Made by a program: the position numbers and the translations under genes
Assembly (NCBI RefSeq): GCF_000712055.1
Contig: NZ_JOOA01000001.1
Coordinates: 496,001-560,000 of the forward strand
DNA length: 64,000 nucleotides
Source of the DNA: Ruminococcus sp. HUN007
Lineage (GTDB): Bacteria; Bacillota; Clostridia; Oscillospirales; Ruminococcaceae
Direction of reading: 5' to 3'
Notes under the pieces: model-generated
What the model saw: only the letters and a program-made list of their open reading frames with translations
The model's database searches: none
What the model was told of the DNA's origin: nothing
In this document: in pieces, positions 1 through 64,000 of the stretch
How positions within the stretch are numbered: position 1 is the stretch's first letter
Layout of the letters: each line of letters opens with the position of its first letter

Positions 1-842
1 AAGTTGTCGAATCCTACTACTGAAACATCATCAGGAACGTTTATATTTCTCGATCTGAGTATTGATATAAGTCTGAAAGCAGTTTCGTCACAGTTGCACA
101 CGAAAGCTGACGGCATTTTTTCAGGAAGATCAAACTCCTTAAGGGTTATGCCGTTGTCATCACGGTCGTTTATAGCCTTTGGAATGTCGCTGTTCTGAGT
201 GCAGATGTTGTTTTCCATAAGTGCCTTTACATATCCGAGATAACGGTCCTGGATACTTGAGGTCGCATTGAGTCTTCCGATAAATCTTATATCTTTGTGT
301 CCGTTTTCAATAAGATAATCCGTAAGGAGATACATACCGTAGAAATTGTCCGTAACAACTGAATCAACATTATAATGCTTGTCGTAGAAATCAAGGAATA
401 TCAGCGGTATATCGCATCTGATAAGAACATCAATATAGGAATGCTTTATCTGACCGAGAACTATAAGTCCGCTCACTTTGTTTTCGGATATTATACGCGG
501 AAGTATTCCTGCTTTTTCATCGTCCTTTGAAAGAGTTTCGTTGATTGCAAACAGATTCTTTTTAAGAAGTTCCTTTGAAGTTTCCTGACAGAGTCTCCAG
601 TAGAATGTCCCCTTTTCGCCTACAAAACGCTCTGACATAAGTATACCGATATTTCTGTTTTCGATTTTTGAAGTGATACGTTCATTGACAGTATACTTGT
701 AGCCGAGATCATCGGCAGTTTTTTTGATGGCTGCGCGAAGTTCCGGACTTACGCCTTCCCTGTCGTTAAGTGCGTTTGATACGGTAACGACACTGACATT
801 GAGGCTCTCGGCAATATCGATCATTCTTATTACTTTTTTCAT
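1..842 (-). CDS. LacI-family transcriptional regulator (3' end outside window)
   Basis: Translating the minus strand from the ATG at 842 gives about 280 uninterrupted residues running off the left edge. The N-terminus MKKVIRMIDIAESLNVSVVT with the following VSNALND is a LacI-type helix-turn-helix. It continues into a periplasmic-binding-protein-like sensor domain with stretches such as RNIGILMSERF, VSGLIVLGQ, ENGHKDIRFIGR and VPDDVSVVGFDN. A purine-rich AAAGG lies about 14 bases upstream of the start. The family consists of dimeric sugar-responsive repressors. The ligand cannot be told, because the downstream genes lie outside the window. It is divergent from the DUF4430/ECF locus and has a leader of about 215 nt with inverted repeats, so autoregulation is plausible. 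Family confidence is high. Confidence 0.92.
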   Translation of the reverse strand, partial: MKKVIRMIDIAESLNVSVVTVSNALNDREGVSPELRAAIKKTADDLGYKYTVNERITSKIENRNIGILMSERFVGEKGTFYWRLCQETSKELLKKNLFAINETLSKDDEKAGILPRIISENKVSGLIVLGQIKHSYIDVLIRCDIPLIFLDFYDKHYNVDSVVTDNFYGMYLLTDYLIENGHKDIRFIGRLNATSSIQDRYLGYVKALMENNICTQNSDIPKAINDRDDNGITLKEFDLPEKMPSAFVCNCDETAFRLISILRSRNINVPDDVSVVGFDN

Positions 843-918
843 AGAATATTCACTCGACCTTTCGGGTTTAAGGATTTTGCAGACAAAAGACAAATCGTGT
901 CCTGTGCTGCGGATAAGA

Positions 919-991
919 ACAGTGACCGTACGTAAAATTCACTGTTTATAAAACACTGGTACACCAGTAAACCTGCATCTGAAAAGATGCA
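919..991. promoter_or_regulatory. Cluster of inverted repeats in the LacI gene leader
   Basis: Three symmetric elements lie between the LacI start and its promoter. ACAGTGA (919-925) pairs with TCACTGT (939-945). ACTGGT-AC-ACCAGT is at 955-968. TGCATCT-GAAA-AGATGCA (974-991) is a 7-bp stem with a GNRA loop. The first two have the shape of repressor operators and the third of an RNA hairpin. No known riboswitch consensus was recognised here. Confidence 0.45.
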
Positions 992-1068
992 TTAACCCCT
1001 CAAGTCATCCCTTTCACGGAACGTTCAAAGCATACCTGTCCCGTGATATGATCAGTTTTATTAAGAAT

Positions 1069-1079
1069 ATTATAACACA
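1069..1079 (-). promoter_or_regulatory. Extended -10 (TGTGTTATAAT) for the LacI gene
   Basis: On the minus strand the sequence reads TGTGTTATAAT, an extended -10. The same 11-mer is found at 11998-12008, 14633-14643 and 16070-16080, each time facing a minus-strand gene start. No good -35 is visible here. Confidence 0.5.
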
Positions 1080-1200
1080 GCATCAGAAAAAAATAAAGTA
1101 TTTTGCTTAAATTCACTTAAAAAATTTTCAGGCAATTAACCTTAATTAAAGTGACAATCTATTCAGTTACCACAGACAGCAATTTAAACAATTTTTTCTA

Positions 1201-1229
1201 TTGATTTTTATTGATAATAATGCTATAAT
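1201..1229 (+). promoter_or_regulatory. Promoter of the DUF4430/ECF locus
   Basis: TTGATT (1201-1206), a 17-base spacer and TATAAT (1224-1229) lie about 40 bases before the ATG at 1270. The leader is short, leaving no room for a riboswitch. Confidence 0.75.
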
Positions 1230-1269
1230 AAAATTTGCTTATTATAAAATTCATAGGAGATCATATATC

Positions 1270-2238
1270 ATGAAAAAGTTGATTTCATTTATCACGACAG
1301 CAGCTCTTGTTTCATGTTCAGGAGCAGTTCTTACGGCCGGTGCAGCAGAACAGGACACCAAAGTCCTTGTAACTGTTTCAGACGGAAAAAGCGCTTCACC
1401 TGTCCTCATTCAGAAGGAAGTTAATGTAACGGACATCGACAGCGACGGAAAGCTCACCATCAACGATGCTCTTTACATTGCCCACGAAGATAATTTCACA
1501 GGCGGTGCGGCAGCCGGATACAAGTCATCTGAAAGCACTTACGGACTTATGCTCAACAAACTCTGGGGTATCGAAAACGGCGGAAACTACGGATACTACG
1601 TTGACAATACTGCTGCTATGTCACTCGGCGATGAAGTAAAGGACGGAAGCAGCATTTACGCATTTGTTTATTCCGACACGGCAAAATTCTCAGATTCATA
1701 CAGCTGGTTCGATAAAAGCAATGCAGAAGCAAAACAGGGCGATGAACTTGAACTCACACTCTCACATATAGTATACGACGCAAACTGGACACCGTCTGCA
1801 GTTCCTGTTGAAGGTGCAGTTATCACTGTAAACGGCAAAGCTACAGAATTCAAAACTGATGCTTCAGGCAAGGTAAAGGTGAAGCTCGATGAATCAGGTG
1901 AAGATATTCTTATCAGCGCTTCATCAGAAAACCTTACACTTGTTCCGCCGGTACTTGTGGCTGATGTTACTGCAAATACGGCAGTTACTGCTTCAGTCTC
2001 AGAAACTGCCGCTGAAACAACGACTGAATCAACCACTTCAGCAGCAACTGCATCTGTAAGCAAAATAGCAGTCGTTCTCCACGAAAATTTCGGAGAAGAT
2101 ACCACAACATCAGCTCCGAAGGTTTCTGCAGTATCAGGCTCACCGGCAACAGGTGACAAAGGCAGCAGCACAGCAGTTATCGCATTCATTGCTGCAGGAT
2201 GCACAGCATTTGCATTAAGAAGAAAAAATGAAAAATAA
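1270..2238 (+). CDS. Sortase-type surface protein with DUF4430 domain
   Basis: Starts at ATG 1270 behind AGGAG (1254-1258) and encodes 322 residues. Residues 1-26 form a signal peptide (MKKLISFITTAALVSCSG). A DUF4430-type domain follows (about 27-140), containing an EF-hand-like segment DIDSDGKLTINDALYIAHED and a GNYGYYVDN core, the pattern of proteins related to the transcobalamin beta domain. Next comes an Ig-like beta domain (about 150-230), a Thr/Ala-rich linker, and a C-terminus SPATGDKG, a hydrophobic helix and RRKNEK, which is a sortase sorting signal of the SPxTGD kind. It is probably anchored to peptidoglycan. Its stop overlaps the next start by 11 bases, so the two are translationally coupled. 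A role in capturing a cofactor for the downstream ECF transporter is inferred. The domain call is good; the ligand is unknown. Confidence 0.8.
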   Translation: MKKLISFITTAALVSCSGAVLTAGAAEQDTKVLVTVSDGKSASPVLIQKEVNVTDIDSDGKLTINDALYIAHEDNFTGGAAAGYKSSESTYGLMLNKLWGIENGGNYGYYVDNTAAMSLGDEVKDGSSIYAFVYSDTAKFSDSYSWFDKSNAEAKQGDELELTLSHIVYDANWTPSAVPVEGAVITVNGKATEFKTDASGKVKVKLDESGEDILISASSENLTLVPPVLVADVTANTAVTASVSETAAETTTESTTSAATASVSKIAVVLHENFGEDTTTSAPKVSAVSGSPATGDKGSSTAVIAFIAAGCTAFALRRKNEK

Positions 2239-4132
2239 GACTTTATCACTGATCATAAGCACTCTGGTCATCGTTCTGACCATATTCTGCTCTGATCCGT
2301 CTAAAGCCGGTGCTTACGAATATACCGTCGGTGAGGTACAGTCTCTCATCGACGGTATCGTTGATTATAAGTGCAGACAGACCGGATCTTCCGATGTACA
2401 GAGTTTAATAAACGGAGCACTCGCTGACGGTGCAGGCAGAGATTCCGAATGGTATGTAATTTCGCTCAGCCAGTACGGTTACAGCGATTTTTCACGTTAC
2501 GTTTCAAATCTTGAAAATTATCTTAAGAACAACGATGAACCTTCAGCGACTTCAAGGGAAAAATATGCACTGGCTCTGTCGGCAGCCGGAAGTACTGACC
2601 CTTATACTGAAGATATTCTCGACAGCTCGATAGGCGCACAGGGCATCATGAGCTATATTTACGGCTTAAATGTACTGAACAACGGTTACACATGTTCAGC
2701 CTTCACCGCTGAAGGCACTGCACAGACACTGGTCTCAATGCAGTACGGCGACGGCGGATGGGCTCTTTTCGGAGAATACGGCGATATTGATGTTACATCC
2801 ATGACTATTGCTGCTCTTGCTCCCTACTACTGGAACGACCAGTCTGTTCATGATGCTGTTGACCGCGGTGTGGATTTTCTTTCAGCCAGGCAGCAGGAAA
2901 ACGGCGGCTACCAGAGTTTCGGAACACCTAATCCGGAAAGTGCATCCCAGGTTCTCGTCGCTCTTTCGGCAATAGGTATCGACGGCGTTCACGACGAAAG
3001 ATTCATCAAAAACGGAAACTGTCTTATTGACGGGATCGCTGAATACAGACTTGATGACGGCAGTTTTTCACACATTAAAGGTGATGCATCAAACGAAACT
3101 GCAACCATTCAGGCGCTCTACTCACTTATAGCCTACAAGAGAATGTGCGAAGGCCGCTCCGAACTTTATGTTTTCGATAACCGCAGATCTGTGGAAAGAC
3201 CTGCAGAGACTGAAGCTGTAACAGAGGCGCCGGTCACGGAAGCTGAAAAAGTTACTTCAGAAAATGTGACTGATATCGCAGCTGTTTCTGTCACTAACGT
3301 GTCAGGATCTGCCGTATCAGAAACCTCGCTTTCAGGAACTGCGACTTCAGTAAGTGATGTTACCGGAAATGTTACATCACCGGCTGCTGTCTCAGAAACT
3401 TCTGTTTCAGTATCATCAGATATAAGCGAAAACATTTCTTCAGACTCTGATATTCAGAATGATCACAAAACTGACAGCGAAAAGAAAAACGCAGAAGGCT
3501 CTTCAGACTCAGGCAAAAGAGATAATAAAATATTTATAGTACTTATTATTTTCGGAGCTGCCGGAGTTTTATGTCTCGTACTTTTCCTTGCCGGCAAACG
3601 CAATAAAAAGAATTTTATCTTTATCATTATCGCTGCAGCCGCTGTTTCCGCTTTTGTTTTATTGAATGATTTCAGCTCAAAAGATGATTACTACAATGGA
3701 AAATCATCAGAAAAGCCGGATGCAACCGGTACGGTAACACTTGAGATACGCTGCGACACCATAGCTGGAAAATCAGACGATGAGCACATTCCTGCCGACG
3801 GAACGATACTTAAAAAGACTGAATTTGACATAGAGGACGGAGAAACTGTTTTCGACGTGCTCACCGAAGCGGCCAGGGTTTATAACATACAGGTGGAAAA
3901 CAAGGGCGGTGCCGGTTCAGCACACGGCCTTTCCTACATAGCCGGAATAAACTACATCTACGAATTTGACTTCGGCGATCTGTCCGGATGGGTGTACCAT
4001 GTAAACGGCATTACCCCGTCGCGAGGATGCGGTGAGTATATCCTTTCAGACGGTGACGAAATAGAATGGCTCTACACCTGCGATCTCGGTCACGATCTTG
4101 ATGAGGTATACGAAGATGATCCGCTTTCATGA
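2228..4132 (+). CDS. Membrane-tethered alpha/alpha-barrel + DUF4430 protein, transcobalamin-like architecture
   Basis: A 634-residue protein. Order: signal peptide (1-30); helical repeat region (about 35-305) with prenyltransferase/squalene-cyclase-like motifs such as QYGDGGWALFGE and RQQENGGYQSFG; Thr/Ser/Val-rich linker (305-430); two hydrophobic helices (about 437-480) separated by the basic turn GKRNKKN; and a second DUF4430 domain (about 495-630, SGWVYHVNGITPSRGCGEY). Known biology: vertebrate intrinsic factor and transcobalamin consist of an alpha6-alpha6 barrel plus a C-terminal beta domain related to DUF4430. Here both parts are on one chain, and the membrane hairpin would place both outside the cell. 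The gene overlaps the ECF T component by 17 bases. Corrinoid binding is inference; no ligand residue was identified. Confidence 0.78.
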   Translation: MKNKTLSLIISTLVIVLTIFCSDPSKAGAYEYTVGEVQSLIDGIVDYKCRQTGSSDVQSLINGALADGAGRDSEWYVISLSQYGYSDFSRYVSNLENYLKNNDEPSATSREKYALALSAAGSTDPYTEDILDSSIGAQGIMSYIYGLNVLNNGYTCSAFTAEGTAQTLVSMQYGDGGWALFGEYGDIDVTSMTIAALAPYYWNDQSVHDAVDRGVDFLSARQQENGGYQSFGTPNPESASQVLVALSAIGIDGVHDERFIKNGNCLIDGIAEYRLDDGSFSHIKGDASNETATIQALYSLIAYKRMCEGRSELYVFDNRRSVERPAETEAVTEAPVTEAEKVTSENVTDIAAVSVTNVSGSAVSETSLSGTATSVSDVTGNVTSPAAVSETSVSVSSDISENISSDSDIQNDHKTDSEKKNAEGSSDSGKRDNKIFIVLIIFGAAGVLCLVLFLAGKRNKKNFIFIIIAAAAVSAFVLLNDFSSKDDYYNGKSSEKPDATGTVTLEIRCDTIAGKSDDEHIPADGTILKKTEFDIEDGETVFDVLTEAARVYNIQVENKGGAGSAHGLSYIAGINYIYEFDFGDLSGWVYHVNGITPSRGCGEYILSDGDEIEWLYTCDLGHDLDEVYEDDPLS

Positions 4133-4994
4133 GCTTAATCCGGCAGTAATTGCTCTGTGGTTCTTCACTGTCACCGGTACGGCAATGTTCTGCAGCTATC
4201 CGGTGATTTGTTTTCTGACACTGACTGCCGGTGTTCTTCTGTTTCTTGTAAGAAACGGGAGAAATCATATCCGTACTCACCTGTTTTTTCTGATTTTATA
4301 CGTGATACTTACAATAGCCAATCCGCTTGTCTCACACAACGGTAAAACTGTTCTGTTTGTAATGAACGACAATCCGGTAACACTCGAAGCACTTCTTTAC
4401 GGCCTTAACTCAGCAACAATGCTTACGGGAGTATTATATATGTTCCGGTCGTTTACACAGATAATGACAAGCGAAAAGCTTCTCTACATAACATCGCTGC
4501 TCTCCCCGAAGATATCACTGGTGCTGTCAATGGCAGTACGATACGTTCCGCTGTTTAACAGACAGGGGCAGAAAGTAAGCGACACCCAGAAGGCAATGGG
4601 ACTGTATGCTGACGACAATATTATTGATGACATTACCGGACGCATGCGTATTTTCTCCTCCGTTTCCACATGGGCGCTGGAAAATGGTATAGTGACCGCT
4701 GACAGTATGGCAGCCCGCGGATTCGGTACAGGACGCAGAACCGCTCTGAAAAGATTTTCATTCACTCTTACCGACACTGCTTTTCTTATCCTTACAGTAT
4801 TTTTTTCGGGTACTGTGATCGCCGCAGCAGCACACGGAAGTCTTGAATTTGATTTTTATCCGGAAATATCGGGTATCCATCCTGATCACACCGGAAAAGC
4901 CGGACTTTCCGCATTCCTTCTGCTCGTCCTGATGCCGGTATTCAAAGAAACGGAGGCTCTGATAAAATGGAAATATTCCGAGTCGAAGATCTGA
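4116..4994 (+). CDS. ECF transporter T component (CbiQ/EcfT family)
   Basis: The energy-coupling transmembrane subunit of an energy-coupling factor vitamin/metal importer. The ATG at 4116 is chosen because GAGG (4103-4106) is 9 bases upstream; an ATG at 4101 lacks such a site. The 292-residue product has hydrophobic segments at about 10-55, 60-80, 100-125 and near 220-240, and a last one at the C-terminus. The cytoplasmic coupling motif SMAARGFGTGRR (around residue 200) is the Ala-Arg-Gly signature by which T components contact the ATPases. It overlaps the genes on both sides by 17 and 28 bases, placing it in one operon with the ATPase and S component. Family certain; substrate not shown. Confidence 0.9.
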   Translation: MIRFHELNPAVIALWFFTVTGTAMFCSYPVICFLTLTAGVLLFLVRNGRNHIRTHLFFLILYVILTIANPLVSHNGKTVLFVMNDNPVTLEALLYGLNSATMLTGVLYMFRSFTQIMTSEKLLYITSLLSPKISLVLSMAVRYVPLFNRQGQKVSDTQKAMGLYADDNIIDDITGRMRIFSSVSTWALENGIVTADSMAARGFGTGRRTALKRFSFTLTDTAFLILTVFFSGTVIAAAAHGSLEFDFYPEISGIHPDHTGKAGLSAFLLLVLMPVFKETEALIKWKYSESKI

Positions 4995-6616
4995 ATTTCA
5001 CCTATCCTGAATGCAGCTCAAAGGCAGTGCATGATGTGAGTTTTAAAATCGGCAAAGGTGAATTCATTGTCATCTGCGGCTCTACCGGAAGCGGTAAATC
5101 AACTCTTCTCCGTCTTCTGAAGCCGGAGATATCACCGAACGGAGAAATGACCGGAAACATACTGTTTCACGGCGCTCCCCTCTCAGACTGTTCCGGCAGG
5201 CGCTCCGCCTCATCAATAGGATTTGTAATGCAGTCACCGGAACAGCAGATAGTTACAGACAAGGTCTGGCACGAACTTGCATTCGGGCTTGAAAACCTCG
5301 GAGTACCCGCTTCAGAAATAGCACGAAGGACTGCTGAAACAGCCGGATTTTTCGGTATCGGCAGCTGGTACGGAAAGAATACAGCCGATCTTTCGGGAGG
5401 TCAGAAACAGCTGCTCAATCTCGCTTCCGTTCTGGTAATGTCACCTGAGATCATCATTCTCGATGAACCGACCGCCCAGCTCGACCCGATCGCAGCTTCG
5501 GAATTTATCACTGCGTTAAAACGTCTGAACGAAGAGCTTTCCCTTACAGTTCTGATCGCCGAACACCGGCTTGAAGATACTTATCCGCTGTGCGACAGAA
5601 TAATGGTAATGGATGGTGGAAAACTCATCTTTAACGGTGAGCCGCGTAAGATATTTACGGAAATAAAGGGCGACTCGCCTGTTCTGCGCGGTCTTCCTGC
5701 AGCAGCGAGAGTATACGGTCTGACAGGCGGAAAGGATGACTGTCCGCTGACTGTACGCGAAGGCCGGAACTACATTGAAAAGACTTTTAAAAAAGACATC
5801 ACCGCCCTTCCGGCTCCTGCACATGAAACGACAGATAAAGAAACTGCACTGGAATTTAAAAACGTCCGTTTCAGATACAGCCGTAACGGTGATGATGTTT
5901 TGAAAGATTTAAGCTTTAAGGTGAACACCGGCGAAATATTCTGCATTCTCGGCGGCAATGGCTGCGGCAAAACGACTTTTCTTAAGCTTGCCGCAGATCT
6001 TGCTTCACCGTACAGCGGCGTGATAAAAGTCTTCGGGAAAAAACTTAAGGAATACAGAAACCGTTCGCTCTACAGGGAATGTCTCGCACTTCTCCCGCAG
6101 GATGTACAGAACGTTTTCCTCTGTGATTCAGTTCGTGAGGAACTTGAAAAATGCGGAGCCGATACCACTTCACTGCCTTTTGACATTTCCGGTCTGCTTG
6201 ACAGGCACCCTTACGATCTCTCGGGAGGAGAACAGCAGGCTGCTGCTCTGGCACGCATCCTTGCGGCGAAGCCAAAGCTTCTGCTTATGGACGAACCGAC
6301 CAAGGGCCTTGACGCTGACTGGAAATCAAAGATGAAGGACATCCTTGACCGCCTGAAAAATCAGGGTGTAACCGTAGTCATCGTCACACACGACATCGAG
6401 TTCGCAGCTGAATGTGCCGACAGATGTGCCATGTTTTTTGACGGAAAAATAGTTTCAGAAGGCACTCCGAAGGAATTCTTCCCGGCAAACAGTTTCTACA
6501 CAACTGCTGTGAGCCGTATGACAAGAGAAATGTACAAAAACATAGTCACCGTTTCCGAAGCCGTGGAAATATGCTCGCTCAACGGCAGAAAGGATGATGC
6601 TCATGACAGTCATTAA
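4967..6616 (+). CDS. Fused double ATPase (A-A') of an ECF transporter
   Basis: A single 549-residue chain with two ABC nucleotide-binding domains, equivalent to EcfA1 and EcfA2 joined, as in YkoD-type proteins. Domain 1: Walker A CGSTGSGKSTLL, Q-loop QSPEQQ, signature LSGGQKQ, Walker B IIILDEPTAQLD. Domain 2 (from about residue 285): Walker A LGGNGCGKTTFL, Q-loop LLPQDVQ, signature LSGGEQQ, Walker B LLLMDEPTKGLD. All key residues are intact, so both sites should hydrolyse ATP. The start ATG at 4967 follows GGAGG (4951-4955). The gene overlaps both the T and the S component genes, showing a dedicated transporter instead of a shared group II ECF module. Cytosolic, membrane-associated. Confidence 0.93.
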   Translation: MEIFRVEDLNFTYPECSSKAVHDVSFKIGKGEFIVICGSTGSGKSTLLRLLKPEISPNGEMTGNILFHGAPLSDCSGRRSASSIGFVMQSPEQQIVTDKVWHELAFGLENLGVPASEIARRTAETAGFFGIGSWYGKNTADLSGGQKQLLNLASVLVMSPEIIILDEPTAQLDPIAASEFITALKRLNEELSLTVLIAEHRLEDTYPLCDRIMVMDGGKLIFNGEPRKIFTEIKGDSPVLRGLPAAARVYGLTGGKDDCPLTVREGRNYIEKTFKKDITALPAPAHETTDKETALEFKNVRFRYSRNGDDVLKDLSFKVNTGEIFCILGGNGCGKTTFLKLAADLASPYSGVIKVFGKKLKEYRNRSLYRECLALLPQDVQNVFLCDSVREELEKCGADTTSLPFDISGLLDRHPYDLSGGEQQAAALARILAAKPKLLLMDEPTKGLDADWKSKMKDILDRLKNQGVTVVIVTHDIEFAAECADRCAMFFDGKIVSEGTPKEFFPANSFYTTAVSRMTREMYKNIVTVSEAVEICSLNGRKDDAHDSH

Positions 6617-7292
6617 GAGCAGAAGACTCCGTGAATTCATCCGCTATGCAGTTCCGCTTGTCATAATCCCGTCTCTCGTACTTGCAGGTGCATTTGTATT
6701 TGACCGGAAACGGCATATCCTTGTTTCACTGGCAGTCGCACTCTTCTCGCTTCTGCTCTTCGCAGCAGGATTTGAAAGAAGATCCGCCGGCACGAGGAGG
6801 CTTGTAATAGTTTCCGTTATGACCGCACTTGCATTTTCAGGAAGATTCATACCTTTCCTCAAACCTGTTTCCGCGATCACCATAATAACCGCGCTTTATC
6901 TCGGCGGTGAAGCCGGATTTCTAGTAGGTGCACTTACAGCGATACTTGCAAATTTCTACTTCGGTCAGGGTCCGTGGACAGCCTTCCAGATGCTCGCCTG
7001 GGGACTTATCGGCTTTACCGCCGGCCTTCTCGCACCGGTACTGAAAAAAAGCCGGATAAATCTCATAATATACGGATTTATATCCGGCATAGCCTATTCA
7101 TTTATAATGGATATCTGGACAGTCCTTTCGTACAACGACGGAAAGTTCGGCCTGAAACTATACCTCGCCGCCCTGACAACAGCTATCCCCTACACCATAT
7201 CATATGCCGTATCAAACATCCTCTTCCTCTGGTTCCTCGCCGAACCCTTCGGAAGGAAACTTAAGAGGATAGTGAAGAAATACAATGTATGA
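6603..7292 (+). CDS. ECF transporter S component (substrate-binding membrane protein)
   Basis: A 229-residue integral membrane protein with six hydrophobic stretches. Motifs typical of S components include MTALAFSGRFIPF, ALYLGGEAGFLVGALTAILA and FGQGPWTAFQMLAWGLIG. ATG 6603 is preferred to 6594/6597 because AAAGG (6589-6593) is 9 bases upstream. It overlaps the stop of the ATPase gene and closes the operon before a strong terminator. The S component sets specificity; this one resembles S proteins proposed for cobalamin or related large cofactors, and the DUF4430 and transcobalamin-like neighbours point the same way. That is inference: without a tree of S families the substrate stays open. Confidence 0.83.
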   Translation: MTVIKSRRLREFIRYAVPLVIIPSLVLAGAFVFDRKRHILVSLAVALFSLLLFAAGFERRSAGTRRLVIVSVMTALAFSGRFIPFLKPVSAITIITALYLGGEAGFLVGALTAILANFYFGQGPWTAFQMLAWGLIGFTAGLLAPVLKKSRINLIIYGFISGIAYSFIMDIWTVLSYNDGKFGLKLYLAALTTAIPYTISYAVSNILFLWFLAEPFGRKLKRIVKKYNV

Positions 7293-7296
7293 AAAG

Positions 7297-7339
7297 AAAA
7301 GCTTAAACTATTCCGAACCGGATAATAGTTTAAGCTTTT
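7297..7339. terminator. Bidirectional terminator
   Basis: AAAAGCTTAAACTATT (7297-7312) pairs perfectly with AATAGTTTAAGCTTTT (7324-7339). The 16-bp stem has A and T runs on both sides and lies between convergent genes. Confidence 0.9.
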
Positions 7340-7354
7340 TATATTTATTATCTG

Positions 7355-8194
7355 CTACTTAAGCAGTGATCTCATCTCAGAATAATCTGCACCGCTGTGG
7401 CGTTTTTCAGCCATTTCGGTAAGCTTCAGGGATAATGATCTGTATATATCCGCATCAGTGCCCTCACCTAATGCATCCAGATGTTTCTTTACAGTTGAAA
7501 CATCATTTCGTTCCACCGGACCTGTAAGAGCTGTTACCGGATCTGATGCTAATATTCGGTTTAAATTGCTGACTGCAAGAGGTTTAAGGGCTTCAAGTGC
7601 CTCTTTTTCAGAAAAGCCGCATCCCGTAAGAAGTTCCGTACTCTCTGCCATAAGTCCGCACACGAGATTGCTTGCCGCCACGCAGGCAGCGTGGTATTTT
7701 ATCTTGATATCACTTTCTATTATACGAACCGGATTGCCCATATCAGAAAGAATACGGCTCCATTCATCCGCCCGATCGCCTTCGATGCAGAAAAATGCAT
7801 CACCGATGGCCTTATACGAATCATATTTGCTGCTTACAGGAAACAGCGGATGTACCGACGTTCCCTCTGCCCCGTATTCATTTATTCCGGGAAAAGCATC
7901 TTTCGAGGACAAAGCCCCGCTGCAGTGACAAAGCTGTTTTCCTTTCAGTTTATGAAGGGGCAGAGAAAGATAAACATCCTTTATTGCTCCGTCAGGAACA
8001 GTAAGAAATATTACATCACTCGCTTCGATAAGTTCCTCCGCATTTTTATAATAAACCGAACCGGTAAAATCTGCAGCTTCCTTTGCAGATCCTTCAGAAG
8101 AACTGCAGTATCCCGATAACTCCATTCCGTTTCCGGCAAAGTATTTTCCAAGTGTAAAGCCGACTTTTCCGGCTCCGATAAAACCGATCTTCAA
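7355..8194 (-). CDS. Rossmann-like / DUF2520 NAD(P)-binding oxidoreductase-like protein
   Basis: Start taken as TTG at 8194 because GAGGTG (8201-8206) lies 6 bases upstream and translation then begins MKIGFIGAGKVGF, a clean Rossmann N-terminus with the GxGxxG dinucleotide loop. An upstream ATG at 8281 would add 29 unlikely residues. The 279-residue product has a dinucleotide-binding half (about 1-130, VIFLTVPDGAI, LCHCSGALSS, SVHPLFPVS) and a helical DUF2520-type half (YHAACVAASNLVCGLM). The family resembles 6-phosphogluconate-dehydrogenase-like and ketopantoate-reductase-like proteins; the substrate is not established. It stands alone, without the pantothenate genes it often accompanies. Family call is firm, reaction unknown. 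Confidence 0.82.
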   Translation of the reverse strand: MKIGFIGAGKVGFTLGKYFAGNGMELSGYCSSSEGSAKEAADFTGSVYYKNAEELIEASDVIFLTVPDGAIKDVYLSLPLHKLKGKQLCHCSGALSSKDAFPGINEYGAEGTSVHPLFPVSSKYDSYKAIGDAFFCIEGDRADEWSRILSDMGNPVRIIESDIKIKYHAACVAASNLVCGLMAESTELLTGCGFSEKEALEALKPLAVSNLNRILASDPVTALTGPVERNDVSTVKKHLDALGEGTDADIYRSLSLKLTEMAEKRHSGADYSEMRSLLK

Positions 8195-8303
8195 AACTGT
8201 CACCTCAGTATGATAAGTATGCACTGATAAGCTGACCGCATTTCCGGATCCGCAGTTCTGAAAAAGCGATAATGCGAACATATCAGCGTTCTCTGTTACA
8301 TAT

Positions 8304-8332
8304 ATTATACATCAACCGGTTAAGGATAACAA
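8304..8332 (-). promoter_or_regulatory. Promoter of the Rossmann/DUF2520 gene
   Basis: On the minus strand TTGTTA (8332-8327), 17 bases, TATAAT (8309-8304). It fits either proposed start of the downstream gene. Confidence 0.6.
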
Positions 8333-8475
8333 CATTTTATCTCCGGCACTTTTTTCAGATGACAAAACTTTAAAAACGGCACGCCTGAAATTAGCACTAT
8401 TGAACAATAACGATTCTATTATTACGAAGCAAAAGGTTGTGTTCAACAAAAATTAATACAAAAGCAATATATTGC

Positions 8476-8504
8476 TTGACACGGTCTGACTATTAGTATA
8501 TAAT
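8476..8504 (+). promoter_or_regulatory. Consensus promoter of the first T/E-rich lipoprotein
   Basis: TTGACA (8476-8481), 17 bases, TATAAT (8499-8504), about 70 bases before the start. The promoter of the paralogous gene at 12548 is also a perfect match, with GTATATAAT in common. Confidence 0.88.
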
Positions 8505-8576
8505 CGTAATCGTTGTTATCTGAATACATGTTTTTTCCATTCAGAGAAACATATTATATACTGGAGGTTAATTATA

Positions 8577-9437
8577 ATGAAAAAGTCTATTATAGCAGCT
8601 GCACTTGTTGCTTCGGTACTCAGTATCACAGCCTGCGGTCCTGCAGAAAATATTGAAGTTGCTGAAGAAAACTATGATGCAGCAGAAGAAACCACAGCTG
8701 CGGAAACTACTGAAGAAACTACTGAAGCTACTACTGAAGAAACAACAGCTGAAACTACAACGGAAGCTACTACAGTAGTAACAACAGAAGTTACAACAGC
8801 AGAAACAACTGAAGTATCAGCTGTAACAGAAGTTTCAGGCAATGCTGAAAAGAAGGATGAAAAAACTGAAGAATTCAAGGCAACAGAAGGTTTCAGCAGT
8901 ACTTATGCTGATCTTGACAACAGAGCATTCGGATATAACGGTAAAGTATTAAAGCTCGGCGAAAGCTCATTTCAGGATCTTGTTGATGCCGGTGTTCCAT
9001 TCAGCGAAGATGATCTTCTCGACGCTGACAACAACGTAAAATCGGGAAATACATCAGATTATTATACATTACATGTTGATGACTCAAAGTATTCCAACTT
9101 ACAGTTAGTGTTCGTCAACGATACAGACACAAATATCAAGCTGAAAGAATGCAAGCTTGAGATGGCAAGATGGTGGGCTATGATCCCAAGACCAACATAT
9201 GATGAAGAACGTAATGCGGAGCTTAAAGCTGACCTTGAAGCTGCAGCAAAACATGTTTCATTCGCATTCCCTCTTACACTTACGAAGAGCGAACTTATCG
9301 CCAACAGCGGTGATCCTACTGATGAAAAGCTGGGCACAGAATACAAAAACCCAGGCGAGGTCTACGGAGGATACAGATTCACTTTTGATCCTGACAGCGA
9401 AGTCCTTCAGGATGTTTCGATAGAATTGCTCTATTGA
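8577..9437 (+). CDS. Thr/Glu-rich lipoprotein, paralogue of the gene at 12548
   Basis: A 286-residue exported lipoprotein. The signal peptide ends in the lipobox SITAC (Cys at about residue 20). Residues 35-85 are a low-complexity spacer of ETT/EATT repeats, a likely extended, possibly glycosylated wall-spanning linker. A globular domain follows (about 100-286) beginning EGFSSTYADLDNR and containing FQDLVDAGVPFSEDD. The same architecture recurs at 12548-13438. GGAGG precedes the ATG. The spacer repeats are codon-level (GAAACTACT variants) and could expand or contract. No enzymatic motif was recognised. It is a single transcription unit with its own promoter and terminator, next to genes for sugar-nucleotide modification and glycosyl transfer. 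Function unknown; surface location well supported. Confidence 0.85.
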   Translation: MKKSIIAAALVASVLSITACGPAENIEVAEENYDAAEETTAAETTEETTEATTEETTAETTTEATTVVTTEVTTAETTEVSAVTEVSGNAEKKDEKTEEFKATEGFSSTYADLDNRAFGYNGKVLKLGESSFQDLVDAGVPFSEDDLLDADNNVKSGNTSDYYTLHVDDSKYSNLQLVFVNDTDTNIKLKECKLEMARWWAMIPRPTYDEERNAELKADLEAAAKHVSFAFPLTLTKSELIANSGDPTDEKLGTEYKNPGEVYGGYRFTFDPDSEVLQDVSIELLY

Positions 9438-9457
9438 TCAGCTTTTTACGATGACAC

Positions 9458-9507
9458 AAAAACAGGACACAGATACTCATGAGCTGAAATATCTGTGTCC
9501 TGTTTTT
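9458..9507 (+). terminator. Terminator of the first lipoprotein gene
   Basis: AAAAACAGGACACAGATA (9458-9475) pairs with TATCTGTGTCCTGTTTTT (9490-9507), followed by more T. Confidence 0.88.
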
Positions 9508-9552
9508 TTATATTCTAAAATGCCTGAAATATATCTATTATAAATACAAAAG

Positions 9553-9584
9553 ACGGACAGCTGTAATAGTAAACAACTGTCCGT
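9553..9584 (-). terminator. Terminator of the glycosyltransferase operon
   Basis: ACGGACAG (9553-9560) and CTGTCCGT (9577-9584) form an 8-bp stem with a 16-base loop; on the minus strand CTTTTG follows. Confidence 0.65.
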
Positions 9585-9606
9585 TAAATAATCAGCTTAT
9601 CTTTGA

Positions 9607-10776
9607 TCAGGCAAAAATCTCAGCAAAGATCTTTTCTCTGTTGCTTCTTGCTTCTTCAAATGAATCAGAGATAGTTTTCATATTCTTTTTAAATGTTTCT
9701 CTGTTGTTATAAGCGTCATCAACAGCTTTCCTGATAACATCAGATGTAATATCAATTTCATTCTTGTTTAACTCAATACCGGCATTGAGGTTCTGAGTTA
9801 CCTTTGCCACGTCAAACTGATCGACAGACTGCGGAACCATTACGAGCGGAACACCTGCAGTAATGCCCTCTGTTGTTGAGTTATATCCTGCATGAGTTAC
9901 GAATACATCAACTTCAGGAAGAAGCTGTGTCTGAGGTACGTAATTAAGAATAGTAAAGTTTGCAGGGATCTCCTTAAAGCTTTCTTCAATATTAACAAAT
10001 CTTCCGACAGACATAATAACCTGATAATCTTCTGAATCACGGAAAGCCTCAATGCAGCGGTGATAGAAACTGAGATCATTGCCGAAAATCGTTCCAAGTG
10101 AAACATAAACAAGTTTCCTGCCGGCATCCTTTTTGAATGTAAAGCTTGTGTCAGGGTTTCTCTTTTCAATGTTAGGTCCGATAAAATAACATGTGTTATC
10201 TGTATCTTCAGCTCTCAGGTGGAAATACTTCGAAACCGGTATAAGCTTTTTGTATATACTCGGACTGAATATGTTGGATACAAAATCGTGAAGATTGATG
10301 TTATATTTTCTGCTTGTCATCTGAAGGCCCTGAATTCTTCTCGGGTCGTACTGATCAACATCAGTGAGAGCATATGAAACATAAAGTACAGCTATCTTAG
10401 CCGGGTCAATATTGAGTACCTTGTTCATTTCAGCTACATCAAAGAAGAGATCGAAAATGAAGTAATCAAACTCGTCCTTCTTTTCAAGCAGTGTTGAAAT
10501 AACGATATCAGTAGAAATACCTACACGGAAAGAATTGATAGCAAAAGGAGGTACATTTGGAGGAAGCATCTTTTCAGCTTCAGTTGTATCGATTTTGTAA
10601 ACGATCTTTTTTACATTTTCGACATTCATTCTGGCTTCAAATTCATCTGTCAGGCAGCATGTAACGTCATAGCCTAAAGATACAAGTTCTCTGACCAGTT
10701 CAACACTGGTAGTGAAATGACCGTGAAGAATACCGTTTGCTACAAAAATCTTTTTTCCTTTTCCGATGTTATTCAT
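9607..10776 (-). CDS. GT1-type (MGT-like) glycosyltransferase
   Basis: The ATG at 10776 follows GGAGG 7 bases upstream and gives 389 residues starting MNNIGKGKKIFVANGILHGH. The C-terminal domain has the GT1 donor-binding signature: FVTHAGYNSTTEG with GVPLVMVPQSVDQFDVA, resembling macrolide/UDP-sugar glycosyltransferases (GT-B fold, cytosolic). The acceptor-binding N-terminal half is more divergent, as usual. It lies 21 bases downstream of an NDP-sugar dehydratase-like gene and shares its promoter, so the pair probably makes and transfers a deoxysugar. The acceptor is unknown. Because two Thr-rich lipoproteins flank the pair, protein or surface-polymer glycosylation can be imagined, but that is inference. 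Confidence 0.85.
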   Translation of the reverse strand: MNNIGKGKKIFVANGILHGHFTTSVELVRELVSLGYDVTCCLTDEFEARMNVENVKKIVYKIDTTEAEKMLPPNVPPFAINSFRVGISTDIVISTLLEKKDEFDYFIFDLFFDVAEMNKVLNIDPAKIAVLYVSYALTDVDQYDPRRIQGLQMTSRKYNINLHDFVSNIFSPSIYKKLIPVSKYFHLRAEDTDNTCYFIGPNIEKRNPDTSFTFKKDAGRKLVYVSLGTIFGNDLSFYHRCIEAFRDSEDYQVIMSVGRFVNIEESFKEIPANFTILNYVPQTQLLPEVDVFVTHAGYNSTTEGITAGVPLVMVPQSVDQFDVAKVTQNLNAGIELNKNEIDITSDVIRKAVDDAYNNRETFKKNMKTISDSFEEARSNREKIFAEIFA

Positions 10777-10797
10777 TCTGTTGCCTCCATATGTCAA

Positions 10798-11781
10798 TTA
10801 CTTATTTAATGCTTCTCTGTACCACTTAACTGTTTCTGCAAGACCGGCATCAAGTGAATATTCAGCCTTCCAGCCGAGTAATTCGAATGCCTTGGTCGGG
10901 TCAAGCTGCTGTGCAAGAATTTCAGAAACTTCGCTTTCCTGAACGTTTGAAGGAATATTTTCGAGGTTCATAACAGTCTTGATCTTGTTTACGACTGTTT
11001 CAACGTCAGTTGCTATACCTGTACCGAAGTTGAAAGCATTACCTACTACATCTTTCTTTTCAATGTTATATAACATGTACATGTAAGCATTTACGATATC
11101 CTTGATGTAGAGAAAATCTCTTCTGAACACACCGTTCTTAGGACGTCTGATAAGAGGAGACTCACCAAGTTCAAGTCTCTGGATAGTTCCCGGAATAAGT
11201 CGGTTGAAGTTATTGTCACCAGGTCCGTAAATATTGCCGAATCTGCCAACAACTACCGGAAGGCCATAGCTGTGGTAGAAGCTTCTTGCGAGCATATCCT
11301 GACAGACCTTTGAAACATCGTAAGGATTGCTTCCCTGAAGCGGAAGTGTTTCCTTGTAAGGAAGTATGTCACTGTCACCGTATACCTTGTCGCTTGAAGC
11401 AACAAGAACGCTCTTTACTGTATCCATGTGAAGTCTTGCTGCATCGAGAATATTATATGTGCCGACAATATTAACTTCAAATGTAACCTTCGGCATTTTA
11501 TATGCAAGATCCTGAAGAGCAACGGCAGCAAGATGGAATATTGTTTCGATCTTCTGTTCAACAATGATCTGCTCAATAAGATGACCGTTGCTGATATCAC
11601 CGTAGTAAATGTTTACCTTTTTATCGAGTCCGCATGTGCTGAAATAACTGCTGCTGTCACATCTTTCGATCAGTACTGTAACAACGGCTCCCTGTTCAAT
11701 AAGATGCTTTGTAATGTGGGCTCCGACAAATCCTGTGGCACCTGTAACAAATACACGCTTATTCTTCATATCTTTTTTCAT
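10798..11781 (-). CDS. Extended SDR NDP-sugar dehydratase/epimerase (CDP-glucose 4,6-dehydratase-like)
   Basis: A 327-residue extended short-chain dehydrogenase. The NAD-binding motif is TGATGFVGAHI (residues about 12-22); the DxG region is YGDIS; the catalytic Tyr and Lys are in NPYDVSK (about 160), with SSDKVYGD upstream as the Ser/Thr segment. RFGNIYGPGDNNFNRLIPG is typical of nucleotide-sugar dehydratases, and the overall look is close to RfbG-type CDP-glucose 4,6-dehydratases. Start ATG 11781 follows AGAGGAG. It is the first gene of an operon with the glycosyltransferase, behind a perfect promoter and a leader of about 200 nt that carries a 10-bp hairpin. Exact nucleotide and sugar are not proven. 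Confidence 0.85.
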   Translation of the reverse strand: MKKDMKNKRVFVTGATGFVGAHITKHLIEQGAVVTVLIERCDSSSYFSTCGLDKKVNIYYGDISNGHLIEQIIVEQKIETIFHLAAVALQDLAYKMPKVTFEVNIVGTYNILDAARLHMDTVKSVLVASSDKVYGDSDILPYKETLPLQGSNPYDVSKVCQDMLARSFYHSYGLPVVVGRFGNIYGPGDNNFNRLIPGTIQRLELGESPLIRRPKNGVFRRDFLYIKDIVNAYMYMLYNIEKKDVVGNAFNFGTGIATDVETVVNKIKTVMNLENIPSNVQESEVSEILAQQLDPTKAFELLGWKAEYSLDAGLAETVKWYREALNK

Positions 11782-11827
11782 TGTTAATTCTCCTCTTCAA
11801 TCGTTATATATATTCATTCATGAAAAT

Positions 11828-11855
11828 GGTGTATTTCATTTAACGGAAATACACC
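11828..11855 (-). other. Hairpin in the leader of the dehydratase/glycosyltransferase mRNA
   Basis: GGTGTATTTC (11828-11837) and GAAATACACC (11846-11855) form a perfect 10-bp stem with an 8-base loop between promoter and start. No U run follows, so it is more likely an mRNA-stability or regulatory hairpin than a terminator. Confidence 0.5.
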
Positions 11856-11997
11856 TTCATAAAAACAAATCTTAAATAATCAATCCCCTCAAAGAATCAA
11901 ACAAATATCATTTATCAAACATTTTGTTCTATGCACATTTACTTTTCGGAAAAACACCGATTTTCTGTGTAGCAGAAACATTTTTATATCAAAAAGG

Positions 11998-12026
11998 ATT
12001 ATAACACAATTTACAGACTTTGTCAA
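11998..12026 (-). promoter_or_regulatory. Consensus promoter of the dehydratase/glycosyltransferase operon
   Basis: On the minus strand TTGACA (12026-12021), exactly 17 bases, TATAAT (12003-11998) with an extended TGTG before the -10. Confidence 0.9.
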
Positions 12027-12343
12027 GCAAGTCCAAATAGTAAAATGTCATAATAATTTCTCGCAAAGCACGCATTTACGCTGCTTACGCATAATAGCCT
12101 TCCGATATCCATTGGAATTTTTGTCGTTTGATATAATTTTTTCTGATCTGTCATCCAATAATATATTGCTTTTTTCAATTATTGAATTTTATCTACGCAT
12201 TCTCTCTTTATTCTGATAAATTCAGTCAGCGGTCAGAAGAAGTGAGGAGAAACCAGTGCTTGTACTATTAAACAATTTTGTTTTTTAAATGGTGAAATCA
12301 CTGGGAATGATGTATAAAGTTTTGCAATGACATTATTATTGCC
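12027..12343. other. Intergenic stretch without a recognisable gene
   Basis: AT-rich sequence between two divergent promoters. No open frame with a ribosome binding site, no RNA family and no repeat was seen. Confidence 0.5.
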
Positions 12344-12372
12344 TTGACACTAACAGTATATTCGTATATAAT
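12344..12372 (+). promoter_or_regulatory. Consensus promoter of the second T/E-rich lipoprotein
   Basis: TTGACA (12344-12349), 17 bases, TATAAT (12367-12372). The leader is about 170 nt, longer than that of the paralogue. Confidence 0.88.
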
Positions 12373-12547
12373 TTAAAACGTTAGTATCTTAAGGAAACTC
12401 TTTACAGAATGGAAATGATAAAGCATCGGAATAAAAAAATTCACGTTATTTATTATTTTCCTTCTATATAAACTATATAAACCAGAGTTTCCGTACAGTG
12501 TTGGTTTTCAATGAAAACGCACTTAATTTATAGGGGGTAAATACAAA

Positions 12548-13438
12548 ATGAAAAAGTCCATTATTTGTGCAGCACTTATTTCATCAATGCTCACTGTTAC
12601 TGCATGCGGTCCGGCACAGAACATTGATGTTACAGATGAAAAATACGATGCTGCGGAAGAAACCACAGCAGCAGAAACAACTGAAGAAACTACTGAAGCT
12701 ACAACAGAGGAAACTACAGCTGAAACTACTGCAGAAACCACTGAAGCTACAACTGAAGCAACTACAGAAGTTTCAGCAGTAACAGAAACTTCAGAAACTT
12801 CAGTATCAGGTGTTACAGAAGTATCAGGCGATGAACAGAAGGCTGAAGAAGCTGCAGCTGACATCAGCCCTGTGGAAGGATTCAGCAGCACATACGCAGA
12901 TCTTGACAACAGATGCTTTGCTTACAAGGGAAAACTCTTCAAATTAGGAGAAGCAACATTCCAGGATCTTATCGATGCAGGCGTTCCGTTCAAGAAGGAT
13001 GATGTCGCAAACGCTGATAATAACCTCAGCAAAAACCGTGAAACAAGCTGGTACACAGCAGACATTACACAGTATACACACTTACAGTTCACTTTCGGTA
13101 ACTTTACTGATGATAACATAAAGGAAAAGGACGCAGTTCTTGACTATGTAAGATGGTACAGCATATACACTCCAAGAGCAAGTTTTGATGCAGAACGTAA
13201 CGCTGATATTGAAGCTGACATTGCTGAATCTGCAAAGTCTGTAAGTTTCGCATTCCCGCTTACTCTTAAAAAGGCTGATCTTTTTGCCAACAGCGGTACT
13301 CCGACAAAGGACGGCGGCAACTTCAGTATAGAATACAAGAAAGAAAGCGAAAAGTATATCGGCAACAAGGGATATACATTCCAGTTTGACAATGAATCAG
13401 AACAGATGTCAGAAGTAAGCATCAGCTGGCTTCCATGA
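12548..13438 (+). CDS. Thr/Glu-rich lipoprotein, paralogue of the gene at 8577
   Basis: A 296-residue lipoprotein with lipobox TVTAC, then DEKYDAAEETTAAE and a Thr/Glu repeat spacer (about 38-95). The C-terminal domain shares EGFSSTYADLDNR, KLGEATFQDLIDAGVPF and an AFPLTLKKADLFANSG segment with the protein at 8577 (there AFPLTLTKSELIANSG). The pair is clearly a duplication whose spacers differ in length. Preceded by GGGGG about 10 bases before the ATG. The domain is unknown to me; no catalytic residues are evident. Monocistronic, with its own promoter and a shared bidirectional terminator. Extracellular, membrane-anchored. Confidence 0.85.
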   Translation: MKKSIICAALISSMLTVTACGPAQNIDVTDEKYDAAEETTAAETTEETTEATTEETTAETTAETTEATTEATTEVSAVTETSETSVSGVTEVSGDEQKAEEAAADISPVEGFSSTYADLDNRCFAYKGKLFKLGEATFQDLIDAGVPFKKDDVANADNNLSKNRETSWYTADITQYTHLQFTFGNFTDDNIKEKDAVLDYVRWYSIYTPRASFDAERNADIEADIAESAKSVSFAFPLTLKKADLFANSGTPTKDGGNFSIEYKKESEKYIGNKGYTFQFDNESEQMSEVSISWLP

Positions 13439-13464
13439 TCATAGCACAGTTTACTTAAAAAAAT

Positions 13465-13505
13465 AAAAAAGACACAGGTCATCTGATCTGTGTCTTTTCT
13501 TTTTA
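13465..13505. terminator. Bidirectional terminator
   Basis: AAAAAAGACACAG (to 13477) pairs with CTGTGTC (13488-13494) followed by TTTTCTTTTT. It lies between convergent genes. Confidence 0.85.
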
Positions 13506-13527
13506 TGCTCTGCATAAGCAGATCTAT

Positions 13528-14493
13528 TTAGCCGTTGATCTCTTTATAGAATTCCGCATAGTCTTTTCTGTTATCCTTTGTAAACTGGATAGCAGTTCTC
13601 GGATGCTGATTGAGCTGACCTGTCATGAGGTACTGAATATCGTAGCCCCACTTAACACCGTTTTCCTTAAGCTTCATCATCTCTTCTTCAATAAACTTGT
13701 ATACAGGATATACGTTGTACTTAGGGTTCTTGAGAAAACCGAGAAGAAGTTCCATAGCACAGTTGCCGGCACCGCGTCCCATTGAAAGATATGTAGCGTC
13801 AAGCCAGTCAACGCCGTCTCCGCAGCCTTCAATAGTATTGGCAAAAGCAAGCTGCTGATTGTTATGAGCATGAATGCCGACCTTCTTGCCCCTCTTTTCT
13901 GCAGCATTTACGTAAAGATCTGCTATTCTTGCCATCTGCTCCGGATAGATGGAACCGAAACTGTCAACAATGTAGATGCAGTTTACCGGAGTGTCAGCGA
14001 GCATGTTGAGTGCAACTTCAATATCTTCCTTCTGAGCTGTTGAAATAGCCATTATGTTGCAGCTTGTTTCGTAGCCTTTCTTTGCAGCGTCTTCGATCAT
14101 GTCGATAGCTTCAGGCATCTGATGGATATATGCTGCTACTCTTACAAGGTCTACCGGAGAGTTAGCCTTCTGGTCAAAGTCATCCTTGTCATGTCTTCCG
14201 ATGTCGGCCATAATTGCGAGCTTGAGATCTGTGTTGTTCTCGCCTACGATTTCTCTGATATGTTCATCGGAGCAGAACTTCCACTTGCCGAACTTGCTCT
14301 CGTCGAATACTTTCTTTGAGGCTCTGTAGCCCATTTCCATGTAGTCAACGCCGGCTTCGATATTTGTTTTATATAATTTCTTTACAAAGTCATCAGTAAA
14401 ATAGAAATCGTTGCAGAGACCTCCGTCACGAAGTGTTGCATCAACTACCTTGATGCTTTCTCTGAAATTAAGTAAGTTAGATAATTCCTTCAT
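13528..14493 (-). CDS. DRE-TIM metallolyase family aldolase-like protein (HMGL-like domain)
   Basis: A 321-residue TIM-barrel protein. DATLRDGG near residue 20 carries the Asp-Arg pair of HMG-CoA lyase/4-hydroxy-2-oxovalerate aldolase-type enzymes, and KVGIHAHNNQQLAFANT (about 205-220) supplies the metal-binding His-x-His. CIYIVDSFGSIYPEQMARI gives another barrel strand of the family. These enzymes make or break C-C bonds next to a carboxyl or acyl group using a divalent metal. It lacks the DmpG communication domain and the LeuA regulatory domain, so it is a bare catalytic unit. No partner dehydrogenase is nearby. The substrate is unknown; a link with the upstream deoxysugar genes is only positional. 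Confidence 0.8.
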   Translation of the reverse strand: MKELSNLLNFRESIKVVDATLRDGGLCNDFYFTDDFVKKLYKTNIEAGVDYMEMGYRASKKVFDESKFGKWKFCSDEHIREIVGENNTDLKLAIMADIGRHDKDDFDQKANSPVDLVRVAAYIHQMPEAIDMIEDAAKKGYETSCNIMAISTAQKEDIEVALNMLADTPVNCIYIVDSFGSIYPEQMARIADLYVNAAEKRGKKVGIHAHNNQQLAFANTIEGCGDGVDWLDATYLSMGRGAGNCAMELLLGFLKNPKYNVYPVYKFIEEEMMKLKENGVKWGYDIQYLMTGQLNQHPRTAIQFTKDNRKDYAEFYKEING

Positions 14494-14632
14494 TGTAAAT
14501 ACTCCATTCTGAAATTTAAAAGAATAATGACCGGTCCGTGATACAGCCGGGTATTTTTATCTGTTCCCGTATATGACTGACCGTTAATTTTACTTTATCG
14601 GTTTAAAGTGTTACGCTTTTAACTCCTAAAGT

Positions 14633-14661
14633 ATTATAACACAGTACGTTTTCAAAATCAA
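14633..14661 (-). promoter_or_regulatory. Promoter of the aldolase-like gene
   Basis: On the minus strand TTGATT (14661-14656), 17 bases, TATAAT (14638-14633), with TGTG before the -10. Confidence 0.8.
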
Positions 14662-14751
14662 GTATTTTTTCAATAAAATTTTGAAAAACCTCATAAGACA
14701 GTGACAGCCCCGGATATTTCGCTGCAGGAATGAAAAAATCCGCCTCATAGC

Positions 14752-14865
14752 TAAGGAATCACTGATTAAACAGTAAATCCGGCTTCGCCGGATTTACGGG
14801 GGTGGAATTTGCGGGGCTCGCCCCGGAGCCCCATGCTGATTTATGAAAAAATCAGCGTTTTCCTA
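14752..14865. repeat. Intergenic palindromic element, copy A
   Basis: About 114 bp bounded by AAGGAATCACTGATT and AATCAGCGTTTTCCT (imperfect inverted ends). Two internal hairpins: GTAAATCCGG-CTTCG-CCGGATTTAC and a CGGGGCTCGCCCCGG block. Same family as 15845-15956, 35801-35914 and 38857-38975. Confidence 0.85.
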
Positions 14866-14896
14866 AAAAAAACCGAAGAGCAGTAACAATGCCCTC
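14864..14896 (-). terminator. Terminator of the frameshifted lipoprotein gene
   Basis: On the minus strand ACCGGAG, a GC-rich loop, CTCTTCGGT, then eight T. The stem has one small bulge. It abuts the end of repeat copy A. Confidence 0.75.
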
Positions 14897-14918
14897 CGGT
14901 CTTTTTATACTATGAAAA

Positions 14919-15825
14919 TCATTTATGACATTTTATCATTAATTCTTCGGTTTCACCTTCATCATTCTGTACGATGCCGGTTATGTAGGAAAGAGTACTT
15001 CCGTCTGAAGAGAGAATGATCTCACGGCAGTTGCCGCCGTATTCACCGGTACTTGTTACAAAGCGGATCTTGTGGTCTCCTTCTTCTGTCTTTGCTTCAT
15101 CGAAATACGAAACCCCGCTTTCGAATCCGTTATCGCCTGTCGCTGTAACCTTATAAGGCTTTTCTCCGCTGTTTTCTTCAAAGCTGACAGTAAAACTGCC
15201 GTCATCTGACTTCCAGGTTCCTTTCAGAAGATCGAATATTTCAGGCTTCGTCATTCTGACTTTTCCGCCAGAGTTACCGCTTCCGGCATTTTCGCCTGAT
15301 TCTTCATCTGAATCCCCGGAACCCTCAGCATCTTCGCCTTCTTCTGAAGCTGCGTCCTCTTTCACCTCAAAGTCATCAAGGTCGCCAAGATAGGTACATC
15401 CGTTCTTTTCGGCCTTATTTGTAAGAAGATATTTGAATTCTTCATTTTTCAGATCCTTGACCTTAAGGTTCGTGTTTTCATTGAGTTCGACTTCAGCCAT
15501 TGTAACAGCACTGACATCCCCCTTAATAGAAACACTGTTTTTTTTCAGTATCAAAACTGCATTCGATGTTTTCAGTTATCTCGTTTTCTTCAGCATCATA
15601 AACCTTTACTGTAACATCGCCGGCCTCAAAGTTTTCGATGGCGAAATTGAGTTTCAGCTCCTCTTCAGTTTCGGTCGAATTCAGCAGCTTGATCGATGTT
15701 TCGTCTTCTTCGAAGATCAGGCTGTCAGCATATTCATACTTTGTACCGTCTTCCTTGCCGCAGCCGGTAAGAAATGCAAGAGCAAAAACAGATGATATCA
15801 TTATAATTAACAGTTTACGTTCCAT
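14919..15825 (-). CDS. Lipoprotein with acidic linker, frameshifted in an A8 run
   Basis: The start MERKLLIIMISSVFALAFLT with lipobox FLTGC marks a lipoprotein. Reading stops after about 100 residues because of the eight-A run (plus-strand T8 at 15538-15545). Dropping one A joins ...SFDTEKK to NSVSIKGDVSAVTMAEVEL and on to a stop at 14919, giving about 301 residues. The rest has a Glu/Ser/Gly-rich acidic linker (about 165-195) and a C-terminal beta-rich domain starting LLKGTWKSDDGSFTVSF, reminiscent of lipocalin-like stress or ligand proteins but not identified. It may be a real phase-variable or broken gene, but the same +1 A pattern in five other genes makes a sequence error likely. A repeat element lies in its leader. 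Confidence 0.7.
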
Positions 15826-15844
15826 ATCATAACTCCCCTTATCC

Positions 15845-15956
15845 AGGGAAACACTGATTTAATCGGAAATACATCTTCGCTGTATTTCCGGGTGTGGAAA
15901 TTGCGGGGCTTCGCCCCGTGCCCCACGCTGATTTTTGAACAGATCAGCGTTTCCCT
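15845..15956. repeat. Intergenic palindromic element, copy B
   Basis: AGGGAAACACTGATTT ... GATCAGCGTTTCCCT at the ends. Internal hairpins GGAAATACA-TCTTCGC-TGTATTTCC and CGGGGC-TTCG-CCCCG. The first hairpin differs from copies A and C on both arms, that is, with compensatory changes. It sits between the promoter and start of the lipoprotein gene, so it would be transcribed in the leader. Confidence 0.88.
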
Positions 15957-16069
15957 AAAACCGATCCGGAACAACAGCATTTACCGTTTACAGCTGTTAC
16001 AACCAGATGATTTAAGAAAAGCACAGATAAATACAGATCCGTGCTGTACCCGTACTTGATTATGTATAG

Positions 16070-16098
16070 ATTATAACACATTTTTAATTATAAAACAA
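16070..16098 (-). promoter_or_regulatory. Promoter of the frameshifted lipoprotein gene
   Basis: On the minus strand TTGTTT (16098-16093), 17 bases, TATAAT (16075-16070), with TGTG before the -10. It lies just beyond the stop of the copper ATPase gene. Confidence 0.7.
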
Positions 16099-16104
16099 GC
16101 GTTT

Positions 16105-16314
16105 TCACCAAATTTTCATTACTTTATATTCTTCTGCTTCAACTGCACTCTTCAGCACTTCATCAGCAACATCAGAAGAAAGCGTAACAACTGCTTTGTT
16201 CTCCTCATGGCTTGCGCTGGCACTTTCCACTCCGTCTATCGCTTCAAGAGCCTTCTTTACATGTGCCTCGCAGCGAGTACACATCATTCCTTCGATCTCA
16301 ATAGTTTTTGTCAT
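16105..16314 (-). CDS. copZ: Putative stand-alone CopZ-like copper chaperone from an internal start in copA
   Basis: Inside copA, in the same frame, GGAGG (complement of 16323-16327) lies 8 bases upstream of ATG 16314. Translation from there gives 69 residues, [20 protein letters not shown] onward: exactly one HMA chaperone domain of the CopZ size with the metal-binding MxCxxC-type loop. The site falls in the hydrophilic linker after the last ATPase helix, just where a CopZ gene would begin if it were separate. Either one read-through fusion plus one short product are made, or a stop between two genes was lost. Known parallel: E. coli copA yields a separate copper-chaperone-like fragment by frameshifting. 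Production of the short form is inferred from the start signal only. Confidence 0.6.
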
Positions 16315-18618
16315 AGTTTTTTCCTCCGTTTTAAATTCTCCGGCAAATTCTGTTCCGGAATAATTCTGTTTTATTTTTTTATCATGACTGTCATCATGAA
16401 TTTTAACAAGATTGAGTCTGAGGGCATTCATGCAGACACAGAAACTTGAAAGCGCCATTGCCGCTGCTCCGTATGCCGGTTTCATTTCAATACCGTAAAG
16501 TCCCATTGCAAGCGGTATGCAGAATGCGTTGTAAAAAAACGCCCAGAAAAGATTTTCATGAATGTTTCTTAATGTGGCACGGCTCAGCCTTATTGCGGCT
16601 GAAACATCAGTAAGCCTGTTTTTCATTATTACTATGTCGGCAGCATCAACAGCAACATCTGCTCCTGCTCCTATCGCTATACCCGTATCTGCTGTGACGA
16701 GTGCCGGAGCATCGTTTATTCCGTCGCCAACCATTATAGTTTTTCCATGCTTTTTAAGAATTTCCACACATCTTGATTTTCCGTCAGGAAGCACTCCTGC
16801 GACAACGTCATCCACTCCTGCCTCAGCGCCTATTGCCGCGGCTGTACGTTCATTGTCTCCGGTTACCATCACAACACTGATACCCATACCCTTAAGTTCC
16901 CTGATGGCCTTTGCCGAATCTTCCTTTATCGTATCAGCTGCTGCTATAAGACCGATATATTCATCATTCCGCATAAACAGAAGCGGGGTTTTTCCCTCTG
17001 AAGCAAGCGCATCTGCTTTTTCACGTATTTCCGGCGACAGTTTTACTTTCCCTGAAATGAATTTCAGACTTCCTCCTGTAAGTGTATTGCCTTCAAGCTT
17101 TGCAGTAAGTCCGTTTCCGGGAAGTGCTTTAAAATCAGTTACTTCCGTTACTCTGAGTCCTTCCGCCCTTTCAGTAACAGCCTTTGCAAGCGGATGTTCA
17201 CTTTTCGCTTCAAGTGAGGCTGCCAGTATGAGCAGTTCTTTTTCAGATATCTTTTCCGGAATTATATCAGTGACCCTTGGTTTTCCCTCGGTTACAGTGC
17301 CGGTCTTGTCAAGTGCTGCTATTCCTGTCCTGCCCGCCGATTCAAGAGATTCCGCAGTTTTATAAAGAATACCGTTTCTTGCACCGACTCCGCTTCCAAC
17401 CATTATCGCAACCGGTGTGGCAAGTCCCAGCGCACACGGACAGCTGATGACCAGAACTGAAATAGCCCTGGCAAAAGCAAAACCGACTTCCTTTCCGGCC
17501 AGAATCCATCCGGCAAATGTCAGCAGAGAAAGAATAATTACTGAAGGAACAAATATTCCTGATACTTTGTCCGCAGTTCGTGCAACAGGAGCCTTGGTCG
17601 CTGAAGCATCGGAAACTGTCTTTATTATCTGTGAAAGAGTCGTGTCCTCACCTACTCTCGAAGCCCTGCAGCGTATATACCCTGAAGTATTTACAGTTGC
17701 CGCCGAGACAGGAGAACCTTCCTCCTTATCCACCGGAATGCTTTCACCGGTGAGTGCGGACTCATCAACTGATGTTGAACCGAAAACGACCACACCGTCA
17801 GCCGGTATTTTTGCACCTGGTCTTACTGCAAAAATATCTCCGGGCTTTAATTCAGAAATGCTTACTTCCCGCTCTGCACCGTCTTCATAAAGCAAAGCTG
17901 TTTCAGGACGAAGCTTTACCAGTCCCTTAAGAGCGTCAGTAGTCCGTCCCTTTGAAACTGCTTCAAGCAGTTTTCCGACTGTTATAAGGGTCGGGATCAT
18001 CGCAGCGGACTCAAAGTACAGATTCATTCCGTACTTCATAACTGTTTCGCGGTCACCGTTTCCCTGTGCCAGTATCATTGCAAAGAGCGCGAAAAGTGAA
18101 TATCCGAAAGATGTACCTGATCCGAGTGCCACAAGTGTATCCATATTGGGAGCACCGTGCAGAAGTGACTTTATTCCGCTTATGAAAAACTTCGAGTTTA
18201 TGATCATAATCACTATTGCAAGAAGCATTTCAAATAATCCGAGAAATACGTGATTGTCAAAAGCATACGGTGCCGGGAACCCCCACATCATATGCCCCAT
18301 GGAAAAATACATTAATATTAATAGTACGATACCTGAACTTACAAGTCTTTTTTTCAGTTTCGGAGTCCCGGTATCCTTCAGCAGTTCTTCAGCCTCATTA
18401 CTGCGTTCATCCCGTGAACTGCCTTTTTTTGAAGCTCCGTAACCTGCTTTTTCAACTGCCTTTATTATATCTTCCGAAGAAGCTGTACCTTCCACTCCCA
18501 TGGAATTCGTGAGCAGACTTACAGCGCATCCGGTTACTCCCGGCACTGAAGACACTGCTTTTTCCACCCTTGTGCTGCAGGCGGCACAGCTCATTCCGGT
18601 AACATTATACTGTTCCAT
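16105..18618 (-). CDS. copA: Copper-translocating P1B-type ATPase with N- and C-terminal metal-binding domains
   Basis: An 837-residue heavy-metal ATPase that exports Cu(I). The N-terminal HMA domain has GMSCAAC (residues 8-14). After the membrane domain come the transport motif [11 protein letters not shown] (about 393), the phosphorylation site [13 protein letters not shown] (about 435) and the hinge GDGINDAP (about 634). All catalytic motifs are intact. After the last helices and a short hydrophilic linker, a second HMA domain occupies residues 769-837 with GMMCTRC. A C-terminal HMA domain is unusual, since chaperone domains are usually N-terminal or separate. The linker carries a ribosome binding site, so the last 69 codons can probably also be made separately. 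The promoter is consensus and has an inverted repeat at its start point. Strong call; Cu(I) specificity follows from the CPC motif. Confidence 0.95.
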
Positions 18619-18778
18619 AACAGCTCCTTTCCGGTTTAATCAGTGTTTCCTGAAATTCGTTGTAACTGTATTTACCAGTAACCGATAATTTATCATAACG
18701 CTGTAAACGGATTTTGTCAATAGGTTCAGCATCAGACCATGGTACTGTCTGCAGGAAAAACTGTCACCGCAAAACTTG

Positions 18779-18794
18779 GTTAGCTTTATCTAAC
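18779..18794. promoter_or_regulatory. Inverted repeat at the copA transcription start, possible operator
   Basis: GTTAG (18779-18783), 6 bases, CTAAC (18790-18794), spanning the predicted +1 of copA. A repressor bound there would block transcription. It does not match the CopY TACAnnTGTA box. Confidence 0.4.
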
Positions 18795-18802
18795 TGTTTA
18801 AA

Positions 18803-18831
18803 ATTATAACATTCATCCTGTGTCGTGTCAA
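18803..18831 (-). promoter_or_regulatory. Consensus promoter of copA
   Basis: On the minus strand TTGACA (18831-18826), 17 bases, TATAAT (18808-18803). Confidence 0.88.
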
Positions 18832-18925
18832 TAGCGGAAAGTAATATAAGTATACAAATTTTGTGCAGCATTAAGAATACAAATACATCTTTCGTCAATA
18901 ACTATAAATTTTATTCAGATACAGA

Positions 18926-18954
18926 TTGACTTTTTAAGCAGTTTAAGCTATACT
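18926..18954 (+). promoter_or_regulatory. Promoter of the GH127 gene
   Basis: TTGACT (18926-18931), 17 bases, TATACT (18949-18954). The leader is about 90 nt and contains the inverted repeat at 19008-19026. Confidence 0.75.
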
Positions 18955-19007
18955 ATTATTGTAAAGTTAAATACGCCATGTGCGGTGGTGCAAATAAACT
19001 GATAAAA

Positions 19008-19026
19008 ATTTGTACCATAGACAAAT
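19008..19026. promoter_or_regulatory. Candidate AraR operator before the GH127 gene
   Basis: ATTTGT (19008-19013), 7 bases, ACAAAT (19021-19026). Half-sites match the known B. subtilis AraR consensus ATTTGTACGTACAAAT, but the spacing is three bases longer. Confidence 0.45.
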
Positions 19027-19047
19027 CACAGGAGGGATTGTATACCT

Positions 19048-22000
19048 ATGACGTGTACAAGAAACTGGAAACGTGTTCTGTCATTAGTCGTTTCAGGAAT
19101 GATGGCAGTAACGTGTATTTCGTTTCCGAAAAACAATGAACCGACCAGTGTTTTAGCCGCTGCGCCTAACATCGAAAGTTTTTCTCTGAGCGATGTTAAA
19201 ATGACAGATGCATACACGGTCAATGCCTACTCAAAAGAGATCAAGTATCTGCTCTCTTTTGACACCGGAAAACTGCTTGCCGGTTTCCGTGACAATGCAG
19301 GCCTTTCGACAAACGGTGCAACAAGATACGGCGGATGGGAAAACTCACTCATCGGCGGCCACACTGTCGGACATTATCTGACAGCTATTGCACAGGCTTA
19401 TGCCAATCCTCTGACAACTTCCGAACAGAAAGATGCTCTGTACAAGAAAGCAAAGGATCTTATCGACGGAATGAAAGTATGTCAGCAGAATTCAAAGGGA
19501 AAGCCGGGATTCCTCTGGGCAGCAAACATCAAAAACCGCGGAAATGTTGAACAGCAGTTCGACAATGTTGAAAACGGAAAAACAAACATCATCAATGAAG
19601 CATGGGTTCCGTGGTACACAATGCATAAACTCATTGCCGGTATAGTTGATGTTTACAATCTCATGGGCTATGAACCTGCTAAGGATGTTGGTTCATCACT
19701 CGGTGACTGGTGCTACAACCGTGCTTCAAAATGGAGCGACCAGACTCACAACAAAGTACTCTCAGTTGAATACGGCGGAATGAACGACTGTCTTTATGAG
19801 CTTTATCTCATAACCGGAAAAGACAATCACGCCGTTGCAGCTCACTACTTTGACGAAACTGCACTTCATGAAAAGGTTCTCAAGGGCGGAACTGATGTCC
19901 TCAACGGAAGACACGCAAACACTACTATTCCGAAGTTCATCGGTGCTCTCAAGAGATACATCGCAGTTGACGGCAAGACAATAAACGGTCAGAAAGTAGA
20001 TGCTTCCAAATATCTGCAGTACGCTGAAGCTTTCTGGGATATGGTAGTAACTCACCATACATACATCACAGGCGGTAACAGTGAATGGGAACACTTCGGC
20101 AAGGACGATATTCTCGATGCCGAAAGAACAAACTGTAACTGTGAAACATGTAACTCATACAACATGCTCAAACTCAGCCGTGAACTCTTCAAGATCACAG
20201 GTGAAAAGAAGTACATGGATTTCTATGAGAATACATATTACAACTCAATTCTCTCGTCACAGAACCCTGAAACAGGTATGACAACATACTTCCAGCCGAT
20301 GGCTACAGGATACTTCAAGGTATATTCATCAGAATTCAATCACTTCTGGTGCTGTACAGGAAGCGGTATGGAAAGCTTCACAAAACTCGGTGACACAATG
20401 TACATGCACAAGGGTAACACTCTTTACGTAAACTACTACCAGAGTTCAGTTGTGAACTGGGCAGACAAGAACGTTAAAGTTACACAGGAAAGCACTATTC
20501 CGAACGGAAATACAACAAAGTTCACGATCGACGGTTCCGGATCACTTGAATTCCGTTTCCGTATTCCTGACTGGCAGGCTGACAATATGACGATCTCAGT
20601 CAACGGCAGCAAATACAACTACAAAACTGAAAATGACTACGCTGTAGTTTCAGGCGATTTCAGTTCAGGCGATAAAATTGAACTTACTATCCCTCTGGCA
20701 GTTAAGGCTTACCCTCTTCCGGACAACCCGTCATCATACGCCTTCAAGTACGGCCCGGTAGTTCTCAGTGCTGAGCTCGGAACTTCAAACATGAAGCAGG
20801 GTACAACAGGTATGAACGTTTCAATTCCTGCTGATGCAGTTACTCCGACAAAGACTATCAACCTCAAGGATTCAAGCGGTACCCTCTCCTCATATATGTA
20901 CAAGATCAATGACTATATGAAGAAGGATGCTAACTCACTCAAGTTCACACTTACAGGTGCTGATACAACACTTACATTCACACCTCACTATCAGCAGTAC
21001 AAGCAGCGCTACGGTATCTACTGGATATTCAAGGCATCAGGCAATGCTGTTGAAGAAGATATCCCGCGTGCAAAGGAAACTGTAATTGATACAGTTCAGC
21101 CTGGTTACGGCCAGTATGAAAACGACGAACTCCACGCAATGGACGAACAGAACTCAGTTAGCGTAACAGATGACAGTACATACCGTTACGCTACAAAGGG
21201 CGGTCACTTCAAATACCAGATGGCAGTTGACAAGGATGCTGCCTACACACTTCTTCAGGTAACATTCAGAAAAGCTGACAACGGCAAGCCGATCGTAGTA
21301 ACAGCCGGCGACAGAGTACTTTTCCAGGGCAAGCTCGACTATTCAGGTAATGAAGATACATATAACGTAAGCTACATCATTCCTGACTATGTGCTTGAAG
21401 ACTGCGTAAAGAACATTTCAGCAAACGGCACTACCTACGATGTTATCGACATCGGATTCTCATCAGGATCAACTGCTGATTCAGCAAGAGTATGTGACTT
21501 TATCTACACAAAGGCTGTAAAGCCTGACTATCAGATCGACAGCTCAATAGCTTACTTCGTTGACTGCGGCGACCACAATACAAGAACTGCATCAAACGGT
21601 GATAAATACGGCTACTACAACTCACTTACAGAACAGCTTTACGGACCTGACCAGGTTACAGGCATGAAATGGGGCCTCGTTGATGATCCGTCCGACCAGT
21701 ACGGCGGAAGCAAGAACAGCAAGGGCCTTTACACAGCAAATACATGGTGTGACGAAAGAAACACACAGGACGGAAGAGCAAAGACAGCATCTTTCCGTTA
21801 CACAAAGAACCAGTATGAAAACAACATCGACCGTCACCTTGACTACCGTTTCGATCTTCCGAACGGCAAGTACTCAGTTGAACTCTGCTTCAGCGATCCG
21901 TGGTCATGTTCGACCTCACCTACTGTATATCAGGTAGACGGATCAGGAAAGAAGACTGCAGTTGCTGAAAACTGTGCAACAGACAGCAGAACAGCTTCAA

Positions 22001-22308
22001 AGGGTAATGTTACTGTTACAGACGGAACACTCAATTTAAGCATTACATCAGCTGACAAGGCTATTAATGTAAACTACATTATCATCCGTGCAGTTGATGT
22101 TGATAAACTTCCGCTTGCAGCTGCAACACCTGTAAAGGGTGACATCAACAAAGACGGTTCATGCAATTCAGCTGACCTTCTTGCTCTCTGCAGCTACATG
22201 ACAGGAGCAAAGGATTCACTCGCTGATGCTTCTGCAGCTGACTATGATTCCGACGGTAAAATAACTATCGTTGACTTCTGTCTGCTGAAGCAGGCTCTTA
22301 TGAAGTAA
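19048..22308 (+). CDS. Secreted GH127 beta-L-arabinofuranosidase-like enzyme with dockerin
   Basis: 1086 residues with an N-terminal signal peptide (about 1-36). The GH127 (DUF1680) catalytic region spans about 45-640. NCNCETCNSYN (near 365) with the preceding Glu, and WCCTGSGMES (near 433), correspond to the Zn-binding cysteines and catalytic Cys/Glu described for Bifidobacterium HypBA1, which removes L-arabinofuranose from arabinan or glycoprotein glycans. A DUF6805-like domain (about 680-800) and a malectin-like carbohydrate-binding region (about 830-1020) follow. The C-terminus (about 1030-1085) is a type I dockerin with two calcium loops, DINKDGSCNSADL and DYDSDGKITIVDF. A dockerin means docking to cohesins, so the enzyme is probably part of a cellulosome or surface complex. 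It neighbours AraR and an arabinose operon, matching release, uptake and catabolism. Confidence 0.92.
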   Translation: MTCTRNWKRVLSLVVSGMMAVTCISFPKNNEPTSVLAAAPNIESFSLSDVKMTDAYTVNAYSKEIKYLLSFDTGKLLAGFRDNAGLSTNGATRYGGWENSLIGGHTVGHYLTAIAQAYANPLTTSEQKDALYKKAKDLIDGMKVCQQNSKGKPGFLWAANIKNRGNVEQQFDNVENGKTNIINEAWVPWYTMHKLIAGIVDVYNLMGYEPAKDVGSSLGDWCYNRASKWSDQTHNKVLSVEYGGMNDCLYELYLITGKDNHAVAAHYFDETALHEKVLKGGTDVLNGRHANTTIPKFIGALKRYIAVDGKTINGQKVDASKYLQYAEAFWDMVVTHHTYITGGNSEWEHFGKDDILDAERTNCNCETCNSYNMLKLSRELFKITGEKKYMDFYENTYYNSILSSQNPETGMTTYFQPMATGYFKVYSSEFNHFWCCTGSGMESFTKLGDTMYMHKGNTLYVNYYQSSVVNWADKNVKVTQESTIPNGNTTKFTIDGSGSLEFRFRIPDWQADNMTISVNGSKYNYKTENDYAVVSGDFSSGDKIELTIPLAVKAYPLPDNPSSYAFKYGPVVLSAELGTSNMKQGTTGMNVSIPADAVTPTKTINLKDSSGTLSSYMYKINDYMKKDANSLKFTLTGADTTLTFTPHYQQYKQRYGIYWIFKASGNAVEEDIPRAKETVIDTVQPGYGQYENDELHAMDEQNSVSVTDDSTYRYATKGGHFKYQMAVDKDAAYTLLQVTFRKADNGKPIVVTAGDRVLFQGKLDYSGNEDTYNVSYIIPDYVLEDCVKNISANGTTYDVIDIGFSSGSTADSARVCDFIYTKAVKPDYQIDSSIAYFVDCGDHNTRTASNGDKYGYYNSLTEQLYGPDQVTGMKWGLVDDPSDQYGGSKNSKGLYTANTWCDERNTQDGRAKTASFRYTKNQYENNIDRHLDYRFDLPNGKYSVELCFSDPWSCSTSPTVYQVDGSGKKTAVAENCATDSRTASKGNVTVTDGTLNLSITSADKAINVNYIIIRAVDVDKLPLAAATPVKGDINKDGSCNSADLLALCSYMTGAKDSLADASAADYDSDGKITIVDFCLLKQALMK

Positions 22309-22344
22309 TTTTCACGGAGAAAATCCTGAGAATATTACTCCTCA

Positions 22345-22461
22345 AATCAGCGTTTCCCTAAATCAGAAAACGCTCTGGTCAGAAATGATCAGAGCGTTTG
22401 TTTTTTATATTAAGGAAAAACTCTGCGCTGATCTGCAAACAGATCGGCGCACCTCTAAAAA
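22345..22461. repeat. Fragments of the intergenic palindromic element
   Basis: AAATCAGCGTTTCCCTAA (about 22344-22361) is a right end alone. AAGGAAAAACTCTGCGCTGATC...GATCGGCGC (about 22414-22450) is a short degenerate copy lacking the GC hairpins. The GH127 terminator lies between them. Confidence 0.55.
22366..22407 (+). terminator. Terminator of the GH127 gene
   Basis: AAAACGCTCTG and CAGAGCGTTT form a stem around a 12-base loop, followed by GTTTTTTAT. Confidence 0.85.
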
Positions 22462-22495
22462 ATCAGCCTCTGACGTCAGATACGTACAGAGGCTG
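22456..22495 (-). terminator. Terminator of araR
   Basis: CAGCCTCTG (22464-22472) pairs with CAGAGGCTG (22487-22495); on the minus strand ATTTTTT follows. Confidence 0.82.
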
Positions 22496-22547
22496 TTCTT
22501 TGTTTTACGAACAGAATTTTCATAAAACTTTACACATTATTTTATAA

Positions 22548-23597
22548 TCAGGTACTTTCTTTTTCAGCAAGTGTCCACTGGACACATTCGGAATGTGATT
22601 TTTTTCCGTTAAGAATATCTATCAGCTTATTAGCCGCAATAGAGCCGATATTTCTGTCCTCATAGGACATTGAAGTGATACGCACCGGTGAGATCTCACT
22701 GAAGTTGCTGTTGTCAAAACTTGCAACTGCAATATCTTCAGGAACGCGTTTGCCGTACTGTGTAAGCGTTCTTATCAGGCGGATAGCTATGTCGTCATTG
22801 TAACAGACTACAGCAGTTGAATCGCCTATACGTGAAAGAATCGTTTCAGCGTTTGAGAGCATCTGTTCCTTTGATTCGGTGGTATACCAGATGACCTTTT
22901 CGTCGCCTACAAGTCTGCCTGCATCACGCAGAGCTGAAATATAGCCTAAGTAACGCTGATGTCCCTGTATGTCATCACTCTTGAAAAATCCTGCGATACG
23001 TTCATGTCCTTTTCCAAGGAGATAGTTCACAAGTTCATATCCGCCGCTTCTGTTATCTGCGCATACAGAAATCGTTCCCTGCAGTTCAGGATTATAACTG
23101 TTAAAAAATACAACAGGAATACGGCGCTTGAACAATTTTGCGTACAAATCAAAATTCGGGTTAGGCATAGCCGTTTTTGTTCCTTCGATCAGAAAACCGT
23201 CGATCGGTTTGTTGAGCAGATCTTCAAGGATCGTTCTTTCACTGTATACTCTGTTCCCTGTAGCGGCAAGCACAGGTGTATAGCCGTTAGCTGAAAGAAC
23301 AGATTCAACAGCACGAAGCTGGCCCGGGAATATATAGTCATCGATGTATGTTGCTATAACTGCAATAATGTGACTGCGCGGACTTGTACCCTTACCCTTT
23401 ACTACAGATCCGCTTCCCTGCCTTTTTACAATAAGGTCCTCGTTCACAAGTATCTGAAGTGCTTTTCGTACAGTCTGGCGGCTCATGCTGTACCTTGCCG
23501 AGAGTTCTTCTTCAGTCGGAAGACTCTTTCCCTCGGGATACTTTCCGGAACGAATGCCTTCCTTGAGTTCTGCCGAAAGCATTTCGTACTTTTTCAA
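22548..23597 (-). CDS. araR: AraR-type regulator (GntR HTH + LacI-like sensor)
   Basis: 349 residues. Residues 1-67 are a GntR winged helix: GIRSGKYPEGKSLPTEEELS, SMSRQTVRKALQILVNEDLI and RQGSGSVV. Residues 75-345 are a LacI/periplasmic-binding-type effector domain (VIAVIATYIDDYIFPG, VCADNRSGGYELVNYL, VPEDIAVASFDNS). This hybrid arrangement is diagnostic of AraR, the L-arabinose-responsive repressor of Firmicutes. It lies between the GH127 gene and the divergent transport/catabolic operon, the expected place. Its own promoter and the two flanking target promoters carry TTGT...ACAA or ATTTGT...ACAAAT repeats, suggesting autoregulation and control of both neighbours. Identification is strong; operator assignment is tentative. 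Confidence 0.9.
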   Translation of the reverse strand: MKKYEMLSAELKEGIRSGKYPEGKSLPTEEELSARYSMSRQTVRKALQILVNEDLIVKRQGSGSVVKGKGTSPRSHIIAVIATYIDDYIFPGQLRAVESVLSANGYTPVLAATGNRVYSERTILEDLLNKPIDGFLIEGTKTAMPNPNFDLYAKLFKRRIPVVFFNSYNPELQGTISVCADNRSGGYELVNYLLGKGHERIAGFFKSDDIQGHQRYLGYISALRDAGRLVGDEKVIWYTTESKEQMLSNAETILSRIGDSTAVVCYNDDIAIRLIRTLTQYGKRVPEDIAVASFDNSNFSEISPVRITSMSYEDRNIGSIAANKLIDILNGKKSHSECVQWTLAEKEST

Positions 23598-23620
23598 ATT
23601 ACATACAACTCCTTATAAGA

Positions 23621-23641
23621 TTGTAACAGGTTCTTATACAA
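23621..23641. promoter_or_regulatory. Candidate AraR autoregulatory site
   Basis: TTGTA (23621-23625), 11 bases, TACAA (23637-23641), directly downstream of the araR -10. Half-sites resemble the AraR consensus, but spacing is loose. Confidence 0.35.
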
Positions 23642-23643
23642 AT

Positions 23644-23672
23644 ATAATACATCTAAAAAAGGGAATTGTCAA
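23644..23672 (-). promoter_or_regulatory. Promoter of araR
   Basis: On the minus strand TTGACA (23672-23667), 17 bases, TATTAT (23649-23644). Confidence 0.72.
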
Positions 23673-23769
23673 TAACATGTACGCATTTTTAAGATAAAAG
23701 TACTATTTTGTGCATACAATTTAGCAATAGTGCACAATGATTTTAAAGTTATTATAGTAAATTTAGTTC

Positions 23770-23799
23770 TTGAAATCACATTGTGTAATATGATACAAT
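23770..23799 (+). promoter_or_regulatory. Putative promoter of the arabinose transport operon with overlapping repeat
   Basis: TTGAAA (23770-23775), 18 bases, TACAAT (23794-23799). TTGT...ACAA half-sites (about 23781-23798) overlap the -10, as expected for a repressor site. A second TTGTGCATACAA palindrome lies near 23708-23719. The leader is about 125 nt. Confidence 0.5.
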
Positions 23800-23928
23800 A
23801 TAAACAACCTGATGAGGCGGGTAAAAAATCAGAGATTTGTATGTGTAAATGATTAAATAATCCTCTCATCGAAAGGTCGTAAAAACTTTTTTTAATTTCT
23901 TAAATTGTAAGAGATCAGGAGGAAAAAC

Positions 23929-24984
23929 ATGAAACTCAAAAAGACATTAGCTATCTTATTCAGCTTGACACTCGGACTTGCTGCATTCACAGGATGCGGC
24001 CCTGCAGGCGAAAACAACGGGAACTCAGGAAGCGCTCCGGCTGCCGGAAACGAAAATTCCGGTGAAGACAACGCTTCCGACGGAAACACAGATTCATCCA
24101 AAAAGCTGATCAAGGTCGGAATCATAAACAACGATCCTAACGAATCCGGCTATCGTAACGCCAACGACAAGGATCTTAAGGCTACTTTCACAAAGGAAAA
24201 CGGCTACGATGCTTCTTTTGCATACAGCCTCCAGAATGAAGAACAGATTGCAGCAGCCAAGGGCTTCATTCAGGACGAAGTTGACTACCTTCTCATTTCA
24301 GCTGCAAGCACTACCGGCTGGGACACAGTTCTCAAGGATGCACAGGCTCAGGAGATCAAGGTAATCCTCTTTGACCGTACTATCGACGCTGACGAAAGCC
24401 TCTACGAAGCTTCTATCGTATCAGATATGGCTAAGGAAGGCCAGACAGCAGTAGACTGGCTTGCAAAGCAGAATCTTTCAGAATTTAACGTTGTTCATCT
24501 TCAGGGTGTAGTCGGATCTGCAGCTCAGATCGGACGTACAGGCGCTCTTGATAAAAAGGCAGAGAGCGATGACAAGTGGAACATCGTTACACAGCAGACT
24601 GCTGAATGGAACGCAGAAAAGGCTCAGCAGATCGTTCAGTCAGTTATCGATTCAGGCAAGAAGTTCAATGTAATCTATGCTGAAAACGACGACATGGCTA
24701 AGGGCGCAGTTGCTGCTCTTGACAAGGCAAACATCAAGCACGGTGTAGGTCAGGACGTTATCGTAATGGGATTTGACTGCAACAAGTGGGCTCTTGAAGA
24801 ACTTCTTAAGAAGAACTGGAACTACGACGGTCAGTGCAACCCGTTCCAGGCTTCATACATTGATGAGATCATCCGTGATCTTGAAAACGGCAAAAAGCCT
24901 GCAAACAAAGTCGTATACATGGAAGAAAAGGGATTTGACGCAGAAACCATCACACAGGCTGATGTTGACCAGTATGGTATCTGA
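23929..24984 (+). CDS. Sugar ABC transporter substrate-binding lipoprotein (YtfQ-like)
   Basis: 351 residues. The signal peptide ends in lipobox AFTGC; a Gly/Asn/Ser-rich linker (25-62) leads to a type I periplasmic-binding fold (Peripla_BP_4) with KLIKVGIINNDPNESGYR, YLLISAASTTGWD, VILFDRTID and VHLQGVVGSAAQIGRTGALD. The pattern and the two downstream unlike permeases match the E. coli YtfQRT-YjfF system, known to import furanose sugars (galactofuranose). In this operon, beside a beta-L-arabinofuranosidase and araA/araD, L-arabinose, perhaps in furanose form, is the inferred ligand. GGAGG precedes the ATG. A hairpin between this gene and the ATPase gene probably lowers downstream expression. 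Confidence 0.88.
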   Translation: MKLKKTLAILFSLTLGLAAFTGCGPAGENNGNSGSAPAAGNENSGEDNASDGNTDSSKKLIKVGIINNDPNESGYRNANDKDLKATFTKENGYDASFAYSLQNEEQIAAAKGFIQDEVDYLLISAASTTGWDTVLKDAQAQEIKVILFDRTIDADESLYEASIVSDMAKEGQTAVDWLAKQNLSEFNVVHLQGVVGSAAQIGRTGALDKKAESDDKWNIVTQQTAEWNAEKAQQIVQSVIDSGKKFNVIYAENDDMAKGAVAALDKANIKHGVGQDVIVMGFDCNKWALEELLKKNWNYDGQCNPFQASYIDEIIRDLENGKKPANKVVYMEEKGFDAETITQADVDQYGI

Positions 24985-25025
24985 TATAACAAGCGACTTT
25001 TAATGTTTTCTTAAATCATATATAA

Positions 25026-25084
25026 AAAGCGCGGCTCTGAATATATGGATAATACCATCCTTTTTTCCGGGTCGCCTTTTTTTG
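25026..25084 (+). terminator. Partial terminator between binding protein and ATPase genes
   Basis: An imperfect GC stem (GCGCGGCTC ... GGGTCGCC) closes an inner ATGG/CCAT hairpin and is followed by seven T. It probably reduces read-through so that the binding protein is made in excess. Confidence 0.45.
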
Positions 25085-25197
25085 AAATTTTTTCAGATAA
25101 AGTTGTTCGAATTTAATACAAAAATATATATAGGGATGTTTTTTAGCTGTTTTTAAACAAGCAAAAAGTATTAATTTTGTCACACGGAGGCGATATC

Positions 25198-26713
25198 ATG
25201 CAGGATGACGTTATTTTACGGCTCGAAGGCATCTGTAAGGAATTTCCGGGTGTAAAAGCTCTCAGTAATGTACAGTTCACGCTTCACAAAGGCGAGATCC
25301 ACGCACTTATGGGTGAAAACGGTGCCGGAAAATCCACTCTCATCAAAGTTCTGACAGGCGTTTATCAGAAAGATGCCGGTAATATTTATATGGACGGAAA
25401 GCCGGTATCGATAACATCTACACAGGAAGCACAGAAAAACGGAATAAGCACAGTATATCAGGAAATCACTCTCTGCCCGAATCTTACAGTTGCTGAAAAT
25501 ATGTACATCGGACGTACAGACAGCCTGACAACAAACTGGAGGCAGATGAACGCAAATGCAGGAAAACTTCTTGACTCACTGCAGATCCCTGCTTCCCCTT
25601 CCCAGCAGCTGAGCGACTGCTCGATCGCAGTACAGCAGATGGTTGCTATTGCAAGAGCTGTTGATATGGACTGTAAGGTACTTATTCTCGATGAACCTAC
25701 TTCATCACTTGATGAACGTGAGGTGGAAAAACTATTTAAACTAATGACTGACCTGAAAGCAAGAGGTGTAGGTATTGTATTCGTTACACACTTCCTTGAT
25801 CAGGTGTACTCAGTATGTGACCGCATAACCGTTTTAAGAGACGGAACGTTTGTAGGTGACTATACTATAAGTGAACTGCCTAGAGTTCAGCTCGTTTCCA
25901 AAATGATGGGCAAGGAACTTGACAGTTTCGAAGATATCAAACAGGAAGAAATAGCAGATACCATTGACAGAAATCAGCCTGCAGTATTTGAGGCTTCTGA
26001 TCTGTCAAGTGCTGCCGGTGTAAATCCTTTTGACTTCAGCATAAGAAAAGGAGAAGTAAACGGATTTACCGGACTTCTCGGTTCCGGACGAAGTGAGTCA
26101 GTTCGTGCGATCTACGGTGCTGACAAGATAACCGGCGGAAAGATCCGCATGAACGGAAAAGAAGTTACCATAAAAAAAACCTCTTGACGCTATGAAACTC
26201 GGCATAAGCTATCTTCCGGAAGACAGAAAGCGCGACGGAATAATCGGTGATCTTTCTGTAAAGGACAACATCATTCTTGCACTTCAGGTAATGAAAGGAA
26301 TGTTTAAGCCTATTTCAAAGGCAGATGCTGAAAGATTTGCTGACGAATACATAAAACTCCTCGGCATCAAGACAGCCTCTGCTGAAACACCGATAAAATC
26401 GCTTTCAGGCGGTAACCAGCAGAAAGCGATACTCGCAAGATGGCTTCTCGCAAATCCGGTTTACCTTATACTTGATGAACCTACACGAGGAATCGACGTC
26501 GGCACAAAACTTGAAATACAGAAACTTGTTCTCAAACTTGCTGCCGAAGGAAAAAGTGTCACTTTCATCTCATCAGAAATAGACGAAATGCTTCATGTCT
26601 GCAAACGTCTCATCGTTATGAGAGACCGTCACGTAGTCGGCGAACTTACCGGCGAAGACCTTACACAGACGAAGATAATGTCCACTATTGCCGGAGGTGA
26701 AAAGAAGAAATGA
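25198..26713 (+). CDS. Sugar ABC transporter double ATPase (YtfR/XylG-like), frameshifted in an A8 run
   Basis: ATG 25198 follows GGAGG. Domain 1 has Walker A MGENGAGKSTLIK and Walker B VLILDEPTSSLD. Domain 2 has the usual degenerate P-loop GLLGSGRSE, then signature LSGGNQQK and Walker B LILDEPTRGID, as in RbsA/XylG-type carbohydrate ATPases. In the supplied sequence the frame ends at 26187. Removing one A from the eight-A run at 26172-26179 turns ...VTIKKTS-stop into VTIKKPLDAMKLGISYLPED, giving one 504-residue protein of normal family length. Because the other operon genes are intact, a true null mutation is less likely than a sequence error or slippage. It overlaps the next gene by 4 bases. 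Confidence 0.85.
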
Positions 26714-27789
26714 CACAGAACCAGAATATTTTTATGAGGATCATTAAGAAACAGATCTTCATTCCGATAGCAGCACTTCTCATACTTGTGCTCTTCAACC
26801 TTATAGCCGATCCTTCATTCTTTAAAGTAGAGATCGGTAAAAACAGTCTGGGAAATCCTGTTCTCATGGGAAATCTCATTACTATCCTTGATAACGCATC
26901 AGAACTTGTCATTCTTTCAATAGGTATGACACTTGTAACAGCTGCTTCCGGCGGACAGGATATTTCAGTCGGCGCAGCCATCGCACTTGCCGGAAGTGTT
27001 GTACTCAGGGTACTCTGCGGAACCGATCCGCGTCCTGAGACCATGCAGGCACCTATCATCGTTGCCTTCCTCGTATGCTGTATGGTAGCAATGCTCTTCG
27101 GCGCATTCAACGGTGTTCTTGTGGCGTATTTCAAACTGCAGCCGATGGTAGCAACACTTATTCTGTTTACCGCAGGCCGTTCAATTGCAGCCTGGATCAA
27201 TCACAACCAGCTTCCTATCATAAGCGACCCGCAGTTCGGCTACTTCGGAAACTTCTTCCCTGGTATCCCTGTACCTTCACCGATATTCGCTGCAATACTG
27301 TTTATGATATTAACAGCACTTGTACTTCGTTTCACCAAGCTTGCTCTCTTTACACAGGCAGTTGGTATTAATTCAGAATCATCAAGACTCAACGGTCTTA
27401 ATCCTGAATTCATTAAATTCATAACATATGTTATCCTCGGTTTCTGCGTAGCAGTTGCAGGTTTTATAAAAGTAAGCCGTCTTTCAACTATCAACTACTC
27501 AGTAATTGCCAAGGACATTGAAATGGATGCCATTCTTGCAGTCGCTCTCGGCGGCAACGCTCTCAGCGGCGGTAAGTTCAGCATTTCTTCTTCCATCCTC
27601 GGTGCATACGTTATCCAGTTCCTCACTATCACACTGTACAAATTTGATGTACCTTCAAGTGCGCTTCCTGCATACAAGGCAATAGTTGTTATCATCCTTG
27701 TTGTTCTCAGTGCTCCTGTAGTAAGAGCCAAACTTGCTGAACTCAGAAAACGTTCAGCATCCGGCAGCACAGCAAAGGAGGCAAATTAA
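26710..27789 (+). CDS. Sugar ABC transporter permease (YtfT-like)
   Basis: 359 residues with about nine hydrophobic segments, BPD_transp_2 family. Characteristic stretches are SIGMTLVTAASGGQDISVGA, TLILFTAGRSIA and AVALGGNALSGGKFS. It begins in an ATGA overlap with the ATPase gene. The next gene encodes a second, distinct permease of the same family, so the channel is a heterodimer as in YtfT/YjfF instead of the homodimer of ribose-type systems. Inner-membrane translocation pore for the pentose captured by the lipoprotein at 23929. Confidence 0.9.
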   Translation: MTQNQNIFMRIIKKQIFIPIAALLILVLFNLIADPSFFKVEIGKNSLGNPVLMGNLITILDNASELVILSIGMTLVTAASGGQDISVGAAIALAGSVVLRVLCGTDPRPETMQAPIIVAFLVCCMVAMLFGAFNGVLVAYFKLQPMVATLILFTAGRSIAAWINHNQLPIISDPQFGYFGNFFPGIPVPSPIFAAILFMILTALVLRFTKLALFTQAVGINSESSRLNGLNPEFIKFITYVILGFCVAVAGFIKVSRLSTINYSVIAKDIEMDAILAVALGGNALSGGKFSISSSILGAYVIQFLTITLYKFDVPSSALPAYKAIVVIILVVLSAPVVRAKLAELRKRSASGSTAKEAN

Positions 27790-28806
27790 ATGAAAAACAG
27801 AAAAAGACTGACTGATTCAAATTTGCTTCTTATCATCACAATAGCAGTATTTCTCCTGATGTACATCGGAGCAGTTGCTTTTCTCGGCGGCGGATTTACA
27901 AAACCGCAGTATTTCTTCAATATTCTCAATGACAATGCTGCACTGATCATTATATCATGCGGAATGAGCCTTGTAATGATCACAGGCGGTATCGATATCA
28001 GTGTCGGCGCAGTTACGTCACTCGTATGTATGTGCTGTGCTGTACATCTTGACTTTAACGGCGGAAATGTGTTCACATCAATGCTGATAGCACTTGGCAT
28101 CGGTATTGCATTCGGCCTCATACAGGGATTCCTGATAGCATATCTTGAAGTCCAGCCTTTCATAGTAACACTTGCAGGTATGTTCTTCGCAAGAGGTCTT
28201 ACCACAATAGTAAACAGCACTCAGTTCAATGTTGAAAACGAGCAGTTCAAAGCTCTCAAGGACACACGTATCCTTCTTCCGGGAATCGGTTCATACAACA
28301 AAAACGGAAACTTTATTCAGGCTTACGTCGAGATCGGTGTTGTAGTCGCACTTCTTACAGTTATCCTTCTCTTCATCCTTCTCAAGTGGTTCCGTCTCGG
28401 ACGCAGTTTCTACGCTGTCGGCGGAAACGCACAGAGTGCAAATATGCTTGGCATAAATGTAAAACGAACAAAATTCTTTGCATATCTCATCTGCGGATTC
28501 CTCGCAGGTATCGGCGGATTCGTATATTTTCTCCACGTTGGTTCAGGTTCACCTTCACACGCAACCGGTGCTGAAATGAACGCAATTGCTTCTTCCATCA
28601 TAGGCGGAACAATGCTTACCGGAGGTTCAGGAAATATCATCGGAACTCTGTTCGGAGTAATGTCGCTCAGCACCATTAAGAATATCGTTTCATCACTCGG
28701 CCTTGACGACGCATGGTGGACAAATATCACAGTTGCAGCTATGATCTGTCTCTTCATCGTTGTACAGAGTGTGGTTCTTTCAAGAAAGAACAAATCAGCC
28801 CGCTGA
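27790..28806 (+). CDS. Sugar ABC transporter permease (YjfF-like)
   Basis: 338 residues, BPD_transp_2 family with about nine membrane segments: ISCGMSLVMITGGIDISVGA, LAGMFFARGLTTI and SSIIGGTMLTGGSGNIIGT. It is the partner of the permease encoded immediately upstream. The start ATG follows the previous stop directly, with AAAGGAGG inside the end of the upstream gene. Pairing of two unlike permeases with one double ATPase is the feature that links this importer to furanose-type systems. Confidence 0.9.
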   Translation: MKNRKRLTDSNLLLIITIAVFLLMYIGAVAFLGGGFTKPQYFFNILNDNAALIIISCGMSLVMITGGIDISVGAVTSLVCMCCAVHLDFNGGNVFTSMLIALGIGIAFGLIQGFLIAYLEVQPFIVTLAGMFFARGLTTIVNSTQFNVENEQFKALKDTRILLPGIGSYNKNGNFIQAYVEIGVVVALLTVILLFILLKWFRLGRSFYAVGGNAQSANMLGINVKRTKFFAYLICGFLAGIGGFVYFLHVGSGSPSHATGAEMNAIASSIIGGTMLTGGSGNIIGTLFGVMSLSTIKNIVSSLGLDDAWWTNITVAAMICLFIVVQSVVLSRKNKSAR

Positions 28807-28824
28807 CAGGAGAACATAAACAAT

Positions 28825-30369
28825 ATGAGTACAAATGAAAATAAATTCAGAAACTGTCTCGGAATTGAGTTCGGATCAACACGTATAAAGGCTGTAGTCA
28901 CAGATAACAGATTTGAACCGGTCTCATCCGGAGACTATACATGGAAAAGTTCATATACCGGAAAAATATGGACCTACGACCTTGACGAAGTATGGAAAGG
29001 TCTTAATGAAGCTCTGAAAAAAGCAGATACCTCAAATGTTGATGCAGCCGGTATCTCAGGAATGATGCACGGTTATCTTGCATTTGACAGCGACTGGAAT
29101 CTTCTTGTTCCATTCCGTACCTGGCAGAACACAATAACCGGCAAAGCTGCTGAGGAACTCACAGAGCTCTTTGATTTCAACATTCCGCAGAGATGGAGTA
29201 TAGCTCATCTTTATCAGGCTGTACTGAACGGTGAGGAGCACATTTCAAAACTGGCGCATATAACAACGCTGGCCGGATACGTGCACTATATGCTTACCGG
29301 TGTAAACGCGGTCGGTATCGGTGAAGCTTCAGGTATCTTCCCTGTTGACAGTGAAACTTCTGACTACGACAGCAGAATGCTTGACAAATTCGATAAGCTC
29401 ATGGCAGACATGAACTGCCCGGTAAAAATAAGAGAAGTTCTTCCGAAGGTCCTGACTGCAGGAGAAACAGCCGGAAAACTTACGGAGGCCGGTGCAGCAC
29501 TTATCGGAAATGCACTTGAAGCCGGAATTCCTTTCGCTCCTCCTGAGGGAGATGCCGGAACCGGCATGACAGCCACAAATGCTGTAGCACCGGGAACAGG
29601 CAATGTATCAGCCGGCACTTCAGTATTTTCGATGATCGTGCTTGACAAACCTTTAAGCAGGGTTTATCCGGAAATCGACATGGTAACTACCCCGACAGGC
29701 AAACCTGTTGCCATGGTACACTGCAACAACTGCACCAACGACATGAATGCCTGGGTAAACATTTTTAAGGAAGCTGTTTCACTGTACACCGGAAAAGAAG
29801 TATCAGACGATATTTTCACAAAGCTTTATGAAAAAAGCCTTGAAGGTGACGCAGACTGCGGCGGAGTTATTGTAAACAACTATCTTGCCGGTGAAAGCAT
29901 CACACATTTTGACGAAGGCTGCCCGATGGTATTAAGAAACGCAGAAAGCAGCTTCAATCTCGCCAATCTCACCCGTTCAATGCTCTATTCAACGATAGCA
30001 ACACTTAAAATAGGCATGGACATACTGGCTGATGAAAATGTAAAGATAAGATCACTGACCGGACACGGCGGTCTGTTCAAGACTCCTGTGGTAGGCCAGA
30101 AATATCTTGCAGCAGCCTGCGGTGCTCCCGTTACTGTTATGAAAACAGCCGGCGAAGGAGGACCTTACGGAATGGCACTTCTTGCAGCTTACATGCTCTG
30201 CAGAAAGGATTCCGGAACACTTGAGGAATTTTTAAATGAAAAGGTATTTGTAAACACTGAGATTTCAGTACTTTCACCTGAAAAAACAGATACCGAAGGT
30301 TTTGAAAACTATATGGAAAAATATAAAAAATCACTGGATGTTGAACGCACCGCAGTTATTTCAATGTAA
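28825..30369 (+). CDS. FGGY-family carbohydrate kinase, probable L-ribulokinase
   Basis: 514 residues. The N-terminal ATPase core starts CLGIEFGSTRIKAVVTD (phosphate loop). DAAGISGMMHGYLAFD and the substrate-facing PFRTWQNT are typical of FGGY sugar kinases. The C-terminal half has GTGNVSAGTSVFSM and SLTGHGGLFKTPVVGQ. In a araA-araD operon, phosphorylation of L-ribulose to L-ribulose 5-phosphate is the missing step, so the ribulokinase role is inferred from context. Sequence alone gives FGGY kinase. Start follows AGGAG; it sits 18 bases after the permease gene and 13 before araA. Confidence 0.83.
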   Translation: MSTNENKFRNCLGIEFGSTRIKAVVTDNRFEPVSSGDYTWKSSYTGKIWTYDLDEVWKGLNEALKKADTSNVDAAGISGMMHGYLAFDSDWNLLVPFRTWQNTITGKAAEELTELFDFNIPQRWSIAHLYQAVLNGEEHISKLAHITTLAGYVHYMLTGVNAVGIGEASGIFPVDSETSDYDSRMLDKFDKLMADMNCPVKIREVLPKVLTAGETAGKLTEAGAALIGNALEAGIPFAPPEGDAGTGMTATNAVAPGTGNVSAGTSVFSMIVLDKPLSRVYPEIDMVTTPTGKPVAMVHCNNCTNDMNAWVNIFKEAVSLYTGKEVSDDIFTKLYEKSLEGDADCGGVIVNNYLAGESITHFDEGCPMVLRNAESSFNLANLTRSMLYSTIATLKIGMDILADENVKIRSLTGHGGLFKTPVVGQKYLAAACGAPVTVMKTAGEGGPYGMALLAAYMLCRKDSGTLEEFLNEKVFVNTEISVLSPEKTDTEGFENYMEKYKKSLDVERTAVISM

Positions 30370-30382
30370 AGGAGATCTTATA

Positions 30383-31849
30383 ATGAAAAAATATGAATTC
30401 TGGTTTGTTGTGGGCTCACAGCTTCTTTACGGTGAGGAAGTTCTTGATACAGTTGCCCGTAGAGCAGAGGAAATGGCAAAATTCCTTTCTTCAAAACTCC
30501 CGTTCCCTGTTGTCTATAAAGTAACTGCGAAAAGCAGCGATGAGATCAGTTCAGTGATCCGTGAAGCAAATTACAGAGATGAGTGTGCAGGTATCATCAC
30601 ATGGTGCCACACATTCTCACCAAGCAAAATGTGGATAAGCGGACTTAACTCCCTTCAGAAACCATGGTGCCACTTTGCCACACAGTACAACCGAGAAATA
30701 CCGAATGAAGAAATCGACATGGATTTCATGAACCTTAACCAGGCTGCTCACGGTGACAGAGAACACGGATTTATCGGCGCAAGACTCCGCAGTGCCAGAA
30801 AGATAATAGCTGGCTACTGGAAAGATGAAGATGTTCAGAAAAGACTTGCTTCATGGATGAAGTCTGCAGTCGGCGCTGCATTTTCAAAGGAAGTCCGCGT
30901 AATGCGTTTCGGCGACAACATGCGTGATGTTGCTGTTACTGAAGGCGACAAGGTAGAAGCACAGAAGAAGTTCGGCTGGCAGGTAAACACATGGGCAACC
31001 GGGGATCTTGTAAAGGAAATGTCAAAGGTAACTGAAGCCGAAATCGACGCTCTTATGGAAGAATACAAGAGCTCGTATGACATTGCCACTGACAACACAG
31101 ATGCCATTCGCTATCAGGCTAAGGAAGAGATCGCTATGGAAAAAATGCTGAAGCGCGAAAAATGCACGGCTTTCAGCAATACTTTCCAGGATCTTTACGG
31201 TATGGAACAGCTTCCTGGGCTTGCTTCACAGCACCTTATGTCAAAGGGCTACGGCTATGGCGGTGAAGGCGACTGGAAGGTATCTGCCCTCACAGCCATC
31301 ATGAAAGTCATGGGCGAAAACGGAAACGGCGCTTCTGCATTCATGGAAGACTACACCTACCATCTTGTTCCTGGTTCAGAATACAGCCTCGGTGCACACA
31401 TGCTTGAGGTTTGCCCTTCCCTTGCTGCTGACAGACCGAGGATCGAAACTCATCACCTCGGAATCGGCATGAACGAAAAGGACCCTGCCCGTCTTGTATT
31501 CGAAGGAAAAGCCGGTGAAGGTATTGTAGCCTGCATCATCGATATGGGCGGACGTTTCAGACTCATCATTCAGGATATTGAGGCTGTAAAACCTATTATG
31601 GATATGCCGAACCTCCCTGTTGCACGAGTAATGTGGAAAGCACTTCCTGATCTGAGAACAGGTCTTGAATGCTGGATATGCGCCGGAGGTGCTCATCATA
31701 CAGTACTCAGCTACGATGTAACTGCTGAACAGATGATCGACTGGGCAAGAATCATGGATATCGAATGCGTTCATATAACAAAGGATACAACAGTTGAAAG
31801 CCTTGAACGTGAACTCCTTGTAAACGATCTTGTATGGAAACTGAAATAA
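30383..31849 (+). CDS. araA: L-arabinose isomerase
   Basis: 488 residues from ATG 30383, chosen because AAAGGAG lies directly upstream. An earlier ATG at 30302 would run through the kinase stop region. The protein begins MKKYEFWFVVGSQLLYGEEV, as AraA proteins do, and contains SQHLMSKGYGYGGEGDWK, EVCPSLAADRPRIETHHLGIG and AGGAHHTVLS, which hold the metal-binding Glu and His residues. It converts L-arabinose to L-ribulose in the cytosol with Mn2+. Length is normal for the family. It lies between the kinase and araD in one operon. Confidence 0.95.
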   Translation: MKKYEFWFVVGSQLLYGEEVLDTVARRAEEMAKFLSSKLPFPVVYKVTAKSSDEISSVIREANYRDECAGIITWCHTFSPSKMWISGLNSLQKPWCHFATQYNREIPNEEIDMDFMNLNQAAHGDREHGFIGARLRSARKIIAGYWKDEDVQKRLASWMKSAVGAAFSKEVRVMRFGDNMRDVAVTEGDKVEAQKKFGWQVNTWATGDLVKEMSKVTEAEIDALMEEYKSSYDIATDNTDAIRYQAKEEIAMEKMLKREKCTAFSNTFQDLYGMEQLPGLASQHLMSKGYGYGGEGDWKVSALTAIMKVMGENGNGASAFMEDYTYHLVPGSEYSLGAHMLEVCPSLAADRPRIETHHLGIGMNEKDPARLVFEGKAGEGIVACIIDMGGRFRLIIQDIEAVKPIMDMPNLPVARVMWKALPDLRTGLECWICAGGAHHTVLSYDVTAEQMIDWARIMDIECVHITKDTTVESLERELLVNDLVWKLK

Positions 31850-31867
31850 TATTTAAGGAAGATAACT

Positions 31868-32566
31868 ATGCTTGAAGAATTAAGACAGAAAGTTTACGAA
31901 GCCAATATGGAACTTCCGAGAAGAAATCTTGTAACATTTACATGGGGAAACGTTTCCGGCATCGACCGTGAAAGCGGTATCGTGATCATAAAGCCATCAG
32001 GCGTGGAATATGATGAGCTCAGACCGGGTAATCTCGTTGCTCTTGATCTTGACGGAAACGTAGTCGAAGGAAAACTGAATCCTTCGTCTGATACAAAGAC
32101 TCACATCGAACTTTACAGGAAATATCCTGAGATCGGCGGTATAGTACATACACACAGTCCTCATGCTGTTGCATGGGCACAGGCTGTAAGGGATATTCCA
32201 TGCTACGGTACAACACACGCTGACTACTTCTACGGTCCTGTACCGTGTACAAGAGAGCTTACAAAGGCTGAACTCAATGAAGACTATGAAAAGAACACAG
32301 GAAAAGTGATCATTGAGACATTTGAAAGCAGAAACCTTGATGTAAATGCAGTTCCGGGCGTTATATGCGCAAGCCACGGTCCTTTTACGTGGGGAAAAGA
32401 CGCCGCAAAGGCTGTTTACCATGCAGTTGTACTTGAAGAAGTTGCTAAAATGGCTCTTATGACTGAACAGCTGAAAAAAGACGCAGTTCCTGCGCCTGAT
32501 TATCTTCAGGACAAACACTACATGCGCAAGCACGGTCCGAATGCCTACTACGGACAGAAAAAGTAA
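31868..32566 (+). CDS. araD: L-ribulose-5-phosphate 4-epimerase
   Basis: 232 residues, class II aldolase/epimerase fold. [20 protein letters not shown] supplies the zinc-binding His-x-His; a third His is in [28 protein letters not shown] is conserved in AraD. The reaction is L-ribulose 5-phosphate to D-xylulose 5-phosphate, feeding the pentose-phosphate or phosphoketolase route. AAGGAAG precedes the ATG. It is the last gene of the arabinose operon, followed by a strong terminator. Confidence 0.95.
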
Positions 32567-32595
32567 TTTTCATTCTTTATTTTCATAATATACGA

Positions 32596-32639
32596 AAACG
32601 GCTGATACCATCGAAGATTTCATGGTATCAGCCGTTTTT
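32596..32639 (+). terminator. Terminator of the arabinose operon
   Basis: AAAACGGCTGATACCAT and ATGGTATCAGCCGTTTT form a perfect 17-bp stem followed by T. Confidence 0.92.
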
Positions 32640-32644
32640 TATAC

Positions 32645-32686
32645 GCAAAAAAGCGTGCGGACAGATCATGACTGCCATCACGCTTA
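32645..32686 (-). terminator. Terminator of the class III aminotransferase gene
   Basis: AAGCGTG (32651-32657) and CACGCTT (32679-32685); on the minus strand TTTTTTG follows. Confidence 0.78.
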
Positions 32687-32695
32687 AAATTACTG

Positions 32696-33940
32696 TTAAA
32701 GAACTTCCTTTATCGACTTTTCAAGGATCTCAAGTCCTTCGACAAGAACATTGTCTTCTATTGTAAGAGGAGGCATTACCTTGAGGACACCGTCATGTCT
32801 GCCGGCAACTTCAAGTATAAGCTTATTGTCAAAAGCCTTGTGCACGCATTCGATCGCAAGCTTAGGATCGATCCCGTTCAGGTCAATGCCCCAGATGAAG
32901 CCGATTCCTCTGATGCTGATCCTTTTATCAAGAGAAGCAATACGTTCATTGAGGAACTTTTCTATTATTGCTGATTTGCGCTTTACATCGCTTTCGAGAT
33001 TATGGTTATTGTAGTACTCAATACCTGCCTTGCTTCCGACAAATGCAAGCTGATTTCCTCTGAATGTTCCGTTGTGTTCCGCAGGACGGAAAATATCGAG
33101 TTCAGGGCGGACAAGAACGATGGACATAGGCATTCCAAGACCGCTTATAGACTTTGAAAGCACTACCATGTCAGGCACTATACCTGCTCTTTCAAATGAG
33201 AAGAATGTACCTGTTCTGCCGTTTCCGACCTGAATGTCATCCACGATCATTACTATTCCGTGGTCATCGCATATCTTTCTTACGGCCTTTAACCATTCTG
33301 CATCAGCAACATTGATGCCGCCTTCAGCCTGGACTGTTTCAAGAATTACAGCTGCCGGCTTGTCAAAACCGGAGTGATCATCTTCAAGAACTTCCTTAAG
33401 GTATTCTATTGAATCAATACGGCTGTTGCAGTAAGGCATAAAGGAAACATTGTCAAGAGGAACTCCTGCTCCCTCACGGCTTATTCTGTCAGTAGTGCAT
33501 GCAAGGCTTCCCATTGACATTCCGTGGAATGCGCCTGAAAATGCAAATACATTGGTTCTTCCTGTATTCTTTCGCGCAAGCTTGAGTGCAGCTTCTATTG
33601 CATTTGTACCTGTTGAACCGCAGCACATTACTTTATAGTCGAGTTTTCTTGGTATGAGTATAAGGTTTTCAAGAGCTTCAATAAACTCTCTTTTCGCTTT
33701 TGTATACATATCAAGAGCGTTGATAATACGGTCACTGCTCAGATAATCAAGAACAGCAGCCTTTATTTCCGGATTATTGTGTCCGTAGTTTACTGAACCT
33801 GCAACAGCAAGGAAATCAATATATCTTTCGCCCTGTTCTGAAAACAGTTCAGCATTTTTTGCTTCATCAAAAACTACAGGATATTTTCTGCAGTAGGATC
33901 TTACATTTGATTCGTATTTTTCAAAAGTTTCAAACATCAT
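32696..33940 (-). CDS. Class III aminotransferase, diaminobutyrate--2-oxoglutarate transaminase-like
   Basis: 414 residues from ATG 33940, with GGAAAGAAG upstream. PLP-enzyme landmarks: CCGSTGTNAIEAALKLAR (cofactor phosphate loop), FSGAFHGMSMGSL, the Asp pair in MIVDDIQVGNGRTG, the Schiff-base Lys in VVLSKSISGLGMP, and HNGTFRGNQLAF. These are close to EctB/diaminobutyrate transaminases, which make L-2,4-diaminobutyrate from aspartate semialdehyde. No ectA, ectC or siderophore genes adjoin, so ectoine synthesis is unlikely and the pathway is open. Monocistronic, with own promoter and terminator. Confidence 0.85.
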   Translation of the reverse strand: MMFETFEKYESNVRSYCRKYPVVFDEAKNAELFSEQGERYIDFLAVAGSVNYGHNNPEIKAAVLDYLSSDRIINALDMYTKAKREFIEALENLILIPRKLDYKVMCCGSTGTNAIEAALKLARKNTGRTNVFAFSGAFHGMSMGSLACTTDRISREGAGVPLDNVSFMPYCNSRIDSIEYLKEVLEDDHSGFDKPAAVILETVQAEGGINVADAEWLKAVRKICDDHGIVMIVDDIQVGNGRTGTFFSFERAGIVPDMVVLSKSISGLGMPMSIVLVRPELDIFRPAEHNGTFRGNQLAFVGSKAGIEYYNNHNLESDVKRKSAIIEKFLNERIASLDKRISIRGIGFIWGIDLNGIDPKLAIECVHKAFDNKLILEVAGRHDGVLKVMPPLTIEDNVLVEGLEILEKSIKEVL

Positions 33941-33994
33941 TAGTCTTCTTTCCGGCGTCAAAATAATCTTATAACTTAAAAACAACCATTTTTA

Positions 33995-34023
33995 ATTTTA
34001 TCACTGTACAAAGCTTACGTCAA
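33995..34023 (-). promoter_or_regulatory. Promoter of the aminotransferase gene
   Basis: On the minus strand TTGACG (34023-34018), 17 bases, TAAAAT (34000-33995). Confidence 0.65.
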
Positions 34024-34064
34024 TAGTTTTATGCAAAATAAAATCTGTTTAAACGTCAAAAAAA

Positions 34065-34995
34065 TCAGAGATATTTCTTTATTTTTTTATAAAGATCATT
34101 ACCCTTGTCCTGTCCGTATTTTTTTACAAGAGCTTTATTTGCAAGCGTTTTTGAACCGGACTTTCCGGAATATTTAACTGCTACCGAAGCAAGAAAATCA
34201 ACCGCTTCAGATCCGAGCTTTGCTCCGGAAAGATCTTTTTTAACTGTTACACCCAACGAATTACCGGTACTGTTATCACTGGTTCCGGAACCGGAAAGAC
34301 TGTTGTGCTCCTTTACGACTTTACGTACAAGGTCGTAAACGTCACTGTAGTCAGTGAAAATCTGTCTGAGGTCATTGTGAACTGAGGTAAGCATGTGCTT
34401 TTCTTCAAAATGGCTCGTAACTATTGCAGTGATCTCATCTGTAAAGCACGGACTGATCTCGCTTTCGCCTATCGCTTTTCTGAGTCTTTCGGAAAGCTCG
34501 TTTTTCTGCTGTTCAATACTGTTTTTCCGTGCATTTTTATCTGTTTTTTCTGTTATTTACACTGCCGGAAACATCGGCTTTCTTTTCCTTTTTGTCATGT
34601 GTCTGCTTTTTGTTCTTTTTTTCCGTGCTGACCGGAGCGCTCTTTATCACCGGGGTTCTTTTTACTGATACGTTTTCGGCTTCTGTCCAGAATCTGATGA
34701 TATTGTCAAAGTCCGTGTCCTTGCTTACTATTATACATTCAAAATTCTTTCCGCTGTTCTTTCCTACAAGATAGCCAAGATATGATACTATATGCATATC
34801 AGCGGACTGGTTGCCGCATGGTACCTTATGTATCTCGAGCGACGCTGCCCTGTGCCGGTGCAGAATATTCAGGTCAAACTTCGTTGATTTGTCCGTGAAA
34901 AATACATGGATATGATCGCTGCTTCCGAGCAGCTCACATCCGGAAAATCCCCCTGTACTGACGTTTTCAAAATCGATTAAATAATATGTTTCCAA
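34065..34995 (-). CDS. NYN/PIN-like domain protein, frameshifted in an A6 run
   Basis: Start TTG 34995 with AAGGG 7 bases upstream. The N-terminal half (1-120), METYYLIDFENVSTGGF ... FECIIVSKDTDFDNIIRFW, has the spaced acidic residues of NYN/PIN nuclease-like domains (DFEN, SKDTDFD). A Lys-rich linker follows. The frame ends at 34537, but removal of one A from the six-A run (plus-strand T6, 34544-34549) continues as NNRKTDKNARKNSIEQQKNE through to the stop at 34065, giving about 309 residues. The C-terminal part is helical and basic (ALVKKYGQDKGNDLYKKIKK) and may bind nucleic acid. An RNA-related role is suggested by the fold only. The family commonly occurs as a single chain, supporting the join. 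Confidence 0.72.
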
Positions 34996-35021
34996 TTTAT
35001 TACCCTTCTGTGTTTTTTACA

Positions 35022-35069
35022 AAGGAAACACTGACAAAGCCTTATCAGCCGTTAAATCAGTGTTTTCCT
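35022..35069. repeat. Minimal copy of the palindromic element (ends only)
   Basis: AGGAAACACTGA ... TCAGTGTTTTCCT, near-perfect inverted ends enclosing 23 bases, without the two GC hairpins of the long copies. It lies just upstream of the NYN/PIN gene. Confidence 0.65.
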
Positions 35070-35340
35070 GTCCCGTTCGTCATCAGACATATACAATATA
35101 ATTTTACATTATCATATTAATTTTGTCAAGAGAATAAAGTTCAATTTCAGACAGTCTAATTCTTTACATTGATATTCATATTTGTTATAATATTATATAG
35201 GATTAATTTGTCCAATTCCTGTGTATTGAATCAGTGTCAAAAATGCATTGTTCCTATCTTGTTCTGTTTGATATGATTTTTACAATTTAGGTCATTGGCG
35301 ATGCTTTTTTAGATATTTCTATAATTATTTTTTTCGGGGA
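35070..35340. other. AT-rich intergenic stretch without a recognisable gene
   Basis: Lies between the divergent NYN/PIN and XRE genes. No open frame with a start signal, no RNA family and no repeat was seen. Confidence 0.45.
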
Positions 35341-35369
35341 TTGATTTTTTATCTAAAACGTATTATAAT
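35341..35369 (+). promoter_or_regulatory. Promoter of the XRE regulator gene
   Basis: TTGATT (35341-35346), 17 bases, TATAAT (35364-35369). Confidence 0.78.
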
Positions 35370-35444
35370 AGATATAGTAGTATGGATATAGTTAAAACCC
35401 CTATCCTAAAAAAATCACAAATACTTTTATGAGGTGTAAAAACT

Positions 35445-35726
35445 ATGAATGAAGAATTAAAAAGAGTTTATATCGACAGAATGGTTGAGAACCTTACAGT
35501 TCTCAGAGCAAAGCTCGGCGTTACACAGTCTGAACTTGCTGAGATCGCCGGAATCAGCCGACAGACTATTCTTTCTGTAGAAAAGAAGCAGCGTGGTATG
35601 ACATGGAACATGTTCCTTGCTCTTCTCTACATTTTCACTGCAAATGAAAAGACAGTTCCTCTTGTTGACCTCTTCGAGATCAGAACAAACGAACTTGTTG
35701 AAGCAATGCAGGGCAAGAAGAAATAA
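35445..35726 (+). CDS. XRE-family helix-turn-helix protein
   Basis: 93 residues, a single HTH domain: RAKLGVTQSELAEIAGISRQ followed by TILSVEKKQRGMTWN. The C-terminal 25 residues form a helix (LVDLFEIRTNELVEAM) that may dimerise. It is a close paralogue of the regulator at 62101-62379, with near-identical recognition region (SRQTIL...EKKQR.MTWN.FL.LL.IF). GAGGTG precedes the ATG. Monocistronic. Since the other copy leads the 17-kb operon, cross-regulation is conceivable. Confidence 0.88.
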   Translation: MNEELKRVYIDRMVENLTVLRAKLGVTQSELAEIAGISRQTILSVEKKQRGMTWNMFLALLYIFTANEKTVPLVDLFEIRTNELVEAMQGKKK

Positions 35727-35800
35727 TTAAATCTGAATATTTTTCAAAACCGCTGGACAGCCTTCTTTGTTCAGCGGTTTTCTGTTTATAACGAATATCT

Positions 35801-35914
35801 AAGGAAAAACTGATTAAATCGGAAATCCGGCTTCGCCGGATTTCCGGAGGTGGGATTTTACGGGGCTTCGCCCCGAACCCCCACGCTGATTTATGAATAA
35901 CGCTGCGTTTTCCT
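35801..35914. repeat. Intergenic palindromic element, copy C
   Basis: The best-formed copy: AAGGAAAAACTGATT at one end, GCTGCGTTTTCCT at the other. Internal hairpins are GGAAATCCGG-CTTCG-CCGGATTTCC and CGGGGC-TTCG-CCCCG. GAATAT flanks both sides (35793-35798 and 35915-35920), which could be a target-site duplication. Confidence 0.88.
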
Positions 35915-35921
35915 GAATATT

Positions 35922-35976
35922 ATAAAAAACATGATCAGCAGATCCGTACGCGTTCCCGCATCCGGATCTGCTGATC
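35922..35976 (-). terminator. Terminator of pncB
   Basis: GATCAGCAGATCCG (35933-35946) and CGGATCTGCTGATC (35963-35976) form a 14-bp stem; on the minus strand ATGTTTTTTATA follows. Confidence 0.88.
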
Positions 35977-35997
35977 TGTTTCCGTTTCCGTCATTTT

Positions 35998-37197
35998 TTA
36001 TTTATCTGCTTCACGCTCAAGTCTGAATTTCACTGAACGTTTGAGATATCCGAGGTAATCCTCATCACGGCACATAGCCTTGCCCGGATCATCTGAAAGC
36101 TTGGCAACAGGTCTGCCGTTTACATACTGAAGCTTGATCACTATATTGAGAGCCTGCTCCTCGGTATCGTTTGAGCAGAACGTTCCTATGCCGAACGAAA
36201 CCTTTGTCTTTCCGCTGAAATAGTCATAGAGCTTCTGTGCTCTGTCAAAGTCAAGGCTGTCGCTGAAGAGAAGAAGCTTCGTCTTCGGATCAACGCCGTA
36301 CTTTTTATAATGTGCGATCATCCTGTCGCCCCACGCATAAGGGTCGCCGCTGTCATGACGAACACCTGTATAGTTGTTTACCATGGAACGGTTAAAGTCG
36401 AGCAGAAACAGATCTGTTGTTACTGTATCCGTCAGAGCCGTACCGTTATCACCGTCGTACTCATTATACCAGTCACGCATTGCATAGTGGTTTGTGTATG
36501 CAAGCGGGATCGAATCAATGCCCTGATACATCTGTACAAATTCATGTGCATATGTTCCTATCGGCGTTACGTTGTACTTCATTGCAAGATATACGTTTGA
36601 AGTACCTACGCAGTTCTTTGTTTCCGTAACCAGTCTTCTTACGACCACATCCTCCCACTCACGCGAAAGTCTTCTGCGGCAGCCGAATTCAGCAAAACTG
36701 AAAGTATAGGTACCGTCATTGAGTCCCTTTATCTTTGCGTCAAGTCTTTCTTCAGCTGATCTGCGGAGTTTCTCATAATCGTACTTCATACGGAAGTAAA
36801 CTTCATTGACGATCTCAAGAAGATAGATCTCGAACTGCATTGCTGAGAAAAGCGGGCCGTTTACTTCTATGTAAAGTTCACCGTTATCGTCGAGCTTTGC
36901 TGTTACATAATCCCTTATCGGACGCCAGAGTCTTAAAAACTCAACGTAGTCCTTCTTAATAAAACGTATGGAACGGAGATAGTCAAGTTCTTCCTTTCTG
37001 AATGTAAGCGTACAGAGATGATCTATCTGTTCGTTTATCTCTTTGACCATCTCCGGAGTGAAAACCACATCCCTGTTACGGCACTTGAAGAAATACTGCC
37101 CGCACAGATCAGTGTGTCTGTGAAAGATAACCTGATCCATGTTGAACTTGTAAAGATCAGTATCAAGAAGTGAAATGACGATCGGCTCAAGTTTCAT
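35998..37197 (-). CDS. pncB: Nicotinate phosphoribosyltransferase
   Basis: 399 residues, the short E. coli-like form. It begins MKLEPIVISLLDTDLYKFNM, with DLYK and the following Gln-rich helix typical of the family. SFAEFGCRRRLSREWE, TSNVYLAMKYNVTPIGTYAHE (His that is phosphorylated) and TGVRHDSGDPYAWG (phosphoribose-binding) are all present. It converts nicotinate and PRPP to nicotinate mononucleotide in NAD salvage, coupled to ATP hydrolysis. No other NAD genes adjoin. Start is preceded by AAAGAAAGGG. Strong identification. Confidence 0.95.
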   Translation of the reverse strand: MKLEPIVISLLDTDLYKFNMDQVIFHRHTDLCGQYFFKCRNRDVVFTPEMVKEINEQIDHLCTLTFRKEELDYLRSIRFIKKDYVEFLRLWRPIRDYVTAKLDDNGELYIEVNGPLFSAMQFEIYLLEIVNEVYFRMKYDYEKLRRSAEERLDAKIKGLNDGTYTFSFAEFGCRRRLSREWEDVVVRRLVTETKNCVGTSNVYLAMKYNVTPIGTYAHEFVQMYQGIDSIPLAYTNHYAMRDWYNEYDGDNGTALTDTVTTDLFLLDFNRSMVNNYTGVRHDSGDPYAWGDRMIAHYKKYGVDPKTKLLLFSDSLDFDRAQKLYDYFSGKTKVSFGIGTFCSNDTEEQALNIVIKLQYVNGRPVAKLSDDPGKAMCRDEDYLGYLKRSVKFRLEREADK

Positions 37198-37273
37198 TTT
37201 AATTACCCTTTCTTTCCCTTTTATTCTGAAGAAACACTGTCTGACCGAAAAAACGGATATCAGCGTTCCGTGA

Positions 37274-38245
37274 TCACTTTATTCTGTCCTTTATGATCTG
37301 AACAGCTTCCTCGCGGCTGCCGGCTTTGCCGAAATCAAGATGGTTTCCTGATTTATCCCAGGCACAGGCAAGCCAGATCTTTTTGTCGTCCTCGTATTTG
37401 ATCTCGACCGTGTAGTAGACCGGTTCTTTTTTATCTGACCAGAAAAAGATGATGTCAGAACATTCAAGATAGTTTTCTGCGACCGGTATTACCATATCAA
37501 TACACGTAAGGCCGTCTTCATCAGCTATGAAGTCAAGTCTGAATCCTTCATGTTCAGAAACCGGAGCAGCTGAATTTTCGAGAAGAACGTCATCTGTGAT
37601 CCTCTTTAAAAACGCTTCCTTTTCTTCCTTCAGGCTGCTGATGAATGATTCCGGATCGTCATAAAACTCAGACGGAAGGAAATCGTGCTCGATGAAATAG
37701 CGTTCTCTGCCTTCCTTTATAATACCTGATACTTCATCCGTATTATAGGTTATCTCATCCGCAATAAGAAAATCGCCCTGATGCTCGGTAATATCATCAA
37801 ATACTTCCTTTACATCAAGTCCTTCTTCAGTCACCACGTAATAAGCGTAAACGACCATTCTCAGCACCAAAAGCGGATAAGTAACGAAAGAACGGAACAT
37901 TCTCGCATTATCGATAAGTGCTCCCGCAGCCATGCCGGCATCTGTCTTGATCGTACTGTAGTCGGCGTCGTATCTTATTCTGATCTCATATTTTTCAGAG
38001 AACAGTGAGGCAAGTTCTTCAAATTTTTCAGTGTTTTCAATATTCACCTCATACATCGCAAGAGATACTATACCGTCGTTGTCGATGATAAAGCGCTGGA
38101 TAAGTCTGACGTTCTTCAGCGGTTCCTCAGTAAACGTAAAGTATTCTCCTGAAGCATACATTTCACCGTCAATATCTTCAAAGTCAAAAGGAACACCGGC
38201 TTTTTCAAGATTACGCTCCATGAATTCCCTGCATTTTTCTTTCAT
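37274..38245 (-). CDS. Hypothetical protein, acidic, cytosolic
   Basis: 323 residues, not recognised. No signal peptide; acidic overall. The N-terminal part (1-110) alternates beta-strand-like segments (ASGEYFTFTEEPLKNVRLIQ, IVSLAMYEVNIEN), with a helical middle (MAAGALIDNARMFRSFVTYP) and a C-terminal beta region (PVYYTVEIKYEDDKKIWLAC). The two-domain, strand-rich layout loosely recalls YbjN-type or Imm-type folds, but no motif decides. A GAAAGAAGGGATTTTTT tract precedes the ATG at 38245. It lies between pncB and the VanZ-like gene on the same strand. Confidence 0.6.
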   Translation of the reverse strand: MKEKCREFMERNLEKAGVPFDFEDIDGEMYASGEYFTFTEEPLKNVRLIQRFIIDNDGIVSLAMYEVNIENTEKFEELASLFSEKYEIRIRYDADYSTIKTDAGMAAGALIDNARMFRSFVTYPLLVLRMVVYAYYVVTEEGLDVKEVFDDITEHQGDFLIADEITYNTDEVSGIIKEGRERYFIEHDFLPSEFYDDPESFISSLKEEKEAFLKRITDDVLLENSAAPVSEHEGFRLDFIADEDGLTCIDMVIPVAENYLECSDIIFFWSDKKEPVYYTVEIKYEDDKKIWLACAWDKSGNHLDFGKAGSREEAVQIIKDRIK

Positions 38246-38304
38246 AAAAAATCCCTTCTTTCTTTAAGGAAAAAATGATCTTTACCTTTCTTTAACAGGC
38301 GTGA

Positions 38305-38763
38305 TCAGAGTTTCATTAATGATCTTTCTTTCAGGACCACAGCAGTCCAGTAAATAAAAACTCCTGCCGCAGCTCCTGCAGTGTTGGTTATAATATCATC
38401 AGCTTCTGTAAGTCCTCTGCCGGTTATGTACTGCATCATTTCAATAAAGCACGAAAAACAGAATCCTGATGCCACAGTGGCTATCGAGCTTCTGAAGTAT
38501 CTGCTTACACACGGCAGAAGAAATCCGAAAGGAATAAACAGTAAAACATTAAGAGTTATCTGCATGAACCAGAAAAAATGATTCGGCTGTTCTATCATCG
38601 CCTGCAGTTCACGGAAAGGTTCCATTACCACTCCCCTGCTGCCGGGTGTACGGAATACCATTGTCTCACGTACGATAAATGTAAGAGAAAGAACAGCAAG
38701 TATATAAAGCAGAAAAATCAGATTTGTGATCTCTTTCCGTTTATCATAGATTTTTCTGAACAT
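38305..38763 (-). CDS. VanZ-family membrane protein
   Basis: 152 residues from ATG 38763, with AGAGGG 6 bases upstream. Four hydrophobic segments (about 15-32, 62-82, 92-110 and 128-143). VanZ-like motifs are ITLNVLLFIPFGFLLP, CFIEMMQYITGRGLTEADDI and NTAGAAAGVFIYW. The family includes the accessory teicoplanin-resistance protein VanZ, but most members are of unknown function. No vancomycin genes are here, so a resistance role should not be assumed. Confidence 0.88.
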   Translation of the reverse strand: MFRKIYDKRKEITNLIFLLYILAVLSLTFIVRETMVFRTPGSRGVVMEPFRELQAMIEQPNHFFWFMQITLNVLLFIPFGFLLPCVSRYFRSSIATVASGFCFSCFIEMMQYITGRGLTEADDIITNTAGAAAGVFIYWTAVVLKERSLMKL

Positions 38764-38856
38764 ACTCAACCCTCTTATCTGATCGTTTCCTTTGTTAAAA
38801 GTATATCACATCCGGCTGATCATTTCAAGTTTATATGTCCCGTTTAATTACATTAC

Positions 38857-38975
38857 GGGACCTTTGATTAACCGACTACAGAAACCGTAATTACGTTTTC
38901 TGATTTCCGGAGGTGGGATTTGCGTAACTTCACCCCGGAGCCAATGCTGATTTATGAATAAATCAGCGTTTCCCT
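38857..38975. repeat. Intergenic palindromic element, copy D (diverged)
   Basis: The right half is well kept (GATTTCCGGAGGTGGGATTTGCG ... AATGCTGATTTATGAATAAATCAGCGTTTCCCT). The first hairpin has a different sequence, GAAACCGTAA/TTACGTTTTC, still pairing with one mismatch. The second hairpin has decayed (GCGTAACTTCACCCC). Confidence 0.78.
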
Positions 38976-39008
38976 AATTTTACATTATTACGTGCGTAAT
39001 ATCAAGGC

Positions 39009-39467
39009 TTATGCCGGGACACAGCCGTTTTTGTATGTCCAGAATATCTCACCCGGATTGTCGTAGTAGAAGCTGCTGTTGTAATCCTCGATAAGATCGA
39101 CCATCTTTGAGGAGTACACTTCAGTAAGAACTGTAATAATATCTTTTCCACTTTTCTCTGCGTCCGCAAGTATAAGGCGTTTATATACCTTACCGATATC
39201 CCAGTGCGTCGGAACAGAATACCGGCACTCAGCTACATTATCGAAACGCCCTGTCGGAATGCTGAACTCAGTTATCAGATCATCCGAAACTCTGTCGATA
39301 TTATCACAGTGGAACACATCAGCGTATTCATAAATATGACGGATTCGCTCCCTGCCAATAAGTTCAGTAATAACTGACGGCTTATTCTTTGTTTTCCTTG
39401 CGATGTATTCTATCAGAGAGCATGTGTAAAAAAGGTCATTGCTTTTTTTATCTTCCCGACCGTTCAT
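39009..39467 (-). CDS. DUF3791-like protein, probable partner of the DUF3990 protein
   Basis: 152 residues. The N-terminal 70 residues (FYTCSLIEYIARKTKNKPS, ELIGRERIRHIYEYADVFHC, DLITEF) fit the helical pattern of DUF3791 proteins. The C-terminal half (HWDIGKVYKRLILADAEKSG) is an extension I do not recognise. It starts 4 bases inside the upstream DUF3990 gene, with GGAGG before it, so the two are co-translated. DUF3791 genes are commonly found beside DUF3990 genes. A role as antitoxin or targeting partner is inferred, and the domain assignment is moderate. Confidence 0.6.
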   Translation of the reverse strand: MNGREDKKSNDLFYTCSLIEYIARKTKNKPSVITELIGRERIRHIYEYADVFHCDNIDRVSDDLITEFSIPTGRFDNVAECRYSVPTHWDIGKVYKRLILADAEKSGKDIITVLTEVYSSKMVDLIEDYNSSFYYDNPGEIFWTYKNGCVPA

Positions 39468-39928
39468 TTCATTGGTACCTCCGAACGTTCAAATTTTATG
39501 CACTTAAGTGATCTTTCAGAACAGAAGCTTATCTGATGAGTAGGATATTTGAATCTGGCAAGCGCCCAGAACTGTTCACGAGTGATAACTCCTTCAATAT
39601 AATCAGAAACATAGTTATATATCTGATCATCAGCCATAGCACCGATAACAATATCATGATCATGCGGTTTGCCGCTCCTGCAGTCGATGATAAAATCTAG
39701 CCATTCATCTGTCATCTCTTTGAATTCGAGAATATCCAGCGACTCGTCTATAAGTAGTGAATAAACATTTACCACCGGTGTGCTGTATCTTTTCGCCCAT
39801 CGTTCCGACTGTTCTTTTATAATCGTACAGTAAAAACCTGTACCAAAATCCTTTGTGTTTCTGCCGACTATTATTTCCGGCACTTTTACTTCGGTATAAC
39901 TACCGTGATATACAAGAGTTTTGCCCAT
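39464..39928 (-). CDS. DUF3990 protein, ADP-ribosyltransferase-like
   Basis: 154 residues. LVYHGSYTEVKVPEI, NTKDFGTGFYCTIIKEQSER and WAKR are the hallmark of DUF3990, which has an ADP-ribosyltransferase-like fold: His of YHGS, the FGTGFY strand and a later acidic residue. Members are commonly encoded in toxin-antitoxin-like pairs or surface clusters. AGGAG precedes the ATG. The gene follows the large helicase gene by 21 bases and overlaps the DUF3791-like gene by 4, so a three-gene unit is likely. Enzymatic activity is not proven from sequence. Confidence 0.8.
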   Translation of the reverse strand: MGKTLVYHGSYTEVKVPEIIVGRNTKDFGTGFYCTIIKEQSERWAKRYSTPVVNVYSLLIDESLDILEFKEMTDEWLDFIIDCRSGKPHDHDIVIGAMADDQIYNYVSDYIEGVITREQFWALARFKYPTHQISFCSERSLKCIKFERSEVPMK

Positions 39929-39949
39929 TGTCTGCTCCTAATTTAAGAC

Positions 39950-42900
39950 TCATTGTTTGTGAATCTGAATATCTATTGCGTTATCTTCACTTCTGATTTC
40001 ATAGATCTGCTCAGGAAGTTCATAAACATTAACGCTTTGATGCGAAGTTGTAAAAGTATTCTCTTCAAGATAATCAGTTTTTCCAAATATCAGTTTTTCA
40101 ATATAATCAGAATTATACTCTGTATATTGATTACTTTCTTTTATATACTTCTCCATTTTCTTGATCAGAATAAGATTATCTACATTTTCTGTATTATCAT
40201 CTGGCATTAATACAAACAGATAATCCCTCGCACGACTGATAGAAACGTTTATGATATTCTTTTTGTTTAGAAATATTGGCTTGTCCTTTTTCAGCGTAAT
40301 AGAAGGCGGAGGATTATAAACTGATATGATTATTTCACATTCGTCTCCCTGAAAGCCATGAATTGTACCTGTTTGTACTGAAATTGTATCCGGAAGCTTC
40401 AAAGAAGCTATCAGACGTTCAATCATATCTGCCTGTGCTTTGTATGCAGCTATAACACCAATACTTATTTTTTTCTCCGGATTATACTGACTGATGATAC
40501 CGGCAAGCCAGTTAGTAAACTCGTAAGCAAATAACGCAGAATAAATCTGATATGGAGTCTTTCCGTTCAGCTTTTTTGCTCGGTAAATACTTTCGTATTT
40601 ACTTACAGGAAACTTTATGAGATTTACTGGTTTCACAGCAAATTTACTGCCGAAGTTAATTACGATCTGATCCTCATCAGTTCTGTCGTGTTCCAGTACA
40701 CCATCATATGTCATTCTACTGAACAGGTCCCCGATAACAGGTATGCTTCTGTATTGTCTGGTAAGCGGTTTAACAGCATAGTCATACGGTACTGTCTTAG
40801 GTTTAGCAAAAGAATCAAGCTTAACCATAGTATAGATATTTTCGCCTTTCCACATTTTCAGATGAACAACCGGCTCAATCTGAAAAGGATCGCCAGCAAC
40901 TATAAACTTTTTAGGATTTCTGAGAAAAAGCGGATATATTATTTTTACAAGCGGTATCATAGATGCTTCATCAAAAATAATATAATCATATCGCTGATTT
41001 CTAATGTAATATCTTTTATTATGCAGCATAAAGAAATCATACGGAAAACGATCTATCGTAGTTACAGTAACCAGTCGTTCAGGCGAGCCAAGATCAAAAG
41101 TTTTATCCTTAAACAATCCGGATTTTTCTATTGTTTCATCATTGGTTGATCCAAAGCGAACAAGCCAGTCATTATACGAAGTGTCATCACCCATCATTTC
41201 CTGAATTTTATTTGTTATGACATCTGCAGCTTTGTTTGTAGGCGTCAGAACTAAAACTTTGCATTTTCCTGACTGCTTCATCTTTGGAATGATAACTTCA
41301 TTTGCAAGATAAGTTGTCTTACCTGTACCCGGAGGACCGAATACAAACTCAATGTTTTCAGGAATATTCTCCTGCATATTGAAAACATCATCAAGCTCAA
41401 ATTTTTCGAACTGATTTTTAAGTTCTTCAAGAAGAAATCCAGGATTTTGAGCCGTAATTCGCCCTTCCCTGACTGCCTTGAAGTCAATCCCACTTATATC
41501 TGCATTCGGCTTTAATTTCACTCTGAGAGTGTATGATCTGACACTGATAACTTCAATAGGAAGTTTCTTTGTTTCGTTTTCAAATACAAGAACAAGCGGA
41601 ATATCGGCCAGTTCTTCCATAAAACGAGGAATATAACTACTTGGCTGTTTTAAAATCAAGGTTCGGTTTAATTCACCTTCCGGCTCGACTTTACCAAAGA
41701 TGATAGAGACTTCTTTGCTATTACCAGAATACTCATTACTTTCTCTTGCTTCAAGTTCCAGTAATGCTTTGAACCAGCCAAAAGTATAGCGTTCCGAGTC
41801 CATAGCTTTTTGCTGTAAATCTTCCATTTGTTCAATAAGATCAATTTCAGCTTCACTTTTTGCTCTTGCTCTTTCAATCTTTTTCTGATAATCGACAGTT
41901 TTAGGGATATACTCATCTGAATCTGTGTCATCATCGATGTCTGATAAATATGTTCTTGGTACTTTTACTTTTGATTTATAGTTTCTGTCAGAATTCTTAT
42001 TATCCAAAGATGAAGTTGAAACGCTGGAATATGCTAAATCATTTTCCTCATCGTCTTCACTCAACGCTTTTATTATACGATTTATTTTATCCTCCGGTAA
42101 AGAGTTGACATCTATTCCTGCTTTTCTAAGTTGTTCACAAAACTTTACATCACTCTTCTGGTCATCAGATAAGAAATAAAGCTTTGGATCTTCAGACGAC
42201 ATTCTTAAGAATAATACAAGGTTTTGAGCTGAAGCAGAAGAAACATCATATTCTTTTGCTAAAGCAGAAATATAAGTTTCATTAGGACTGACCATTTTCC
42301 CTTCTTTAGTAAATAACCATTTAGTTTTTCTTAACAGCAAAACATTAGTAGAATCAAATTCTTCGTACCAACTTCTACGATTAAAATAATGGTGTTTTCC
42401 TTTAAGTTTCTGAGAAAACTTATATTTTTCATTCAATCTTATTAGTACATTCCATATATATACTGAACGCTCAAAATCATTGTTACAAACGATATGTTCT
42501 ATATTTTCCTTGCATCCATCAATAACATTTTGCTCCCATTTTTGTTCATCCAAGTGAGCCTCTGATGGTTGATTCCAATATGATTTAATATCTTGCGCTT
42601 CAGTATATGATAAACGCTCAACATCAATTCGTATTTCAAACGAAACTCCAAGTGCTTCAAAGAATGATTTAAGGTATCTTTCGTTTTCTTCTCCGACTAT
42701 ATTCAAATACAAATCCAAATTCAAAAACATAGTAGAGGTTTTTACAGAAAAATATCTCTTTAAATCATCAGAAAGAAAATAAATGTTTCCCGGATAATCC
42801 AAGTGATTAATTGTGTTATTTATTTTTTTGCAAATAACACAATTTCTTTTCTTTAATTCTTTTATTAACTCTTCTTTTTCAACCTCAGGACACTCATTTA

Positions 42901-44662
42901 AAAAATAATCAAATATCTTTCTGAAAGCATGAATTGCAAATGACGAATCAAATGCTCCGAAATTCGGAAGAATTTTGTTGTATATTTCATCCTTTAATGA
43001 AGGCTTAGTAATACCGAATTCTTTAACAAATATTCGTATATCCTCATTTTCTAATAATTTATTGCTAATTGTCGTATATTCATTTTCTTCGTCAGTAGGC
43101 AAAAATAAAATATGATTTCCTTCATTATCATACGCTGAAACAGCTTTTCCTTCAGATGAAATGAAAATCGGAAGAGTACGATACCTTTTCATTCTGGTAG
43201 TAGATTCACTAAACCAGTTATAGAACTCTGAAAGCCATTCTATCGAACGTGATTCTATAAATGACGGTGTTATATTTTTTAGCAGTTTTTCCTCATCAAA
43301 CCAATCTTTGATTATCTTATCAACATATTCTTTGTGTTCACATTTTTCTCGTGAAAAAGATGTAAACACCCATTCTGCAGCATCATTCCGAGTAATTGCT
43401 TTCAAAATATCATTATCAAACAGGTAAACCAAATTACGCTTTTCTGCCCAATATGCATTTTCAGATAAAGTGTAGGAATCACCAGTAGGAATAATGCAAA
43501 GTGACTTGAAAGCTTTGAGAATCATTTCATAAAATGGTTCAAAAACTGAAACGCTTGCAACCCATCCCCAAAAAGTAACTTCATTAAATGATTTTGATGG
43601 AATAATACTTAAAATATTATCATCAATATACCTCTGGTTCTCTTTAACGCTAATTGCTTTTAAAAAAACTAAACTATCTGCCGACAAGCTTGCTAATAAT
43701 TTAATCATCTTTTTATTATGCTGCTCGCCAAATTTTATACCCTCACGACTATCAGTCAGAAGAAAAGGAGCATGAATAATAAAGTGAAGGCCTGTAGTAA
43801 CTTTCGTTGGAAAGAAACAGTACGCATATTCTTCAACGGGAATGAGATTGCCCTGGTCATCCAGATAAAATCCAACCGAGTATTTTCTTTCTTCATCATC
43901 TTCGCGAGTAAATAACCAGAGTTTTCTCTCTTCTTTATCACCATTAATTATATTAGTAAGTGTAATCAATTTCGCATCTGTATCATCATTAAACCTGTAT
44001 GGATTATTAATCTTCTTTTTATACTCACCTTTCGTATCATCAAATTCAAAGGTTATTTTTTTCAAATGATCTAAAAATAATATCGGATTAACAAGCGACA
44101 TAAGTCTTTCTGATATTGCTTCAAAAGCTATATCGGCATGGTTTATTTCATGATTAAAAGGAAACTCAAAAAGTGTTTCACCTTCTGCTCTTTCTGGATG
44201 ATCAGATTCAAGAAGAGATGGCACAATAAAGCGTTCTATTTTAAAGCATATTTCCGGATCATATATATATGGAGTAGTAGTATACTGGAAAACCGCCTTG
44301 AACCCAACTCCAAACTTTCCTATGGTGTTCTGTTCAATTTTAGTAGAATGTCCAATTGAAGTGATTGCATTAACGTCACCAAGACATCCATTATTTCTGT
44401 CTTCTTCCTCAGTTTCTGGATTAGAAACAGAAAAATGTCTTTTTCCGTTATGAGCAAAAATCAGCTTATCATGGTACAGTTTAAATCTTGCATAGGTAGC
44501 CTTAGCATCATCAGCATTTTGAAGAAGCTCATAAATGAAATGTGCCTGTTCGCTGTATTTATCCGTAACACCGCTCCATAACGAACTATATCGTGCTTTT
44601 TTGAATGTTTTCCAATCTTCTTCACAAGACCGAACTAAAGCATTAAAGTATTCATGATTCAA
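39950..44662 (-). CDS. Giant Hsp90-type ATPase + SF1 helicase protein, defence-like
   Basis: 1570 residues from TTG 44662, with a GGGGG tract 5 bases upstream. The N-terminus (about 1-260) is a sacsin-like GHKL ATPase: FIYELLQNADDAKA gives the catalytic Glu and Asn, and IGKFGVGFKAVF the nucleotide lid. A long middle region (260-1080) has no recognised fold; a charged coiled segment lies near 920-1010. The C-terminus (about 1085-1500) is an Upf1/DNA2-type superfamily 1 helicase: Walker A FGPPGTGKTT (about 1108), Walker B YIIFDEASM (about 1229), motif III VAGDPFQIEPV, motif V GTIHGFQGDECE and motif VI NVSISRARDYLF (about 1477). Such fusions occur in bacterial defence and conflict loci. AT-rich composition, especially in the middle, suggests transfer. 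Followed at 21 bases by DUF3990. Confidence 0.85.
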   Translation of the reverse strand: MNHEYFNALVRSCEEDWKTFKKARYSSLWSGVTDKYSEQAHFIYELLQNADDAKATYARFKLYHDKLIFAHNGKRHFSVSNPETEEEDRNNGCLGDVNAITSIGHSTKIEQNTIGKFGVGFKAVFQYTTTPYIYDPEICFKIERFIVPSLLESDHPERAEGETLFEFPFNHEINHADIAFEAISERLMSLVNPILFLDHLKKITFEFDDTKGEYKKKINNPYRFNDDTDAKLITLTNIINGDKEERKLWLFTREDDEERKYSVGFYLDDQGNLIPVEEYAYCFFPTKVTTGLHFIIHAPFLLTDSREGIKFGEQHNKKMIKLLASLSADSLVFLKAISVKENQRYIDDNILSIIPSKSFNEVTFWGWVASVSVFEPFYEMILKAFKSLCIIPTGDSYTLSENAYWAEKRNLVYLFDNDILKAITRNDAAEWVFTSFSREKCEHKEYVDKIIKDWFDEEKLLKNITPSFIESRSIEWLSEFYNWFSESTTRMKRYRTLPIFISSEGKAVSAYDNEGNHILFLPTDEENEYTTISNKLLENEDIRIFVKEFGITKPSLKDEIYNKILPNFGAFDSSFAIHAFRKIFDYFLNECPEVEKEELIKELKKRNCVICKKINNTINHLDYPGNIYFLSDDLKRYFSVKTSTMFLNLDLYLNIVGEENERYLKSFFEALGVSFEIRIDVERLSYTEAQDIKSYWNQPSEAHLDEQKWEQNVIDGCKENIEHIVCNNDFERSVYIWNVLIRLNEKYKFSQKLKGKHHYFNRRSWYEEFDSTNVLLLRKTKWLFTKEGKMVSPNETYISALAKEYDVSSASAQNLVLFLRMSSEDPKLYFLSDDQKSDVKFCEQLRKAGIDVNSLPEDKINRIIKALSEDDEENDLAYSSVSTSSLDNKNSDRNYKSKVKVPRTYLSDIDDDTDSDEYIPKTVDYQKKIERARAKSEAEIDLIEQMEDLQQKAMDSERYTFGWFKALLELEARESNEYSGNSKEVSIIFGKVEPEGELNRTLILKQPSSYIPRFMEELADIPLVLVFENETKKLPIEVISVRSYTLRVKLKPNADISGIDFKAVREGRITAQNPGFLLEELKNQFEKFELDDVFNMQENIPENIEFVFGPPGTGKTTYLANEVIIPKMKQSGKCKVLVLTPTNKAADVITNKIQEMMGDDTSYNDWLVRFGSTNDETIEKSGLFKDKTFDLGSPERLVTVTTIDRFPYDFFMLHNKRYYIRNQRYDYIIFDEASMIPLVKIIYPLFLRNPKKFIVAGDPFQIEPVVHLKMWKGENIYTMVKLDSFAKPKTVPYDYAVKPLTRQYRSIPVIGDLFSRMTYDGVLEHDRTDEDQIVINFGSKFAVKPVNLIKFPVSKYESIYRAKKLNGKTPYQIYSALFAYEFTNWLAGIISQYNPEKKISIGVIAAYKAQADMIERLIASLKLPDTISVQTGTIHGFQGDECEIIISVYNPPPSITLKKDKPIFLNKKNIINVSISRARDYLFVLMPDDNTENVDNLILIKKMEKYIKESNQYTEYNSDYIEKLIFGKTDYLEENTFTTSHQSVNVYELPEQIYEIRSEDNAIDIQIHKQ

Positions 44663-44708
44663 TGCTACCCCCCCTTTTCACTACTAATCAAACTCAAAAC
44701 AAACGGCC

Positions 44709-44736
44709 ATTATATACATATAGCTAATTATGCCAA
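44709..44736 (-). promoter_or_regulatory. Promoter of the Hsp90-type ATPase/helicase operon
   Basis: On the minus strand TTGGCA (44736-44731), 16 bases, TATAAT (44714-44709), about 50 bases before the TTG start. Confidence 0.65.
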
Positions 44737-44759
44737 TAAATGAATTTCTTTCAGAGAAT

Positions 44760-44822
44760 AAGCAGCAAGAATTTTGCTGCTTTTCAATAGCAGTGGACAC
44801 GAAGTGTCCGTTACCTTTTATT
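44760..44822. repeat. Two-hairpin repeat, copy 1
   Basis: GCAGCAA-GAAT-TTTGCTGC hairpin, ATAGCAGTG, then GGACAC-GAA-GTGTCC hairpin. About 62 bp, shared with 45374-45436 in the same orientation. It runs up to the stop of the gene at 44821. Confidence 0.75.
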
Positions 44823-45256
44823 AGTCGACAAAATCATCATCATTTACAGTAACAGCTTCTATATAAAATTCATTAACGATCTGCCTTACAAAACCTGTAG
44901 TGGCCTTGAATGATTCACCTGTCTCGATGTCAGCTATTACAAGCGGATACTTTTTTGGCCTTGGTGTTAAAACCCAGGATAGCATAGCGTTTTTCATCAT
45001 CTGCTATAAAAATACGTCTGTACATGCCTTCTTCGAATCCAAGAAATTTATATTTCCATACATTCCTGTTAAATCTTCTGCATCGTATTTCTTCCGGATC
45101 ACGACCGTTATCGACAGTCAGTGAAGCTGAAAAATCATTTTTATAATATGTGATCGGTCCAAGAGTAATTGTAACATCATACTTTTCCTGAAGCGAAACC
45201 ATTGCTGCTTCAAAATCTTCTTTAAATTTATCCAGCTCTGATGAATTTATATTCAT
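44821..45256 (-). CDS. Hypothetical protein, frameshifted in an A6 run
   Basis: The first 100 residues begin MNINSSELDKFKEDFEAAMV and include VTITLGPITYYKNDFSASLT and RYAILGFNTKAKKV. Removing one A from the six-A run (plus-strand T6, 44951-44956) replaces a premature stop by AKKYPLVIADIETGESFKA, then TTGFVRQIVNEFYIEA and an acidic tail to the stop at 44821: 144 residues in all. The fold is unknown; the N-terminal part may be a coiled helix followed by a beta sheet. The gene is flanked by two direct copies of a 62-bp hairpin repeat and lies between the defence-like locus and the large operon, so it may be a small mobile cargo. Confidence 0.6.
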
Positions 45257-45294
45257 TGGTTTTTTCCTTTATAAAATTATATTTTTATGGTTAC

Positions 45295-45323
45295 ATTATA
45301 CCATATTACAGATTTTTCTTCAA
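45295..45323 (-). promoter_or_regulatory. Promoter of the small hypothetical gene
   Basis: On the minus strand TTGAAG (45323-45318), 17 bases, TATAAT (45300-45295). Confidence 0.6.
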
Positions 45324-45373
45324 CATAATATCTACCTTCCATTTAATGCGGCTGTTAAGAACTGCCCTTACGA

Positions 45374-45436
45374 AGCAGCAAGAATTTTGCTGATTTTCTA
45401 TAGCAGCGAACACGAAGTGTTTGCTTCCTTACATTT
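45374..45436. repeat. Two-hairpin repeat, copy 2
   Basis: AGCAGCAAGAATTTTGCTG, TATAGCAGCG and ACACGAAGTGT match copy 1 at 44760 in order and orientation. The distance between copies is about 615 bases. Confidence 0.75.
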
Positions 45437-45464
45437 AACGGGTACCGCAAATGCAGTACCCGTT
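45437..45464 (-). terminator. Hairpin after the 17-kb operon, possible terminator
   Basis: AACGGGTAC (45437-45445) and GTACCCGTT (45456-45464), a perfect 9-bp stem 36 bases beyond the last stop. The U run is weak. Confidence 0.55.
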
Positions 45465-45499
45465 TGAAGATTAAATATCTCGAATTTGATCCTCTGATC

Positions 45500-47776
45500 T
45501 TAATCAGCTATCCCGGCGAATTTTTCAAACTCTTTTACCGGCATTGGTTTTGAGAAGTAATAGCCCTGGAAGAGCATACAGCCCATGTCGGAAAGGGTGC
45601 TGAACTGAGCCCGGGTCTCGACGCCTTCGGTGAGGGCGACTATTCCGAGGTCCTTGGTCAGGGAGATAACGTTGTGAACGATTATCTTTGCCTTTTCGCT
45701 GGTCTTGTCCCTGTCGAGAAATTTCATGTCGATCTTTAGTACATCGACCGGCATATCCTTGAGCATGTTGAGTGATGAATAACCGCTTCCGAAATCGTCC
45801 ATTTCAACGATAAATCCGGATTCACGGAATTTTTCGAGCATGGCCATTCGTTTTTCAGCGTCATTGATCATGAATGACTCTGTTATCTCGATCCTGAGTT
45901 TTTCCGGCTCAATTCCGAATTCATTTACAAACGAGGTTATCTTTTCATAAACGTCGATGTAGTAGAAATCCTTCGGTGAAATGTTCACTGAAATGAACAG
46001 GTCGGAACCTGCCTTTTTCCAGCGTGAAAGTATACTGCAGGCCGAGCGCCACATATGCTGGTCCACTTCGGCAATGAGTCCGTTGCGTTCGAATGCAGGT
46101 ATGAAACTGCACGGAGGGAGGAAACCAAGTTCCGGATGCTCCCATCTTGCAAGTGCTTCTGCACCGACTATTTTTCCGTTTTCGTCCGCAATAGGCTGAA
46201 GATACGGACATACCTGCATGTTTTCTATGGCTTCGCCCAGCTGTGATGAGAGTTTCTGTTCCATCAGCAGCTTTTCGCGTATAGCAGCGTCGTAAAAGGC
46301 AATGTGTCCGCGTATATCGTCGCTTGTCACGGTAAGTGCAAGAAGTGCTCTGTCAAACAGAAGCGAAATATTGTTTTCACCGTGTTCCGCCTCACATACG
46401 CCCACATTTATGAGAATGTGATATTCCGCTTTGTAGTTGTGTATCATGAAATTCGTCAGAATTTCCTCAATATATTCAGGCTTCCATTCCTCACGCGGCA
46501 TGCAAACGCCGAATGCTGCGCCTATAAGTCTTCCGTAAATACACCGTCTGGAAAGATTGTTCTGTATCCAGGACGCAATGTGCTTCATTGCCTGGTCACC
46601 GAATTCAACGCCAAAAATGTCATTTACCACATTGAAATTCTTTACGTCGACGTACATGATCAGGTATTCAGTATCAGTATCGTTTTCAAGTCTTTCGGAA
46701 ATGCATGTAAAGAGATATTCACGCGTATACAGACCGGTCATCGGATCATGTGTGGCAGCGTACATCTCACGTTTCATACGGTTCTGTTCTTCGGTAACAT
46801 CTGAAATACGAAGATATGTTCCAAGGGACTTTCTTTTTTCATCCAGAGCCTTGTTTTCCTCAAGAGTATAGTAATGTGCATCATCACCGTTTCCGACTAT
46901 ACGCTGAACGCATCCGGTGTCATTTTCACTGCCGGGATTCCTGAAGAGTTCCATAAGAGCGGGTACTGCCTTTTCAACGTTATCTTCATCGACTCCGGTA
47001 AGTTCAAGACCGGCATCGTTTGCCCAGATACACTTTCCTGCCGGATCGAAAATGAAAAGTGATTCATTCATTCCTGATACGATGCGGGAAAGCATACGGT
47101 CAAGCAGCCTGTACGGCCGGTAGTGAAGCGAGAAGAAATAGATGAGTATACCCAGGGCCCCGTATCCGAGCATGGAACGGTCAATCGGTGAATCGGACAT
47201 AAGATATAATCCCTGCCACAGTCCAACGAATATGACCACGTATGACAGCGCGGTGTAGCGCTCACGGTAGATCTTAGGCATTCCGGATGCTGTCTTAAGG
47301 AATATGACAACCACTCCGACCACTATGGAATAGGCGACAAGCCTGTGATATGTCTGGCCGATATACGGTTCAAGCTTCCAGTAGACAGCTCCTTCATAGT
47401 CCACCGCTTTCAGATCAAAAGCATGGCCTGTAAAAGGATTAAGCATGAACTGTATGACATCGACGGCAAGCGGTATATAGACTAACCGCGGGGTACTCAT
47501 AGAATTGTTTCTTGTTTTGCAGTACTCCACCGTAAACCGGGTAAGAGTCAGTACCACGAGGTCTACACCGAGAAAATAAATATAGCTTCCTATAAGCGAA
47601 AGAATTTTCTGATGTGAACCGATGATAATAAGATTTCCCAGCAGAGGCGGTATAATGGCTGAATTAAGTGCTGCTACATAGCGTCCGATCGGCTTGCCCG
47701 AATGTCTCGCCCTGTAAACACACACTAACTGTGCGATAATTACAACTGTGAAAATAAATGAAAATACAGAACGCAC
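45500..47776 (-). CDS. Membrane EAL-domain c-di-GMP phosphodiesterase with degenerate GGDEF
   Basis: Start GTG 47776, with GGAGG upstream; 758 residues. An N-terminal membrane-sensing region (about 1-235) has some seven hydrophobic segments. A PAS domain (about 235-340, ESLFIFDPAGKCIWANDAGL) precedes a GGDEF fold (about 345-500; MTGLYTREYLF) whose active site reads RLIGAAFG where GGDEF should be, so it cannot make c-di-GMP. The EAL domain (about 510-755) is intact: AEALARWEH, NISPKDFYYIDVYE, EITESFM, EMDDFGSGYSSL and EGVETRAQ with QGYYFSKPM. Hence predicted phosphodiesterase, with the GGDEF half perhaps a GTP sensor. It follows a GGDEF cyclase gene by 22 bases and is last in the long operon. 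Confidence 0.9.
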   Translation of the reverse strand: MRSVFSFIFTVVIIAQLVCVYRARHSGKPIGRYVAALNSAIIPPLLGNLIIIGSHQKILSLIGSYIYFLGVDLVVLTLTRFTVEYCKTRNNSMSTPRLVYIPLAVDVIQFMLNPFTGHAFDLKAVDYEGAVYWKLEPYIGQTYHRLVAYSIVVGVVVIFLKTASGMPKIYRERYTALSYVVIFVGLWQGLYLMSDSPIDRSMLGYGALGILIYFFSLHYRPYRLLDRMLSRIVSGMNESLFIFDPAGKCIWANDAGLELTGVDEDNVEKAVPALMELFRNPGSENDTGCVQRIVGNGDDAHYYTLEENKALDEKRKSLGTYLRISDVTEEQNRMKREMYAATHDPMTGLYTREYLFTCISERLENDTDTEYLIMYVDVKNFNVVNDIFGVEFGDQAMKHIASWIQNNLSRRCIYGRLIGAAFGVCMPREEWKPEYIEEILTNFMIHNYKAEYHILINVGVCEAEHGENNISLLFDRALLALTVTSDDIRGHIAFYDAAIREKLLMEQKLSSQLGEAIENMQVCPYLQPIADENGKIVGAEALARWEHPELGFLPPCSFIPAFERNGLIAEVDQHMWRSACSILSRWKKAGSDLFISVNISPKDFYYIDVYEKITSFVNEFGIEPEKLRIEITESFMINDAEKRMAMLEKFRESGFIVEMDDFGSGYSSLNMLKDMPVDVLKIDMKFLDRDKTSEKAKIIVHNVISLTKDLGIVALTEGVETRAQFSTLSDMGCMLFQGYYFSKPMPVKEFEKFAGIAD

Positions 47777-47798
47777 AGTATTCGCCTCCTTTCGATTT

Positions 47799-49121
47799 CT
47801 ATTTTGCAGCAGATTTGCATCTGATCTTGTTTTCGTACATAAGCTTGTCGGACCGTTCGAACACATCCTGAACACGCAGATCCATATCCGGATCAAATTC
47901 AGAAATGCCTGCAGCAAACAGTACCAGACCGTTTGTTTTACTATTCTCAAGGGTGCTGAACATCTGCTCCATAAGGTCACTCCGGCAGTCATAGTCCCTG
48001 CCTTTCAGGATAACGGCAAATTCATCGCCGCCTATCCTGAACACCGGACTGTGAGAAAATGCATTGCATATAACCGTACTTGCCCGCCTTATGTATTCAT
48101 CACCCGCCTTGTGTCCCAGGCTGTCGTTGATATCCTTCAGTCCGTTTACATCACATATCACTATTGCGAAAGGCGGCTGACAGGATTTTTCTATCTGCCT
48201 GTCAAGATCAGCTTCTGCCTCAACATAGGCATGCTTGCTTTTGACTCCTGTAAGAGTATCCTTGCCGACAAGTTCAACAGCATTGTTGTAGTCAAGCTCC
48301 ATACGCTTGATTTTGTCGATATTCGATACCGCAATGATAATATGGTCCGAGTCCTCGGCTGCACGCACAGCGTACAGAGCCATATACTGCGGGTTATCAT
48401 CGATCATGAGCCGGTAGGTCAGATTAACGTGTCCGAAAATCCTTATGGCATTAAGAAGGTTTTCCTTTTTCAGTGCGGTGTACATCATGGACCTGTCGCC
48501 TTCGTAAACGGAGGTCTTCATGTTTTCCTCGCACTCCTCAAAGAACGAATCACCTGAAGTGCCATGCTTAACCCATGAATACTTCGCGCTTGTACTGTAC
48601 TCGGTGTAGTAGTTGGTCAGCACATTCACGTGGTAAATTACAACGTACTGCTGTGCCAGAGCAGTGGCAATATCGCTGAAGGTCCTGATCTCATTCTCCA
48701 TTTCCTTTTCGTGCCGCATCTGCCTGTCAACGTTCTGAACGCCGATTATTATGCTATGGTCAGTGTATGAGCGTATTGTCTTGAGCGAATAGTAACACGG
48801 CACACCGTCTATGACAAGACGGTAACCAAGCGTAAATGACTTTCCTGCCGCAAGTGCTTTCATAACGTTGTCACGGCTGAAAGTTTTTAAAAAGTTTGCC
48901 AGGTCTTCCTTGTATACAAGTTTTTCCGCATTTCCCGGAACATCATCGTAAAAATTCTTTCCGCTCGAAGCTATTGTGAGTTCCTTGTTTTCACCGCTCG
49001 GAACATATTCCACATAACTGTCATCCTCTGCATCGATAACGTACAGGCTGGTATAGTCGTCAGCCAGTGCCAGAGCAAGGCTTGCAAATGACAGTGATTT
49101 TCCTTTGTCTGTATCATTCAT
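47799..49121 (-). CDS. PAS-like/GGDEF diguanylate cyclase
   Basis: Start ATG 49121, preceded by AGAGGG; a GTG at 49151 is possible but lacks a site. 440 residues, no membrane helix. Two related sensor repeats of about 125 residues (SFASLALALADDYTSLYVID... and TFSDIATALAQQYVVIYHVN...) each contain YxxYxxxS-type segments and look like tandem PAS-like domains. The C-terminal GGDEF domain (about 280-435) has DTLTGVKSKHAY, ICDVNGLKDINDSLGHKAGD and an intact active site FRIGGDEFAVIL, so it should make c-di-GMP from two GTP. It pairs with the EAL gene immediately downstream and lies 26 bases after the zinc-ribbon gene. Confidence 0.9.
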   Translation of the reverse strand: MNDTDKGKSLSFASLALALADDYTSLYVIDAEDDSYVEYVPSGENKELTIASSGKNFYDDVPGNAEKLVYKEDLANFLKTFSRDNVMKALAAGKSFTLGYRLVIDGVPCYYSLKTIRSYTDHSIIIGVQNVDRQMRHEKEMENEIRTFSDIATALAQQYVVIYHVNVLTNYYTEYSTSAKYSWVKHGTSGDSFFEECEENMKTSVYEGDRSMMYTALKKENLLNAIRIFGHVNLTYRLMIDDNPQYMALYAVRAAEDSDHIIIAVSNIDKIKRMELDYNNAVELVGKDTLTGVKSKHAYVEAEADLDRQIEKSCQPPFAIVICDVNGLKDINDSLGHKAGDEYIRRASTVICNAFSHSPVFRIGGDEFAVILKGRDYDCRSDLMEQMFSTLENSKTNGLVLFAAGISEFDPDMDLRVQDVFERSDKLMYENKIRCKSAAK

Positions 49122-49147
49122 ATTCTCATCCCTCTGTTTTAATACGA

Positions 49148-49996
49148 TCACATGCGCGCTGCTCTTGCCTCCTTAAGCAGGCGGTCATACCTGATAAGAG
49201 CAAGATGCGGATCGTCAAAGATAACTGCCGAATCATCAGCAAATGAGCTCAGGGTCATGTTATCCCCGTTTCTCGCGCGGAACACCATGTATTCCATAAA
49301 TTTCTCGTAACGTGAGTCAATCACCCTTTTTACTTCATCGAAAAAGCCGTGCTCCCTGGTAAAAGGTCCGGTAACACTTATTCCGCCGAAAGGCTGATAG
49401 TCATAGTTAATAAAATAGCGTTCCGAAAACCTGTCCTCTTCAGTAAGCCTTTCTTCGTCATACACTTCAGTTTTCGTCTTGGTGAGCACACCGTCGCCGC
49501 GTTTCACAAAAGCGTGGAACATACGGCGGTCATTTTCAAATCCAAGTGAAACAAAAGCACGTTCAAAGCTCTTTCTCATAAGCTCAAGTTCGGAAAGTTC
49601 AAGATTCTGAACAAACTTTATTTTCGGACTTACAAAAGGAGTTTTCGTAATAACTGAATTTCCGTCAGGCTGGTTTCCAAGAATAAAACGCACACTGAAG
49701 TCTACTGAACCGGTTTTCTCAAATCCGAGATATTCGTAGAAAACCTCCCCGTCTGTCAGGGAAAACTGCGTATTTCTTACCGCATCATCCTTTTCCTGAG
49801 GCATTATAAGGTCCTTAAGATGAATATCTTTAAAGTCCGGTACCGTACGCGGATAAACAAGCTCTCTTCTGCCTGCAAGGGAGTCTTCGGAAACGTCCTC
49901 AAACTTAAGCAGCGCACCGCAGTCCGGACACTTTGCATCCCGTATTTTTCTGGTGTACGGTCTGCCTTTGCATTTTTCGCAGTAGTATACTTCCAT
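49148..49996 (-). CDS. Zinc-ribbon hypothetical protein (related N-terminus to the protein at 61064)
   Basis: 282 residues. The N-terminus MEVYYCEKCKGRPYTRKIRD, then AKCPDCGALLKFEDVSEDSL, is a four-Cys zinc ribbon that matches the first 50 residues of the protein at 61064-62059 almost position by position, up to SLAGR. The rest (about 55-282) is unrelated: a region with EYLGFEKTGSVDFSVRFILG and FGGISVTGPFTREHGFFDEV, mixed alpha/beta and soluble. Not recognised. It overlaps by one base the gene before it, placing it near the end of the operon. Probably a scaffold or adaptor within the same apparatus. Confidence 0.72.
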   Translation of the reverse strand: MEVYYCEKCKGRPYTRKIRDAKCPDCGALLKFEDVSEDSLAGRRELVYPRTVPDFKDIHLKDLIMPQEKDDAVRNTQFSLTDGEVFYEYLGFEKTGSVDFSVRFILGNQPDGNSVITKTPFVSPKIKFVQNLELSELELMRKSFERAFVSLGFENDRRMFHAFVKRGDGVLTKTKTEVYDEERLTEEDRFSERYFINYDYQPFGGISVTGPFTREHGFFDEVKRVIDSRYEKFMEYMVFRARNGDNMTLSSFADDSAVIFDDPHLALIRYDRLLKEARAARM

Positions 49997-51153
49997 CAGA
50001 GTGTCACCTCCATGAGTTCACTGTAGAGAAACATTACTGATGCCCTGTCGTCGGAAAGCTTTACGGCCGGTGTTATGTCACTGAGTTTCCGTTCTTCCTC
50101 TCCCTCACGCAGGAAAATGTATTCTGTAAAGTCCGGAAGCTTTTCACCCTTTATTATCTGCATGAAACTTCTCTTCTGTTCCTTCGGCGGATGATATTCG
50201 AGTATCAGTTTCTTCCCTGAAAACTCCGCTGTAAGCTCACTGCCGTAAGGAACAGCTTTTCTCCTTGACTTTTCATCAGTGCCGTTTCGTGCAAGATATT
50301 CACAGACCGACTGGTACATTCTGAAAAGCTCTTCAAGCTTTATTTCGCTTCCCGTCTCCCTTTCGTAGCTCTCATAGGCTATACTTCCCGTACCGGGGCT
50401 GTTGTCAGGACGGCACAGCATGAAACGGTACTTAAGTCTTCCCTCCGTCGTCTTTGTGATGCCTGCGTAAGGAACCAGCGTGCCGAAATCAGCTCCGGTG
50501 TTTTCCGGCTCAGGATCGGCAGGTATTTCGGTGCATTCATCCTCTGCAAAGAAAACATTTATTTTCACTTCATCGTTTTCTGAAGAATAGTCATAAAGAC
50601 TTTTTTGCTGATCCCCGCAGACAAACGAAAACGTACGTGAAGTTCTTTCAAGGGATGCTTTCATGGTCCTGAACCATTCCTTCTGCGGGAAAACATATTT
50701 TCCGGGAACTATGTCTGCCTTAAGGCTTACAGGATCAGGCTTTGCTTCCCATCCGTAATCTGAGATATACTGATCATAGCAGGTACGAGAAGCACCGCTC
50801 ATCATTGCCAGCGCATCAGGGATTATTTTTCTCAGATCTTCGGTGTCACTGCTTTTTACGACAAAACCTTCGGTGGAACAGATAGGTCTTCCGAACTCAT
50901 CCTCACCGCATATATGACAGAAACGGCACAGCATGCTTATCCTGCGTCCGCTGATGAACATGAAGCTGTCTGCTGTATTTTCAAGTACGTTCACCCTGTC
51001 CTCGGGGAGAACATCACGTATCTTCATAATAAAGCTCACTGTTTTTCTGTACTCGCGGTATTCCTCAGTATAGCTTTCAAGCCATTCAGGAAGATACATA
51101 TCAAAATAGTCATGCGTCCTTGTTCTTCCGTATAAAAAAACATCGGCATTCAT
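49996..51153 (-). CDS. Hypothetical operon protein with a Cys-pair motif
   Basis: 385 residues from ATG 51153, with AAGGAGGTGA ideally placed. No homologue is recognised. Near residues 80-95 CRFCHICGEDEFGRPIC carries four Cys and one His, suggesting a small metal site. The remainder is mixed alpha/beta and soluble, with an Asp/Glu-rich stretch (AEDECTEIPADPEPENTGAD) and a C-terminal part ending MFLYSELMEVTL. It overlaps the zinc-ribbon gene by one base, and starts 16 bases after the GTPase gene. Part of the 17-kb operon; function unknown. Confidence 0.65.
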   Translation of the reverse strand: MNADVFLYGRTRTHDYFDMYLPEWLESYTEEYREYRKTVSFIMKIRDVLPEDRVNVLENTADSFMFISGRRISMLCRFCHICGEDEFGRPICSTEGFVVKSSDTEDLRKIIPDALAMMSGASRTCYDQYISDYGWEAKPDPVSLKADIVPGKYVFPQKEWFRTMKASLERTSRTFSFVCGDQQKSLYDYSSENDEVKINVFFAEDECTEIPADPEPENTGADFGTLVPYAGITKTTEGRLKYRFMLCRPDNSPGTGSIAYESYERETGSEIKLEELFRMYQSVCEYLARNGTDEKSRRKAVPYGSELTAEFSGKKLILEYHPPKEQKRSFMQIIKGEKLPDFTEYIFLREGEEERKLSDITPAVKLSDDRASVMFLYSELMEVTL

Positions 51154-51169
51154 CTGCAGAGTCACCTCC

Positions 51170-52201
51170 TTATCCTGAAACTGCACTTATTCCTCCGCTT
51201 TCCGGCCTTACCTCACATACGAGGCTGTCGGAAACGCGGAGACTGTTGTACGGTATTCGTATGAACCGCAGCACGACATCGCTCTCCTCGAGCTGCGTTT
51301 TAAGTATTTTCATCCTGTTTCTGTATTCACGTGACATCTTCGTCAGAACAGATGCATTTTCCATGTCACTTATCCTTAAGTGAAGAGCTGTCACCTCTTC
51401 GCTGACAGTCCTGTAAATGCTGTAGAAAAGCACGCTGTCTATGCCGTACGGAACTATTTCAGCATCGGGCGTTATCCGGTTTGTCACCGGATCAACGCAG
51501 TTCCTGCCCACTGCTGATGTGCGTATTATGCCATAGGTCCAGCCGTTTCTTTCTATTATCCTGACAGTAGTCTCAAAGGCGTGCCTTATTCTGTCGGCAA
51601 GGAGCTCACTGTCTCCGGTCACCTCAGGTGAATCATCCTTGGTGAGCACGAACAGTACAGTCATCTTTTTGTTCATGAACTGGTTCGTGTTGAAGAAAGT
51701 GTTTATATCGTCACTTCCGAGTGCGGCACTTATCTCGCCTGCTGTTTCAGCCCTGCTCAGTCTTATTGCATCGGCGAATATCAGAAGCACATTGCTTGCA
51801 AGCAGCTCGTTTCTTACATCCTTAACTTCATCGCCGGACCGCTCGTTTACCAGATTACCGACGAAACCTCCCTTGTAGTCGATAAAGCTCACGCTGCAAA
51901 GCGGCACGGACGTACTGTATGTGTCGTCAAAGAGATCAAGCATGTACTTTTTCGTGTTCTCGGTGCTTACCGAAGTGAAATTCCTGTTGTTTCTGATGGA
52001 ATAACGCCGGACATCACCTATGCTGGTCTCGGACATGTCATCCGCCTGATAAGGCAGTATTTTGAAAAGATGGCTTCTGTCATCGTTGCGGCTGTCCTTT
52101 ACCTCTATGTTTCCTGAAATGAAGGTATCGCATATTCCCGACAGGAACGCAGTCTTGCCGGATCCGCTGACGCCTATCATTGATATTTTTATATCCTGCA
52201 T
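51170..52201 (-). CDS. Small GTPase-like P-loop protein
   Basis: 343 residues. G1/Walker A is ISMIGVSGSGKTAFLSGI (residues 7-24). A G3-like DxxG is in SFIDYKGGFVGN, and G4 is FVLTKDD (TKxD). A SAVG-type G5 candidate is in IRTSAVGRN. This set indicates a TRAFAC-type GTPase resembling the double-GTPase/gliding-type NTPases found in bacterial conflict operons. The C-terminal 90 residues form a helical region. ATG 52201 follows GGAGG and overlaps the AAA+ gene by 13 bases. It is presumably the regulatory switch of the operon system. GTPase call good; partner unknown. Confidence 0.8.
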   Translation of the reverse strand: MQDIKISMIGVSGSGKTAFLSGICDTFISGNIEVKDSRNDDRSHLFKILPYQADDMSETSIGDVRRYSIRNNRNFTSVSTENTKKYMLDLFDDTYSTSVPLCSVSFIDYKGGFVGNLVNERSGDEVKDVRNELLASNVLLIFADAIRLSRAETAGEISAALGSDDINTFFNTNQFMNKKMTVLFVLTKDDSPEVTGDSELLADRIRHAFETTVRIIERNGWTYGIIRTSAVGRNCVDPVTNRITPDAEIVPYGIDSVLFYSIYRTVSEEVTALHLRISDMENASVLTKMSREYRNRMKILKTQLEESDVVLRFIRIPYNSLRVSDSLVCEVRPESGGISAVSG

Positions 52202-54862
52202 ACATCCTCCGCCTCAAATCTGTATTTTACTTCCGCAGGTACATCCTTCATGTCTCGTATCCTCGGATATCGTTTCTTTCTCATTTCCGTCAGCATCTTC
52301 GCTACAGCCCGGGCGTTTCCGGTTTTCTCAGTACGTGTCCGGTACAGTTCCTCCATCTCTTTCCGTACAAGTGCAAGCGCTTCATCAGAGCAGGTGTCCT
52401 TTGAATCACGGCACATTTTCAGAAAGATCTGCGTGAGCTGCTCAGGATCATAGTCATTGAAATCGTAGCGTGTGCAGCGCGAGAGTATGCCTGCATTCGA
52501 CGCGATAAAATCTTCATACTCGCTGGAATAGACAATGAAAACGACATTGAAGTTCCTGCGTTCATCGACCATGCGGTTCATCATGGAATTGAGCGCTGCG
52601 TGGCCGTAGTGCCGGTCCTTTGAAAGCTGGTAGGCTTCCTCAATGACAAGAACGGTATTGTTCTGCGCCGCCTCATCCATTTTTTCGTTTATGAGTTTCT
52701 GTGAATCGCCCACATGGGTGCCGATCAGTGATGATGCATCCACTATGACCGGACTTCTTCCTCCGAGTATGCCGGTGGCGTAGTAGAGTCCTGCCAGAAG
52801 CTTCGCAGCTGTCGATTTTCCGGTACCCGGATTTCCGACCCAGATCATGTGTTCCGGACCCGGATATTCTATTCCCTTGTCGCGGCACTCGTCGAAAAGG
52901 CTGCACTGGTCGTCAAACATCTGTTTAAGGAAATCAAGGCCGATATACTTTTTCAGATCGCTGTAGGCCTCCTCCCTTGTGGAGGCTCCGAATCCGTCAA
53001 ACAGATGTACGGAATCCCCGAAATCTGCCTTCAGAACTTCCGGTTCCGCTTCCTTTGCACGCATCTGTGCGGCAGCGGTAACTGACTTTGCAAGAGTAAC
53101 TATGTCGCGGGCGTTACCGAAGGTCTTTCTGTCACGCTCCCTGTAAAGATTTACAAAATAACAGGAAAGTCCCTCATCCACCTCGGCGGAAAGTGTGAGT
53201 CTGTTTCTCCTTATGCAGTCCCGGAATATCTTTTCGAGAACATCCGGCCTGTAGTCATCTATGGTTATGACATTCTTCATGCTGAACCTTGAAGGAAGAC
53301 CTTCGTTCATCTTAAAAAAGTCAGCCATCTTCGAGCTGTATCCGGCAACAACGACGCAGAAATGATACTTCGGGTCAGTCATTGCCGCAACAAGTGTGTT
53401 TATAACTTCAGCACAGTAGTTTTTCACCGCCGGATGATGAGCCGTCACTCAGATTCACAAGCGAATACACCTCATCGATAAAGAGCACACCGCCCTGGGC
53501 GCGTTCAACGGCATTTACCGTGTTTATTGCTGATGCACCAAGATACTGGCCTACAAGAGTGTCCCGCGAAGCACAGACAGTATGTCCTGAACTCAGAATT
53601 CCGTGTTTGTAGAGAATACGGCCGATAAGACGTGCTATTTCTGTCTTGCCCACACCCGGATTGCCTTCGATAACGAAGTTTGGTATTTTATAGTTTCCGG
53701 TACATTCTCCCGGACTTTCAAATCGTTCAAGAGTGAAAATTCCCTCTCTCTTCGTATCTGTACCTGAACTGCTGTATTTTAAAAAGTTTTCATATTCATC
53801 AATGTTTCGTTTTATTACATCACATGCATTTTCCCAGCCCTGGTGTCTTCTGCTTTCAAGCACTTCCTCCGGATCTTCCGGAGAATACCGTACATCCTTT
53901 TCAGAATAGATACGGTTTATCGTATCAGCCGAAAACGGTATCCTGTCACCTTCGGCATCACGCAGAAATGTTTCAGTACGGTCGCGGAAAGTATTAAGTC
54001 CGCTTTCCGATTCACGGCAGTAAAACTGCATGGTATTTACTATGCTTTCGATGTTCTGTTCGTTCCAGTCAAAGGTTATCTTCTTTATTCCTTTTTCCGT
54101 TTTTATTCCGCGTACCGCCCAGTAATAAAGCAGATAACGCATCTCGTCGCTTCCCGGATGCTTTACTATGAGACAGTTGTCAGAATTGAACTTTCGTCTT
54201 CCTTCATGGTCTTCGGCTATAAAAAGTGAGGAAAGTGACAGCTCGCTGCTGCTCTGGAGCATCTGCTGGATCTCTTTCGTTCCGAGTCCCTTTGAAAGAA
54301 AAATGCATATGTTCCTGTTGTCAGCAGGCATAGATTTCCAGCTCTCAAAAAGGCGGTTGTAGTTACGCCGGCTTACGGAATCGGTACGGTTCACAAAGTC
54401 GTCAAAGCTCGTGAAAACAATGGCTGTACGCTTTTTACGGCTTTCCATAAGAGCCTCGGCCTTGTGTATGAAGTCGGCATCGCTTTCCATAGGATAACGC
54501 ATGCGCACTTCCTTTTCCGGAGTCTTTTTTTCTTTGCGGACTGCCGGGTTCTTTTCCTTTATTCCGAAGACGTTGAAAATGTCTTCCTCATCATCTTCCG
54601 GAGAAACCGGATCATCCGCAGGCTCCTCGCCGCTGCTTCCTGAAATCACATAGTTTTCAGCACTTTCACTGTCGTGAAAATACAGTCCTGAACCGCTTCC
54701 CGAATAGAACAGCACACACTCATAGCCAACCTTTTTCAGATATCCGCAGAGGTACTGCTCAAAACTCATTATCTGAAGATCAGGTGTACAGAATGTATCG
54801 GTTATATTTCCTGAAATACTGAAAATACGATGTGATGAATATTCAAAGATCGATCTTTCCAC
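52189..54862 (-). CDS. Tandem AAA+ ATPase (CbbX/SpoVK-like), frameshifted in an A5 run
   Basis: Start GTG 54862, with GAGGTG 6 bases upstream. After an N-terminal region of about 330 residues (including KKRTAIVFTSFDDFV, which looks like a decayed P-loop strand) comes AAA+ domain 1: Walker A EGNPGVGKTEIA, Walker B VLFIDEVYSL. Domain 2 (about 620-890) has Walker A WVGNPGTGKSTAA and Walker B VLVIEEAYQL. The supplied frame breaks in GGEK; removing one A from the five-A run (plus-strand T5, 53420-53424) gives SSGGENYCAEVINTLVAAMT, exactly the CbbX/SpoVK continuation. The joined chain is 890 residues. CbbX-type ATPases remodel protein complexes. In this operon it is probably the motor. Confidence 0.82.
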
Positions 54863-54896
54863 TTTTCTCACCTCTTTCGGACGGGGTCCGTACCCT

Positions 54897-56324
54897 TTAT
54901 ACTCTTTTCACCGGCTGCGGATTTTCTATCATTGTCTTTCTTCCGGTGTCGGCAGCATCCATGCCTCTTGTCTCTTCACTGCACTTAAGCGAAGCATCCG
55001 CTACATTACGGCAGCTGCCCATAAGCTCATTTACTATCGCTTTACGGTACTGTTCACGGTTTTCCTCACTGCTCTTATTGCTCGCAAGGATCAGTTCAGT
55101 CTGAAGCTCTGCGTTCTCATCTTCATACGGAAGCAGTGAGATGGTCAGTTCCTCACCGGTCAGCTGACATACATACTTTCTTTCACCCGACTTTGAAGGA
55201 TCACCGTCGGTATAGTTTGTCTCCTTAAGGGTAAACCCTTTTTCCCTGAGCAGACCGAAGATAACCTTTTCCGCTTCAACTCTGTTAAGGCTGTAGAACA
55301 TACAGTAGAAGGCATCGGCAGTGGCTTCATTTATCTCAGCGATAAGACTGCTCATTTCCTCAGTTTTTCTTTTAAGTTCGGAAGAAGGCACATCGTCACC
55401 GGCACTCACTGTGTATTCCCTTATTTTCGTGTATCTGCCTGTAAGCTCCGCATATCTGCTCTTTATGAACTGAGTAAGGTCGGCTGTAACTTCCCTTTCA
55501 GTTTCATCCGGCATTTTAAACTCCGCTTCCTTCAGAGAAGCAAGAAGGCCATCCGCCTCTTCCAGCAGATATGCAAGCGTAACTCTGTAGAATTCACGTT
55601 CATTGTCTTCAGCATCAGATCTGTACATATCCATAAAGATCTGGGTGACAGCTGATGAAGCGAGGCTGACAGCCGACTGGTAATTTCCTTTTTCCAGATC
55701 ACTTTCCGCCTCGTGAATGTATTTTTCAGCAGTTTCAGACTCTGTCCCTTCAAGAAGTGTACGTGCATCTTCAATGAGGCTCGCAGCTCTTTCACGGGCA
55801 CGCTCGTCACGGTCAGCAATGTCCGCTTCAATTTCCGCGATTCCGGAAAGAATACTCTCCTTAAGTCTTGTCATACGCATTGAAATTTCTGAATTGCTGC
55901 GGTTGATCACTTCACTGTAGTTCTTCCTGAACTGCGTGTGTATCCTTTCGATACTGTCAAGAGTATTTTTTTCCGAAGCCTTTAACAGCGCACGGAAATC
56001 ATCAGCTGCACTGCTGTCACCGAAGCTTTTTACGGTTTCCGTATGCATGTCATTTATATTTTTCAGCATCTGTTCGGTGCTCCGGTAAAGTGCCTCGCGC
56101 TGGTTATTCATGTTCTCCGTAACATCACGGCCGAGACTGCCAAGTTCATCGTTCAGTGCATTCAGTTTTTTCTCTTCCACAGCCTTACTGTATTTATGAA
56201 CTGCTATGACTCCGGCAAACGCGACCCTGCCCGCTGACTTTGCTATATGTTCGGCTGCATACATGACTGACAGTGTCATTACAACAGGTGTGAAAAAAAT
56301 CGATCCCCTGCTTATACCGCTCAT
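54897..56324 (-). CDS. Coiled-coil protein with N-terminal hydrophobic segment
   Basis: 475 residues. Residues 8-45 (IFFTPVVMTLSVMYAAEHIA) are hydrophobic and may anchor it in the membrane. Residues 50-330 are almost wholly helical with coiled-coil character (KKLNALNDELGSLGRDVTEN; MRMTRLKESILSGIAEIEAD). A globular domain occupies about 345-450 (FYCMFYSLNRVEAEKVIFGL, CQLTGEELTISLLPYED). Its C-terminal domain appears distantly similar to that of the next-upstream protein (56356). Not recognised. It lies 25 bases before the AAA+ gene and 31 after the other coiled-coil gene. Probably a structural component of the operon's complex. Confidence 0.68.
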   Translation of the reverse strand: MSGISRGSIFFTPVVMTLSVMYAAEHIAKSAGRVAFAGVIAVHKYSKAVEEKKLNALNDELGSLGRDVTENMNNQREALYRSTEQMLKNINDMHTETVKSFGDSSAADDFRALLKASEKNTLDSIERIHTQFRKNYSEVINRSNSEISMRMTRLKESILSGIAEIEADIADRDERARERAASLIEDARTLLEGTESETAEKYIHEAESDLEKGNYQSAVSLASSAVTQIFMDMYRSDAEDNEREFYRVTLAYLLEEADGLLASLKEAEFKMPDETEREVTADLTQFIKSRYAELTGRYTKIREYTVSAGDDVPSSELKRKTEEMSSLIAEINEATADAFYCMFYSLNRVEAEKVIFGLLREKGFTLKETNYTDGDPSKSGERKYVCQLTGEELTISLLPYEDENAELQTELILASNKSSEENREQYRKAIVNELMGSCRNVADASLKCSEETRGMDAADTGRKTMIENPQPVKRV

Positions 56325-56355
56325 GATCCCACATCTCCTTTCCGCTGATGACCGT

Positions 56356-57795
56356 TCAGCGGATCATCCGGCGTCTGTTAAGTGCCAGTTCCTTTCTTCT
56401 CTGTTCATCAGCTCTGTTTTTCAGTTCATTTAAAACCGTATCAGTATCGGAAAACTCTTTTTCACAGTTGCTTTCCGCAATCACTGTCAGTTGTCCGGTT
56501 ACGCTCTGAAGCCCCGTCAGGAAGTTTTTCTCGGTGGCCTTAAGGTTTTCAGGAGTTCCTGAACCGTTGTGTTCAAAATAAACGCCCGCTGCATTTATTA
56601 CCGTTGTCCTGTCCGGACATACCGGAAAGATACAGACAGTGATCTTTTTGCCCGGCTCTGCAGCTTCGATAATGTATTCCTTCCTTATATCACCGTCGCG
56701 GAAACCCTTTGAAACAATATCACAGCAGCGTTCAGTCTTCATGTAGTTTATGATTTTCTTCGACAGATCTGCTGCCCGTTCAAAGGATGCCGCAAAACCG
56801 GTGTGAATGTACGACCTCATTGTACATATTTCCTTGTGAAGTGCAGTCAGGCTGTCAAGGTTTTCGGAAAGCTCCTCAAACGAAACGCTTCTTCCCTGCC
56901 TTCTCTCACTCTTCAGAAATGAAGTGATTTTTTCTTCTCTGGTTCTGCCTTCGCATTCATGGATTTTCTCTGTAAACTCCGCAAAACTCTTCGCCTTTTC
57001 CGCTGCAGGTGAAAACCTGTTTTCACACCAGAAATCAAAGGTTTCAGCTTCCCGTTCCGAAGTACGAACCAGCTCCTTTTCAAAAGAATCTGTTTTCACT
57101 CTGCAGAATTCATCGGATATCAGAAAATCATTTACAAGAGCTGTGTAGGATTCAAGCTGGGTGTAGTAGCGTATCCACTGCTCCATGTTCTTCTTCATCC
57201 GCTCATCCATCAGCGCTATCTGAAATCCGGTTCCGGATGAAAGAGCCATGCATGATTCGTAAAATCCGGCACGAAAATCTGACTTTACCGATTCCAGCTG
57301 CATAAGAAGAGCATCCGCCGCTCCCGGTTCAAATGATTCGTGGGGGTATTTCTCCGAAAATTTCTGAAACTCGTCGTAGACATTTTCCATTCGCCTGCGG
57401 GCTTCGTTTTTCATTGTCTCCTCACGCTTTTCCAGCTTTCCCGAAAGTCCGGAGATCTCGCCTGCAAGCTCCTTTTCAGTCTTCTTCATCAATACCTGCA
57501 TTTCATCGTTTTCAGCCTTCAGCTTTGCATATTCGGAACTTATCTCATCTATTTTCTTCCCCAGCTCATCATTCAGAGCTGCCGTGTACTTTTCAAGTTC
57601 AGTTTCAAACTCGCCCCTCAGCGATGCATCATGGTCAGCAAGCTTTTCCTTCATTTCCTGCTGCACCTGTGCAAGGCGGTCATTCAGCGATTTTTCGTAC
57701 TCACTTCTTATCTCGTCCATGGCGGCAAGATTTTTCTTAAACTGACCGCGCATGTTTTCAAGTTTTCTGTTAAGAATAACTGTCTGTGCACTCAT
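56356..57795 (-). CDS. Coiled-coil protein
   Basis: 479 residues, soluble. The first 150 residues form a long coiled coil (EYEKSLNDRLAQVQQEMKEK, then KYTAALNDELGKKIDEISSE). The middle is helical, and the C-terminal part (about 355-450) is a small alpha/beta domain (ITVCIFPVCPDRTTVINAAG, FLTGLQSVTGQL). The C-terminal domain may be related to that of the protein at 54897. It overlaps the preceding gene by 4 bases. No enzymatic motif; scaffold role inferred from structure. Confidence 0.68.
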   Translation of the reverse strand: MSAQTVILNRKLENMRGQFKKNLAAMDEIRSEYEKSLNDRLAQVQQEMKEKLADHDASLRGEFETELEKYTAALNDELGKKIDEISSEYAKLKAENDEMQVLMKKTEKELAGEISGLSGKLEKREETMKNEARRRMENVYDEFQKFSEKYPHESFEPGAADALLMQLESVKSDFRAGFYESCMALSSGTGFQIALMDERMKKNMEQWIRYYTQLESYTALVNDFLISDEFCRVKTDSFEKELVRTSEREAETFDFWCENRFSPAAEKAKSFAEFTEKIHECEGRTREEKITSFLKSERRQGRSVSFEELSENLDSLTALHKEICTMRSYIHTGFAASFERAADLSKKIINYMKTERCCDIVSKGFRDGDIRKEYIIEAAEPGKKITVCIFPVCPDRTTVINAAGVYFEHNGSGTPENLKATEKNFLTGLQSVTGQLTVIAESNCEKEFSDTDTVLNELKNRADEQRRKELALNRRRMIR

Positions 57796-58643
57796 TTAAG
57801 TTCACCTGCGCGTTTTTCCGCCATTGCGGAAATATCATCCGAAATTTCATCCGCTGCGGATATCAGCCTTTCAAGTTTTTCCTTCACGGTCTCAAAACCG
57901 TTATCGTTTCTGTAATGATCAAGAATTCCACTGAACACCTTCAGCTCTGTTAAAAGTTCATCTGAAGTCTTTTTGTTTTCCTTTATCTCATTCAGATTTT
58001 CTGAAAGGACTGCATGTCTGGACTCAAGTTCGTTTATTTCTGCTATGCTCTTTTCGATCTCTGAGTTTTCTTCACGCAGGGAAATGAGTTTTTCGTTTAT
58101 TTCCTGCTTTCTTTCGCCTAAATTCCGGTTTTCTTCCTCATACCGTAAAAGTTCTTCTTCAAGTTCCTTAATTTCTTCTTCATTCTTTCTGGTTTCGCCT
58201 TTTATTTCACAGACAGCTTCAGCGAGTTCATCTCGGCCGTCATCACTGCCCGTGATAAATTCGACAAATTCCAGTTCTGATCTGCCTTCAGTATCGGAAG
58301 GCTTTATTATAAACCCGGAAGCACTGCACTCTCCGGCCTGTACGGTCTCGCTTCCGCTTCTTATCTCAAAGGTCAGTTCAAGACTGGTTTCAAAAAAGAA
58401 TGCTGAGGCTTCAGAACGAAATGCCGCTCCGTTTTCCTGCTTTACAGAAAACTTCAGCTTTGCTCCGGTGTCGTTCACCGACGGGCTTATACACTGGATA
58501 AGAGGACTGAAACGTGCAAGACTGTTTTCCCTGAAACCTCCGGCCACAGACCTCTGAAAAACCGTTACCCGTGATTCACCGGAAATGATCTTTTCAGCAG
58601 CTTCACCGCCGATTATAAGAATACTTTCATTATTTATCGTCAT
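57792..58643 (-). CDS. Beta-domain + coiled-coil protein
   Basis: 283 residues. The first 125 residues are beta-rich (SILIIGGEAAEKIISGESRV; FFFETSLELTFEIRSGSETV). Residues 135-275 form a continuous, strongly charged coiled coil (KNEEEIKELEEELLRYEEEN). It has no signal or membrane segment. GGAG precedes the ATG at 58643; it follows the kinase-lobe gene by 15 bases and overlaps the next by 4. A partner-binding subunit is a reasonable guess, but no family is recognised. Confidence 0.68.
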   Translation of the reverse strand: MTINNESILIIGGEAAEKIISGESRVTVFQRSVAGGFRENSLARFSPLIQCISPSVNDTGAKLKFSVKQENGAAFRSEASAFFFETSLELTFEIRSGSETVQAGECSASGFIIKPSDTEGRSELEFVEFITGSDDGRDELAEAVCEIKGETRKNEEEIKELEEELLRYEEENRNLGERKQEINEKLISLREENSEIEKSIAEINELESRHAVLSENLNEIKENKKTSDELLTELKVFSGILDHYRNDNGFETVKEKLERLISAADEISDDISAMAEKRAGELK

Positions 58644-58658
58644 AACTCCATCTCCCGG

Positions 58659-59535
58659 TCAGATTAAACCTGCATTACGAGTGCCTGATTCTGCTCCGGA
58701 GAGTGACACATCCGTAAATTCAGCAGTAAGTTTTCCGTTTTTGATTCCAAGTTTTATTTTTATCTTCTGTCCGCCGGCAGAAGATGTTTTCGCAAGTCCC
58801 ACCGGTATGATCCTGTCACCGTAAACACTTGAAGGATTCGAGTATGCTGCATCGTCACGGTGTCTTCGTGAAACGGCTATGGTAAATTCACCTTTTTCAT
58901 CTGCCGGAACAACATAGCTTTCACTCCTGCCGTCATGGAAAAGCAGAGGTATAAATTCTATCCTTCCCGACCGTCTGTTGTTCAGGATTATACCGTAGTC
59001 ATAGTCCGGAAGGAGTGCATATTCATCTTCGCTGTTCCTGTAATCTGATGAATTCTCTGCGGATCCTGACCGGATCTCCGTATCATCAGCATTATTGTCC
59101 GGTTCTTTGAAAGAGGTAGTTTCTTCAGACTGCCAAGCATTTTCCATACCGGCAGAATCAGTTTTTTTCAGCGTCCTGCCTGATCTCATACTCTGAAAGC
59201 CGGCTGAGGAAATAATCAGGAGATATTCTTCCGTCTCTTCTGAAAACCGTGGCGTCCTTAAGAAGTCCGGCAAATTCCGTGTACTCATCCGGTATGTATT
59301 TTTCAATGATGAGCGAAGAATCCGAATCAGGATCGGCCATCATAAAGCACTCATCCTCCGGTACTCCGGAAACGTCAAAATAGTCCCTGCCGCTTATCGC
59401 ATAAAAGAGCCTCAGACCGAGAGACCAGACCTCAGAGGCTTCCGTATGCTCTTCACCGAACATAAACTCCTGCGGGTCTTTATAAATACGGGAATTTTCT
59501 TCCCCTGTTATCATCTGGCTGAATTTTTTCCCCAT
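58659..59535 (-). CDS. Protein-kinase C-lobe fragment fused to a beta domain, frameshifted in an A7 run
   Basis: Residues 1-120 look like the last part of a Ser/Thr protein kinase: after the activation-loop-like RIYKDPQEFMFGEEHTEAS comes EVWSLGLRLFYAISGRDYF, the subdomain IX motif (typically SDVWSLGxxLYEMxxG), then helices. The N-lobe, the HRD loop and the DFG motif are absent, so catalysis is impossible; this is a pseudokinase-like binding module. The frame stops at 59158; removing one A from the seven-A run (plus-strand T7, 59162-59168) gives AEKTDSAGMENAWQSEE and continues to 58659, about 291 residues. The C-terminal part is a beta-rich domain (YGIILNNRRSGRIEFIPLLF). It starts 10 bases after the Hsp70 gene. 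Confidence 0.68.
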
Positions 59536-59545
59536 AATGCATCAC

Positions 59546-61057
59546 CTAAATCTCAAAACTTACCTCAATACTCCTGTTATGATCGTTAAGATCCTCAGCA
59601 GTTACCGTAAGCACGCCCTGACTGTCGAAGCGGAATACCGTTTCTATCTTCTGCTTACCGGTATCCATCGGATTTATATCATTGAATACAAACTCTCCGG
59701 CCTTCCTGTATTCGAGATTGCCGAAGTCCTCCGGATCGCCGCTGTACTCATAGACCTCAAACCTGAGCTCGGTTTCAAATCTTCCTGTATTGGTGTAAAC
59801 ATGTCTTACCTCAAAATCATCGTCAACGTCAGTTCCCGCCGGAATGACCGGATCCATGTACTTTCCGTTTCTGCCGGTGCAGATCATTCCCAGCGAATTC
59901 AAGAGCTTGTTTACAATGTGGATATTCTCATCGCACGCCTTTATGGCTGCGCCCCTTGCAATCACTGTAAGGCAGCTGTCACCCGTGCATACATCAGAGG
60001 CAGATACAAAAGTACTGCCCTCAAAAGTGGATGCGATAAACTGCTTAAGGTACGGGTCTGCGCTCATACCGCCGACAAATATAACATGATCGATCTTTCG
60101 CTCCATTACCTCATCGGATACGATCAGCGAAGTAAGTTTCTCGTATATCTCATCAGCCGCCGAAAGATATTCATCATAGCCTATATCTGCACGGAAATGT
60201 CCTCCGCGGCTGCAGTTTTCTCTTTTTTCACAGACAGCACAGACCTCATCAAGATCCATTACCGCCCTTTCTGAAGGGGAGGCGTACAGCATCTTTTTAA
60301 GCTTTTCAGATGCTTCCTCTATCACTCTTCTTGTTTTTTTTCTTGCCGCACCGAAAACGGCCTCCTCATCGGTCAGATCCTGGCCAGAGCAGTCTCTCAG
60401 CTGTTCGAGAAGAAGCGAGGAAATGACTCTGTCAAGGTCACGTCCGCCGAGATGACGGTTTCCGTCTGCGACAGAAACAACAAAACCGGTCACACCGCTC
60501 CTACCTGTAAGCTCAACAAGGGCAGCATCCACCGTGCCACCGCCGAAGTCTATGACGTAGACGGTGTCTCCGGGTCTGAAACTGTCGTCATTGAAGGCAA
60601 GAGCAGCCGCAACCGGTTCTTTGATTATTTCTATCATTCCAATGCCTGCACGTTTGAGCGCAGACGCAGTACGGCGTATCTGGTCCTCGCCGAATTTGGC
60701 AGGAACAGTGACTACCGCATCAAATTTCTTTTCATCAGGGAAGCGTTCAGACAGAGTCATCCTTACTTTTTTCAGGATCTCAAAAGCGATATCTTCAGCT
60801 CTGTATCTTCTGCCTTCCTTTTCCCAGGTCTTTTTTCTGTCGTCCATGTATATCTTTGACTGGCAGACAAATGATGAGGGATCTTCAGAAGCACGCACTT
60901 CGGCCTCGCTTCCGACGATCACTTTTCCCCTGTCAAAAAACACACATGACGGAAGAAAAGTTCTTCCGTCATCGAACTCAAGAAATTCAATATTTCCGTA
61001 TATATTCATCCATCCGGCCACCGTATTGGTGGTGCCGAGGTCTATACCGATTTTCAT
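59546..61057 (-). CDS. Hsp70/DnaK-like ATPase with Cys-rich insertion
   Basis: 503 residues, shorter than DnaK (about 610-640). The actin-like ATPase domain (1-370) has phosphate-1 MKIGIDLGTTNTVAGW, EIIKEPVAAALAF, phosphate-2 YVIDFGGGTVDAAL and adenosine motif DHVIFVGGMSADPYL. An insertion near 270-290 (CAVCEKRENCSRGG) has three Cys and could bind a metal, which is unusual for Hsp70. The beta substrate-binding domain is present (390-500; FVFNDINPMDTGKQKIETVF), but the helical lid is missing. So it is a dedicated Hsp70 paralogue, not the housekeeping chaperone. It starts 6 bases after the zinc-ribbon membrane gene and precedes the kinase-lobe gene by 10. Confidence 0.88.
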   Translation of the reverse strand: MKIGIDLGTTNTVAGWMNIYGNIEFLEFDDGRTFLPSCVFFDRGKVIVGSEAEVRASEDPSSFVCQSKIYMDDRKKTWEKEGRRYRAEDIAFEILKKVRMTLSERFPDEKKFDAVVTVPAKFGEDQIRRTASALKRAGIGMIEIIKEPVAAALAFNDDSFRPGDTVYVIDFGGGTVDAALVELTGRSGVTGFVVSVADGNRHLGGRDLDRVISSLLLEQLRDCSGQDLTDEEAVFGAARKKTRRVIEEASEKLKKMLYASPSERAVMDLDEVCAVCEKRENCSRGGHFRADIGYDEYLSAADEIYEKLTSLIVSDEVMERKIDHVIFVGGMSADPYLKQFIASTFEGSTFVSASDVCTGDSCLTVIARGAAIKACDENIHIVNKLLNSLGMICTGRNGKYMDPVIPAGTDVDDDFEVRHVYTNTGRFETELRFEVYEYSGDPEDFGNLEYRKAGEFVFNDINPMDTGKQKIETVFRFDSQGVLTVTAEDLNDHNRSIEVSFEI

Positions 61058-61063
61058 GATCCA

Positions 61064-62059
61064 TTATCCCCTTAAACGCATTATTATGTGAATGAAACGC
61101 CATACTACATAAACGATCACACAAGCAATAATGATGTTTAAAGATGATGTTACCAGAATCGCAAAAATATCGGAAAAGCATTCTGACACTGTAAAACCGG
61201 AAAACGAACTGAGCTTGTGCTTCATAAAAAACAATACTGTCATCATGAATGAGATTCCTGCGACAGAATTGAAGTTGAACCCGATGTGCGTTCTGAGTCT
61301 GTTGGCATAAACCAGAAGAGACGTGAAAACAAAAGCTATGCTGAACATACTTGCAGCAGCAGTTGCCGAACCGATAAATTCAGTCAGTATATGACGTATT
61401 GATTCAAGTATCTCTCCGGACTTTGCCGGCTCAATGAAGTACATGAACACCGAGTAGAAAAAGTACAGTACGAAAACTGTTACCATAAAGGCAGCAGGCG
61501 AAGAACTGAATCTGATCCTGGTATCGTCGTTACGGATCCAGGTTGCAAAGAATATATCATTGTCTTCCTCCGAAAAATTCCTCAGAGCCATTCTTCCCCT
61601 GACTGCATGAGTGAATCCGCTGCAAATGGTGGCACCCTCTCCGGCATAATCACCGTAAATGCGTACATGTACGCGGTCATTACCCGTCTCATCTTCACGC
61701 GGACAGATGTCAAATGAATAAAGAGTGTCACTGAAACTCTGCCCGTACATGATGTAGTGCCTGATCTTCGTGAAAAGTCCGCGGCGCTCTCCCGTATGCG
61801 GTCTTATGTTTTCGACCGTACCGCAGAGCATACGCTGTTTCCGGTATTTATCAGGAACTGACAGTTGTTTTGCCTTTCCTGTACCCTTGACCGGAGCCTT
61901 TTTCTTTCCCTTTGTCTCAAGTTTTGGTCTTCCTGCAAGACTTGCTTCGGAAACTTCCGCAAACTGCAGACGTGCTTTGCAGACCGGACATTTCGTACCA
62001 GCCTTAGTGCTTTCTGTGTACGGTTTTCCCTCGCATTCGGGACAGAAATAGATCTCCAT
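61064..62059 (-). CDS. Zinc-ribbon membrane protein (related N-terminus to the protein at 49148)
   Basis: 331 residues from ATG 62059, with GGAGGGG upstream. The N-terminus MEIYFCPECEGKPYTESTKA, then TKCPVCKARLQFAEVSEASL and AGRPK, is a four-Cys zinc ribbon shared with the protein at 49148. A basic linker (KGKKKAPVKGTGKAKQLSV) follows, then a soluble region (about 75-170, RVHIYGDYAGEGATICSGFT), and four predicted membrane helices (about 178-200, 220-245, 255-275, 300-325). It would anchor the complex at the membrane with the ribbon in the cytosol. Not recognised as a named family. First structural gene after the XRE regulator, 41 bases away. Confidence 0.75.
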   Translation of the reverse strand: MEIYFCPECEGKPYTESTKAGTKCPVCKARLQFAEVSEASLAGRPKLETKGKKKAPVKGTGKAKQLSVPDKYRKQRMLCGTVENIRPHTGERRGLFTKIRHYIMYGQSFSDTLYSFDICPREDETGNDRVHVRIYGDYAGEGATICSGFTHAVRGRMALRNFSEEDNDIFFATWIRNDDTRIRFSSSPAAFMVTVFVLYFFYSVFMYFIEPAKSGEILESIRHILTEFIGSATAAASMFSIAFVFTSLLVYANRLRTHIGFNFNSVAGISFMMTVLFFMKHKLSSFSGFTVSECFSDIFAILVTSSLNIIIACVIVYVVWRFIHIIMRLRG

Positions 62060-62100
62060 TAAAACCCCTCCGTTAATCCGGCATCATCATGAACGAATCA

Positions 62101-62379
62101 TCACTTCTTGACTGTTATGTAGTCGATGAGTTCATCTGTAAGGATCTCAAACAGCTTGAGAAGTGCTTCAGTATTCTTGTTTACTGAGAAGATGAAGAGA
62201 AGTGAAAGGAAAGTATTCCATGTCATTGTTCTCTGCTTCTTCTCGATAGCAAGGATCGTCTGTCTGCTCATGCCTGCAATATCAGCAAGCTCAGCCTGTG
62301 TGATCCCCAGCTTAGCACGAAGCACTACAAGATTTTCTGTCATGCGTTCCACTAACAGTTCCTTTGTTTTTTCGTTCAT
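62101..62379 (-). CDS. XRE-family regulator heading the 17-kb operon
   Basis: 92 residues with one HTH: RAKLGITQAELADIAGMSRQ, TILAIEKKQRTMTWN, then a C-terminal helix. Closely related to the protein at 35445-35726; the recognition helices are nearly identical, so both may bind the same operator. It sits directly before the zinc-ribbon gene behind the only strong promoter of the region, so it is probably a feedback regulator of the whole operon. A perfect palindrome ATTTGCAAAT lies in its leader. Confidence 0.88.
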   Translation of the reverse strand: MNEKTKELLVERMTENLVVLRAKLGITQAELADIAGMSRQTILAIEKKQRTMTWNTFLSLLFIFSVNKNTEALLKLFEILTDELIDYITVKK

Positions 62380-62434
62380 AATAAAACAACCCCTATCTTT
62401 TTACTAATATCATAAATGAGTAATTTGCATAAAA

Positions 62435-62444
62435 ATTTGCAAAT
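62435..62444. promoter_or_regulatory. Palindrome in the XRE leader, possible operator
   Basis: ATTTGCAAAT is a perfect 10-bp palindrome. A related AATTTGCAT (62422-62430) is 13 bases away. It lies just downstream of the promoter start point. No equivalent palindrome was found before the paralogue at 35445. Confidence 0.4.
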
Positions 62445-62465
62445 ATACCCGCCTTTATACTATGT

Positions 62466-62494
62466 ATTATACTACACTTCATGAAATGTGTCAA
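62466..62494 (-). promoter_or_regulatory. Consensus promoter of the 17-kb operon
   Basis: On the minus strand TTGACA (62494-62489), 17 bases, TATAAT (62471-62466). No other promoter of similar quality was seen in the gaps down to 45500, which are all shorter than 45 bases. Confidence 0.9.
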
Positions 62495-62650
62495 GAGTTT
62501 CAGAACAATTTGTGCATGAAAATATGTAATTGTGCTAAAGGGCAGCTGCGTGTGATATTGACCTACCGCAAGCAGCCAGTTTTGTATGCAATCTTACAGA
62601 GCAGATTTTTTACCCGCCACACCGTCAATTCTTTAGTCTGACGAAGGTGA

Positions 62651-62776
62651 TGTGCCTTCGGCACATAATAAAAAAACAGACTGCATAACCTTAATGGTCA
62701 CGCAGTCTGTTTTCTGTAATCGGTGATTTTCCAGTCAGCGACTGGAAAATTTCTATTTTATTTTCCGAAGGAAAAT
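62651..62776 (-). terminator. Series of hairpins and terminator after the AAA-ATPase/PD-(D/E)XK gene
   Basis: In minus-strand order: ATTTTCC-TTC-GGAAAAT (62776-62760), ATTTTCCAGTC-GCT-GACTGGAAAAT (62750-62726), a terminator AAAACAGACTGC/GCAGTCTGTTTT followed by seven T (62714-62671), and TGTGCC-GAA-GGCACA beyond it. The third is a good rho-independent terminator; the first two may protect the mRNA end. Confidence 0.8.
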
Positions 62777-62787
62777 ACTCCATTAAT

Positions 62788-64000
62788 TCATGCCTCGCAG
62801 GAGAGCCAATCCGAAAGGGTTCTTTTTTCAGAATCAAATGATACTCCGATTTTGAACACTTTTCTGTTATCTGCTGAAAACGGAAGAGCATAGTCTTTAT
62901 CATCTATCTGTCTGAGGGCTGCTTCAGCAGTTTCATCTCGTTTGAATTCAAACAGATAAATAAATTTTTCTGTTTCCACTTTGCAGTCTATCCGCCCGCT
63001 GAACGTATGCATTTCACAAACCGTGTACTTACCGAGCAGTGTAAATACAAGATATATAACAGTCTGAAAATAATGTTCAAACGGTGCTTCATTTGAGGTA
63101 TATGTAATACTCGCAAAAAGAGCAGTAAGTACATTTCTTATGGAATCCAGATCTCCTTCTTCGACATAGCCTTCAAGAGTAAAAATATCCAGTCCGTTTG
63201 ATTCCGCTGCACTCGGAACATAATACGGCATCATACTGTTAAGGAATCCGTACTTTACCTCTTCGTTAGGAAACGAAAGAGTATAACGCTGAAGCCTTCT
63301 ATTGTATTCCGATATTGTAAGATAACCGCACTGATAAAGCAGAGGTGTAGGAGACAGTGAATCTCCGGTATAATCAAGAATAACACTTTCACTGGCGTAA
63401 ATTGTTTTATCCGAAAACTTACGTACATCAAAACTGTTGTTCCTGAGCATCTTAACAAGAAAAGTAGGTGAGCCGCTTTCAAACCAGTACGGTCTGAATT
63501 CATGAGCATAAAACGCATTTATAATGCTGAAAGGATTATAAACACCTTCAAAATCCGGATAAAAATGATATCCGTCATAAGTTTGTTTTAACTGTTTCCT
63601 GCATTCATCTATAGTGAGATCCTGTGATTTGGCAAGTAATTCAATATGTTCAGAAAAATATGTATTAAGTTCATTTTCAGTAATTCCGCACAAAGCTGAA
63701 AATTCTTTATTCAAAGAAATATCTATCAGCTGATTCAAGTCACTGAATATGCTTACCTTATGAAATTTAGTAACGCCGGTAATAAACACAAACTGAATGC
63801 AGGCATCACAGCTTTTCAGATTACTGAAAAATCCTTTGAACAGAGACTTGTTATGTTCCTGCAGTTCAGGATCATTTATAAGATCAAGCAAAGGCTTGTC
63901 ATATTCATCAACAAGAACAACACATCGTTTTCCTGTTTTTTCTTTCACTCTGACAAGAAGATTTTTAAACCTGGTTTCGACTGAAACGGCATCTGTTATA
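62788..64000 (-). CDS. AAA-ATPase-like / PD-(D/E)XK nuclease-like protein (5' end outside window)
   Basis: The frame is open through position 64000, so the N-terminus lies outside; about 403 residues are visible. KRCVVLVDEYDKPLLDL is the Walker-B-like strand of the AAA-ATPase_like (PF09820) family, followed by FITGVTKFHKVSIFSDLNQL and TYDGYHFYPDFEGVYNPFS. The C-terminal third has the PD-(D/E)XK_9 pattern: CEMHTFSGRIDCKVETEKFI, then YLFEFKRDETAE, where D and E-x-K would be the nuclease-like residues. Such proteins are abundant and often multi-copy in gut Bacteroidetes and Firmicutes; biological function is unknown. It probably has no link to the operon downstream, from which terminator hairpins separate it. 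Confidence 0.85.
   Translation of the reverse strand, partial: ITDAVSVETRFKNLLVRVKEKTGKRCVVLVDEYDKPLLDLINDPELQEHNKSLFKGFFSNLKSCDACIQFVFITGVTKFHKVSIFSDLNQLIDISLNKEFSALCGITENELNTYFSEHIELLAKSQDLTIDECRKQLKQTYDGYHFYPDFEGVYNPFSIINAFYAHEFRPYWFESGSPTFLVKMLRNNSFDVRKFSDKTIYASESVILDYTGDSLSPTPLLYQCGYLTISEYNRRLQRYTLSFPNEEVKYGFLNSMMPYYVPSAAESNGLDIFTLEGYVEEGDLDSIRNVLTALFASITYTSNEAPFEHYFQTVIYLVFTLLGKYTVCEMHTFSGRIDCKVETEKFIYLFEFKRDETAEAALRQIDDKDYALPFSADNRKVFKIGVSFDSEKRTLSDWLSCEA

Follow-up and report, generated by a model that had tools for sequence, protein, structure and literature searches.

Here we describe an operon that brings together an Hsp70, a tandem AAA+ ATPase, a GTPase and the remnant of a protein kinase on one strand of a Ruminococcus sp. 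HUN007 contig. The window, by which we mean the whole stretch of 64,000 nucleotides that was analysed, holds an unbroken run of minus-strand genes from 62379 down to 45500. The genes overlap or stand at most 41 bases apart, in agreement with the initial annotation, which had placed all gaps below 45 bases. The run contains 15 open reading frames (ORFs), which make 13 genes because the AAA+ gene and the kinase-piece gene are each split into two ORFs. From upstream to downstream, the features are:

62466..62494, minus strand: sigma-70 type promoter, TTGACA-N17-TATAAT (12/12 match)
62101..62379, minus strand: g01, XRE-type HTH regulator, 92 aa (HTH_3, 8e-08)
61064..62059, minus strand: g02, N-terminal zinc ribbon (two CxxC) and three hydrophobic C-terminal segments
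59546..61057, minus strand: g03, Hsp70 with nucleotide-binding domain (NBD) and beta substrate-binding domain, Cys motif in the NBD (PF00012, 2e-47)
58659..59535, minus strand: g04/05, pseudokinase C-lobe fragment and a C-terminal domain, beta-rich by eye; frameshifted into two ORFs here
57792..58643, minus strand: g06, N-terminal domain and coiled coil (by eye), 283 aa, with same-genus orthologues
56356..57795, minus strand: g07, coiled-coil protein, distant paralogue of g08 (hhalign 93% to g08)
54897..56324, minus strand: g08, long coiled coil (hhalign 99.6% to the divergent family)
52189..54871, minus strand: g09, tandem AAA+ ATPase of SpoVK/CbbX/EccA type, ~890 aa (AAA and AAA_lid_6)
51170..52201, minus strand: g10, GTPase related to DO-GTPase2 (26.1 bits against a Pfam cut-off of 27)
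49996..51186, minus strand: g11, predicted N-terminal longin-like domain, putative g10 regulator
49148..49996, minus strand: g12, zinc ribbon and a domain related to the g11 C-terminus (hhalign 95.8%)
47799..49151, minus strand: GGDEF protein, appended, non-core (PF00990)
45500..47992, minus strand: 7TM-PAS-GGDEF-EAL protein, appended, non-core (PF00563, PF00990, PF16927)

The promoter had been called perfect, and it is a 12/12 match. Both hexamers are invariant in all seven aligned same-genus upstream regions (the window included, L041 and L049 left out), while promoter-like sites overall number 23 against 25.5 expected, which is no excess over chance. The hairpin placed at 45437-45464 exists as an inverted repeat, but it lacks a T run and was not among the terminator-like sites detected. 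The c-di-GMP enzymes had been counted as members of the system and are better left outside it, since only two of the six same-genus loci whose contig continues past g12 have GGDEF and EAL genes behind the operon.

The ORFs at 53408-54871 and 52189-53448 are the halves of the AAA+ gene, which is a single ORF in all seven same-genus loci that hold it whole. Those at 59158-59535 and 58659-59306 are likewise the halves of one gene, found as a single ORF of 262-310 aa in 8/8 same-genus loci. Sequencing error is the likeliest cause of the splits, because similar single-base frameshifts occur in the flanking genes, where comparison with the relative G004 reveals four more across three genes; homopolymer runs are clearly the site of three of these four. 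On the same grounds, programmed frameshifting in the AAA+ gene was set aside. The cause of the g04/05 split is less certain because the relatives' DNA does not align over the full length of the junction.

Conservation of the gene order

In all eight same-genus loci the gene order is the same as far as the AAA+ gene, and it is kept through to g12 in six of the seven whose contig reaches that gene: membrane zinc ribbon, Hsp70, pseudokinase piece, three coiled-coil genes, tandem AAA+, GTPase, g11 and g12. The g02 gene is kept in 8/8 loci and a g01 orthologue in seven of the eight, L041 being the one without it. Elsewhere among Oscillospiraceae and other Clostridia there is a divergent version of the operon that follows the same scheme, with AAA+ proteins ~40% identical. 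Here the Hsp70 gene precedes the coiled coils in 7/8 contigs reaching that far, the GTPase gene lies behind the AAA+ gene in nine of the ten loci, a relative of g11 is found in 9/10, and dC8, a protein with CxxC and a TM segment, in 7/10. The pairwise distances of six components correlate among the divergent loci (r 0.64-0.96, kinship not corrected for). Searches with the AAA+ profile matched 10 of 341 genomes in the class and 3 of 348 in the phylum, the genome itself included in both. Beside the AAA+ genes of L068 (order search) and L069-L075 (seven of the eleven other class and phylum genomes), no operon family was matched at E <= 0.001, the exceptions being L073, which has an Hsp70, and L075, which has a GGDEF protein.

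The core genes g01-g12 are tightly packed, follow a single conserved promoter-like site and have been inherited as one block. The initial annotation had proposed one unnamed, membrane-linked, NTP-driven system and a neighbourhood survey to go with it; the gene order between the two zinc ribbons, conserved in six of seven same-genus loci and kept in diverged genomes, supports that proposal. No description of the gene set was found among the literature matches listed, in line with its statement that no described system is known to have this composition. The membrane link is supported by g02, the zinc-ribbon protein, which carries hydrophobic segments; from its sequence, g02 is likely a membrane anchor. 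Hydrophobic segments are found on dC8 too. No homology of g02 to the divergent dN (0.7%) or to dC8 (1.5%) was detected, and the match is one of position and architecture only. Over 47 residues, the g02 ribbon of the window shares 51% identity with the ribbon of the L018 g12 orthologue, and a DnaJ zinc-finger match on it lies at chance level (E 0.21).

Chaperone, ATPase and coiled-coil components

The description of g03 (503 aa) as a lidless Hsp70 proves correct, for the HSP70 profile is matched at positions 2-490 of 599 and the alpha-helical lid is therefore absent. The phosphate motifs of the NBD (by eye) and the beta substrate-binding domain are present. The Hsp70 motifs, called from an alignment by eye and judged on family knowledge, are retained in g03 and lost in some second Hsp70s of the divergent loci; it is to a second, often decayed, Hsp70 that the divergent relatives of g04/05 are fused. 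Kinase C-lobe positions alone are matched by g04 (167-201 of 263, E 0.17) and, at 161-258, by the L039 protein (E 4.1e-05). The g04/05 profile matches the pseudokinase region of the divergent kinase-Hsp70 fusions with a probability of 77%, and that of the L039 protein with 89%. No kinase N-lobe was matched in g04 or the L039 protein, and HRD and DFG are absent by eye from the divergent sequences.

Among the coiled-coil proteins, g07 matches its divergent family at 99.7% (hhalign), the N and C termini of g08 are modelled as one alpha/beta domain (AF2, pLDDT 69.6), and no homology was detected between g06 and the similar-sized gene at the same place in divergent operons (probability 0.3%). The best NCBIfam family of g09 is spore_V_K (6.8e-51), at 172.8 bits far below the equivalog cut-off of 422.95.

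DnaK works with ClpB in disaggregation, and the operon could be a protein quality-control device of a comparable kind, in which the Hsp70 feeds the tandem AAA+ unfoldase while the GTPase and the longin-like protein serve as localisation factors. That the Hsp70 and AAA+ genes travel together speaks for this, as does an Hsp70 gene that adjoins a four-AAA SpoVK-like gene in G647. However, the operon yields no GrpE or J-domain match, its AAA+ is of SpoVK/CbbX rather than ClpB type, and the GTPase and g11 are left unexplained; we regard quality control as rather unlikely.

The GTPase and its predicted longin-like neighbour

The genome-wide search gave no DO-GTPase2 match at E <= 0.001. When eight GTPases of the family were scanned, two passed the cut-off, those of the divergent L051 (38.2 bits) and of L033, which is 94% identical to g10 and scores 28.5 bits; the GTPases of the window, L040, L041, L045, L047 and L048 lie below it. 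Divergent GTPases match GAP1-linked DO-GTPases at 84% by profile. At the Walker B/DxxG position, all five aligned genus GTPases read DYKGG, so that the glutamate is missing; DYxGE is found in 9/9 divergent GTPases, and DxxGE in the DO-GTPases of L119, L120 and L130. The window has one GTPase, and a second, weakly similar GTPase-like protein is present in six of ten divergent loci by clustering and in L046 by position, its profile matching the first GTPase at 93.7% and DO-GTPases at 3.5%.

Since g10 is near DO-GTPase2, it is linked to the Hsp70-containing GTPase-centric conflict systems (Kaur et al. 2020, PMC7159879), for whose GAP1-N2 members Hsp70, zinc ribbon, TM and kinase themes are reported. 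The operon might be a GAP1-less branch of these systems, with the GTPase and chaperones setting the threshold for a defensive or suicidal response. Besides the GTPase itself, such a reading draws on the zinc ribbons, TM parts and kinase remnant, which recall these GAP1-N2 themes, on the Hsp70 and second Hsp70-bearing protein of the divergent version, and on an AAA+/GTPase pair near MoxR and vWA genes in G186. Against this, no GAP1-M or GAP1-N2 match was found in this genome, no GAP1 match at E <= 1 in the operon proteins, no FNIII match at E <= 1 in the operon ORFs (Pfam) and no recognisable effector domain in them (Pfam). No entry named GASH appears among the Pfam matches of these ORFs at E <= 1. 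Eight of the 11 genus genomes, this one included, carry the GTPase, and the plasmid collection gave no match to it. A PADLOC scan of eight operon ORFs (g02-g04, both AAA+ halves and g10-g12; E <= 0.01) gave weak matches only, at best 1.1e-04 for the kinase piece, 6.4e-06 for the AAA+ halves and 0.0096 for the GTPase, and fitted no known anti-phage system model. Viral matches to the operon proteins, among those listed, are generic AAA or Hsp70. The defence role suggested in the initial annotation is not supported, given these weak matches, the lack of a recognisable effector domain and the distribution of the GTPase, although an effector may be present among the unassigned g06, g11 and g12; a branch of the conflict systems seems to us unlikely.

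The g11 gene lies directly behind that of g10. The longin fold regulates small GTPases, and longin/roadblock proteins such as MglB and those of GATOR1 and TRAPP act as GAP, GEF or effector for their GTPases. From its structural model, the g11 N-terminus is predicted to be longin-like, the nearest folds being TagF (top match) and then the GATOR/TRAPP/DENN longins; a g11 profile of 38 sequences matched no TagF or longin in the PDB at E <= 1. A motif had made g11 a candidate GAP1, which was rejected at the sequence level (at most 1.5% by hhalign against two GAP1 sets). By eye, the first four GAP1-M contigs, two of them under 8 kb, show no DO-GTPase neighbour. TagF represses type VI secretion, and g11 may act like it in regulating a specific surface or secretion machine. 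The kinase remnant would then recall how type VI secretion is reported to be controlled by threonine phosphorylation and TagF (PMC5995506). The match to TagF is by modelled fold only, and we hold this role to be improbable.

Proposed function and comparison with known systems

That the operon is decaying in this strain and has no present function is highly improbable: two window genes are frameshifted and the g08 orthologue in L034 is also split into two ORFs, but unrelated flanking genes carry the same kind of frameshift, and wherever a same-genus locus holds either of the two window genes whole, it is a single ORF.

We give even chances to the proposal that a membrane-tethered GTPase-longin switch steers Hsp70/AAA+ remodelling of a coiled-coil assembly. 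The core g01-g12 products would form one membrane-tethered assembly, anchored by the zinc-ribbon/TM protein g02, in which the DO-GTPase2-like g10 would serve as switch and g11, with its predicted longin domain, as the GAP, GEF or effector of g10. The switch would gate the tandem AAA+ ring of g09. The pseudokinase piece g04/05 would be the adaptor of the Hsp70 g03, and these two would, with g09, load, hold or dismantle a polymer or scaffold of g07/g08, while g01 would tune expression. The process served would most likely be an envelope-associated assembly, not nucleic-acid defence. It may even be, though we lean somewhat against it, that bacteria have here a machine not described before, whose Rag/MglA-like GTPase-longin membrane switch controls an Hsp70 and tandem AAA+ engine for building or dismantling a coiled-coil scaffold, and that the pseudokinase-Hsp70 fusions of the divergent version represent an Hsp70 becoming a non-catalytic scaffold. 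In any case, one heritable gut-bacterial operon joins Hsp70, AAA+, GTPase and kinase remnant; if the proposal is true, a longin-type regulator would provide a DO-GTPase-like family with a partner other than GAP1 that can be tested, and eukaryote-like GTPase-longin logic would enter Firmicutes chaperone biology.

With SpoVK, CbbX and EccA, g09 has AAA and AAA_lid_6 in common, but it differs in its two AAA modules and long N-terminus. TagF of type VI secretion is the closest solved fold to the modelled g11 N-terminus, although g11 has no sequence-profile match to it. The likeness to MglA-MglB, Rag-GATOR/Ragulator and TRAPP is a GTPase gene followed directly by that of a predicted longin-fold protein; here the GTPase is of another family and is coupled to Hsp70 and AAA+. 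With the systems of Kaur et al. 2020 (PMC7159879), the operon shares a DO-GTPase2-like GTPase, Hsp70, zinc ribbons and TM components, to which the divergent version adds one more Hsp70-bearing protein and one more that is GTPase-like. Unlike DO-GTPase systems, the genus GTPases are without the Walker-B glutamate, and in place of the GAP1 and FNIII of that account, which were not found here, the present operon has its SpoVK-like tandem AAA+, the coiled-coil pair g07/g08 and a predicted longin-like protein.

Gene content, promoter and flanks

The unit is an operon with several NTPases that is conserved in gut Oscillospiraceae, and no description of it was found among the literature matches listed. 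It lies in a 4.2-Mb genome of four contigs (window at G000:C1:496001-560000), and all the operon genes discussed here are on the minus strand. Fifteen ORFs, running from 62379 down to 45500 and either overlapping or separated by at most 41 bases, were taken as coding. Two pairs of them are halves of single genes: the tandem AAA+ pair is one ORF in 7/7 same-genus loci that hold the gene whole (L049, whose contig stops within it, was left out), and the pair forming the kinase piece is one ORF in 8/8. Merging the split pairs leaves thirteen genes, the number given in the initial annotation. Both frameshifts are likely assembly errors, because the flanking genes show single-base splits, mostly in homopolymers: against ORFs of the relatives G004 and G008, three genes outside the operon are broken, at four single-base positions in all, of which three clearly fall in homopolymer runs. 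In all, 43 ORFs of these two genomes match the window contig at full length and in one frame, operon genes and overlapping pieces counted.

The promoter named in the initial annotation is a 12/12 match, and both hexamers are identical in seven aligned same-genus loci, the window included. A promoter scan of the region found 23 promoter-like sites against 25.5 expected by chance, and so does not point to any strong promoter of the same type inside the unit. The hairpin reported at the downstream end is present and lacks a T run. Between the promoter and the XRE start, at about 62420-62447, lies an imperfect inverted repeat, TTTGCA...TGCAAA, which is possibly an operator for the XRE protein; its right half is retained with small changes in five of seven aligned loci, its left half less so.

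Two genes flank the operon:

39950-44662, minus strand: large protein with a sacsin-type N-terminus and an SF1 helicase (PADLOC TmtA, 3e-47, residues 34-799)
62788-63999, minus strand: AAA-ATPase_like / PD-(D/E)XK protein, upstream of the operon

The first, which adjoins the operon, also matches MkoA (PADLOC) over its helicase part and is a candidate defence gene; the second has a 98.5% identical copy upstream of the operon in G008. About 49 kb of the window genome, from about -3806 to 45500 (G000:C1 about 492-541 kb), is absent at the corresponding junction of the close relative G004; there, the very next gene after the EAL genes is one that matches window position -4681. A defence role, which had been suggested for the operon itself, is not supported by the evidence obtained so far.

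Conservation in the genus and beyond

An AAA+ alignment scan of named species genomes gave 19 loci, eight counted as same-genus (L035 at 81% and L049 at 69% by their identity) and eleven as divergent (38-46%), the taxa named being Oscillospiraceae, Ruminococcus, Ruminiclostridium, Clostridiales or Clostridia. Searching with the GTPase gave relatives in 8/11 genomes of the genus, the window's own included, and in only 4/197 sampled from the family; two of these four are the window's own genome and one same-genus genome, and the other two matches are weak (27% identity; 22-35% in two pieces).

A neighbourhood survey, proposed in the initial annotation as a check, bears out a single unit from the zinc-ribbon/membrane gene g02 to the AAA+ gene, whose order is unchanged in 8/8 same-genus loci (with the coiled-coil gene g08 split in L034). 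The GTPase (g10), predicted longin-like (g11) and zinc-ribbon (g12) genes follow in 6/7 loci whose contigs reach that far, with one additional gene separating g11 from g12 in L036, L038 and L041; the exception is L035, where a Cas9 gene (L035:13034-17008) stands directly behind the AAA+ gene. The XRE gene is present in 7/8. The c-di-GMP enzymes, earlier counted as part of the operon, come next only in L033 and L034 (2/6 same-genus loci with sequence beyond g12), and on this gene-order evidence they are lineage-specific neighbours.

Divergent operons typically run from a membrane protein through Hsp70, a pseudokinase-Hsp70 fusion, a small radical-SAM protein, a coiled coil, and g07-like and g08-like proteins to the tandem AAA+, a CxxC/TM protein, the GTPase, a second GTPase-like protein, a g11-like protein and a further protein. 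By clustering, the radical-SAM protein occurs in eight divergent loci (e.g. L040:5650-6294), placed after the Hsp70 fusion and ahead of the coiled coils, with a Fer4_12 match in 6/6 scanned; the window operon lacks this gene. The GTPase lies behind the AAA+ gene in 9/10 divergent contigs reaching so far (not in L039), a g11 relative is found in 9/10 loci and Hsp70 lies ahead in 7/8, the last two missing from L050, which has only the AAA+ and GTPase genes of the set, close to genes for MoxR and vWA proteins. Profile comparison links g03 (Hsp70), g07, g08, g10 and g11, with probabilities of 98.9-100%, to the corresponding divergent families. Without correction for the species tree, pairwise distances of six components are correlated, with r 0.86-0.98 across the full set of loci and r 0.64-0.96 within the divergent ones.

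Paralogues and the second Hsp70

Profile comparison also makes the coiled coils g07 and g08 distant paralogues (93%), finds a C-terminal region common to g11 and g12 (95.8%) and matches the two GTPase-like proteins of divergent operons to each other (93.7%). In the second Hsp70 of the fusions, aligned by eye for four of the six, phosphate motifs are kept in L040 and L051 and lost in L045 and L047; the L039 counterpart is down to 520 aa with no HSP70 match, and the genus counterpart is 262-310 aa, with no Pfam match in two genus members scanned. From this series we infer a chaperone turned scaffold. In each of three aligned genus sequences, the ATPase domain of the first Hsp70 (59546-61057) contains a CxxC-x5-C motif, which the divergent Hsp70s aligned lack. 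At L073 (G647), an Hsp70 gene adjoins one that encodes four SpoVK-like AAA modules; genes for LRR and Sel1 proteins come next.

Comparison with described systems

Literature on Hsp70/AAA+, GTPase, longin and pseudokinase systems held no description of this gene set among the matches listed. The nearest described systems are the GTPase-centric systems of PMC7159879, built on a DO-GTPase, GAP1 and an FNIII or GASH partner, one theme of which pairs Hsp70 with a second Hsp70 without a peptide-binding domain. Like them, the operon has a related GTPase, zinc ribbons and membrane parts, and in its divergent version a second Hsp70-bearing protein; unlike them, it has no GAP1 detected: neither GAP1-M nor GAP1-N2 in the window genome, nor any GAP1 in the operon or by g11-family profile comparison. 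The likeliest mechanism, to which we give an even chance, is a putative membrane-tethered GTPase-longin switch that would control how Hsp70 and AAA+ remodel a coiled-coil assembly. The operon may work like a relative of the GTPase-centric systems, though we do not file it as a member.
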